From Spirogloea muscicola (lineage: Eukaryota > Streptophyta > Zygnematophyceae > Spirogloeales > Spirogloeaceae), in the NCBI GenBank assembly GCA_009602725.1, contig WELB01000001.1:742783-791865 (forward strand): a stretch of 49,083 bases of DNA, in the 5' to 3' direction. Numbering within the stretch: the first letter of the stretch is position 1; the number at the start of each line of letters is the position of its first letter. The position numbers were made by a program, and so were the translations under genes. This document shows, in pieces, positions 1-49,083 of this stretch. Under the pieces are notes generated by a model. That model saw only the letters and a list, made by a program, of their open reading frames with translations, did no database searches and was not told the DNA's origin.

Positions 1-160
<160 letters not shown>

Positions 161-180
161 AGGGAGAGGAGGGAGAGGGC

Positions 181-783
181 GCGGTGCGTGTAAGATGATG
201 TGGCTACCAAATCAAGCTAATACCATGTCCAAGCAAGATGAGCCACAAGAGCAGGCCCCCATGCTGAGTACCACTGTATAGGCCAGGAAGTGGAATGCCC
301 AAGCAAATCTATGCATAGATAATAGATTGCTGCATTGATCTGCGCACACAACTTCCTCAGCTCTGCAACACTAGTACATAGCCTGCCTAGTATAGAAGGT
401 CACTGAACAAGCTAAACAGCAAAGCTGGCAAGTGGTGTCAGTCTCTCAGATAATATTGGGTGGCTTGCTGCCTACTTGTGGGAAGAGAGCGGGATGCGTT
501 TGAGGCGCGGGAGCCAGGAGAGGAGGTGGGGGCTCCCAGCCATCAGCTCTAGCCACGAGCTGTGTGTCTGTCTCTCACAGTCCAGAGAAGATCAAGCAGA
601 TGTGGCTGGTCAGAAGTCTCCACAGACCTACCCGCAGGTCCCGCAGGTTACGACAAAGGTAAACCTGGTGTACGCATGTCTCAGCTAGCCTGTCCACTAT
701 GTGCAGGCTCCAAGATCATCCTTCCAATGTAAGAGCAGCCAACTCCTCTGCTGCCACTGGGGGGCAAGGAAGAAGATGCTCAC
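181..783. other. No clear gene; 3' end region of the pyrophosphatase-like gene
   Basis: The family normally has about 20 more residues after the exon that ends at 784, so a short last exon on the minus strand is expected here. Two in-frame candidates exist between about 570 and 690 (acceptors near 640 and 670), and I cannot choose between them. The rest, 181-560, shows nothing recognisable. Confidence 0.5.
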
Positions 784-2323
784 CTGTTGAATGACGTCCT
801 GGGCATAACGTTGGTCCCCGGCACGCTCGTTCAGGCCGAACAGATTCTCCTCGTCGTGCACATCCAGACACTTTCCAGTCCTCAACCACTCCCGGATCTC
901 GTCAACAGTGCCCGGCATGATTCTGCAAAGCCAAAGCTTGTGAGACGACTGCACCACTCCTCGGACTTCATACATATGCAGATACACAGACCAACATTGA
1001 TACCAGAAGGTAGAAGACTCTTCAGTGTTATGCTACATGAGAGATTGGAAAGCTTCCATTGTATGTCACTTGTTTGACAGGCTTACGAGTTCCACAAGTC
1101 AGAACAGTATATCAGATTGGTCCTTGAAGCTGACCTCTCGAGGTCCCTAATGTCGTGACAGATGTCGGCCATGAGGTCTTGGAGTGCAATTGTAACGACC
1201 TTCCACTGCAGCTTGCCATCTTCAATCACTGCAAAGAGACCCAGGGGCTTCACGCTGTAAATCTCTCCTACACATGCCGCCCTTGTTCCAATCTCCACAG
1301 CTTCCATGGGCTTGCCTCCGTACTGCGCACAGCATGAGCACTCTGGTTGCCTAAGCAGGCTCCAACCTGCCTCCTTCTGGGTGGCCTCTATGGCTGGTTC
1401 ATAGCAAGTGGACTTTCATATGGCACTTAGCTATCGAGCATGGAGTGCTAGCCACTGGTTGCAGACATCATGGTTCCGGAATGAAAATGGTGAGTGGTGC
1501 ACTTCTTGGAGGCATTCCACACCGAAACTATGCTCATCTAGCATAGTGTTTTGCGATGCAATTTTACATAGAATGCTGGGAATAAAGCTGGCGGCATGTG
1601 AGATAGCAGCAGTGATGGATGCTTGTGCTCTGCATTGTAAAAAGTTCGGTGAAAGCTCGTCCGGCCTGGCTTCTCACCTGAAAGCCTCCATAGCTGTCAT
1701 TCCGGAGAGATGGATCACCATATGTTTGAGGTAGGGAGCCGTAGTTCCACTGCACATTCTCAGCAAAGTGAGCAGGCTTGCCCGCCCGGGCAGCAATCCG
1801 AAGGGGTGTGTGCTGCTCGTCCACAGCTACCTCCCACCTGGCCCATGTGCCGCGTGGTGTTTGGCATACAAAGTTGAGGCCCGAGTCTGCGGCCTGCAGC
1901 GGGACGCAGTGCCACGGAGAGACCTGCAGCGCAACACAGCGCAGTAGCAGACAAGGCCAGTGTTAGTGCACGGTGCAATTTGACTTCATGAGGCCGCAGC
2001 GACTGGGTATGGTCTTTGCGGCACCTCCACGACAAGCTTGGCAAGCCAGATATGTGGGACCTAGCGCAGCATACCTGTCTGCCCAGGTGATCAACAATGA
2101 GCATGCGTGCCCGGAGTGTGCCGGCGGGGCCAACGTCCACAGCCTGCCACTTTGCACAGCTGCTGTTCCTCGAGGGCGAGAGCGAGAGCTGCCCTACTTG
2201 TCGAGTGAGGGTCAGGCTGCGTAATGCTTCCCCATCTCCAACCTCGCAGACCGACTTGTACGCATCGTCTGCTTCGAGGGAACCAAGTGCCAGGCCGGCC
2301 AGGCTGCCTAGGCTGCAGTCTAC
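784..2323 (-). CDS. Soluble inorganic pyrophosphatase-fold protein, probably catalytically inactive
   Basis: Exons on the minus strand: 2323-2075 (5' limit uncertain), 1923-1678, 1322-1135, 922-784. All have GT-AG borders and matching phases. The protein follows family I pyrophosphatases of the plastid type: VSPWHCVPL (family VSPWHDIPL), NFVCQTPRGTWARWEVA, WNYGSLPQTYGDPS, VEIG, VKPLGLFAVIEDGKLQWKVV, PGTVDEIREW and NLFGLNERAGDQRYAQ. Family I enzymes hydrolyse pyrophosphate to two phosphates with metal ions held by aspartates. Here the hallmark GDNDPVDV reads YGGKPMEAV, so all three metal-binding aspartates (yeast D115, D117, D120) are gone. Judged from remembered family sequence, E48 is Q, K56 is R, R78 is A, D147 is E, D152 is Q and Y192 is G, while E58, Y93, K154 and K193 remain. 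The fold looks kept and the chemistry lost. The first exon (targeting peptide) and the last short exon are not resolved. Confidence 0.82.
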
Positions 2324-2640
2324 CTATAGTTACAACAAGAGGTCGTCCACCAGTGTCAGCTTGCATTTGCGGGTGCAGCGGCACCCGCTGCAGTGGCAGC
2401 GAAGACCCATGAAGGCCCTTCACAATCTTACTATGTATCCCAGGAGGCAGGCGTGCAGCACAGACTGCAATCAATCGAGGGCAGCAGCTTGCAAAGTACG
2501 ACCACATTGCACGACGTAGCTGGAGCTCATAGGAATAGGGTATGGTCAGGGGAATCCGCTACTTGATGTGTGGACCAAAATAGAGCAGCTGAGGCAGCAA
2601 GCTTCTCAATACAGTATGAGAACACAAGAGTTGCAGTTGC

Positions 2641-2910
2641 TCATTGACACTTGACTCCACAGCTGAGCAGCGCTTCCCGCACCGTCTCGGAGGGCCCGGT
2701 GCAGCTGCCGCAGCTGCTGGCGTCCCAGTCTTCATCCACGTCGCTGTCGTGCTCAAGGTCGTCCTCCGACTCCTCCGACGAGTCGGCGGCCCACTTGCGC
2801 ATAGCCGCCACGAGCATCGATTCGCCGTGGCCCGCAGTGCCCACATCGCGCCGCCCTCCGGCTTCCCGCGCGCCACGGTCGAGCAGCATCACAGCAGCTT
2901 GCTCAGCCAT
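2641..2910 (-). CDS. Small acidic hypothetical protein, or first exon of the gene downstream
   Basis: An 89-codon ATG-to-stop frame. Residues 43-63 are almost wholly Ser, Glu and Asp (DSSEESEDDLEHDSDVDED), typical of a casein-kinase-2-type acidic patch, and four cysteines follow near the C-terminus. I recognise no family. It lies on the same strand and just upstream of the pyrophosphatase-like exons, so it could be their first exon. No good donor site is seen before its stop codon, and the composition is unlike a plastid transit peptide. The GC-rich block on its 5' side would suit a promoter. Confidence 0.4.
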   Translation of the reverse strand: MAEQAAVMLLDRGAREAGGRRDVGTAGHGESMLVAAMRKWAADSSEESEDDLEHDSDVDEDWDASSCGSCTGPSETVREALLSCGVKCQ

Positions 2911-2913
2911 CGG

Positions 2914-3925
2914 TCTACACGGCTGACGGCGGGAAGACGAGCAGCTCGATGACACGGCCACTCCCGCGGTCAGCGTGGCAGGGCCAGAGACTCAGTCCAT
3001 CCGCAGAGCGAGGCGCCGGGCGGGCTGCAGCAGCAGGGAGGCGAGGGTGCCCTCCCAGGAGGCAGCCGGGCAGCAGCAGCGGCGGCGGCGGCGCAGGCAC
3101 TGCCGGAGGCGAGAGCTGCAGGCGGGCGCGGGGCGGCGGCCGAGATGGGGCTGCGGCGGCGAGCTGGTTGCGGCCGCCAAGCGAGCTAGCGGGGGGTGCC
3201 GCGAGACGAGGCAGGGGGCGCGGGAAGTGTCAGAGGGGCCGGAGAGCAGGGCGGCCGTCAGAGCAAGCAGCCTTGGCCAAGCTTTCGCCTCGAGACAAGT
3301 GAGCACTTCTTCCAACGGGGGCAACGGCCGAGCTCTCGTCCTAAGCAGCTCCGCGGGGGGGCCGCCATGGAAGCTGTGGGCGTGGCCGAGGAGGGAGAGT
3401 GGGGGGGCGCCTCTGCCGGGCACCAGGGGGAGGCGCCCGGTCACGCCACGGTACGAGTGGCGGGGAGGGGGGAAGGGGGGGGGCCCGGCGAGCGGACGTT
3501 GTCCGCCCGGCCCGACGTCCCGCGACGAGCGGACGTCCCCACCAGGGGCCTTGAGCTGCCGCCAGGGCCCCCCTGCCTGCCGGTTGCCGCCAAGCTCGTG
3601 TGGCAACCTGATCCCATGGCTGCTGCCAGCCCCTGCGCGGCAAGGCATCCTCGTGCGGGGGCCCAGGCCCACCTTACCCGCCGAGGCGCGGACGACCGCC
3701 GGCACGTGCCCGCCGCTGCCTGCGGTGCACGCCACGCCCTCTGCTGGAATTGCTGCTGGAATTGAAGGGCGGCCAGCCAGGTGCATACACCGTGCTTGGC
3801 AGGCAAGCAACTAATGAAGCGGAAAAAAGCGTGTGCATAAAGAGATGCACGCCACGCCCTGCCCAGAGAAGGAATTTCGTGTATTTGAAACAATCGAAGA
3901 GAGAGCTGTGTACGTCCTTCACCCT
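2914..3925. promoter_or_regulatory. GC-rich island, probable promoter region
   Basis: About 1 kb of very GC-rich DNA with CGG-type runs. All reading frames are long here (270-280 codons on both strands). That follows from the composition rather than from selection on a protein: translations are low-complexity Arg, Gly, Ala and Pro. It sits 5' of the minus-strand ORF ending at 2641 and is best read as a CpG-type promoter. Confidence 0.45.
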
Positions 3926-3928
3926 CCA

Positions 3929-4086
3929 GTATTCGAGCGTCCGGTATTCGAGCGTCAGCTAGCGACCTCTATGTGCTGACTCGTGGTTACTGAGCGGGTC
4001 AGCTTAGCAGCAGGTGACGTACATTTGTCCAATGTGCTTGCCTTTGTACTTGGCCACACATGGCCTCCCCATCTCTTAATATACAC
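3929..4086 (+). mobile_element. Retrotransposon 3' end, family A (5'-truncated)
   Basis: The C-terminal peptide SASDLYVLTRGY stops at 3991-3993 and is followed by about 90 bases of tail ending near a CTCTTAATA motif. The same block recurs at 48972-49083 (+) and, in reverse, at 31600-31720. Against the right-hand copy, 3941-4052 differs by a single base. A 13-base stretch is duplicated at the 5' edge (3929-3941 and 3943-3955). Confidence 0.8.
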
Positions 4087-4099
4087 GCATTCTCTCCAG

Positions 4100-5095
4100 T
4101 AAGACAGTGGCTCTTCCAAGTGGGTTAGGGCTGTGAAAGCCAGAGAGAAGAGTAACTGTTTCAGAAGAGGGCGATAACAATCAATGGCCAGCCCAGAGTA
4201 AGCATGAACAAAGTGAAAGGCAAGCAAAGGTAACAACGGGAGTGCCGGCTGGATAAAGTGGGACATCAGGGAACATACGATTGAGCACATGTACCTTCGA
4301 CAGGCTAACTTGGGGACACGACGAATGGAACTTTTGGAACCCAAGGACATACATAATTGATGGACTCAGCTAGTTAGCTGGAGCCCACCCCGTAAGCAGG
4401 TGGCCTAGGCTTGGTGTGCGCCCGGCATGCTGATGAATGGCTAGAGCATGGAAATGTTGCAATCTCAGCGAGAGCCGCATACTGTGAGAAGCACCCATTG
4501 CTTGCGGGGCACTAGTACGTCCCAAGCTACCCGCCAACTACAACGGCGGGCGACTACCAGCTGGACCAGACGATGGAGGAGGAAGTACGAATTTTACCAT
4601 AGCCGCCGTAGATGTCCACAGGGCACGGATAGTGGTCTCCCCAGGGGTGTCCTGGTGGTGCCGCTCCTCCTCTTTATTCCTCTGGGTTGTCGCCCAGTCA
4701 GGCATAGTGTGCGTAGATACCCTGATTGGAAAGCGTCCCAGTACGACGTCAAGGAGGAGGCAAGGCCTGCGGCTCCAGAGGGTGGCAACCACATTGAGAA
4801 GCCTCAAGTAGAGCTTGCCGCGTTTCTCAGGACGGGCATGATGCCCAACACCTCAATATCAGGGGTAAGGCACGCGGTGCGCATGACATTTTGAAGGGAA
4901 GCCAATTTGAGCCCTACAAAAGTCCTGGTAACGGGACAATGAGCTGGCTAAGGGACACTAAATATCCTCGAGTGAGCACATACATATCTGACAAGCTAGC
5001 TGAGGAGCCAGACCACCGCTACGAAAGCTGTCAGCCTGGCCTAATGCACGCCCAGTACACTAGTGTATCGTGAGTGCCTGGGAGAGCTGCAGGAT
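4100..5095 (-). mobile_element. Decayed retrotransposon fragments, family B and hairpin units
   Basis: Read on the minus strand, about 5010-4965 encodes the terminal peptide DMYVLTRGY and is followed by the family B tail also seen at 6840-6936 (+). Between 4790 and 4540 lies a second fragment that matches the endonuclease-domain region at 6400-6600 (+). At 4100-4200 there are two minus-strand copies of the GGCTG hairpin unit, and at 4230-4360 a very worn 3' end. All frames are broken. Confidence 0.6.
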
Positions 5096-5099
5096 GATA

Positions 5100-6940
5100 T
5101 AGCAGGATGGTATCCAGCCTTGCGAATATAAGCAAACACTGCGTCTCTTATTAGGTGGTAAGAGGTGATGCTTATCTCCGCCACTCGCAAGCCCCCGGAG
5201 AGCCAATAAAGTGACAACGCGTGAAATCAAGCCCATCGTCCTTGAGTATCCCTCTCAGAAGGGTAAGACCTGCTCACTGGCGGCGTGCGTGAAGCAGGTT
5301 TGTGCCTCGATCAGAGCACCCCGCCCATGCCCTAAAGTGGCGCGGTCTTCAACAAATGAAGGGCAGGGCCGAGGAGGTCGCGTCGGATGGAGGTGAGGCA
5401 GAGTTGGAAGGGCAGGGTCCCCGTTGCCACTCCAGCTATAATTGGAGCTAGGACTTTCTGGCTCCTCAATATGAGCCGTAAAGCTGCGGTTGTCATGGCC
5501 ATCGGGCATGCCCTTAGAGCACCTTCGGGAGCTCTGGCTCGATGATGAGGCGGGCGACTTTGCTCTGCACAAAACGTACCAAGCGGTGGCGCGCGGCCTC
5601 CTCCCGCCCAAGGAGTGGGGCAGACATTCCTAGCAGCACCCTACTCGCCCTCTTCCAACTCACAGGAGGCATTCGCCAAGCCTTGGGTGCCGCCCATTGG
5701 CTTGCCTGTCTCGAGCGGCACAACTGAGGTGTTGGTTTCAAGTGGCCTCAACAGCCTCTAACCACTTCACCTTGAGGGGCCAGGCAGTCCTTGCTTCTTC
5801 TTCATCTTTTGAGGGCCAGGCAGTCCTTGCTCCGAGTGCAGCTGAAGTGGCAATGAGGACCTTGCCCTTCCAACTCTCCCAAACTGCCATCTGGACTTGA
5901 CCTCCTCCACTTCTACCCTTCTCGTGCATATAACCGCGCCTGATTATGTGGCATTGGCGGGACGCTCTGACCTTTAAAGCACAAACCAGCTTCATGCACG
6001 CGGCCAACGAGCAGGTCATTACTCTTCTGAGAGGGAGAATCCAAGGACGTTCGATGTTGTCTCTCTCGCCTCCACTTCATCAGCTCTCAAGGTGAAGCGA
6101 TTAGAGATTGTGAAGGCTACTTTGGCCCATCAACCCAGGTGTGCAGCTCGAGGTAGTGGGCCGCAACCAAGGCAGCCCTTTGCTGATAGGAGGCGTCAGC
6201 TGAAGAGGGCAGCCGGTCTCGAAGAGAGCATCGAATGATCCACCAGGCCGTGGAGGGCATTCTCATAGGGAGTGGCTGTAGAAGCAAGAAACAGCTCCTC
6301 CGAAGGCCCTGTAATGCAGCACAAGGGAGCAACAGCTCTTGCAATGTAAGGAAATGGCTGTGAGAGGCCAGCCAAAAGAAGAACAAGCAACTCTACCAGA
6401 GAACTCCTCGACGTCGTTCTCATCGACGCATTCCAACCAGGGGCACCCACACCGACTGTGCCAGGTTGGACGACACATCATGCGGAGAGGAAGAAGGAGA
6501 GGCACTATAATGACCACCCCGGGGCGACCACTTCTTTCCATGCGCCATGGACATATACGGCGGCTACGGAACGAAGTGGTCTTCCCTTCTCCATCGGCTG
6601 GCACTGCATGTCGATGTCCGCCGACGTAGTCGGGCGGGTAGCTTAGGGCATTCTAGCGTCCCGCAAGCCATCGTTGCATGCTATAGAATGCGGCTATCAT
6701 TGAGTCTGTAGCGCTCCCAGGCACTCGCGGTACACCAGCGTGCTGGTCATGCATTAGCCCAGGCTAATGGCTTCCGTGGTGGTGATTTGGCGCCTCAGTA
6801 TAGCTTGTCAAATATGCATGTGCTCACTCGGGGATATTTAGTGTCCCCCTTAGCCAGCTCATTACCCAGTTAACAGGACATCTGTAAGGCTAGAATTGGC
6901 CTCCATTTCACTTTCATGCGCACCGCGCGCCTTCTCTCAT
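5100..6940 (+). mobile_element. Decayed retrotransposon, family B, mosaic
   Basis: The stretch 6380-6850 carries the C-terminal region of the family B protein in several frames: a segment reading KWSSLLHRLALHVDVRRR, the block AGSLGHSSVPQAIVACYR, and NMHVLTRGY near 6810-6838. These recur at 43740-43890 and 46800-47100. The tail at 6840-6936 is shared with 43887-43976. Upstream pieces (5210-5740) look like earlier coding segments of the same element but have stops in every frame. Confidence 0.6.
5264..6022. repeat. Large imperfect inverted repeat inside retroelement debris
   Basis: The segment 5264-5445 on the + strand and the segment 6022-5840 on the - strand encode near-identical peptides (KTCSLAACVKQVCA and MTCSLAACMKLVCA) and share the following GTTGGAAGGGCA stretch. 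Two copies of the same element segment therefore face each other across about 400 bases. Confidence 0.6.
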
Positions 6941-7300
6941 CCAGAGAGTGGCGAGGGCTTGGAGAAGTCTGCCCGAAAGGAATGAACAAGGTCTGGATGG
7001 GCCGGAAGGTGCAAAGCAAGCCCACAGACAGTGGATAGAGGTAGACAACGATTTCGAGGGGGGCAAGGTCTGTGAAAAGCCAGCACACGAAGGAATTGTC
7101 AGGGTCCATAGAAAGTAAAAGCTCTTCCAAATTAAGGCGATGGCTGTGGAAAAGGGGAACAATGCCCTTCCAAAAAGGGGCGTGAGCTGTGAGAGGCCAG
7201 CCCGCAAGAGAATGGACAAGGTCCAAATGTGCCGGAAAGCGTAAGTCACAGAGCTATGCAAGTACCACAAAATATGGTCACTTAGTCATCAAAAGCTTAG
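6941..7300 (-). mobile_element. Minus-strand hairpin-unit array and retroelement tail
   Basis: Reverse copies of the GGCTG hairpin unit occur near 7070, 7145 and 7185, each beside the CCGGAAAG and GACAAGGTCC flanks found at the other arrays. A closely similar tail recurs at 35215-35350. Confidence 0.6.
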
Positions 7301-8282
7301 TGAGTCACGCACACTCCTCTCAGCTAGTCCTTCATGTCCAGTACCCCTGCTTGGCATCCATTCAGAAGTCTGCGACTCCCAAAATTCTTCAACGTTGGCG
7401 CTGGTTGTCAGCCCAGAATCATCTGCAGTGCAGGCTAGAGGCATCCAAGGGCCGTAGCCAAGCATTTCAGGCACTGCTCTGAATGAGGCCCGCCTAAGCA
7501 CACTAGCATGACACTAAGAGATGGGCTGACTATGGCAGCGGTAGCTGGAGGCGTATCGTGCTCCATACGGGCTCCAGGTAAACTCAAGGGCACGGCAGAG
7601 AAATAGCTTTCAGTGGTCAGAATCTGGACACCGCAGGACTGTCAAGCCTGTCAGCAGACAGCTGTGTACTAGACATGCCAACATGTGTTAGCAAGCCGTG
7701 TACACTGAAGTGATGCGACTTTGCTCGTCTTGCTGATCCTGACTCTACCTGTAGAGCAGACAGACAAGCGCAAGGCCTGACACGAACACAGTCCCTTCCA
7801 ATTCCCTCATCAGAGATGCTGTTGCCTACCCATTACTTCCATTGCTTCACTCATACAGTGCATTCCATATACTTTGCTTGCTTGGCCTGCCAGCTGCCAG
7901 CAGATGTAATGTAGTGGCGCCCCTTGCTTAGCCGACAGCCTCCCGCCTTTCTCTGACCGACCCTCTCCACAAGGACGTCCTGCCCTGCTAGTACCACTGA
8001 GGAGCCAGGCCTGCTTTTGGTGCCCACTAGATGGCCAATGCAAGAATTCTATTTATTGTTGCGTGGGTTGCAAGCTCGCGTCCACGACAGATATGTAGCC
8101 CTCATACGACATTATGATGGCAACGATGTACATTGTTGCCGCGTACACATCTGGCAGGGGTTGGCTGGGGTGCTTCACCTGCGCAAGTCACCACATATAC
8201 ATGAGCGGCACATGAGCTCCTGGCACAAGCCTGACATTGTGGACATGAAGATGGCCACAGTTGCAGCATCATAAACTTGACT
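7301..8282. other. No supported gene; 3' flank of the helicase gene
   Basis: This may hold the 3' UTR or a further 3' exon of the minus-strand helicase. None of the frames shows recognisable sequence. Confidence 0.4.
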
Positions 8283-11200
8283 TCAGCTTGTCTTGACATC
8301 ACGGTCACTGACAGCAACCACCCAGCTTTGACCAAGGATACTGATAAACATCAGACTAGTCCGGGCAATATGCCACAACAGCTTCAGCACCAGGTCACAG
8401 CAAGACTTGCCCACCTTCTGGGCAAAAGTGGCAGCAAGGCGTTGCCGGAGGAGATGGATCTGAGCCGCTTCCATGGCAGAGCACTGGTAGCGCAGCCACC
8501 GATCAACCACAAGAGCAACCTGATTGTCAGGGTCGCGCATCAACTGTTCTTGCTCCTGTTGCTGCCGTTCTGCCAGAGCCACAGGGTTGACTTTTACTGG
8601 CGCCTCCTGTAATGAGGCACAAACAGCTGAGCTGAGATGAGGGCGAGGCCAGCAGATAGGCTAACTCCCGCTGAGACCTGCTCAACCTCACATAGTCATC
8701 ACAACATTGAATGCTGTACCCCTTTTCCCCCGTCAATCAGCACAATTTCAGCAGTCCGAAGGGCTCAGAGAAACATCACATGGCAAATAGCACTGTGATT
8801 GTAGGTCACCCAAAGATTACATATCAAGTAGAACAATGCTCTCCAAAGTCCAACCACCATTGCATTATGCAACAAAGAGAAGAGCAAGGATGCATCAGCA
8901 ATGTGATGCACGCCATCTACCTCATCGCCACTCTCGCCAGCGTCCTGCTCTTCTTCTACAACTGAGTCAAGTGGTTGCAATGGTGCCACAACCACCTCTG
9001 CTGCAATGAGCAGCAGGGTGTGGGGCCGTATAAGAGTGCTTGATCGGATGGAGCACATAGATTCCCCTCTGGTCACCTCATCAAAGATGAGCAGTGGTCT
9101 GGCGGAAGCTTCCTTGGAGGACAGTGCATCCCTGCAGGCTCGCGGTAGCCGTCATTAATTGGAATAAGTGACATTGAGAATGGAATTTACCACCTGCAAT
9201 ACTGCTTAACTACACAAGAGGTGTCGCAAGACTTCACCGGCAACCAAACCTGCATTCCATGGAGGTGTGCCCCTCAGCACAGATTGGTTGCCTTGGCCCC
9301 TGTCTGACGCTGCCAGCATGTGACCACCAGAGCACAGGTGAAAAGAGGACAGCGGCTCACCCCTGGCTGACAGTCCTGAAATTGGCAGAGTGGGGATGTA
9401 TCCGCACTTTCTCCCCGGTTGCGGTTACCACGAGCCCCTTAGGGCCGCTACCAGAGAGCGGCGGGAGGACGCTCGCGACCATAGGGTATGCCCCCGCAGC
9501 CAGCACGGCACGGATGATGCCATTGTTCTGAGCATTGGCGCTGCAGGGATGCGCGCCCGGTGGCACAAGGCCCATCTGGATGAGCTCCCGTATCAGCTGT
9601 TGCCGCATGCCGGCTAGCATGTGCATGATACCGCCACTGACAAAGTTGGCCGAGCAGAAGGCTGAGTCGCTCCGTGCAGCTTTCGCTTGCTGCCAGCCGT
9701 TGAAGGCCCCAATTACCGCCAGGTGGTCACTGCCACCTCCATGCACGGCTGCAAATGCATGCCTGGCTGCCAGCGCTCTCCTTTTCTGCAACGTGCAGAG
9801 CCATAACCTCTGCATCTTAGTCCAAGGGTTGGATTCGGAGCTCCAAGCAACAACTTGAGAAGTTGCTCCTGTCTCAAGATGTTGTGACCACAGATGGCCA
9901 GTCAAATGCGACTCTGACACGTTCAGGCAGTAGAGGGCCAGCTGAAGTATACAGCTAGGACACGGACACACATGAACAGTGTTAGCCATGCTCAACCATC
10001 TACTTGCTTGCCTGGTCGGGAGTGATGGGCATGACGAAAGGATCCCGATAGGCAGCAGCACATGCCACAGTAAGGGCCGGTTCAAGGCACTCCAGCAGGA
10101 TGGCATGTAGAAGCATTTTGCTGCAAAGCATGCAGGATATCAAATATTAGACAAAGCGCTGCTTAACAGCGCTCCTCGCCACCGTCACGTCAATGAAAGT
10201 GGACAGCATCTCTCTCAAGCGCCCTTGCAATTGTGGGCATTTGCAAAGCTTGTAAACTATTGAACTTATAGGCAGTTTTTGGTAGTAGAGGTAAGCACAT
10301 GTCGTCATGTTGTCAAGCGCACTGCTATCACATCAGATAACATGGCCATATATGCCATAGCTCATTCATACCCAATAACAGGAGGAAGAGGAAGTGAACC
10401 CAGCTGTCGGCCCAGATCTGTCAGCCTTTCTTCTTTCCCCAAGGCGCCAATGTCCTGAAGCAGCAGCACTGCATTCTGAACAGAGATGTCAAGAGGCGGC
10501 TCCACTGCCTTCGCAAGGAACTCCCTGAGTCTTATGGAAGGATCCATCAGTTTCACCTGCAGGTAAGAACAAAAAGAGTGCACTGTTTGATCTTCCAGTG
10601 GGCATGCTTTGCTAAGTACTGCGTTTGTTGACTTTCCGGGGAGAGTGTGAGCCTGCAAGTGCTAATTGGGAGACCAAAGTGGTCAGGGGCTCGACGTACT
10701 GCTACAAGCACCACCATGCTTGGGTTTTGTGCAGGAAGTGGAAACACTCTACAGGCAGGAGGCGTTGTGTACATGGCCTGTGACTAAGCAGACGGGAGAA
10801 TGCATGACACAGCACCTGAAGACAGAGCTCCTCCAAGGGTGTGCGCTTGATCTCTGGCACCTGATAATCTGGAAGGGACTCCACGCGAACCTTGGAGATA
10901 AGGTGGAAGCATACTCCTGGCCGAGTCCTACCTGCTCTTCCTTCCCTCTGCTTGACTGAAGCTTTGGAAATCCACGTGGTCTGAAGTGTGGACACATTGG
11001 TATAAGGATCGTAGCTCTTCTCCTTTGCCCTGCCTGAGTCAATGACAACTGTGATATCATCGATAGTGACAGCTGTCTCAGCTATGTTGGTAGAGAGCAC
11101 CACTTTCCGTATCCCAGCTGCCGGCCTCTGGAAGACCTGGTATTCGAGATAGGGCATTGTGTAAGTGGAAGTGTATAGCTGGAATGTCTATCATGTCCAT

Positions 11201-14200
11201 GCCACATTGCTACCACTGTACCTATGCCTCAGCTCAACAGTCAATGCATCTCTCCTCCTTTGTGCCTCTGGTCGCTTTTGACCAGCTCTACAGCCTGCCT
11301 TTCTCAGATACACTGTTGCGGTAAGTCCTATTCTCTAGCCAAATTTGCAGACCACATAAAACAGTCCACGATACGTCAACCTCAAGCATATGTCCCTGTC
11401 GGCAACGGCAGAAGAGGTCAAGGCTGTACCTTCTTCTGCTCTGTGGGGGTCACCATCGAGTGAAGGGGCAAGAGCAGGAACCTCTTGCCATCCCCAAGCA
11501 CTGGGTTCTGCGACAGCCGCTCCCGTAGCCTCAGTATTTCATTCCACCCGGGTAGGAAGACCAGGGTTGCCCCCTCGTCCATCACGGAGCCCTTGCCCTC
11601 AGTCACCATGTGCACTAGAAGCTTCTCAATTAGGTCCAAGTCCACCTCTTCCTGGTCCACTGCTGTCTGGTACTGTCTCAGGAGGTGCTCTTCCCTCCTC
11701 CCCTGCTCCTCCTGCCTCCTCTTATCCTCCACCTCTTTCTCTTGATGAGTTAGCAGCTCAACAACCTGCACAGTGCAACAAGTGCTCAAAAAGTTTCATG
11801 CATTAAGTACGTGTTGTAATACTCCCGAGTTACTCCCGACTCCCATTTAGAACAAAGGTAGACGAGAAGCTAGGAAGATTGTCCCACCACAACCTAAGGA
11901 TGCACCAAAATTTGCAAATTTGTGCTGCAGCGATTTCAGTGTGCAGGAATTGTCCAGGCAGTCATGCAGTATGCTAGCCCCACAAGGCCACTATGTTGCG
12001 CCTTGCCACATACTGGTGTTATCGCAGCTAGACTGGCCAGCTATGCACACAGCGATTTTAAGTCCTGAACAGCACCTCCTCATGACCATTGTATGAAGCC
12101 CAATCAAGCGCCGTATAGCCGTCTTGCGACCTTTGGCCTATGTCCGCTCCCAGTCGCAGCAACTCTCTTACTTCTTCCACCCTCCCCTTGCCAGCCGTGA
12201 CCATGAGAGCAGTGGCGCCTGAGAGAGAATGCCCGTAAGCCAGAAGCTGCCGGTGGTCCCCACCACCTTCCATGCATATGTCAAAGAGGGACTCAAAGTC
12301 ATCTTCCACCCACGCCTGCAGCATACAGTCACAGGCAAAATTTGCACTCAAATGGTGGTCAAGTATGCATGGACCCATCGTAATCAACCAAGAAGACAAG
12401 ATGCACATGGAAGGCCTGACTTTGGGAGCCCGGTGAGATAGAATACCTTGCTCAGTGCTTCATCCATTGCAGCGGCATCGTCAGCACCAAGCGGCTCGAT
12501 AATGTCGTCTGCATGTCTGTCATTTGAAGGTAAGGCTGGCCCTGATCTGCGATGACCACTTTCCCCCCAGTGAATGAGTGCCAGTATGTCCTCCAAATAG
12601 TAGGATTGGACCTGATAGGTGGAACAGTCATAGGTTCCAAATTAAAATATTGTAAAGCTTGGAACTGCATACCAGCATGCTACAACACAAGTCAGTCAAC
12701 ATCATAACTAAAATCTCACCTGTTGAGTTTCTTGATAAATGCATACCTCAAAGAGACAAACACAAAGATTAGAGGAGAAGCTGACCTTATGAGATGTGAC
12801 CCTTAGGTTTGGTTCTAGAGCTAACCGGGTGAGTGAAGCCAGGAACTCGCACAACAGGGCAACCTCCAAAGTAGGACACAAACAAGTCTATGTCTAGTGT
12901 GGCACTCATAAGAACCTGCATAGTACAGATTAGAGTAGTATCATGCAACATTTGTGGCAACAATGAATAGTCAGAGATGCTGTATGTGGCTACTTGCAGG
13001 ACATACTCAACATACGAAGAGGTCAACATTGCATCATACTGCATCTGATGCATGAGGACCTTCGTACCACTCGAAGACTTGGAGTCAGCTTCAAGAAGTC
13101 CCTGTTCAGAGCAAGCATGGACCTTATGTCAATGGCAGGATTGACGCTGTCACACAAGATTAGCAGGACAGCGCTGTCTCCTGTGAGAGCGAAGTCTTCC
13201 TACTGCATAGCATCTTGTGCTGGGTGGGAATGCCTACATAGTATGACTTCCAAGAACAAAATGTCATCAGGTGACAAGGAAGATTTGCGGTAGCATTCAC
13301 CTCAGGATGAGGAGCATGAAGTCTGCATAACGATCCCGCTCATGAATCTCGTCCTGAAGATCCAGGCAGTAAGTCACAAGGTATGGAAGATGTGCTCTTG
13401 ATAAATCCTCTACGCTGTACAGTGGCATGGTCAAAGAATCTCCTACCATGTAGAGTCAAGGTCAAACTCACCACGATGATGTGTGTTGCATCTATGCTGG
13501 CCTCCTCATAGTTCACTATCGGAGGCTTTGCACCATTTGTCAATCCCTCCTTGCCGGCTTGCCTTGAGGCAGCACCTAACTCCACCAGCTTTCGAAGCAC
13601 TACCCCAGTCGTGCACAGCATGAGGGAGGAGTGTGGGCCGCCCTTTGTCTCCAATCGAATCTAATCACACCCAGATACTGCACAGAGGTTATGCCAAAGT
13701 CTTGGTGCTGTTCAACAAAGGAATGCTCAGCTGTTTGCTAAGGACACGAATGACCAGCACATACGCCAAATGTACTACAACGCCATCAAGGCAGCTGCAA
13801 CAATGTTTGGAACATTCGTACAGTTCCACAGATAATGATGCCGCTGCGAGACAAGGGCTATTACCTGATAGCCCACAGTATCCCCAAGGGTCTCCCCTCT
13901 TTCAGAGGCTATACGCTCCGCCACTGCACCAAGACTGCTGCCTTTTGTAAACAATCTCTGGACGTGGATGATGCAACTAGTCTGAGGCCACCACCACTGA
14001 GGTGGCCTTCAGCGTTGTGGCTGCCCAAGTCATCAGTTCCAAACACGTAAGAAGTAACCTGAAGTTGCTGAAATCCGCCGAGGCTGAGTACATAGGATCC
14101 GGCACCCTTTCCGATTTCGGAGAGCGTGATCCAAGATATACTGGGGCACCTGCCCCAGTACAAGGAGCTTGTCTACTTGTCAATTTTGTGAGAGCTCACA

Positions 14201-16123
14201 GCCGAGGTGATCACAAAGCTTCTGAATACGTCAGAGAGTATGGTGCTCAAATAAGTTCAGCCTCTGGACTGCTGTGCTTGGTGCTTACAGCAATGCGCGC
14301 GCCTCACAGCTCAGGTCAGCATGCACCTGCGTGGTTTTTCCGCAGCCAGTTTCGCCTGCTATAAGTACCACCTGCACATGACGTGAAGTCCTGGACGCAT
14401 TGTTATCTTGACACCAGAGTTGGCCATCCAGCAATCAAGCATTCCGTGACGGGCACCCACTGCTTGGATTGCTACGTACACCTCTTTGAGGCTAAGCATG
14501 ATATTAGAAGCGTCAACTCCAGCCCTGAGCAGAGTTGCTTCAATAATGCAGAGCAGTCTGCTGCAAACAGATCAGAAGCAAAAGCCTACATCCTGCTTGT
14601 TCAACGTCAACAGCCGCAACAAGCAGGCTGTCAGCTTGCTCTTGAGGCTTGCAGTCACCTGGCTTTGCTCGACTGCTTTGATGATTTCATGCTGGAAGCG
14701 AGCAATGGGGAGCTCGGAGCGTTGCTTGGCCATCTAGGTGGTACATGTAGCGGTTCAGTGCAGTCAGTGCCTACACAAGATCGGGACTGTTGCCCCCAAG
14801 CATGAGGACAAAGCAGAGTCACACCGGAAGCTGTCCTTGCTTCCAGCATTATGTGAAAGAGCAACAGAAAAGTGGCCCCTGCTCAGCTTCATCACTGTGC
14901 AACCAACCTAACAACAGCTCAGCTGCAGCTGAGCTTGCTGCTGCTAATATTCTGACTGTAGGGAACTTACTCCGTCGCACCTGCTGCAGCCCTGGCATGT
15001 TCTGTAGCCTCGCTGCAAGCGCATTCGCCTGGCGCTCCACTTCAATGGCGCTGCTAGGCTGCCAAGCAGGCCGGCGGTTCCTTTGGGGTATTCTGTAACC
15101 AGGCTCGAGCCTCACTGAGGCATCCTCGTCAGAGAGGGGAGCCTGCGTGAGCTCCTCTGGCGAGGGGGGGTACTGCACCAGGAGGTCAAGGATGGCCTGC
15201 TGCGAGGTTGGAGAGAAGGAGATAGGTGTTGCGTAAGTGGACTTCGGCTTACTCCCTGCTGCCTGGAAGACTGTGACTTTCCGGCGGTCTCCAACACTGC
15301 ACCAGCAACACGAAGACATCAGCAGCGGTTGCAGCACTCAGACGACCACCCAAGCTTCAGTCTTCTGCTTGCATTGACTGAAGAAAACATCAGCCATTCT
15401 CTGGTGAGGCGTGCTTTTGTATTTGCACATTGCTTGGCCTGTACTCCCAGCCATGTGAGCTTTGCACACGAGTTGCAACCATCAGCTTTGCCATCTTGTG
15501 CATTTTAAGTGGTGATGCTGCTAGAACGGATGACTGATGTGGCTGTCAAGATGCACATGCGGCCACAAACTGCCTTCAGAGCAGCAAGCGACCAAAGGTG
15601 GCGAGAGGCGGCAGGCACCCATAGCTCTTGGATTTGAGGCCAAGCTTCTTGCAGAGCGAGTGCACGACTGCGCGGTCATGATTGCTCAGCCCCGCCTCAA
15701 ACGTGAGCTCTGCAGTTGCACAGACCGCCAGACGCTAATTTCAGGCCCTTGGGCAGGGCGCCGCTTTAGAAGAACGGCACACTCAACGATCCAGGAGCCA
15801 AATTTGCCTTGGATTCTTAAGCATTGTGACGTGCAAAGCCAGACTTCTCGAGGTTATGCTAGCAACTGCTCTCCTCCTGCTTCTGCTCATCATACGCAGC
15901 CCGTTAGCATCAGCTGGCCAGCTCGCACCACTCAAATCAGGCACCGAGGGCCAGTGGACCCGCCGAGCGCCGCAGCACAGAAGCCTGAGCTATCGCAAGG
16001 AGGTCTCCGGCTGCGTCAGAGAGCGGGGGGCATGCCTGCGTTGTCGCCAGCCCTGAATTGCTCCAGGCGCTGTGCGAGGCTGATGCGGTCGGCCTCCGAC
16101 ACGGGGCGCAGGCCCAGCGCCAT
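8283..16123 (-). CDS. R3H / DEIH-box RNA helicase with inserted ankyrin repeats (NIH/YTHDC2 type)
   Basis: Exons on the minus strand: 16123-16036, 15709-15619, 15296-14981, 14733-14659, 14371-14327, 14149-14059, 13923-13865, 13660-13472, 13353-13301, 13101-13068, 12915-12826, 12611-12447, 12315-12076, 11765-11430, 11136-10816, 10556-10372, 10120-10012, 9785-9361, 9131-8921, 8606-8415. Phases agree throughout and give 1105 codons. R3H domain, residues about 8-68 ([16 protein letters not shown]). Motif I GETGCGKT at 196-203, Ia TQPRRISA at 226-233, II DEIH at 319-322, III SAT at 351-353, ankyrin repeats about 445-520, IV LVFLPG, V STNIAET at 639-645, [10 protein letters not shown] at 687-694. 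A winged-helix/HA2-like and OB-fold-like C-terminal part follows (ending VVDRWLRYQ). The family unwinds RNA with ATP. Two introns start with GC. The end is uncertain: the last exon may splice at 8415 or read through to the stop at 8283. The donor of exon 19 could instead be at 8858. Confidence 0.93.
9786..10011 (-). other. GC-AG intron 17 of the helicase gene
   Basis: The donor is GACCAG|GCAAGC, a strong match to the GC-donor consensus, and the acceptor is GTTGCAG. Splicing joins [13 protein letters not shown] to [14 protein letters not shown], matching the order in the helicase family, in phase 0. Confidence 0.8.
15710..16035 (-). other. GC-AG intron 1 of the helicase gene
   Basis: The donor is CGCAG|GCATGC and the acceptor is CTGCAG. 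The frame downstream of the donor hits a stop within seven codons, and no GT nearby restores the R3H reading. Splicing at GC joins the codons exactly in phase and makes [15 protein letters not shown]. Confidence 0.75.
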
Positions 16124-16175
16124 GCCGCCGCCGCCGCCGCCGCCGTCGCCGCCGCCGCCGCCGCCGGTGCGGCGC
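16124..16175 (-). promoter_or_regulatory. GGC/GCC-repeat 5' leader of the helicase gene
   Basis: A run of GGC triplets lies directly 5' of the start codon at 16123-16121. Similar CCG/GCC runs sit just 5' of the start codons of the gene at 28159 and of SLU7. This looks like a recurring leader feature of this genome, with strong RNA-structure potential. Confidence 0.5.
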
Positions 16176-16254
16176 GCCAGTCGCGGCCCTGGCGGCTCCT
16201 GGTCGCGCGCCCCGCGTCCGCCCGGCCTCCTGCAGCGCTGGAACGGGCAGAAAG

Positions 16255-16335
16255 GAATGCGACTGCTGATGTTAAATGAGCGGCTGTAAGAGGCTCAGGA
16301 AGACTTCCGCTGCTGATGTTACAAGAGCGGCTGTG
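16255..16335 (-). repeat. Second hairpin-repeat family, two tandem minus-strand units
   Basis: Two units about 52 bases apart read, in reverse, CACAGCCGCTC, a short A/T spacer, then ATCAGCAG. Related + strand units are at 21961-22020, 22117-22172, 31490-31575 and 47205-47270. Confidence 0.5.
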
Positions 16336-16439
16336 AATGCCAACTCGGTACACGCTTTCTCCTCTGCGCCACTTATCAGCAGCTGCTTGTCCGCGCTGCC
16401 GCCTGGCGCCCTCGCGCCCCTCTGAACCTTTGTGAATTC

Positions 16440-18075
16440 TTTTTGGGCTGGCTTTTCGTGCCACTTCTTCTCTCGCGTTCCCAGCTCGCTCGACGCCCGA
16501 AGGACGCCTGGGAAGGCTCACTCTCCATCGGACCTTGTCCTTTCTCTGCCCCCATTGGGAGTGCCACTTCTTCTTTCTCTGCCGCGCCTTGGCTGCTGCA
16601 TCTGCTTTTCTGACAGGACGACGCTTTTCCGCCATTTCTGAAGTCGTCCTGGGCTGGCCTTTCACAGCCACTGCCTTATAGTGGAAGAGCAGTTTGTTTT
16701 GGGCTGGCCTCTCACATCCATTTGCCTCACATTGGCTTAGCTCTTTCTTTCTACTTCACCTTCGCTGGAGTCTCTTGCAAAGCTGTGTGGTCATGGAGCC
16801 TTCTGGCCCTTAGTACCTGCAGCCAAGTTGCTAGCGCATGTTTACCGCATGCGCTTGGCCGTCTCGCTGCAGAGGTCCATGGCCCGCGCGCTGCACCTGC
16901 GTGCCGGACGAGCCCTCGCTGCTGCCTCTGGCCCTGGCCAGGGGACCCGCTTCCAGAGGCCAAGTTTCTCTGACTTAAGGCTGCTTAGCAGGGGTTACTG
17001 AGAGTTTCGTAGCTGCTTAATATTGTTTTGTGCTTGTTTTTCTTAGTGCTTCCCCTGGCCCCTTCTTGCACTGTTCTTTTTTGGGCTGGCCTTTTCCAGC
17101 CCCTATCCTCTATGGGCGGCGAGCCCTTCTTCTTTGTACCTTGTCTGGGCTGGACATCCACAGCCCTCGTCCCCATTGGATGAGCTTACTCTCTCACTTA
17201 CTCTGATCTGCACTTGCTGACTGGAGGTCATTGAGAGCCTCCCCGCAGAAGTCACAGAGAGTAGTCGTGCTGGCCTTTCACCGTCATTGCCTCACAGTAT
17301 AAGAGCTGTTTCTTCTCTGCCCTTGTTCATATAACTGGGCTGGGTACTCACAGCCACTGTCTTACATCGAATCCATTTTCTGCAGCAGCCACGGAGAGTA
17401 GTCTCGTATTTTTGCGCCTTCCGGCCTATCAGACCTTGTCAAATTGTTTTGCGCTGGCCTCTCAGACGACGAGCAGGCTGGATCCAACGTTGCTGGCTCG
17501 CTAGCGCAGGTTGTGCATTCCTTTTGGGCTGGCCTCTCACAGCCATTGCCTTACATTGAAAGAGCTCTCTTCTTATGGGCAGCTGTTGACTAGGGCTAAG
17601 TGAGCGTCCATTTGCAGATTTCACAAAGAAAATTGTTCAAAAGTTTGCACCTTCCGGCATTCTAACCCCCGACATTCTAATCTTCTTCATTCTTTTGGGC
17701 TGGCCTCTCACATCCATCGCCTTACATTCGAATAGCTTTTGCTTTCCTTAGGCCTCGCTCGGTAGAGCTGCTTCTTCTGTTAGGCTGGCTCTGACAGGAA
17801 ATGAGCTCTTTCAGAAGTGACGAGAGTTGTGAAAGGCCAGCCCATAAGTAAAGGACAAGGACAGGTGAGCAACTCGGCTTTCAAAGCTGCTGGCTCGCTC
17901 GCTCAGGTATGTCATATGCGCCTGGCATTCTTGCTCCAGCGTTCCCTACCTTTTGGCAGCGCACTTGCGTCAGGCCGCACTTTGTCTGTTGCTTCTGGGG
18001 TTTATCGTGGTGGCACTTTTCCGGCTGCATGGCTACTGTGACTTGCGGCTGCTAAGCAAGATTTGATGAGCACGC
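16440..18075 (+). mobile_element. Retrotransposon 3' ends with hairpin arrays (family C)
   Basis: Three worn C-termini lie in tandem. (1) About 16811-16998 reads open as YRMRLAVSLQRSMARALH and ends SDLRLLSRGY-stop. (2) Near 17200-17231 is SDLHLLTGGH-stop. (3) About 17880-18057 holds AGSLAQVCHMRLAFLLQRSL. Hairpin units start near 16651, 16701, 17083, 17147, 17337, 17526 and 17697 (+), and one minus copy lies near 17830-17850. Each unit is GGGCTGG, a loop of 5-8 bases, CAGCC, then ATYGCCTTACATTGGAAGAGCT or a relative. In (1) the stop codon is followed within 100 bases by the first hairpin, which places the hairpins in the 3' untranslated tail. Confidence 0.72.
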
Positions 18076-20324
18076 ATTTGTTGTAGCCTCTTGCATGGAT
18101 GTATGGTTTTGCGCGTTCCAACCCCTTCTGACCTTGTCCGTAAGCAATGGAAGAGCTTCTGAAATAAGCATAGAGCGCCTCTCGTCACAATTCCTCGCCT
18201 GCTGCGCCGCTGCCCGAGAGCAGGAGCAGGGAGCAGGGAGCAGGAGCTCTCTGTGCTCCAGCTCGCCACAGAATTAGGCTGCATGCGGGCGTCAGTAAGA
18301 CTTGGTATTTGCTCTTCTGCCTCTGCCTTGCACCTTCTGACGCATCGCCCTTCAGCCGCTGCCCCGAGCCCTCACCGTGGGGGCAAGTTTCCTGCACCAA
18401 ATAATCAGCGGTCTGTCTGACTGGCTCAGACTGCTGTCTCACGCCAGTTGAGCTGGTGTAGTAGTCTGGTCGCGGCTACTTGGTTTGCTGCGCCGGCCTC
18501 CACTTCCTTGCACCAAGGACTGGTTGTACAATTATTGAGCTAGCGAGTTGCAACCCTTATCCTTTAGGAGGAGCTTGCACTTGTTGTAGATTCTCCTGGT
18601 GAAATCTCTTGGGTCGTTCATGACGCCACTGCCTTGAGATTGCTCAGGGTTTTCTTCCCGCCTGTTTTGACGTGATAATGAGGGGTGGAGCATGTGCGAC
18701 TTGCAGGCCGAAGTCACAGGTAGGGCCTGCTTGCTTCTCTCAGGACCTTCATGTTGGCTGGCCTCTTGCAGAGACGACCACATCTGACAGGGAGTGCTCT
18801 TTTAGGAGCTTCAAGGGTGGCCCCTTATCAATGGCATTCAGTACGCAATGGCCATCAGCAAAAGCCCAACAGGAGACCGTCTCTTAGCTCAAATTAGTCA
18901 GTGCAAAGTGTCGTTTCTCTTTTGCCTACTCCTATCGGGCCAGAGATTGACAAGGGATCTTGAGCGTGTAACAACAAAGGAGTCAAGCTTGGCAATCCAG
19001 AGGTGTGCCTCTCACGCTGCCTTGCATAGTCACAGCAGCACCACTGTTGCCCCCCCCCCCCCCTCCCGCGCCTTTCCGTCTCACCCAGTCCCCAACCCAT
19101 GCCCATACAACAGGGCCTTCATATGTTACTATGGAGCTGACGCAATGCTGCAAGACCGTGTCGTCCTCACCCACTCCAGTAAGTGTGGATTACTTGAGAT
19201 GCTCCTCTTGTTGGCGCCTTGTGGCTCAAGACTTAATCGCCATAGCTTGACACCGTTATGTCTTACTCTATCTAGCTGATCTTGTTACTCTGACTGTCAC
19301 TGTCACTCTGATACCCGTGCTTGACAATTGGCATTCGTTTGCGAGCCCTCTCTGAGGGTGTCAGTGCATTGGGACTTAATCATTGTGTTTGCTCGTGTGT
19401 TTGGTCTTGCATCACAACCACCCCTCTTAAAGAAATCCATCTGGCACAAGTTCTCAATGTATGCACTATGATTCCTTCATCGTAAACACATTGTCGTTGT
19501 TCAGATTATTTGACAAGCTACTCTCGTCATTTTCGCGCTACCTGGCTTCCAACTTACTTTAGCTTGTCTGCCTGCCATGTGGATCCTGAAACGTCGCTTT
19601 TCTCACCTGATCTCTTACTCGTCTCTTACTGATCTCTTATCGATGTGCACTGGCAGTCAACGCTGCAGCACGACGAATAGAGTTTAATCAGTTGCTCCCA
19701 GGATAATATCGTTTCATGCGAGCAAGTGAAGGGCAGGCATTAAGCATTCCAGAGATTGTTGGGACAGGCTAAAGCTGAGGCCTCAATCTTGTTGTTGGCT
19801 TGTGAGAAGCAGGCGTGTCCTAGCCTATGCTTGAGTTCCTGCCAGCCCTGGGCAGCGTGCAAGCCTAGGTTGATGGTCAGCAAGCTATGAGAGAAGATAA
19901 GAACCCATGTGTCATGTTGACAGCCGCATCATACAAAGTGCACACAACCTTGCCATTGCTATGCGTGCATCGAGCTTCATCACAGGCAGGCTTAAGCACG
20001 GACTCTTCTTGTGCAGCTGCAGGGCGCACGTGCTGCTGGCCCTTGGCTGCTTCTTGTCATTTGTGGCTGCCAATTCGAGAGCGCTTGCAGTGGTGCCACA
20101 GCCTGCAAGACTTGCAAAGAGCCGCGGACGGGCCTGCGTGCAATTGTGCATATGCCAGCGGGAGGAGATAGCGGCAGGCCTGGGTGCGCCCGGGCGGGCT
20201 CCCTTGGTCTCTTGGCACGCGCTGCATACTGCATATGTACGGTCAGCTGCCTGCGAATAGCATGGCCGATGAGCCACCAGGGCCGCAAGGATCAAGACGT
20301 GTAATTAGTGAAGGAGGGCCTGAG
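18076..20324. other. Gene-poor stretch, nothing recognised
   Basis: Only short frames without recognisable domains. There is a C14 run at about 19051-19064. The interval 19890-20290 has overlapping frames on both strands with no coding signal I trust. Confidence 0.4.
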
Positions 20325-20680
20325 TGCTAAGTACGAAGACAAGTACATCTAGAAATGTACATCACCTGCTGCCTAGCCGACCCAGTCAATAAGCGACAGA
20401 TCAGCAGGTAGACGTCGCTAACCGGTGTCCAGATTCCAGATGGCAGACGCTTGGCCCTCCTGCCACCATCCAAGCCTCACCCGGCTTCCAGGTGCAAAGC
20501 ATGAGCCTGCGCTCGCTGCATGAAAAGTGTTACACGACGGTGCAAGAACGACGCCTGCTGCTGGCAAGCCCATCGCAACCTGAAGCACATCGTCACATCT
20601 AGCATACCCTAGAATAGCAAGATTACTGAACAGGGCATGGAATCGAGTACCTTTGTCAGCCAGAGATGTCTGACTGCGGC
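20325..20680 (-). mobile_element. Degenerate family A retrotransposon C-terminus
   Basis: A minus-strand frame reads GTRFHALFSNLAILGYAR, colinear with MGPRFHTLLEKIASLGYAR in the better copy at 31681-32553. It continues with CDDVLQVAMGLPAA against REDMLPAQLGMPAA. Its 3' side (20330-20430) matches the family A end and tail, with many substitutions. Confidence 0.7.
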
Positions 20681-20799
20681 CGCTAGGCGGGGTGGCGGCT
20701 GCCACAGCTGCGGGGCTCGGGGCGGGCGCGAGAGAGGGCGGCGGGCGGACGCGTGGTTGGGGCGCCGCGGCGGGTGATGAAGCTACTCCGGGCTTTCTC

Positions 20800-21500
20800 C
20801 CAGCGCTTTTCCGGCCCCCTTCGGACCCTGTCCAATCATTTCCGGGCTGATTTTCACAATGTGCTTTAAGCGCTTTTCTGGCCCCTTTGGAGTTTGTATC
20901 ACTCTTCTTTTCCTGGGCTGGCCAATCACAGCCATCGCCTTTCTTGTGGAATAGACTCTCCTGTGTTCATACTTTCTGGGCTGGCTTTCCTCAGCCCCCG
21001 CCCCCTCTGGAAGAGCTCACATCTTTCGTTGTCTTTCGCATGCGCCTGGCGATATCGTTCCAACGTTCCCTTGCCCACGCAGTTCACACGCGCGCTGGAC
21101 GCGCTCTGGCCGCCGCCTCCGGGTCTCGGCGGAGTGCCTCCTTCCCTGCATCGAGCTACTCTGACCTGATGTTGCTCACTCGCGGGTACTGAGCTTCCTT
21201 AATGTGTTGTCGTGTTTGGCAAAGTAAACCATTTTCGGCACCTTGTTTGGCTTTGGACATTGTCCATTGCTTTTGGGCTGGCTTTGCCAGCCCCTCCTCT
21301 CTATGGGCGAGCACTTTCTCTTTTCTCACAGCCCTCGCCACCTTTGATGAGCTTACTTCCTCTTTCTTATCATTCCCAGCCACCAGTCAATCTGGCCGCG
21401 CTATTCTTCTTACCCCTCACTTGCCGTTTACTACCCATGTCCATTCCTTTTTTGGGCTGGCCTCTCCCAGCCACTGCCGTCAAATTTGGAAGCGCATGTT
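20800..21500 (+). mobile_element. Retrotransposon 3' end with flanking hairpin units
   Basis: An open frame, FRMRLAISFQRSLAHAVHTR, runs to SSYSDLMLLTRGY-stop at about 21190. Hairpin units at 20915 and 20978 lie upstream, and at 21275 and 21454 downstream. The unit at 21275 has the longest stem: GGGCTGG, loop CTTTG, CCAGCCC. The arrangement (coding end, stop, about 80 bases, hairpin, hairpin) repeats that at 16998-17170. Confidence 0.75.
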
Positions 21501-21930
21501 CCTTTCTTTACTACCCCCCGCGATGGCGGAGCCGCCGCCGCCGCGTGGCGGGCGGAGATCTATGGTGGGCTCTCTGCAACTGCCGCCGCCAAAAACGATC
21601 GGTGGCGCGCAACCGTCGCGAGTAACGAGCGGTCGTGCTGCGGCGACCGGACCAAGGTTCCGACATACGGCGCACGTGGCTCCGGCGCGTGGGCCGGCTG
21701 CCGGCGCGTGGGCGGCACCACAGGCCGGCCTGCCACGAGCACGTGCAGTAGGGGGAGGGATCCGGGATCCGACCCCCCACCCACTTGGAGAAGGACGTGC
21801 CGCCGACTGCCGGCGGAGCCGACGGTCGCCGGGCCAACGGGCGTGCCGAGATGACTCAGACCCCTCAGAGCTCTCATCCGGGCTCATCTACCCCGGCTCT
21901 GTTTGCCAAGCCCTGTTTGCTTAGCTTTTG
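21501..21930. other. GC-rich block, no supported gene
   Basis: Frames of over 100 codons exist on both strands but are low-complexity Arg, Ala, Pro and Gly. No conserved motif is seen. A small direct repeat GGGATCC lies near 21760. Confidence 0.35.
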
Positions 21931-22180
21931 GCTCCGCACACACACTTATGAACACCCTCTGTATCCACCTGGGTGGCTTTCAGAGTCGCTCTCCTGAATA
22001 AAGCAGCTGCATCCTTCTCTCAGCTCTTCTGACTTCCTAGTGCTGACACGGGGGTGCTAAGACCGCTCTCTTCACCTAGCCTGTGGCTCCGCTAACATAC
22101 TTATGAACACCCACTGTATGCACCTGGCTGGATTTCACGGCTGCTCTTTAGAATCAGCAGCCGCATCCTCCGCGGGCAGA
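21931..22180 (+). mobile_element. Retrotransposon 3' end between two tandem hairpin units of the second family
   Basis: Two units about 152 bases apart each read GGCTCCGC, then ACTTATGAACACCC, CACCTGG, a hairpin, and CAGC(A/T)GC(C/T)GCATCC. Between them, 22028-22061 encodes SSSDFLVLTRGC-stop. The second unit has a perfect stem, CGGCTGCT with AGCAGCCG, around 22138-22163. Confidence 0.65.
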
Positions 22181-22189
22181 GCGTTACCC

Positions 22190-23040
22190 CTCGGGAAAGA
22201 GCCCTTTCCAAGTTAAGAAGAAGCTCATCCAAAAGGGGCGATGGCTGTGACAGGAGTAGCTCTTGCAAATGGGCGAGGTCTGCAAGTGGCCAACCCATCA
22301 AACACTGACAAGGTCCAGAGACCCGACGTGGATAGCACGCAAAGTACAAAGAATACAGGATGGCTGCCCAGTAACGGCCCAGGCAGCAGCTGCAAGTCGG
22401 AATTGCTGTAAATTGCTCTGAAAGGCTGTGAAAGGCCCGCCAAAAAGAAATGGACAAGGGTCAAAGGGGCCAGATTGCCTAGTGGAACGAGTACGTACTG
22501 CCGATGGCTGCTCATATTCCCTTAATCAGCAGCCGCAAGTAGGAATAGCGGACAGCCGGACAGAAGAAGAAACACTTCTAGAGGGGGAGAGCTGGATAGG
22601 AGAAGCTCCTCAAGAAGAGGGCGAGGAAAGGCGAGCCCATTAGAAGGTGACAGAAGGAAAGAAGGTGAGGTACAGTTCCGTCAAGGTAAGGCAACGGCTG
22701 TAAGAGGCCAGCCCAGAAGAGATTAGAGAGGTTGTTGCCCCGGCAAAAGTCGAAGGAGGCAGCCAAGGTGCGGCCTGCCAGCAAGCACGGCAAGCACTGG
22801 AATAGCCGGAGCGAGACGGAGAGGCGCATGCTTTTAATCTCTAAAAACGACCGGCGACTTCTGCCGACTTGACGCCGGGACAGTGCTGACCACACGAGCC
22901 GCTAGAGGAGGTCGTGTCCTGAACCGTGTCCTGAACGTCCCATGGACGTCGATCAACAGAAAAAGGAGGTGGCTGAGGAAAGGCCAGCCCAAGAAGATTC
23001 CAAAATGTCCAGCCACATAAAAAAACGACAACGACGACGA
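22190..23040 (-). mobile_element. Minus-strand hairpin units and worn retroelement tails
   Basis: Reverse units occur near 22240, 22290, 22430, 22695 and 22970, each a GGCTGT..GGCCAGCC-type sequence with the flanking GACAAGG and GGGGCCAG words typical of the arrays. A short + oriented second-family unit lies at 22505-22545. No open coding frame remains. Confidence 0.6.
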
Positions 23041-24890
23041 GAAGGCAACCCCAGGCGTCAGTGGTGTGTTCACGAGCGCCGGCCCATGGTGGCAATAGAG
23101 CGATTCAAGTAAGCTCTCATTTGGCTGCCGACATTACTTCGACAGCGAGGCACACCTGCCGTATGTGGCGCCAAGCTGTGAGCCCCGACAGTCTCAAAAG
23201 CGGGCGTTGTGCGCCTCCGCCCATTCCCGACCTCAGCGCCGCCGCCAGTCAGAAGCCTCGGCAAAGGCCCCGCCATGTGCACCACATGAGGGCTCCCACA
23301 GGGCTCCCAATCCGCCTCAAGGGCGCAAGTCAATTGGAAGAGAAGGCTCCTCCAACGAGGAGTGGTGGTTGCAAGAAATCTGCCCAAACAGGTACCCGAG
23401 GTTTGGGATCCAAGCCCTAATACAGGGGTCAATGAAGGAGGCCGCCGTCTCCTGCACCTCCTGAAGCTGGGTCCCTCAACTCGGCGATTGCAACTGGAAA
23501 TTTGCCTTGTATTGCATGATGCCGTCCCCTTCTAATGTATAAATCTTCAACGCCACATCTGCGCACAACGTACTTGGTACAAGCGATGACAACTCACTGA
23601 AGTCTTGTGCTATGCCCCATGCTCAATGAATTCACTGGCTTGAAGTCAGGCATCCACGCAATTGGGACGGCTCAGTATAGCATTACGGTCAAGCTTACTA
23701 GCTTCATCTTCTTCACCTCTGAAAAAGGTTCATGCTTCTATGATACATGTGTTGCTTCGCTCAAGCCCTAAAAGTACAGATTTACATCGTGCTCGTGCTT
23801 CTTATTGGCATCGCTTGGTTGTCTTCATAACCTCGATGTTGCTATCAGCAACCTTCCACCTCACTAGCTGTCAGACTCGGGTGGCGGTAGAATCTCCATG
23901 TACAACGAAAGGATATAAACGGTGTCCTCATGCTTTGCATGTGGTCGTGCTGTGTCGAACATTGACAGATGTTGGACATTGAAGCCTTAACAACTGCTAC
24001 GATTGTAAGGCATGGGCTGGTCTACCAGATTGAGCGAGCGACTCAAAGTGAATGAATGTTGATCAAAAGCTTGTGCGATAGTCATAAAAAGGAGAGTCAA
24101 GGAAGAAGTGATGCATACTGACGCCGTGCGAAGCTTCTACAAGCACTTACAAGCCGGTGTAGCTCAGGCTCTGTCAACATATGATGACAAGCTTTGAGCC
24201 TGCACAACGGAACAGGAGGAGCAGCGGCGTGGAAGATCCAGGCGCAGTTCTGTAATCGTTGCTGCTCGGTACGCGAAGGATGCATAGTGCATATGAGAAT
24301 GCTCGCTCGAAGTGATAGGCGACTTAAGGCTAAACAAGGCGTGTACCCTGTGGTGAGCTTCACCGAGCGCATGGAGCCTGCAGCCGGAGCTGCAAGGCCC
24401 GGGCCTGCCTACGCAGCTAGGAAAGTTGGCCAAACGCCGGCTTGGCCACATGCTCGAGACGATCGCATCGCCTGCCCAGCCGGCGGCCGCATCCGTCCAG
24501 CAACCCGTACCGCGTTTGTGGCCTGCAAGCGGCCTTCTCCACGGCAGGCCGGCCTCGGCCACGAGGTCGCCTCGTGGGTCTATCGGTGTTTGCCGCCCCA
24601 TATGGCGGCACAAGGCGGGCCCGCGGGCGCCCCCTGACTCTCACAACCGAACATGCGGTGTGCAGGCCGCCTGGAGTCCCGGGCGGCGAGGCGAGGTGGG
24701 GCTGAACAGGGGCCGGTGGCAGCGGCCACACCAGGAGAACGGTGGCGGCGGCCCCACCAGGAGACAGAAGAATCGGGAAATTCGAGCGTCAGACAATGGC
24801 CAGAAGGGCCGCCTGCAAGGTGAGAGCACCGACGGCCGGTCGGCGCCGGGGCCAGCGGGGTGGGAAAAGGGAGTATTTCCCAGGAATCCA
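23041..24890. other. No supported gene
   Basis: Moderate to GC-rich sequence. A 26-base tandem duplication lies at about 24714-24765 (GGTGGC.GCGGCC.CACCAGGAGA twice). Frames at 24194-25199 are long because of GC content, and I see no family in them. Confidence 0.35.
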
Positions 24891-24950
24891 ATGGCTGCTG
24901 ATGTCAGAAGAAGAGCGGCAGTGAAAGCCAGCCAGAGAGAGGCAGCTCTT
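24891..24950 (-). repeat. Second-family hairpin unit, minus strand
   Basis: In reverse it reads CTGGCTGGCTTTCACTGCCG, then CTCTTCTTCTGACATCAGCAGCC, the layout of the second-family units at 22117 and 47205. Confidence 0.5.
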
Positions 24951-26080
24951 CCTTCCGACGAGGGGGCAAGGCCAGGCCAAGGAGAGTGGACAAAAAGGAA
25001 GGGCGGAGGACGCGGCGCCTCGCCGCCGCTGGCGGAGGAGCGGCGCCGCGGCCCTTTTCCTGCGGCCAGGAGGAGCGGCGGCGGGTCGGCAGTCGCGGCG
25101 ACGGCGCTCGCTGAGACGGCCGCCCGCCTCCCCGGAGCCGCCGTCACGCGGGCGTGCCGCCCGGCGTCACGTGACGGGATCCAGCCACCGCCACCCTGAC
25201 CGGGCACGTGCGGCCGTCTCCGGGCCCGGCGGGGCCAAGATCGAGCCGGCGCTTGCCGACAACCTGCCGGCGACCCAAGACTTTTCGACAACTGCGTACA
25301 AACTCAGTACAAAATCAGTACCATGACAGCTCGTTCTGGAGGTAAAGAACCACTGGCTGTCAATGTGAGGCCTGTCGGGTTTAGGGCCCAACCAGGGCCC
25401 GCCGGAGGCGGAGCCCCGCACGGCGCGAGGAGGGCAATATCACATGGGCGGCGGAGCTGGCGCCAGGCCACGCAGGCCGCCCTGAGGGGGTCGCGGCCGG
25501 CTTGCCCGCCCAGCCGGGCGGCAGGGGAGCGTGCCCGGCCCTGCGGTTCCTCCCCCCCCCCCCCCTACCCACTCGAGTAGCAGCCTCCCAGCCTTGCAAC
25601 CCCGCCGCAGTCCTACATGGCGCCGGCACATAACGCAGTCCCGCCGGCCGCTGTGATTGCGCCCACTTGCTCGGCGCGTGTCCGGTTCTCATCCCATTCG
25701 CCGCTTGGATCCCGTGGGTCACCTGCTTCAGGTGGTTGGTCCACTCTCATTCACCGGCTCTTCACAGCCCCTTGTTCACAGTAACAGCACGTATCTAACC
25801 TGGCTGCGGGATCTGATGGCGCCACATATTGTAGCGATGACGTGCTCTCAAACGGCTGGGGGCGACTTGAGCTAGTAGTTTGTTACTCGTTTATACCTGC
25901 AAGGAGAAAGGGTGACCGCACACTTAACCTCAAGAGGCACCAACATTGATTCAGTCGCCTTGGTGACTTGGTTTCTGCCAGGACGACTACCTTCTCCGAC
26001 TTAATTGAGCAACTGTTGCTTATGAGCATTAGGTTGTTCCAAGTTGTCAATCCTTATCGTGGCCCACAACCCCTTATATT
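24951..26080. other. No supported gene; C-run
   Basis: A GC-rich half (24951-25700) has a run of about 16 C near 25548-25563; the rest is more AT-rich. Nothing is recognised. Confidence 0.35.
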
Positions 26081-26084
26081 TTCA

Positions 26085-26140
26085 CTTTCAGGCTGGCCAC
26101 TTCACAGCCACAGCCCCCATGGTGGTGCACGCTTCTTCTC
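26085..26140 (+). repeat. Isolated hairpin unit
   Basis: GGCTGGccacttCACAGCC followed by ACAGCCCCCATGG is a single worn copy of the first hairpin family, without a coding end beside it. Confidence 0.5.
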
Positions 26141-27140
26141 AGGTGGTGTGCGATCTACAACGCCTGACAATAACTCAATTGAGGCAACTCAAGCATGTGT
26201 AGCTCATGGTTGCTGACGGACATGTGCTAGTTCCGCAAAAGAGCCAGCCACTCGGGCCACTTTCAGTGGGCGTCCTTCCTGGCTAGCACAACATGCCCAG
26301 CTCCTGTCTACCATCTTCTCGATGGCTCCCCACAGCCCTTGCCTTCGATCGCAGCCCAGCTACTTTTCTTCCATGTGATATTACTGTTTCACATTTCTAC
26401 GGAATGTCATACTAGCAGCTGCAGTGAAGAGCACACTGGTAGCCAACTCCTAGGTCTGCTGGCAGGCAATATTGGCACAAGCCGGAAGACATTACGTCCA
26501 GCAGAAAGCAATCAAGAAACGTCCACTTGAGTCGTTATTGCTGGCCTGTGGGTGTCAGATTTCAATCTCCCGTTCCTCGCATAAGCAGAAAATGATCAAG
26601 CAGGTAGATTCCACAATATGCGGCCTATTCCTCCGGCTCAGAGCAAGACCATACGTGCAAGAGGTCAGTAAGACGACTACTTGGAGCGCAATGAGCTGCC
26701 GACCGCATGAACAGGACAGCCTTTTTGTAGCGAAAGGCCTGCTCTGCTGAAGATTCTTTGCAGAACACAGCACATTGTGGGCCTGCACATGGTCCGCGGC
26801 TTATGCTAAGAGCCAAGCTAGAGCCCTCACGCCGCCTGCCAAAGTGAAGGTTTCAGCTGCATGTTTCAGTGTCCTTGGCCAGCTGTCCATCTTGTGGAAG
26901 CCCCAAGTGTTGCTGATTGCAGCTGACGAGTCCGAGCCACCTGGCAAGGCCGCAGCGCGCCTCCTCCCCGGCCGCAAACTCCACCGAGCCTAATGGCCGT
27001 CGCCGGGGAGCAACCCCCCCGGCGGCAGGACGACGGCATGCTGGCGCAAGCGGCCGCGGTGCACGCGGGTGGCCTGGCGCCGGGACCCTGGCGGGCGGGG
27101 AGGCGCCGGGGGCCGGGGGGCCGCGCCTGCAGCGGCCCCT
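26141..27140. other. No supported gene
   Basis: Short frames only. From 26930 on the sequence becomes very GC-rich. Confidence 0.35.
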
Positions 27141-27360
27141 TTTCATTCCTTACATTCACTTTGGCTGGCCTCTCACAGCCATTGCCTTATTTTGGAAGAG
27201 CCGTTGCTTCGGGCCTGCTAGCAGTGGGGCACGCGCCCGGGAGGGCCCTCCTAGAAGAAGAACGCGCGGTGCGCATGAATGGAAGGGAGGCCAGATTCGA
27301 GCGAGTACATTCTTCAGGCAAAACCTAGTGCACAAATAGGGCCACACTGAACCAAGCCCA
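27141..27360. mobile_element. Hairpin unit (+) abutting a family B tail (-)
   Basis: A near-consensus unit lies at 27163-27210 (+): GGCTGGCCTCTCACAGCC and ATTGCCTTATTTTGGAAGAGCC. From 27255 to 27355 the sequence matches, with substitutions, the reverse family B tail at 35955-36060 (GCGCATGAA, GGGAGGCCA, CTTCAGGCA, CTAGTGCA). Confidence 0.65.
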
Positions 27361-28118
27361 AGCGAAGCGGTGGGTGAGGGAGCTGGGGTTTCGCCGCCGC
27401 CCGGGCCCACGAGGGGTGAGCGAGCCCGGCGGGGGGCCGGGCGGGGGCCGGCCTCTGGGGCCAGCGGGGCGCGGCGGGGGCGCGGCCAATTGGCGCGACG
27501 TTTCAGATCCGCGGCGGGAGGCGGCGGTGGTGGCTGGCGGCGCGCCACCTGGGCGCCACCGTGTCGCGCGGGCGGGCCGCGGCATTGGGCCGACTGGGGA
27601 GGTGCCGTCACGGCTACCACGGGGAGCACGTTCCGCCGGCCACGCATGGGCCGTTACTCCCCCCCCGCTTTGCGGCTGCATGACCCCCACTTTGCCCCCA
27701 GCTGGCCCGCTCGGCCCTGGATGGACGCGACATCGCTCCAGCTTCATCGCCGTGTTGTACGAGGTTGGCGCGGCGGGCCAAGCACGTGGGACCGGGACGT
27801 GGGCTCGAACCCCACCCCCCTCCCCTGCGGCTGGCAATCCCTCCGCGGCCGCCGGCCCCGGGGGGCTGATCTCGGCGCTGGCTGGCCGCGGNNNNNNNNN
27901 NNNNNNNNNNNNNNNNNNNNNNNNNNNNNNNNNNNTCCCACCATCACTCCTCCCACGCCACTCGGCCCCGCCGCCCGCGCTGCCGCTGCAGGCGCCCCCC
28001 CACGACTCGCGAGACGGGCGCGCTCTCGCTCACACAGCCCACCTGCTCTCCCCTTCGCCCCCGCTCCTCCCCACTCCCGCCGCAGCCCCTCCTCCACGGC
28101 CGCTGCGTTGCCCACTCA

Positions 28119-28150
<32 letters not shown>

Positions 28151-28158
28151 GCCCTGCC
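27361..28158. promoter_or_regulatory. GC-rich region with a 44-base assembly gap; promoter and leader of the gene at 28159
   Basis: Very GC-rich, with N at 27892-27935 and a CCG repeat at about 28122-28150 immediately 5' of the start codon. The frame of the downstream gene stays open through this region, but the translation is low-complexity and spans the gap. I read it as promoter and leader rather than coding. Confidence 0.45.
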
Positions 28159-29273
28159 ATGGGGCCTCGCACGCGGAACGAGGGCGCCGAGGCGCGGCTG
28201 CTGGAGCGCGAGCGCGGGTGCCAGCAGCAGCCGGGCCTCGCCAAGCCCCAGCACAGGTGCGGGGCAGCCGAGCAGGACCCTCGCCGCGTCATGGACTTCC
28301 CGGCCTCCCCGCCCGAGTCCCCTGAAGACTCCCTGCACGACCTGCATGGGTCGCCCAGCCCTCTCGGCGGCGCGCGGACCCCAATCGGCCGGCAAGACGA
28401 GGACGGCTTCGTCGCCAACTACCCATATCCCAGCCCGTTCTACTGCACCTCCTCGTTGCCAGCCAGCCCCCTGAAGGTGGAGCGCAAGCTCGAGTCCCGC
28501 AGGCGGCGATCGATAGACCTTGGCTGCAAGCCCACAGGAGGATGCAGCCCAGTCCCGTGGTCACAAGAGGCCGAGCGGCCCCGCCGGCATTCGATGAGCG
28601 CGTCCTCTCGCAGCTCTGCCGACCATGAGCGCGACAGCCTGAGGCGCACTTCCTTCTCTTCGGCCTCGCCCTCCTCCTCAAGGACCTCGGCCGAGTACAG
28701 CCGGGATTGTGAGGCAGCCTCTCCTTCGAGGCTATCGGGCGAATTCGACAGGCCAGGGGCTGCTAGTCCCCTTCAGTCACCCCACCGGAGCTCGAGCAGG
28801 CAACTCCGGAAATTCCTGCCCGCCTCACCCAGCCACGCCCGCTGCGGGTCGGCGGAGTCCGAAGCTGGGGAGCCCCAAGGCGTCTGGTCGGATCGCTGCA
28901 AGCGCACCCCGACTGAAGACGTCGAGTATGGCATGGCTCCAGTGCAGGCGCTGCGGCACGCACACCTTTCACACCGGTGAGCATCCTTTCCAGGGACTTT
29001 GTGATATGCCGCATAGTGCATCTGCACTGCATTTGAAAATTTGGGCATCTCAGCAGCTCAACTGCGTGACGCAATGCATCGAAGGATTGGCGGTAACATT
29101 GAGCTGGGCTGATTGCATTTCCCATTTTTTGCTATTGCAGACGCCTGTACCAACCAGTTGTTGTTCGAACAAGCACAGCGAGTACTGGCCGCATTGGTAA
29201 CGAGGCCAACTGTTACTGCAGCAGCCAAGCCACGGGCCTCAGAGAGGGCCCTGCCTGGGTCGCTCTTCAATGA
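28159..29273 (+). CDS. Ser/Arg/Pro-rich hypothetical protein with kinase-type phosphosites
   Basis: Exon 1 is 28159-28976 and exon 2 is 29151-29273, joined in phase 2 by GTGAGC...TTGCAG. The product is about 313 residues. The start codon follows a CCG-repeat leader; a second ATG at 28291 begins MDFPASPPESPEDSLHD. I recognise no domain. The protein looks disordered: Ser, Pro and Arg dominate, with three basophilic sites (RRRSID, RPRRHSM, LRRTSF) and several SP pairs, so regulation by phosphorylation is a fair inference. The 3' end is uncertain, because sequence homologous to the duplicate at 36255-37290 continues well past the stop to about 29640, and another frame stays open to 29424. The duplicate is broken by stops, which makes this the functional copy if either is. 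Confidence 0.6.
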
Positions 29274-30212
29274 GCCGTTAGTCAACCTGGCGAGATTGGC
29301 ACTCAAAACTGCGAACAAAAAAGTCTCGATACATTCCCCCAAAATCAAGCCACAAGTTTCCTGCTTTGGATTGCCCAGAGAACAGCGCAACGCAGCATCT
29401 TGTGTGCACTTTCCTGCAGATTGACAAGCCAAAATTGGCGAATGCAATCATTTCTGTTTTACATTTAGCAGCTCTGAGCACTGAGCACGTCATATGCACG
29501 CCGCATCCAATCTCAGTGGCCATGACGTGCTCAGTCCTCTGATTGACAACTTGGAATCCCCTTCGCGCCACTCTTGAGCCCCTCAAAGTCGGGGTTCTGG
29601 CGATCAGCTCCGGCTGCTGTGCCTGATGATGCGCACTGAACAAATTTGTACAAATACTTTCAATTCAAGTGAAAAGCAACCAATGGCATCACTGCCCAGT
29701 TCATTTGCAACTTGCAATCATGTGGCTATTGCCTTCCTCTTGAACTCAAGCCTTGATGTATCTTACAGTGCATTGCCCCTTGACAAACTCTGGCTAGCTA
29801 GAAGCAGCCAAGGCCTTTTGGCTGATCCTTGTTGCTGCATCAACATTTAGTCGCACCCCGGACCTAGTAAACCATGTGCACATGATGTGGCAAACATTCG
29901 AACCCTATCGATACATTGCCAAAGGCAGCGGGCTGCTTCCAACATAGCCAATTTGGGATCTGCAAGCCGCCTGTGTAGCTAGTGGAGATGCCCACAAATA
30001 CCTCTATGCTGTTTTGCATGAGCAAAGGATGACAGCAGAGGCTTGTGACTTGCTCCATCACAGACTGTACCCTTTCAGTAATTGAACATGGTAAGATGCA
30101 CCTGCAGGACAGTGATGCTCGAGATGCGAGCCAATGGGGTTCCTGGCGCCTCGACAAACTGAATTGCTGGCCAGCACTAGCGTAGGCCTATAGCACATGT
30201 GCCAGCCAGCTC
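29274..30212. other. Intergenic and 3' UTR, no supported gene
   Basis: Up to about 29640 it is homologous to 36920-37290, probably 3' UTR or an unresolved exon of the gene before it. The remainder up to OSTC shows nothing recognisable. Confidence 0.4.
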
Positions 30213-30217
30213 TTACA
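30213..30217 (-). terminator. Candidate TGTAA poly(A) signal of OSTC
   Basis: TGTAA on the minus strand, about 80 bases behind the OSTC stop codon. This is the usual green-algal polyadenylation signal in place of AATAAA. A five-base match by itself is weak evidence. Confidence 0.4.
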
Positions 30218-30298
30218 GGGTTGCCTTCGAATACATTGAGCCACAAAATGAACCGTGTCAAAGGGCACACAGCGCCGCCGGCCTCAGTGGCCTGGCGT

Positions 30299-31363
30299 TC
30301 AGAAAGACATGAGGTACCTGGGCATCTTAATCCGCAAGAACAGCATGCTCATGGAGTAGGAGATGACGACCATTAGGGCTCCTGCAATGGCGAATGTCAG
30401 GCGGATGTTCCTGCACGAAGCAGGGGGAGAAGGCACCACCCCAAGCGAGGTGTCAGGCTGGCATCAGTGGCAACAGGGCAAAGGGGACGCTCCTGAGCTA
30501 AAGCGAGAGCGAGGGAGTTGCTGTCAGCGGCTTGGCACCCTCCCTGGCACTCGCACCCGAGGGTGGGGCGTATGTACGACACCGTAACTGCGACCAAATT
30601 CCTACTTAGCTCCGGCTCAGAAAATCACAGTGGGAAATCTGGGGCTGAGGTGACTGGGCGGACTCAAGGGAATAGCGAAGCAATGGCGGTGCGAGGGGAA
30701 GAATGTGGCTGCTGATAAGCAAAACGTGCGACTGCAGAAGCCAGCCAGGCATGGGGGGGGAGCGCCAGGGAGAGAGGAGTAGAGTATCACTTCTCGCGGC
30801 TTCGGTCGACGGCCCAGTCGAGGAGGATGAAGCCGGCGCCGCCGAGCACGAACATGAAGCCCGCGGAGAGGCCCTCGATGATGTACTGCGCGTTCACGCG
30901 GCCCGCCAGGAAGACCTACGCCGCCACGAGGCCGTCACCACGGCGGGTGTCAGCTGCAGGCTGGCCGGCACCCAGCCGCCGCGCGGGCGGCGGCGACGGG
31001 CGACCTCAAGGCGGAGGCCTTCGGAAGCTGGAAGCGGACTCGCGCCTTCATTGCCGTCCTCGCCGCCGCCATTTCCGCCGCCGCCGTCGCCGCCGCCACT
31101 GCCGCCGCTGGTCGGGAGGAGAGCCGGAGGTTGTGGGCGGGCGGCGTCTCGGGGGCCCCACCTGCGGCACCCAGGCGCCGGTGGCGGGGTCCTTGCGGCT
31201 GCCGATGCCCGGCGGCTCCGCGATCACGTCGTACACGAAGCCCGAGACGACGAGGAAGTAGCTGCCGAGGAGCGCCGCCAGCACGGCGCCCGGCGGCACC
31301 GCCGGCACCAGCGCCGCCGGCGACGGCGCCCGCNGGCGCCGGGGGGCCCGCCGTGGGCGCCAT
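30299..31363 (-). CDS. OSTC: Oligosaccharyltransferase complex subunit OSTC (DC2 family)
   Basis: Exons on the minus strand: 31363-31162, 30915-30791, 30410-30299, with phases 0 and 2 matching. The product is about 145 residues against 149 in human OSTC. Family signatures are clear: [18 protein letters not shown] (human SYFLITGGIIYDVIVEPP), [25 protein letters not shown] and a C-terminal [12 protein letters not shown]. Three hydrophobic segments fit the three-helix topology. OSTC is a membrane subunit of the STT3A-type oligosaccharyltransferase that helps it dock on the Sec61 translocon for N-glycosylation in the ER. The ATG at 31363-31361 is out of frame with the conserved part unless the single n at 31334 is not a real base. 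Removing it restores one frame. A retroelement lies about 130 bases 5' of the start. Confidence 0.93.
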
Positions 31364-31489
31364 GGCTGGCCCGGCAGCCCGGGGGGCGGAGTGGGGGGTT
31401 GGGTTTCGAAGCTTGCGGAACAAAATCTTATTGTAGCCGCTGGTTGACAAAAATTGGTTCTGAAATCCTGAACAGAGTCATGCCCCCCA

Positions 31490-31575
31490 CATACATGCAC
31501 CCGGCTGGCCTTTACAGCCGCCGCTCCTGATCATTTCATGCAGTAGATAATAGAAGCCGCATTCTTCTGCTTCGT
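31490..31575 (+). repeat. Second-family hairpin unit
   Basis: ATGCACCCGGCTGGCCTTTACAGCCGCC, then CATGCAGTAGATAATAGAAGCCGCATTCTTC. It matches the units at 22117 and 47205. It lies in opposite orientation to, and directly behind, the family A 3' tail. Confidence 0.6.
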
Positions 31576-31599
31576 CGGAGGCGCAGGAGAGTGTATTAA

Positions 31600-32689
31600 G
31601 AGATGGAGGGCCATGTGTGGCCAAGTACAAAGGTAAGCACATTGACAAATGTCTGTCACTCTGCTGCTAAGCTGACCCGCTCAGTAACCACGAGTAAGCA
31701 CATAGAGGTCACTAACTGATGCCCGAATACCGGACGGCACTCGACAACCTCTGGAGCTACCAGCTAAGGCTCGACCAGCTTTTTGATGCAATGCATGAGC
31801 CTGAGCTCGCTGCAGACAAACTGATACTCGACGTCGCAAGAACGACAAGAAGGCTGCCGGCATGCCCAGCTGAGCTGGAAGCATATCCTCACGACGTGCA
31901 TATCCCAAGCTTGCTATCTTCTCCAGCAAGGTGTGAAAGCGAGGGCCCATGCAGCCGAATGTGTCGATGGCCGCCGGTAGGAGATGATCGCTGCGGGGGT
32001 AGTCAGAGTAGTGTCGGAGCTTTCTCTGCTCAGCACCTCCCACCGCGTGGCCAGAAATATGTGTCGAAGCGGAACTCTTGTATGCCTCTGTCACCACCAC
32101 GTCAACCAAGGCTCGTGGGCCTCCGCCAGGTTGTACACCCACAATGTCCAGGGTGCGACGGTGATGACGTCCCTGCGAATCCGTGGTGATGGGCATTACA
32201 TTGCTCACTTCCACGATGGCGCGGTAGCCGGCGTCGCGCATCAAGCCTGCCAGGGCGTCCCGTAGGAGATTGTGGACGCCAACCACCTCAGGGCCTGTGG
32301 GACACCGCAGCATGTGGGTGGCAAGGTCTCCACCCTCCGCACGAAAGCCGCACTCACACTGTGTCACTCCAATTAGGCAGGTCGGGGGCAGGCCCAGGAA
32401 CAGCTGGAGAAGCGTCCGGAATGCTTCAGGGCTGATTCTGAAGGCGTTGTGAATTCCGTGTGTGGTGAGCCAATCCGTTGCCCCAGGCGTTGCCAGCGAT
32501 GTGAGACGTGCCAGACTCCTTGGATTGGTGTTGATATCCGGCATCGTCCTCAACGACTTGCGGCGCTCGTCCTCAACTGCAGCAACGAGCCTGGCCTGTG
32601 CCGCTTTGTCTGGTGCTTGGTGCTTGGGGGAGGGGACGGTGTGTAACTCGAGTTCGCATTGGGGTCACGGTCGGGTAATCGGTGAATCA
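31600..32689 (-). mobile_element. Non-LTR retrotransposon, family A, 5'-truncated
   Basis: The best preserved copy in the window. Coding sequence is open on the minus strand from about 32640 to 31681 and is followed by a tail ending near 31600. That tail matches the 3' tails at 3993-4086 and 49024-49083. The copy begins abruptly next to a small tandem repeat with a palindrome (32690-32740), as expected of a 5'-truncated insertion. Confidence 0.82.
31681..32553 (-). CDS. C-terminal part of a retrotransposon reverse transcriptase protein (zinc knuckle and restriction-like endonuclease)
   Basis: 290 codons from the first ATG; the same frame extends further upstream to about 32640, so this is the tail end of a longer protein. 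In order: a palm/thumb-distal segment (ISPEAFRTLLQLFLGL); a zinc knuckle CECGFRAEGGDLATHMLRC (C-x1-C-x11-H-x3-C); HNLLRDALAGL; a restriction-like endonuclease core RTLDIVG...RALVDVVVTEA, where D in LDIV and D in VDVV fit the R..PD...D pattern of R2-type elements; then the conserved KLRHYSDYPRSDHLLPAAIDTFG; and the terminal SDLYVLTRGY. The reverse-transcriptase catalytic part is absent from this copy. Confidence 0.78.
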   Translation of the reverse strand: MRTMPDINTNPRSLARLTSLATPGATDWLTTHGIHNAFRISPEAFRTLLQLFLGLPPTCLIGVTQCECGFRAEGGDLATHMLRCPTGPEVVGVHNLLRDALAGLMRDAGYRAIVEVSNVMPITTDSQGRHHRRTLDIVGVQPGGGPRALVDVVVTEAYKSSASTHISGHAVGGAEQRKLRHYSDYPRSDHLLPAAIDTFGCMGPRFHTLLEKIASLGYARREDMLPAQLGMPAAFLSFLRRRVSVCLQRAQAHALHQKAGRALAGSSRGCRVPSGIRASVSDLYVLTRGY

Positions 32690-32740
32690 GCGGACACAAA
32701 CAGGTAGCTGCGGACACAACCAGGTAGCTACTAGCTACCT
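32690..32740. repeat. 20-base tandem repeat ending in a palindrome
   Basis: GCGGACACAAACAGGTAGCT at 32690-32709 is repeated with one change at 32710-32729. It runs into a perfect 9-base inverted repeat with one spacer base (AGGTAGCTA c TAGCTACCT, 32722-32740). Confidence 0.85.
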
Positions 32741-32819
32741 TTCAGTCGCAACAGCCCTCATATTCATTACTGCGTTCTGCCGGTCATGGCACATCTAGCA
32801 CATCCAGCACACCTGCCTC

Positions 32820-33252
32820 GTGCTTCCCCCTTGCTTCTGTTCTCACACCACCAGCCCCTTTTCTTCAGTCCGTCAGGCGGCGGGCGCAGAGGACCGCAAA
32901 TACGCGGACCACCCCGTAGGCGACGAGTTTGTCCCACTCGCCGTCGACGTGCCCGGGGCCTTTGGGTCCAAATGGCTCGACCTTCTCCACCGCCTTGCTC
33001 GCCGTGCGGTGGCCCGCCGCCACGGGCAGCACGGCGAGCAGCCTGGCTTCAACGTCGCCGGGTCCCTCGCACAGGTGTTCAGGATGCGCCTCGCCGTTTC
33101 CCTCCAGCGGTCTCTTGCGTTTGCCGTCCACCTACGTGCAGGCCTCGCCCTGGCGGTTGCCTCCGGGTTTCGTCAGGGCGACGTCTTCCCGCCCTCTAGC
33201 TTGTCGTGCCACAGGGCGTCGACTGCCAGATAGCGTCGAGAAGTCAGTATAG
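32820..33252 (+). pseudogene. Retrotransposon C-terminal fragment, family C
   Basis: The + frame reads RKYADHPVGDEFVPLAVDVPG, then WLDLLHRLARRAVARR, SLAQVFRMRLAVSLQRSLAF and ASGFRQGDVFPPSSL. This is the same order as the fragments at 16811, 17880 and 20960, and corresponds to KLRHYSDYPRSDHLLPAAIDTFG in family A. The usual SDL..LTRGY end is replaced by an early stop at about 33233. Confidence 0.7.
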
Positions 33253-33529
33253 GCCGGAAGCAGGCAACAAATCAGTGTGGAATTGTGGACACTCAATGAA
33301 ATGAGGCAGAAAGAAGGTCTACTAGGACTTCAGAAGCTAATTTGATAGCGAAAGAAAACAACACAACAGAAAATAACAGAATAGGAGTAATTAACAGATG
33401 ACGTGGTTGGCAATTGAGAACTTGGAATGGAAATGTACAATTCACCTAGTAAACAGGATCAGATGGACAAGTCACAAGCAAAGTGTACGAACAAGTAACC
33501 AGAACGAGTGACAAGTACCCTCAAAGAGA
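33253..33529. other. AT-richer spacer, no gene
   Basis: A/G-rich sequence with no frame of note before the minisatellite. Confidence 0.4.
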
Positions 33530-33725
33530 GTTTCAAAAGTAACAGTAACTCGAACCAGGGGAGTGGCCCCTAAGTAACAGTAACTCGAACCAGGGGAGTG
33601 GCCCCTAAGTAACAGTAACTCGAACAAGGGGAGTGGCCCCAGTAACAGCGAACTCGAACCAAGGGGAGTGGCCCCAGTAACGGCGAACTCGAACCAAGGG
33701 GAGTGGCCCCAGTAACTGGGGACTT
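33530..33725. repeat. 35-base minisatellite, about five copies
   Basis: The unit contains AACTCGAACCAGGGGAGTGG followed by CCCC(TAAG)TAACAG. Its AACTCG word starts at 33547, 33582, 33617, 33651 and 33686, and a worn sixth copy begins near 33721. Confidence 0.92.
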
Positions 33726-33960
33726 CGAGTAACAATGACAAGATTGGAATGAAATAAGCTCGCAAAGCAGTGAATGCAATGGAGCACAGTGAGAGCCGCT
33801 CGCGAGTATTCGCAAGGCTCTCTTAAGGCCCAAGGTTAGGCTTGGGCGGTTCACACAAGGTCGCGATGTTCGCGGCTTACCCAGTGCGTGTCCGGTCTGT
33901 CGCGACCGGATGCGGGGCTCGTCGGGGTGCGGCTCTCTGTAGGTCTGCTTTATGCCGGTG

Positions 33961-34126
33961 CCCACGCTTTGTTGGCGTGGCCCTGAACGCGTGTTGTACA
34001 CTCACTGGGCAGCAGCAGCAGCAGCGGCGGCGACAGCGAGGGGCCCACGCCTTCTTGGCGTGGCCCTGGACGCGCGCGCTACGCTTACTGGGCAGCGGCG
34101 GCAGCGGCGGCAGCGATGGCGGCCAA
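33961..34126. repeat. 83-base tandem duplication with internal hairpin and GCA/GCG runs
   Basis: The copies begin at 33961 and 34044. Each opens with a stem-loop (CCACGCCttcttGGCGTGG, perfect in the second copy), then GGCCCTG.ACGCG, a T/A spacer and a CAGCAG/CGGCGG run. Confidence 0.85.
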
Positions 34127-34689
34127 GGTTGGCAGCAGCCAAAGGGAGAGACTAGTCCGAGCGAATCGCTCGGACCTTGGCCCTCCACACCCTTTATGCT
34201 TGGTCAGATAAAGAATGACATTGTTTGTTGGGGTGGGCCCATTTGGGTTTCCCAGCCTCAAGGCTAGTGTAGCCTGAGACTCGCTTCTACCACTACCTAC
34301 CATTACCCTACCACTGCCTAGCCGGGTCCTCACGGCTCATCGAGGCATATTATGCTTTCGACATGCTTTCGTGAGTTCGCTCAGCCTAATTACATGAGGC
34401 TTTGTGTGGTGCTGGTGGCAAGAAGGCAATGCGCTGCGCGCCGAGGCACTGATTGACCATGGTTGCAGGGGGAGCCTACGCACCGTTGATGAGCGAGACG
34501 ATGGCGCCAGATCCGGATGATGCTCCGGCGCCGACCCAAGTTGATACGCATCTTTGCTGACCGAAGCGGGTTGGAGATGCCGCGCTCGCGACTCACCTTC
34601 ACACTAAAATGAGAAATGACTCACCCTCGAACATCCACGTGAGCAGCCACCTCCGCATCCTGGTCACCACCGACACTAATGAGCCACCG
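34127..34689. other. No supported gene
   Basis: Near 34290 there is a short repeated CTACCACTACCTACCATTACC stretch. Nothing else is recognised. Confidence 0.35.
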
Positions 34690-35110
34690 ACGGGATATCG
34701 CACGACAAGCTATTCTGACCTGCACTTGCTGACTAGAGGTTACTGAGAGCCCCCTTGTCGTCTTAGCACTTCGTCCCATGCTTTCTGCGCCATTCGGCTC
34801 CTCTTGACCTTGTCCTTTCCTTTTGGGCTGGCTTCTCCCAGCCACCAGTCAATTCGGCCGCCCTTTTCTTCTTTTTCTTTGGGCCTTGTCGACTCTTTCC
34901 GGTGTTTAGGTCTAGGATTATGGGGTTCAAAGATTCTTCTTGCCTCTTTTGGCTGTGTGCTTTAGCGCTTTCTGGCCCCTTCGGACTTTGTTCGTTCTTT
35001 TTTGGGCTGGCCAATCAAAGCCATCGCCTTCACTGGAAGAGTGTCAGAGCATTCTTGTACATTTTTTTGGGCTGGCATCTCGCAGCCATTGCCGTAATTC
35101 GGAAGAGCCA
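34690..35110 (+). mobile_element. Retrotransposon 3' end with hairpin units
   Basis: 34702-34746 encodes TSYSDLHLLTRGY-stop. Hairpin units follow at 34825, 35004 and 35069, the second and third closed by ATCGCCTTCACTGGAAGAG and ATTGCCGTAATTCGGAAGAG. Confidence 0.75.
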
Positions 35111-35149
35111 AAGAGCTGCTTGTTCAAGGGCATCCACTCCGACTGTGCC

Positions 35150-35640
35150 TGGCTGGTCGACAGATGATGCGTAAAGAAAGGACGAGAAGAAAGAAGAAAC
35201 AGCTCCGGTGTAAGGCAATGGCTGTGAGAAATTTATCTACAGGGGGCGAGGGCTGTAAAACGCCAGCCCAAAAAGCATGGACAAGATCCAAAGGGGCCGG
35301 AAAGCGTGAAACACACAACTAAGCAAGCACCACGGTAGGAAGGTCACTTCGTAACCTTCAGAAGCAATCGTCTGAATGCAGTCCCTTAAAAATAGCCAGA
35401 GGCGGCAGCTAGAGCACGGCCAGGTCGCAGGCGCAAGGCATGGGCCAAAGACCGCTGGAGGGAAATGGACAGGAGCATACGAAACACCTGCGCTAGCGAG
35501 TCAGTGGCGTTGAAGTCAGCCTACTCGCCCCGCCTGCGGGACACAACGTGGCGCGCAAGCCTGGTCAAAAGGTCCAGTCACTAAGACTCGTAAGCACCGT
35601 GCACATCAATGACCAGTGGGCCGAAATCATTACCCTTCCG
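35150..35640 (-). mobile_element. Minus-strand retrotransposon C-terminus with hairpin tail
   Basis: From about 35630 down to 35380 the minus strand reads, with breaks, LVIDVHGAYES, LTRLARHVVSRRR, DSLAQVFRMLLSISLQRSLAHALR and GRALAAASGY. It is followed toward 35215 by two reverse hairpin units (35215 and 35250). It faces the + element at 34690-35110, so the two 3' ends meet. Confidence 0.65.
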
Positions 35641-35699
35641 GATGAGAGAGGCCAGCCCAAAGGAGCGTACAAGGTCTAGAAAGTAAACAGCTATGTCAT

Positions 35700-36200
35700 T
35701 GTAAGGCAAGAAAGGAGCGGCACTACAAAACAACCTCAGGGAGACCACTTTCAGCCGTGCTATACGAACAAGTACAAAGTAAGGCGCTCCAGATTACTCT
35801 GGCAGAGATATATGTGCTCACTCATGGGTACTAGAGTCCCCCTCAGGTGTGTTATTTTGTATGGATGTGCTCATGCAAATATCTTGAACGTTGTGTGACT
35901 GTTGAAATGGGTTCAGCTGGCAGGACAATCAGTACACCTAACTGTGTAATACTTAAGAAGAGAGAAGGCGCGCGGAGCGCATGAAATGAAAGGGAGGCCA
36001 ATGCAAGCCAACACAGTCTTCAGGCAGAGTCTAGTGCAAACTAAATAAGGCTACATAATACGGAGACCTCAACGAAGGTGCTAAAGGTAACGGGGTGACA
36101 TTAGTACCCAGGGGTGAGCACAAACACATCCGACAAGCTAACTTGGGGAGCGCGGCCACGAAAGCCGGAGGCCTGGCTTGGAGCGCGCCCTGCACGTTGA
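35700..36200. mobile_element. Two family B 3' ends, tail to tail
   Basis: On the + strand, 35801-35835 encodes AEIYVLTHGY-stop. On the - strand, about 36160-36105 encodes SLSDVFVLTPGY-stop and its tail runs down to about 35950 (GCGCATGAA, GGGAGGCCA and CTTCAGGCA words). Confidence 0.65.
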
Positions 36201-36254
36201 TGAAGAGCCAATGCTTGCCAGCGCTGCAAACTAAGCGAAAGAAGAAGCGATCAT

Positions 36255-37290
36255 GAGCACAACTATCTGAGGCGCAGTTTCTTCTTTACGCCCTCGCCCT
36301 CATTGCCTTCTCCTCAAGGACCGGTGAAAACAAGCAAAAATAGTGAGGCAGCCTCATGCAGCCCCTAATCTACAAGGTGGTTGGCAATGTTAGAGGGCGA
36401 GGTCCGAAGGCCAGGGGCTTCAATTCCGTCTAGTCATCCTAGTGAAGCCCATGCCGGCAAACTCGAACATACCTTCTTGCCGCGCCCAGCCATGACAGCT
36501 GCGGGGTGGCAAAAGCCGAAGCCTGAGTCTCACAACGTATGCTCGATTGAGGAGGTCGAGTGAAGTATGGTTCCAGTGCAGGCGCTGCGGCATACACACC
36601 TCTCACTTCGTTGAGCACCCTTCCTAAAGACTTGGTGCTTTCTTGCATGCGTTCTGAGCTTTGAGCATCCCAGCAAGCAAAGGCATGACGCATTGTTTCA
36701 AGGGTTGGTAGAGGTTGAGCTTGGGCTACATGGTGCATGCTAACTGCATTCCCAGTATTTGATATTGCAGACACCTGTACCAACTGGTTGTAAGTCTAAT
36801 AAGCACGGGGTGCAATGCCCTCGTTATTCGAGGCCAACAATTGGTGCAGCAGCCCAGCCAATAGCTTCAGAGTGGCCCTGCCTGCGTCGCCCTGCATTAA
36901 CCTAATCAAACAAGCCAGCGGCGCCAACCAAAGTGCGAGCAAGGACCCTGCATACCATCACCCCAGATCTAGCTACTTGGTATCTTGCTTCAGTAGTCCC
37001 CAAGGACAGCATATCTGCGCAGCATCTTGTGTGACATCTCCTGCACATTGAGAACGGCAGAACGACATTGCCACGCGTTGTGTTTCACGGTTAAGAGCGC
37101 CATGCACGTGCATTATGCATTCAATGCATAATGCATTATGCAAAGCAATCCCAGTGGATATGGAAGGCTCACTTCTTTGATCTTGCTATGATACTCCCCG
37201 CTGCGCCCACTCTTGAGCCCCTCAATGTGTGGGTTATGGTGGGCGACCCTGTTGTTGTGCCTGACCAATTTTTTTTTGCACAAGAGCCCA
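36255..37290 (+). pseudogene. Decayed duplicate of the Ser/Arg-rich gene at 28159-29273
   Basis: Colinear, same-strand copy of about 28620-29640. Shared landmarks: CTGAGGCGCA at the start, GTGAGGCAGCCTC, GGCCAGGGGCT, TTCCAGTGCAGGCGCTGCGG, the intron and its TGATATTGCAGAC acceptor, CCTGTACCAAC, GAGGCCAAC, GCAGCATCTTGTGTG and CCACTCTTGAGCCCCTCAA. The frame corresponding to the parent has stops soon after the start, and the donor CCG|GTGAGC has become TCGTTGAGC, so splicing at that site is lost. A 2-base difference in exon 2 shifts the frame relative to the parent. The first 460 bases of the parent coding region, including its start, are missing. Confidence 0.8.
37109..37135. repeat. Perfect 13-base inverted repeat, one-base spacer
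   Basis: TGCATTATGCATT, spacer C, AATGCATAATGCA. A further TTATGCA follows directly. It lies inside the pseudogene region and is absent from the parent copy. Confidence 0.9.
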
Positions 37291-37389
37291 AGACTCAAGC
37301 ACCACAAATTAAGTAAATCAATTTGGCATGAAATTGCTAGCACCTACCTGTTGAGTGCATCTCTCGACATGCCTCTATGTGCAGGAAAG

Positions 37390-37500
37390 GGGTTCTTGTC
37401 CAAGGGGCCGAGGGCTGTGAAGAGCCAGCCCAGAAAAGTCTTCAGACCTTGTCCATTCCTTTGGGCTGGCCAGCCACCAGTTAATCTGGCCGCGCTTGCC
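37390..37500. repeat. Hairpin units, one minus and one plus
   Basis: A reverse unit near 37408-37432 (GAGGGCTGTGAAGAGCCAGCCC) is followed by a forward GGGCTGGCCAGCC at 37463 that has lost its loop. Confidence 0.6.
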
Positions 37501-37831
37501 CAGAATAATTGGACAAGGTCCAAAACCCGATCCGTCGAGTGTGCAAGGTCTCAACTGCACGGTAGCACCCTGCCTCACCACGGTCCCAGTACCCAGATAC
37601 GGGTCACTATCTCTGACGGCGCCGTTAGCTCCAAGTATCAGTCACGTGCCTCGTCGTTTCGCCACGGCGCCTCCATACAACCTCTAGGCCGCCTCGCGCT
37701 CGCCGCCTCCGCTGCCGCCGCCGCCGCCGCCGCCGTCGCCGCCGCCCNCGCCGCCGCCCCGCCACCGCCGCCGCCGCCTCCCTGCCGTCGTCGCTGCTGC
37801 CGTTGACGCGGCTGGGTCCGGTACCGCCGCC

Positions 37832-40800
37832 ATGGCGACCGCCTCTGGTACGCAGCTCCGCCTCTGAGCCTTCGTGCGCATCTGGCAGGGCCATGCCTGC
37901 TGCCGTCGCAACTTGCGACTGGTTGCTCCGTCTCTGCGGCATGCGCTACGTGCGCGCACCGCGCGTCTCCGGGACACTTCGGCACTTGCGCTAACGCTCC
38001 GCTTGCTCCTTTGCTATGACGCCTCGTGCAGCGTCGTTCAAGTCGCGAGAGGACCATCGCAAGCAGATTGAGCTCGAAGAGGCCCGGAAGGCCGGCCTCG
38101 CTCCCGCGGAGCTCGACGAAGATGGAAAGGAGATCAATCCGCATATTCCCCAGTATATGTCCTCGGCACCCTGGTACCTCAACGCCGAGCGACCAGTAAG
38201 TCCATCATGCCAGAGCTTTAGGTTGCTAGGTCGCAGAGGACCAGGTTGCTAGTCACGATGTACTCAGTAGTATAGCAAGCTTTCGTAAACGGGTAAGCAA
38301 TTGTCAACTCTCAACCTCTGTGCAACAGAGTTTGAAGCATCAGAGGAATTGGAAGCAAGACCCCAACTACACCAAAGAGTGGTACGACCGAGGCGCCAAG
38401 ACTTTTCAGGCCAACAAGTACCGGAAGGGCGCCTGTGAGAAGTAAGGATCTTCTTTGTCCTAGTGCAGTGCGGCAATCACAAGACCTCTCAAGCTTTCCT
38501 TCTTGTAGCTTCGTCATGCTAACATAGACAGTAAACATTGTAAGGTCTCTCCATAGCAGGTCCCAAGCAGGAGTCACGTTATAAGTCTCCCGCATGTCAC
38601 CTTACTCTTGTCTTTCTTGGCATATACCAGCTGCGGCGCCATGACACACGATGTGAAGGGTTGCATGGAGAGGCCACGGAAGTTGGGTGCGAAGCACACC
38701 AACAAGCACATCGCCCCTGATGAGAAGGTTGAGCAATTTGAGCTCAATTTTGAGGGAAAGAGAGATAGATGGAATGGGTACGACGCAGCAGCATATTCCA
38801 GAGTCATTGACTCGTATGAACTACGAGATGAGGCCCGGCAGAAGTATCAAAAGGAACAGCAGCTGAAGAAGCTCACTGAGAAGGTGAGTGTGCCTATACG
38901 AGACTGGCTATGTATTTGTGGACAATCTGCAATATGGCTCTTGTCTCCAAGACCTTGTCTTTACTTCACTTGCTCCTGTCAAGCATGCACATGCAAGCGT
39001 GCTTGCTTTTCAAAGGGCCCCGATCAGATTCTTATAGCTGGAGTACACGTCAGACATAAGAATGGCTAATGCTTGCTTAATTGGCACATTTGAGACTTGC
39101 AACAGGCTTTTCCCTTAGGCCGCCTGAGAAGTTGTTCCAAACCTATCTACTTGGTGACACGGTGCACATTATTCCAGCTGCTGAAGCTCTCCAGCTCTGA
39201 TTTATTAAACACAAGCTGCACCTTCTGACTTGTAGGGTGCAGCAAAGGAAGGCGAGGAAGGCGACGATGAAGGACTTGGGGAGATCACTGAGGAGGATGA
39301 GGCCAAGGTGGATGAGAGTGAGCAGATGGATTTTGCCAAGGTAGAGAAGCGTGTGCGTACTACAGGTGGTGGAAGCACAGGAACTGTGAGGTGAGCCAGT
39401 TTGATACGTCTAAGTGGCTCAACTGAGGGAAAGAGATTGTGCTGCTTGATGACGAGGACAAGGTCTTGTTATACATTCTTTGACAATGGTATTTTGGCAT
39501 AGACGTGTGCAAATGCACAGAGTCCCAAGTCATGTGGACGAGATATCTGCAAGATGCTCAACTCACACACTGCTGCACTACTTTGTGCTTTTAGAAACCT
39601 GCGTATTCGCGAGGACACAGCCAAGTATCTCCTCAATCTGGATGTCAATTCAGCTTACTATGACCCCAAAACACGCTCAATGCGGGAGGATCCCAATCCT
39701 GGCAGCGACGCCAATGATCGTTTCTACATGGTATGCACGGCTCCTCATGTCACGATTCTCGTATTCCGAAGGGGGTTGGAGGCTAAGCAAACTTCCAGAT
39801 CACAAGTCGTTCAAGGTGGTTCAAGCAGTGGCTGAAGAGCCAATATTGTCAACCTAAACACTGACAAAGCTTTTGCAGCAGCTAGTGACCAACAGCTTTC
39901 CGCTGAGAGCTTTTAACTTGAGGTTCTTTCCATATTTTACAGGGTGACAATCAGAATAGGCTGAATGGACAAGCCAGCGAGCACCGGCAGCTTAACATCC
40001 ACGCTTGGGAAGCCTTTGAGAAGGGGCAAGATGTACACCTGCAGGCAGCTCCCTCGCAGGTGAGCTCTTGCTAGTAGTTCCACATTGCTGTCTGAAGCCA
40101 AGTCCAAGGGATCAAAGTGGTCATGTGTCAGGCCTTGAAGCTGTCAAGTGTTATCTGTTTGCTTTTGGGCCTTGAGAGGTTGTTTAGGTCTTGAAGTGGT
40201 GATGGTTTTCTCCCCAGTGACTCCTCACCGACAATTGCACTCGATGGAAGCACTGAGCTGAACCACTAATATCATTGCAGGCGGAGCTCCTGCACCGCGA
40301 GTTCAAGGTCAAGAAGGAGTCGCTGAAACACAATATCAAGGACAGCATCATGGAGAAGTATGGGAATGCCGCCTCCACTGAGAAATTGCCAGAAGAACTT
40401 CTCCTGGGCCAGACTGAAAGGATTGTGGAGTACGACCGCGCTGGTCGGGTTGTCAAGGGGCAGGTGCATAACCCTTTCTTCCCTGAGGCTTCATTGGTGT
40501 CGTCACCACGCTGTATGACAGCGAATGTATTTGCAATGCGTTGGGTTCACATGCAGATATGATGCATCCCTACTTCTCAGCAGCTACGTAGAAGTTAGGG
40601 GGATTGAATATGATGTGGCCATTGACAAGGAGCTGTTGAATGACCAACCATGGATCTTCTGGCTTTTGGATGGCAGGACAAGGCTATTGCAAGGAGCAAA
40701 TATGAGGAGGATGTATACATCAATAATCACACCACAGTGTGGGGTTCATGGTGGAAGGACGGCCAGTGGGGCTTTCGCTGCTGCAAACAGGTTACCCGCC

Positions 40801-42008
40801 AAAGCTACTGTACAGGCCAGGCTGGCATTGATGCTGCTGAAGCATCTGCAGACCTCCTGCGCTCCAATATTGAGCGCAAGGAGGCTGTAGGAGGTAAGCA
40901 CTGTTTGCTTACATGTCTTCTCTGATGTTTGCATCTTGCCTAGGTCTAGCCACTGTGCTTGTTAGGTCTCCCGTCTTGATCTGCAGCAACTCTATGCTCT
41001 GCCTTTTGTAATGCAAGATGCCCTGTGCTACTAAACTGCAACAATAAGGGCCATCATGCTATTGCCTTTAGAACCTGTCCACTATGATTGATGGATATTG
41101 TTACTTTGTGTGCATTGCCATGAATATCTGATGTCACACACATGTCAGGGTTTCCTGCACTCGTGAGGCACATGCACAGTATAACTTATTAAACTACAGG
41201 ACTGACTGGTTGACTTGGTCCTATTTACATGTCATCAGATGTAAAATTTGTGAATGAGGACAGGAATCCTGCCAGCTGGGGGACTGATACTCCGGACGAC
41301 TTGGTGCTTGACAAGAAGAAGCTCAAGGAGGCCCTCAAGAAGGTCAGTATGAGGCAGCAAGTCATGTATGATGCTTTTGTATTATTAGATTGTTGGCCAC
41401 ATCTTGTTCTCCTATTAGGGTTCTTTCTACTTTGCATGACCTTGAGCTGCATGGCGCTGTGAGAGACCATTGCTGTGATCATCTTCACTCCTGGCTTCAC
41501 ATGCATGGAGTACACAGCAACTTCAGCAACGGGTGGGTCTGTTAGGACCAATAAGGGATGAGCATGTTGCTCAGGAGAGGCCTGCTGACTATGGTGCTCA
41601 CGTCTTACAGGAAGCAGAGAGGTCCAATGAGGAGAAGGATGAGAGAAAACGAAAGTACAATGTGACATACAGTAACGAGGTATATAGTGAAGCACCTGCT
41701 GCGAGTTGGACTGTCCTCGTGTGTTCTCACAAGTTTTCAAGCCATCTCTATTTTGAGGGATTGTGCAGCTGGTGTTAGAGTGCATCGCTCTGTTCATTTT
41801 GCTGTCAGGTTCTAGTACATTAAGCCGTACATCATGGGAGTCGTAGATGTGGTTTATTTTGCACATGTCGTTGGAATGGGGGTGAGCTGGGGTCTATTCT
41901 TGCTGGTGGTTGCAGGTCAGTGCCGAGGAGATGGAGGCGTATCGGCTTAAAAAGTCACATTTCGACGATCCGATGAGAGATTTTATTGGCAATGATAACA
42001 TCGACTAG
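37832..42008 (+). CDS. SLU7: Pre-mRNA splicing factor SLU7
   Basis: Exons: 37832-37847, 38032-38195, 38329-38441, 38631-38883, 39236-39390, 39595-39730, 39943-40059, 40281-40463, 40677-40893, 41239-41342, 41611-41679, 41916-42008. All borders are GT-AG and the lengths give 539 codons (Arabidopsis about 535). SLU7 acts in the second catalytic step of splicing, helping 3' splice-site choice. Residues 6-60 read [42 protein letters not shown], the family hallmark. The zinc knuckle [14 protein letters not shown] uses C96, C99, H104 and C109. Also diagnostic: [60 protein letters not shown] and the basic DERKRKYNV. The 16-base first exon gives MATAS, the plant SLU7 N-terminus. An ATG at 38016 in the first intron would give an equally long protein beginning MTPRAASFK. 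The leader has GCC repeats and one n. Confidence 0.97.
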
Positions 42009-43000
42009 GAGTCCTTCCACAGATTGTTACATTGGCGAATTGTAGGCACAGCACTTTCAGAGCCACTCTGCACAGTCTCCAGACTTTGTCAAGCTTAAGG
42101 TGGGCAACGGGTTTAGTCAAGGGCTAGCCATTGCCGTGCTAGTACAAGTCTGATAGCATACACGTGGTGGTGTAAGGACTGGGGCAGAGCACATGCTTAC
42201 ACACGTTTCAAGGCCTCCACTGCCTTGCATATGCAGTGCTGCCCAGGCACACGTCTGGGCCTGGTCTCGAAGGCCAGCAGCTCTCCTTCCTGACAGCTCA
42301 GCAGGCATCCAACAGGGTAGCCTGCCATATGTCACTGCCAAGCATCTTATGTAGCTGTACGAGCACTGTGATTGATAAGGAGCAACGTTGAGCTGTCCCT
42401 TTGGCAAGGGCATATGTAATTCGTCAGACGTGTGGAGGAAGAGACAACCTGACTGTTAAGTGTTGCACACGAATGTGCCAACTCTTCCTTTACACCAAGT
42501 TGCACTGCGAACTTGAGGAGCCGTATCTTTTCCTCGACGGGATCATGGGGTGAGTAAACAGCAGCAAGATCCTACTTTGTCGCACTGCTTTTTGGTATGG
42601 ACATGCCATCCTTGTGTAAGTTCTCCAAGGGACTGGACTGCTCTTCCAAGGAGAGTGTTGGAAGGCTTTGTGCTATGCTGAAAGTGTATCAGAAAGATTG
42701 CGAGACTGGCAACATGCTTGCACTCTTGAGACCATGCAAGTGGTGCAAGTCAGGTGGCGGGTGCTTAGTCAGGCTTCGCAAGCTCGTCATTATTCAGCTG
42801 ACGTTGGTGGGAAGTAGGCTAGGACAATGCCTAACGATGATCAACCTCCGCAGCCATGTGAATTTTGCAATGGATGCTGCCATGGCAATTACAATAAATG
42901 CTGCCAAGTGTCATTAAGCAGGGATTACATGCAACCGTGAGAATGATCATTGATAGCAACAAGTTCTACTACGCTCAGAATTTGTAACGTAGTAATAAGG
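42009..43000 (+). other. Probable SLU7 3' UTR and intergenic DNA
   Basis: No gene recognised. TGTAA words, the usual algal poly(A) signal, occur at 42415-42419, near 42614 and at 42983-42987, and I cannot say which is used. A 106-codon frame at 42597 has no supporting features. Confidence 0.4.
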
Positions 43001-44070
43001 TGAGCTAGTGGGCCTGGTTGGGTAGCCATTAACCCGTCCTACTGGGCCGTGAGAGCCTCCCTGGATAGTGAGGCACCGGCACATCCGGCAGGGAGTTGGG
43101 GTGATCCTGCCGCTTTCTACGCCCTAGCTATGGCTGCCACCCACTAAGGGTGCGGCTCTGTGTGCGGCCTGGAGGAGCTTAGTGCTCGCCGGCTGTGTGT
43201 GCAGCCAGGCGGAGAGTTGTGCTCGCCGCCTCTGTATGCGGCCAGGAGTAACTTTGTGCTACTCTGGACTTTGTGTACTACCAGACTAAGCTCTGTGTCT
43301 TCCTATGAGCGGATCTGCGTCTGTACCGCCGAGACGAGGGTGGTCTGCTGGTCCTCCAGACGAGGGCAGTAGTGCAGCGGCATGCTTACCACCCTACCCC
43401 TCATCTACCGGCAAGGTGCCAGACCCCCCCACTAGGCATGGTGGTGCTTGGAGTCCTCCTGGGCGGGCCAGCACATGTGGCGCTGGTGGTGCAGTCCACC
43501 CTCGAGTGGCAGTTTCAGACCCTCTCAGCCCTCCCTACACTGCATGACTCCCAGCTGGCCGTTGCAATGCTAACCCGGTGCGTGGCCCCAACGCCCAACC
43601 TACCTGCAGCGGGCCGATCCACGCACCACTGCACTGGACAACATCTACACAGCTGCGGACGTCCACTTTCTATAAGTCCTGCACGGCCTGCTGGACCGCC
43701 TGGCACTCCCTACACCGCCGGCCGCCCTACTCCAGCTGACGCTCCCCATTGCGCCATAGACATGTACGGCTGCTACAGAACGAAGTGGTCTTCCCTCCTC
43801 CATCACCTGGCTCTGCATGTCGATGCCCGCCGATGTAGTCGGGCGGGTAGCTTAGGGCATTCGAGCGTCCCGCAACCCACCGATTGTGTCCCCCTTAGCT
43901 AGCTCATCACCCCGTAACAGGACATTTGTAAAGCTAGAATTGGCCTTGTCATGCCCACCGCGCGCCTTCTCCCCACAAGGGCGGTCTGGATGCCGCCCGC
44001 TGGCTCGCCTGGCCCGCGCAGCACACCTGGGGTATCTGCAGCAAGTTGTGGACGTAATATGCAACTGACA
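43001..44070 (+). mobile_element. Decayed family B retrotransposon 3' part, upstream of the BTB gene
   Basis: 43740-43890 reads IDMYGCYRTKWSSLLHHLALHVDARR and AGSLGHSSVPQ, as in the copies at 6550 and 46810. The tail 43887-43976 (CCCCCTTAGCTAGCTCAT to CACCGCGCGCCTTCTC) matches 6840-6936. The C-terminal stretch between the two is deleted. 43150-43270 has short direct repeats of a GTGCGGCC..GAG word. Confidence 0.65.
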
Positions 44071-44099
44071 CCATTGCTCTGCTTTTTGTGTAATCGGAC

Positions 44100-45765
44100 A
44101 TGAAGTTTGTTGTGGGGCCATCTGGAAGGAGGATCTTTGCCCACCGAGTGGTGCTGGTCTGCACCTGCGCGTACTTCCAGGAAATTTCAGCTGATGACAA
44201 AGTCAGCATGGAGGTTGTGAGATTGCCTTCTGTAAATCCAGAGGTCATTCTTGCTCTTTTACAGTATCTATACCGAGGAACTCTGAAGGTATGTCAGCTT
44301 TCACAAGGTTCGTGTGGAGAGTACGCAGAATCTCTTAGGCAATCAAGAGAGCGGCAAACAGGTTCTGCAAACAGATTCTATGTGTGAGCGGCACAGTGGT
44401 CATTGCAAGTGAACCCCGACAACATAATGTCAGGCCTATGCATGTCAGGTGCACAAGGAACGCTTAGAAGAGCTGCGGGAGCTTGCTGAGGAATTTGGAG
44501 TACCAACGTTGGTCCAACAATGTGAAGAGCATCTTTCTTCCGCTTCTCCTGCAGGCGGCCAGAGCAGACGTGGTGAGTCTGGCCTACCAGATGAAAAGTT
44601 GCTTCTGCTTCTCATTGTCAATGACTTCGTCCACCTTATGCTGCTAAAGTATATCTTCGGCTTGGTGCGTTTGGCATGACAGGTGACACAGGTGCTTTGG
44701 CTTTGGACAGAGCTCCTATTGATTTGGCATATGTGACAACCACAAGCAATACTGATAGCCTGGATCAAATGGCACGCATCCCCGTGGACACCCGCAAATT
44801 GCAGGAGCTCCAAAGATTAGGCCATTATTGTGATGTGTCCCTCTCTCTTGATGGTGGTATGTTTGTAAGCCGAGTCCACAGCGTGGTGCTGAGTGCCTGG
44901 AGCCCCGCCTTTGCGAGGGTAAGGCCCTGCTTGACATTAGACATGGAGAGCCTTGGCTGCAAAGATTGCCAGAAAAACAGCGAGCAATGGTGCAATTCTC
45001 ATTTTTGGTGTGATTGGTCTGTCAAGTGCTGGTTGCCTATGATGTGTTTGCTCACCACAGTCAGCCTAAATAGGAAAAATGCGACCAACGCAAAGTGCTT
45101 AGCACTTGCGAAGTGCTAAGCATCTGCAAGCATCATGTGCGTTGCAGATGCTTGCAAATGGCATGCAGGAGAGCAGAACCAAGGTTATTCATCTCTCCGA
45201 TGCATCACCAGAGGCAGTCGTGACAATGCTTCACTTCTTATACAGTGGAAGTTTGCCAGACATGGGAGGCAGCAACAGTGAGGCTGTTCTGCTGTCTGTG
45301 CTATCACTAGCCCACTGCTTCCTGGTGTGGCCTTTACAGCACGCTTGCTGCAACCTACTACTAAAGTATGTGACTCAGGTGTGGAATGTGGCTCATGATT
45401 CCATACCCAGAGTGCTTGAGAAACGCCTCATTGTAAGCAAGGCAATCAAACCAAGCGCTTCATACCATGGCAGCATATCACACATGCTGAGCAAATCCAT
45501 ACTTTGGTTCCCTTGTATTGTATTGTGTGAAAATAAACCAAGCAGGTTCGAGCAAGAAGGTGACGTGCAGTTCGCTAGAGGGACTGCGAAGCAACTGGTG
45601 GCACTGTGCAAAGCCCTGTACCTGCAGCTCAAGAGGTCCTCCACAGTGTCCAAACGCTTCATCAGGAGGGGCCAAACAGTATCAGCTCCGGTAATAGCTT
45701 GGAGTGGCAAGTGGGACCCTGCCCGGCGCTTCCTTGCGACAGGGGGATACTTCTCCGGCAGCTAG
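44100..45765 (+). CDS. Tandem BTB/POZ domain protein, ends possibly truncated
   Basis: Exons 44100-44288, 44449-44572, 44683-44918 and 45148 onward, in phase. BTB 1: MKFVVGPSGRRIFAHRVVL, ASADDK-type loop, VILALLQYLYRGTLK, then VHKERLEELRELAEEFGVPTLVQQCEEHL. BTB 2: GHYCDVSLSLDGGMFVSRVH, SVVLSAWSPAFAR, IHLSDASPEAVVTMLHFLYSG, LSLAHCFLVWPLQHACCNLLL. BTB domains dimerise and commonly bind cullin-3; tandem forms occur in IBtk-like and plant BTB proteins. A donor is available at 45378; without it the frame runs open to 45765 (389 residues), and its last part borders a retroelement end. Before the ATG the frame reads stop-S-D, and S-D is itself typical of a BTB start. The 5' part may therefore have been lost at the element boundary near 44070. 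Possible BACK or other C-terminal domains are not resolved. Confidence 0.75.
45096..45153 (+). promoter_or_regulatory. Two overlapping hairpins at a BTB-gene 3' splice site
   Basis: Hairpin 1: TGCTTAGCACTT (45096-45107), loop GCG, AAGTGCTAAGCA (45111-45122), a perfect 12-bp stem. Hairpin 2: AAGCATCTGCAA (45118-45129), 12-base loop, TTGCAGATGCTT (45142-45153), also a perfect 12-bp stem. It encloses the acceptor AG at 45146-45147. Both use 45118-45122 and cannot form together. Confidence 0.75.
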
Positions 45766-46060
45766 TCTGTCGGATCTGAAGCTCCTCACTCGTCACTACT
45801 GAGTGATCCATCTTCCCCCTGCTCTACCATAGCCTCTTCAGTCCCCTTTGTAGCTGCTCCACGCTTTTTCGGCCCCTTCGAACCTTTGTCAATTCTTTTT
45901 GGGCTGGCTTTTCGCAGCCCTTGCCCCCATTGGGAGTGCCACTTCTTCCTTGCGCCATTTCTTCTCCGGCCAGACCTTGTCCACTTTATTTGGGGCTGGC
46001 CTCTCACACCCACCAGTCGATTTGGAAGCGCTGTTCTCTTCAAATTATCCCTCTCCGACG
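45700..46060 (+). mobile_element. Retrotransposon 3' end with hairpin units, behind the BTB gene
   Basis: 45763-45802 encodes SLSDLKLLTRHY-stop in the +1 frame relative to the BTB frame. Hairpin units follow at 45901 (GGGCTGGcttttcgCAGCCC) and 45993. The left boundary inside 45540-45760 is not defined. Confidence 0.65.
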
Positions 46061-46269
46061 TTCGCAGACCTCCTCCGCTTTTCCCATCACTCGCAACAGA
46101 TCAGGTCGATCCGCGGCGTGGGCGGGAAGCTCTGACCCTTCTCACCTGAAGGGACAAGCCCGTTTCACAAGCGCCTCCAATGAGCATGCCACGAGCTTCT
46201 TCAAAGCACTGCTCAAGGAGAATGGGCGTGGGCTTCTCGTCTTCACTCACGTCGTTCACTGAGTAGACT
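46061..46269. other. Spacer between retroelement fragments
   Basis: No gene is recognised in this short interval. Confidence 0.35.
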
Positions 46270-47200
46270 CTACGGGAGCATTGAGTGGCTCAACGCTCTG
46301 CCAAGTATACGAGTCCCATCGACAGTTTACGAGTCCCATCGACTCTCCGACGACCTCTTCCGGACGGCCGTCCACTGTCACTTCCTTCCCCGTCCTTTGC
46401 TTGGCTGGCATCCGACAGTGTGAAGTGGCCGTCGTTCGGAAGACGAGATCTCCTTGGCGGCTCACATGCTTGGATGTATTGAGGGAGGTGAACGCAATGC
46501 CTTCCACAACCTTCTGAGAGACGCTATGTATGGCTTGTGCGCGAGGCAGTTTACCATCCGGCCATGGAGGTGCCACCCCGGGCATCATGCCGGCCCTTTA
46601 GGAGTGGGCAAAGCTTACATCAGGCGTCTGGATGTGATTGCCACCCCACAGTGCGGTGGACCTCGTCTCCTCTCAACGTCGTCCTTACTGACGCGTTCCA
46701 ACCAGGCACCCACCTCGACTCCGCCAGGTTGGGCGACTAATCACGCGGAGAAGAGGCAGGAGCGCACATCATAAGGACCACACCGGAGCGACCAATTCTT
46801 CCCGTGCACGATGGACATTTATGGCGGTCATAGTATGCAGTGGTCTTTTCTCCCCCATCGCCTGGCACAGTTTGTCAATGTCCACCGACGTGGTCGGGCG
46901 GGTAGTTTAGGCTATACTAGCGTCCCGCAAGCAATAGTTGCTTGCTACAGAATGCAGCTTACGTTGAGGCTGCAGCGCTCCCAGGCACTCGCGATATACT
47001 AGTGTTGGGCGCGCACTAGGCCAGGCTACTGGCTTGCGGGGTGGTGCTCTGGCTCCCTCCGCGTAGCTTGTCGGATATGTATGTGCACACTCTTGGGTAC
47101 TAGAGACCGCCGTAATACCCCGTTACCAGGACTTCGTAAGGCTCGGATTGGCCTCCCTCTCGTTCATGCGCATCGTGCACCTTGCTTCCTCCCCGTCATG
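46270..47200 (+). pseudogene. Decayed family B retrotransposon C-terminal region
   Basis: In shifting frames: LAAHMLGCIEGGERNAFHNLLRD (46452-46530, zinc-knuckle end and following helix), GVGKAYIRRLDVIATPQCGG (46605-46665, endonuclease core), DIYGGHSMQWSFLPHRLA (46811 on), AGSLGYTSVPQAIVACYR, LRLQRSQALAIY, and SDMYVHTLGY-stop near 47070-47102. The tail resembles 6840-6936. It is the longest colinear family B copy in the window. Confidence 0.7.
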
Positions 47201-47204
47201 TACA

Positions 47205-47270
47205 CACTCTGCAGGCACCTGGCTGACTTTCACAGCCGCTCGTTTTATAGCAGCAGCCGCATTCTTCCCT
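47205..47270 (+). repeat. Second-family hairpin unit
   Basis: TGCAGGCACCTGGCTGACTT, TCACAGCCGCTC, then AGCAGCAGCCGCATTCTTCCC. Layout as at 22117-22172. Confidence 0.6.
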
Positions 47271-47402
47271 CGCCCCTCTCATCAACTCCTCCTCCCCCTC
47301 CCCTAACCTCTCCCCGTCTGGCCCACTCGCTCCCTCGGCTCACCCCCGCTCCCCTCCCCCTCTCTTCCCCTCGCCCGCTCCCTCTCTCTCCCCACTTGTC
47401 CA
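47271..47402 (+). repeat. Polypyrimidine tract of about 130 bases
   Basis: Almost unbroken C and T, mainly CTCCC and CCCTCTC words, with few purines. The long homopyrimidine strand has triplex (H-DNA) potential. Confidence 0.8.
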
Positions 47403-47770
47403 CTCTTTGCACTATCTTCTGCCTGAACACTGTATTGGCTTGGGTTGGCCACCCTTCAGTTCATGCGCACCGCAGCCGTCTCTCCTTACTTTCACGCCCT
47501 CTTCCTGCCCTCTGCCGGAAACTAGTTGCTGTGACCTGCGGTTGCTCAACATGGGTTATTGAGTGCCTAGTTGCCACTTGCGACGCTGTGGCTTCAGCGC
47601 TTTTCTGGCCCAAGGGTGTCTGCAGACGAAGAAAGACTCTTCCAGGAGAGAAAGACGCTTCCAGGAGAGGGCGGTGGCTGGGAGAGGCCAGCCCAGAAAA
47701 AAGAATGAACAGAGTTCTGATTTAAGCCCTACTACAAAGTTCAAAGGGGCCAGAAAAGCGCTGAAGCGCT
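47403..47770. mobile_element. Family B tail (+), worn 3' end (+) and a minus hairpin unit
   Basis: 47405-47490 matches the reverse of 35955-36060 (CACTATCTTCTGCCTGAACACTG, TTCATGCGCACCGC). 47526-47562 encodes CCDLRLLNMGY-stop. A reverse hairpin unit lies at 47668-47690 (GGTGGCTGGGAGAGGCCAGCCC). Confidence 0.6.
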
Positions 47771-47824
47771 AAGCGACTCAAGTGCCCACTACGCACTCAG
47801 TAATTCCTGTTGAGCAGCCGCAGG

Positions 47825-48420
47825 TCAGTCTTATATCTGGGCTGGCCTCTCACAGCCATCGCCCTCTCCTGGAAGAGTACATCTTCTTTTGCACACTCCC
47901 TTGGGCTTGGGCTGGCCTCTCCCAGCCACCGCCATTGCCTTACATTCAACAAGCTGTTTCTTTTGACCTTGTTCATTCCTTTGGGCTGGCCATTTTGTCT
48001 GGGCTGGCTTCCTACAGCCTCGCCCCCATTGGGAAGATCTCCGTTCACATTGGGTCTTGCAAATCTGCTCATTCGTTTACCTGCGCTACCCAATCACAGC
48101 CATCGCCCGCTTCTGGAAGAGTCGCTCTCTCACAGCCACTGCCTTTCATCAGAAGAGCTGTGCCTGGCTGTCACTTTCTCCAGGACTTCGTCTTCTGCTC
48201 TGGGCTAGGCCAATCAACAGCCATCGCCCCTTTCCTCGCCTGTCCGTTCCTTTGGGCTGGCCTTCTCACAGCCATCATTGCCCCCCGCATTGGAGGAGCT
48301 GTGCCTTCCCTCCCTCCCTTTACACACGCATTCATCCCTTTTCGGACCTCGTCGATACTTTTACGTGCCGCATGTTCACAGCCCTCGCCCCCTTCGGGAG
48401 AGCCACTTCCATTCCGTTTC
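47825..48420 (+). repeat. Dense hairpin-unit array
   Basis: Nine or ten units in 600 bases: 47839, 47909, 47983, 48001, about 48085, 48130, 48201, 48254 and 48368. Spacing is about 45-110 bases. Stems are well kept at 47839, 47909, 48001 and 48254 (GGGCTGG..CAGCC) and eroded in others, where the distal arm and its flank (CAGCCATCGCC..GGAAGAG) are kept longer than the proximal arm. Confidence 0.82.
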
Positions 48421-48865
48421 CTTTCCCTCCCGCGCTGCGTAACCGCCCCGCGGCGGGGGCGCCGGCAGGGTGGGGGGAGCCGGGGGAGGGCGTTACTGGG
48501 GGAGGGATGACGGAGGGAGGCGGTGGCCCCCACTTGGAGCCCGCCGCCACCCCGGCCAGCTGGCGGCGCGTCGCGACGTTGCGATCGCGCTCCAACACGT
48601 GGCGAGCTCGGAGAGGAGGAGGCGTGCCCCCCCCTGGGGGCGGGCCCCACCGGTGCGCCCCCACGGCCGGCTCTGACGCCGCCCGCTTTCCTTCCTCCAG
48701 GAAGAGCCGCCGCCATTGCGGGGAGGCGCTTCTCAGGGCGCCGCAGCACCGCACAAAATATCGGGCGCCGGGCTCCCACCCCCCCCCCCCGCCGGCCTCG
48801 CTGCCGTCTCTGACATGCGCCAGCCAGCACGAGCTGCGCCCTCCCCTTCCCCGCCGGCACGAGCT
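48421..48865. other. GC-rich block, no supported gene
   Basis: G-rich then C-rich sequence, with a C12 run at about 48779-48790. Frames on both strands are open only because of composition. Confidence 0.35.
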
Positions 48866-49083
48866 CTGCGACGTCGAGTGTCAACCTGTCTGCAACGAGC
48901 TCAGGCGTATGCTCTGCATCAGAAAGCTGGTCGAGCCTTAGCTGCTGGCACAAGAGCTAGTCAATTGCCGTCCGGTATTCGAGCATCAGCTAGCGACCTC
49001 TATGTGCTGACTCGTGGTTACTGAGCGGGTCAGCTTAGCAGCAGGTGACGTACATTTGTCCAATGTGCTTGCCTTTGTACTTG
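48866..49083 (+). mobile_element. Family A retrotransposon 3' end, cut by the window edge
   Basis: The frame LRRRVSTCLQRAQAYALHQKAGRALAAGTRASQLPSGIRASASDLYVLTRGY stops at 49022-49024 and is nearly identical to the end of the ORF at 31681-32553. From 48972 to the window edge it matches 3941-4052 with one difference. Confidence 0.85.

Follow-up and report, generated by a model that had tools for sequence, protein, structure and literature searches.

A 3'-terminal hairpin repeated across the Spirogloea muscicola genome probably marks the ends of a large R2-related retrotransposon family

Introduction

The elements closest to those described here are the R2 group of retrotransposons and, for the structure of their 3' ends, the stringent LINEs. 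In R2Bm, a small core of the 3' UTR is needed and a 43-nt tag reproduces this core, according to the available part of the source (PMC10499050). Four clades of the R2 group are mostly target-specific and HERO includes many non-specific elements, as the accessible portion of PMC4640811 describes them. In stringent LINEs, the stem of the 3' structure is recognised generally and the loop specifically, as stated in the part of PMC4176376 at hand.

A short stem-loop had been noticed to recur in a 49,083-nucleotide stretch of Spirogloea muscicola DNA (contig WELB01000001.1, positions 742,783 to 791,865; hereafter the window). A partial search of the literature, by titles and abstracts, found no description of this hairpin family. 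We argue that this hairpin, present in tens of thousands of copies, probably forms the terminus of a large R2-related element family in which each copy carries a single hairpin.

Abundance of the hairpin

In the 153 Mb genome of S. muscicola, the pattern GGGCTGG-N5-8-CAGCC occurs at 18,757 sites on the + strand and 18,673 on the - strand, against 19 and 18 for the reversed pattern used as a control, which makes the strict hairpin about a thousandfold commoner. Exact GGGCTGG is present in the window 24 times (+) and 19 times (-), in some cases without a hairpin. Allowing one mismatch raises the sites in the window to 50. Five first-order Markov shuffles gave 8-11, so that chance could account for roughly ten of the 50. 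The recurrence reported by the first-pass annotation is real: all 16 of its + strand positions carry exact GGGCTGG. Its - strand positions mostly hold, the reverse arm being present at seven of eight (with one mismatch at 6356) and absent at 35215.

Rfam, at its gathering threshold, and ARAGORN returned nothing on the window, which therefore contains no known RNA family or tRNA-derived SINE. Ty3/Gypsy elements were considered as carriers of the hairpin, the genome's best RVT_1 matches being Ty3/Gypsy-like, and were rejected: the 12 loci read contained a single strict hairpin.

The element and its protein

The words SDLxxLTRGY form the C-terminus of single-ORF non-LTR retrotransposons. Lineage A is represented by six full-length copies of about 4.3 kb that are 99.7-99.95% identical. 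The hairpin stands 91 bases past the stop codon in all six, with one changed base in one of them, and five share the end GGGCGAGCC followed by TTC, a CTT-rich end near the hairpin. The hairpin is thus a module of the 3' UTR of a non-LTR retrotransposon, located near the end of the copy, as had been proposed. The four stop codons that the first-pass annotation had named are indeed followed by a hairpin, 79-99 bases further on, whereas the strict SDLxxLTRGY spelling fails in two of them, which read SDLRLLSRGY and SDLKLLTRHY. Behind the SDLYVLTRGY C-termini at 3993 (+), 31681 (-) and 49024 (+), no GGGCTGG hairpin was found within the bases seen. Lineages D and E, young or once-young relatives, have other terminal sequences without this hairpin (Table 1).

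Open frames reach 1386-1433 aa in lineage A and 1267 aa in lineage D; lineages B and E have frames of 1356 and 1369 aa that cross assembly gaps, so that full ORFs are here taken from A and D only. C2H2-like fingers, seen as finger-like C..C..H..C words, precede at the N-terminus a reverse transcriptase (RT) domain that is the sole Pfam match of the ORF (RVT_1, E 2e-13). The C-terminus holds a CCHC and an R..D-V...D-V-V motif, both kept between lineages A and D, the latter a putative motif of a restriction-like, PD-(D/E)XK nuclease. A C-terminal profile gave no match in the PDB, and the predicted fold of the window's own lineage D C-terminus was unusable (mean pLDDT 36.6).

The A and D proteins are 41% identical (858 bits, blastp without compositional adjustment), a similarity that a pairwise protein comparison and a first blastp had missed. 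A single-sequence search with the element protein returned nothing at E <= 1. With a two-sequence profile of the A and D proteins, the PDB yielded the R2 proteins 9nl2 (9e-10) and 9nl3 (2.5e-7) and R2Tg 9dou (4e-7), against 0.2 only for LINE-1; the 9nl2 alignment has a weak first domain, which spans the N-terminal finger region. On sequence grounds the family thus appears to be R2-related, its putative type of endonuclease being assigned from motifs.

Table 1. Element ends and terminal units located in the window
Feature	Position	Strand	Remarks
Lineage A 3' end	21040..21315	+	last ~50 codons, SDLMLLTRGY, stop to 21192, 3' UTR, hairpin 21275, ATGGGCGAGC segment
Lineage B 3' end	16849..17129	+	SDLRLLSRGY, hairpin 17083, CTTCTTC tail; next unit (17147) directly after
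Lineage C 3' end	34689..34864	+	SDLHLLTRGY, stop to 34746, hairpin 34825, CCAGTCAATTCGGCC segment
Lineage I 3' end	45701..45949	+	SDLKLLTRHY, stop to 45802, hairpin 45901, CCCCCATTGGGAGTGCC segment, CTTCTTCC tail
Lineage C terminal unit, 5'-truncated	37436..37499	+	
C-like terminal unit, just behind lineage I end	45970..46032	+	
Two neighbouring short H-type terminal units	16637..16744	+	16637-16691, 16697-16744
Run of four H-type terminal units	17265..17737	+	17265, 17335, 17506, 17692; opposite-strand unit 17799-17857
H-type then I-type unit, just upstream of lineage A end	20912..21022	+	
Terminal unit, H or C type, behind lineage A end	21439..21495	+	
B-type then H-type unit	34946..35109	+	34946-35041, 35056-35109
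H-type terminal units	47831..48160	+	47831, 47905, 48120; hairpin 48001 between them
Two lineage F ends	21909..22170	+	GGCTG..CAGCC hairpin, different flank
Lineage D 3' end	3937..4093	+	SDLYVLTRGY; terminal TTGGCCACACATGGCC in place of GGGCTGG
Lineage D 3' end	31587..31833	-	open frame 31684-32664 (-), 327 aa: CCHC and endonuclease-like C-terminus
Lineage D 3' end, cut by window edge	48872..49083	+	
Lineage E 3' end	35959..36241	-	SDLFVLTRGY type; terminal hairpin of GAATTG..CAATTC kind
Lineage E 3' end, older copy	46952..47184	+	

The terminal module

Among lineages A, B, C and I, the last ~65 nt are 62-81% identical (49-52% when shuffled), while identity in the proximal part of the 3' UTR, which is unalignable between lineages, drops to that of shuffled sequence or close to it. 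A pattern fixed on the flanks only gave 3,179 matches. In the first 100 of these, all seven stem pairs were intact in 91, one of the nine misses being a parsing error, and the loop was variable, with six common sequences. The conserved segment ATGGGCGAGC is found in lineages A and B. A 3'-terminal stem-loop with a short repeat tail is present, and the module would begin with a pyrimidine-rich lead, followed by a constant stem of 7-8 bp whose loop differs between lineages, then by a conserved segment, and would close with a CTT-rich end.

The covarying stem pairs anticipated by the first-pass annotation did not appear. Over 59 sequence clusters, no covariation was found in P1, P2 or P3 (paired cells 0.62/0.74/0.84 observed, 0.62/0.74/0.84 shuffled), a set that covers the stem and the two outer helices suggested by folding. 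Compared with shuffles, folding is better in lineages A (z -3.5) and B (-4.0, -4.7) and weakly better in D and E. Two structures had seemed promising in A and B, a mini-hairpin GGAC-NNN-GTCC lying upstream and an outer helix of GUCCAU/AUGGGC; they were dropped for lack of covariation.

With stem arms that are nearly invariant, no compensatory changes, and lineages C, F, H and I folding no better than their shuffles, the sequence word alone could matter, the hairpin being a by-product. We consider this unlikely, as both arms stay constant while the loop varies, the one subfamily-founding stem change (GGGTTGG, in 13 of the first 100 matches) retains a G-U pair, and folding in lineages A and B is far more stable than in their shuffles.

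The hairpin units had also been proposed to be the recognition element of the lineage; their position in the 3' UTR and the conserved last ~65 nt agree with this idea, and the lack of covariation counts against it. The precedent of R2 and stringent LINEs makes it likely that the module is recognised by the reverse transcriptase of the element. Conservation is silent on which protein reads the module and, covariation being absent, it might be kept for another RNA step, such as 3'-end processing, stability, export or localisation. This seems improbable to us: the module sits right at the priming end and combines a common stem with lineage-specific loops, and 3'-UTR elements are needed in R2 and stringent LINEs, at least in the available parts of PMC10499050 and PMC4176376.

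One hairpin per element

The first-pass annotation had read the arrays as many hairpin units per tail, multiplied within the tail. Such a tandem amplification would suit the spacing between units, sometimes 60-70 bases, and the run of four H-type units on one strand at 17265-17737. It is nonetheless extremely unlikely. Among 50 complete 3' ends, a single GGGCTGG-type hairpin is present in 35 and absent from 15 (ten D and one E with other ends, three A and one B with changed arms), and no end has two, which contradicts the tandem version for lineages A, B and C. Tandem Repeats Finder reported none of the hairpin arrays. Of the 32 adjacent pairs in the window, only 10 join units of one lineage, and 10 have their units on opposite strands. 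The arrays are made up, mosaic-like, of units from several lineages in both orientations.

The linkage of units to element 3' ends holds, with 19 of the 23 strict hairpins of the window inside recognised ends (E <= 0.01). The other four are at 17147, 48001 and 48254 (+) and 22990 (-); by eye, their flanks look unit-like. Units also cluster, the window having 32 adjacent pairs closer than 300 bp against 16.9 expected, a number reached in 0 of 2,000 random placements.

Many units in the window are merely 45-70 bases long, as might be expected from a non-autonomous SINE- or MITE-like family borrowing the LINE tail. This origin is very unlikely, since, of 131 H-, C- and I-type units in the DNA examined, 107 have 3'-UTR or coding sequence of the family within 150 bases upstream, and only five of the others have an unexplained upstream stretch in common with another unit. 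The H-type flank pattern, assembled by eye, had no exact match; lineage H is probably old, or else this pattern is a composite that no copy has.

Insertion sites and nesting

For lineage A, the 23 empty sites all differ and reveal no single target site. Thirteen of them lie inside an older 3' end of the family; the corresponding counts for control positions are 446 of 1,500 within those loci and 207 of 1,500 for the window. When five lineages were pooled under one detector, 25 of 64 copies adjoined an older 3' end, a share close to the local density of 33% (1,876/5,704), with 2 of 12 for lineage D and 5 of 8 for lineage E. Self-targeting is clear for lineage A only (and in the 5/8 of E). Copies occur throughout the contigs seen, most of them being very short. 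The arrays probably arise as short 5'-truncated copies insert into older 3' ends.

We therefore favour, with reasonable though not full confidence, a reading in which the hairpins are one-per-element 3'-terminal modules of ~65 nt, belonging to a large R2-related single-ORF family and serving as a label for reverse transcription, and in which arrays are built by reinsertion. The encoded reverse transcriptase would pick its own RNA by the terminal module, and target-primed reverse transcription would start at the CUU end. Short 5'-truncated copies of several lineages would repeatedly enter or adjoin older 3' ends, as junctions show for some of them. More speculatively, the CUU tail may anneal to pyrimidine tracts of older ends, perhaps aiding insertion. 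Going further, the module could have two jobs, as an RNA label for reverse transcription and as a DNA landing site through CUU annealing, with nesting as a safe haven and lineages diverging by their loop (the whole hairpin in D and E) and their protein; we offer this extension tentatively and rather doubt it.

Under the favoured reading, some 37,000 hairpins in one genome are accounted for as element ends. The co-resident lineages, with a shared stem, several loops and, in two of them, other ends, represent a natural experiment on RNA recognition by R2-related reverse transcriptases. They also provide a measured case of R2-related, non-site-specific elements entering their own kind at about twice the local density, in one lineage at least.

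Comparison with known systems

The family resembles the R2 group of elements with a restriction-like endonuclease (R2, NeSL, HERO, CRE, R4) in having one ORF, zinc fingers at its N-terminus and an RT, and putatively in its C-terminal CCHC and nuclease-like motif. It differs by the diversity of the lineage A sites, site specificity being typical, not universal, in the group. With the stringent LINEs UnaL2, ZfL2-1 and ZfL2-2 it shares a 3'-proximal stem-loop with a short repeat tail behind it, and their recognition pattern, as far as the source describes it in its available part, matches the constant stem and variable loop found here. These LINEs belong to the L2 clade, whereas the present family is R2-related; no partner SINE for the hairpin family was found in the DNA examined.

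The Zepp and Zepp-like LINEs of green algae also form nested clusters of LINE copies, according to the accessible parts of PMC3446292 and PMC8226300. Zepp is L1-like (PMC8226300, same part) and gathers in few large clusters, unlike the scattered short copies described here. A Zepp-type L1 protein with an apurinic-like endonuclease was not encountered, the RT profile favouring R2 over LINE-1 and Pfam giving RVT_1 only. The family is a very abundant, self-nesting addition to a known type of element.

A single 3′ module in each element

The strict hairpin pattern occurs 18,757 + 18,673 times in the 153,112,186-base assembly (471 contigs; window at 742783-791865), against 19 + 18 matches for the same pattern read backwards. 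Within the window, 50 sites carry at most one mismatch, compared with 8-11 per shuffle in five shuffles. All 16 plus-strand hairpin coordinates of the first-pass annotation were right, as were seven of the eight on the minus strand, the remaining one being wrong. That annotation also proposed several units per tail, a view that the complete elements contradict. Among 64 copies with complete ends, 50 span at least 90% of the probe; between stop and end, 35 of these 50 hold one GGGCTGG-type hairpin, 15 hold none and none holds two. Each element carries a single 3′ module.

Used as a genome-wide query, the C-terminal 49 codons of the copy at 21043 in the window yielded 16,226 first-look candidates. 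Scoring covered the best 150, and six open frames of 1386-1433 aa were retrieved among these. The six full-length lineage-A copies represent one element of about 4.3 kb (pairwise identity 99.7-99.95%), whose frame contains C2H2-like fingers, a reverse transcriptase and a C-terminal CCHC with a nuclease-like motif. Pfam recognised RVT_1 only, and a PDB search with a single element protein sequence found no match. The C-terminal third alone was likewise without any PDB match, which leaves motifs as the sole basis for the putative endonuclease type. A profile built from lineages A and D, which share 44% identity across 1,219 aligned residues, matched R2 proteins (9e-10, 2.5e-7, 4e-7) and LINE-1 far more weakly (0.2). 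Lineage D is a young family whose 3′ end differs. Its frames of exactly 1267 aa were seen at locus L089 and in at least eight places among the 150 matches listed.

Lineages are distinguished by the last residues of the protein (see table). In all six full-length lineage-A copies the hairpin lies 91 bases after the stop. One copy (L056) has a single altered base in one hairpin arm, and in another (L052) agreement ceases about ten bases past the hairpin; the common sequence of the five copies besides L052 runs to GGGCGAGCC, followed by TTC repeats or similar pyrimidines. Subtype C2, with a C-type coding end and an A-like 3′ UTR, has a 3′ module swapped between lineages. This arrangement was seen at L077, L079, L081 and, around 6485, L054.

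Lineage 3′ ends and other features of the window
Feature	Position	Strand	Description
Lineage B			SDLRLLSRGY; GGCTG..CAGCC hairpin
Lineage C			SDLHLLTRGY; GGCTG..CAGCC hairpin
Lineage F			SDFLLLTRGY; GGCTG..CAGCC hairpin
Lineage I			SDLKLLTRHY; GGCTG..CAGCC hairpin
Lineage D			SDLYVLTRGY; terminal sequence TTGGCCACACATGGCC
Lineage E			SDLFVLTRGY; GAATTG..CAATTC and GCGC..GCGC
BTB/POZ open frame	45103-45762	+	Pfam 8.7e-9; stops just short of lineage I element end
OB_NTP_bind	9360-10139	-	Weak match (1.2e-5, under Pfam's cut-off); perhaps a helicase exon
T run	1-175		123 consecutive T, then GAGG repeat
35-base tandem repeat	33537-33716		Five copies, 94% matching; no relation to hairpins

Among other features, near-identical Ty3/Gypsy-like copies with an open frame of 1237 aa or similar occupy L009-L018. 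The genome holds four split Rubisco small-subunit loci. One exon (L092) scores 104-103 bits against the PDB chains 'small subunit 1A/2B, chloroplastic', which we take to be from Arabidopsis, and 81 bits against 1gk8, presumably from Chlamydomonas; it is nearer to the land-plant chains than to those of Chlamydomonas. These genes mark the host as a photosynthetic eukaryote, probably a streptophyte.

Conservation, folding and covariation

Each 3′ UTR was split 18 bases upstream of the hairpin. Among lineages A, B, C and I, identity is 62-81% in the terminal part (shuffled 49-52%) and 44-55% before the cut (shuffled 43-52%), at chance or slightly higher. The terminal part of lineage F resembles the others weakly (55-59%, shuffled 47-48%), and those of D and E are near chance.

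With flanks fixed and stem free, the pattern has 1,601 + 1,578 matches genome-wide and, reversed, none. A scripted reading of the first 100 matches in contig order found all seven stem pairs retained in 91, one more being misparsed. GGGTTGG, giving a G-U pair in the stem, occurs in 13 of the 100 matches listed, and the common loops are CTTGT (25), TTGTT (19), CTTTG (19), CTTTT (18), CTGTT (8) and TTATT (5). The stem is constant and the loop variable.

Relative to 500 dinucleotide shuffles, the terminal 65-83 nt fold more stably in A (z -3.5) and B (-4.0 and -4.7), and C2 scores -2.2. The gain is weak in E (-1.7) and D (-1.3), and C (-0.4), I (-0.2), F (+0.4) and H (+1.1) do no better than shuffled sequence. 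The stem covariation anticipated from the window did not emerge among 118 units containing either ATGGG or ATTGG, of which 105 are distinct and which form 59 clusters at 90%. Across the 59 clusters, in an alignment including decayed copies that dilute any signal, each of the three helices has the same paired fraction as after shuffling, and there is no surplus of double changes (P2, 5 versus 2.3, reached in 51 of 1,000).

Nested insertion

The window contains 50 units (last ~70-290 bases, E <= 0.01), 36 on the plus and 14 on the minus strand. Neighbours lie less than 300 bases apart in 32 cases, a number reached by none of 2,000 random placements, which give 16.9 on average; 22 of these 32 pairs share a strand and 10 a lineage. 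Junctions of lineage-A copies, read by eye, show how units come to cluster: such copies end by their tail within the 3′ end of another lineage. Short repeats, also read by eye, border such junctions: CCTTT(G) at L043, CATTG at L050 and CCCAA(T) at L037. Copies are nested and 5′-truncated, and their ends are CTT-rich.

Empty sites were rebuilt by joining the flanks of 23 lineage-A copies. Thirteen fall within a family 3′ end (12 at stricter scores), compared with 446 of 1,500 positions at those loci and 207 of 1,500 window positions; 16 touch one, compared with 502 and 246 of 1,500. By a coarser test on five lineages, 25 of 64 copies adjoin an older 3′ end (A 14/30, B 2/6, C 2/8, D 2/12, E 5/8), near the local density of 33% and higher than the window's 13%. 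From the 13 of 23 empty sites and this coarser test, it follows that nesting is common and that regional density accounts for much of it, a genuine preference for older 3′ ends being indicated in lineage A only. In the 23 copies, the eight bases preceding A insertions are pyrimidine-rich (0.65 versus 0.52; resampling p 0.001). Six of these flanks finish with TTT, which in some cases may belong to the element.

Comparison with known systems

The reverse transcriptase would most likely select its own RNA through the 3′ module and, more speculatively, the CUU tail would anneal to pyrimidine tracts, thereby favouring older 3′ ends. R2Bm is reported to start TPRT only on RNA carrying its 3′ UTR, of which a 43-nt core is enough (PMC10499050). 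For zebrafish stringent LINEs, general binding of the stem and specific binding of the loop are described (PMC4176376). The hairpin element probably works like a stringent LINE. Its protein is related to that of R2, but its insertion is not site-specific, and we do not place it within R2 proper. Clusters of nested LINEs are reported for Zepp in Coccomyxa (PMC3446292) and for Zepp-like elements in Chlamydomonas (PMC8226300); those elements are L1-type, whereas the protein of the hairpin element is R2-related.
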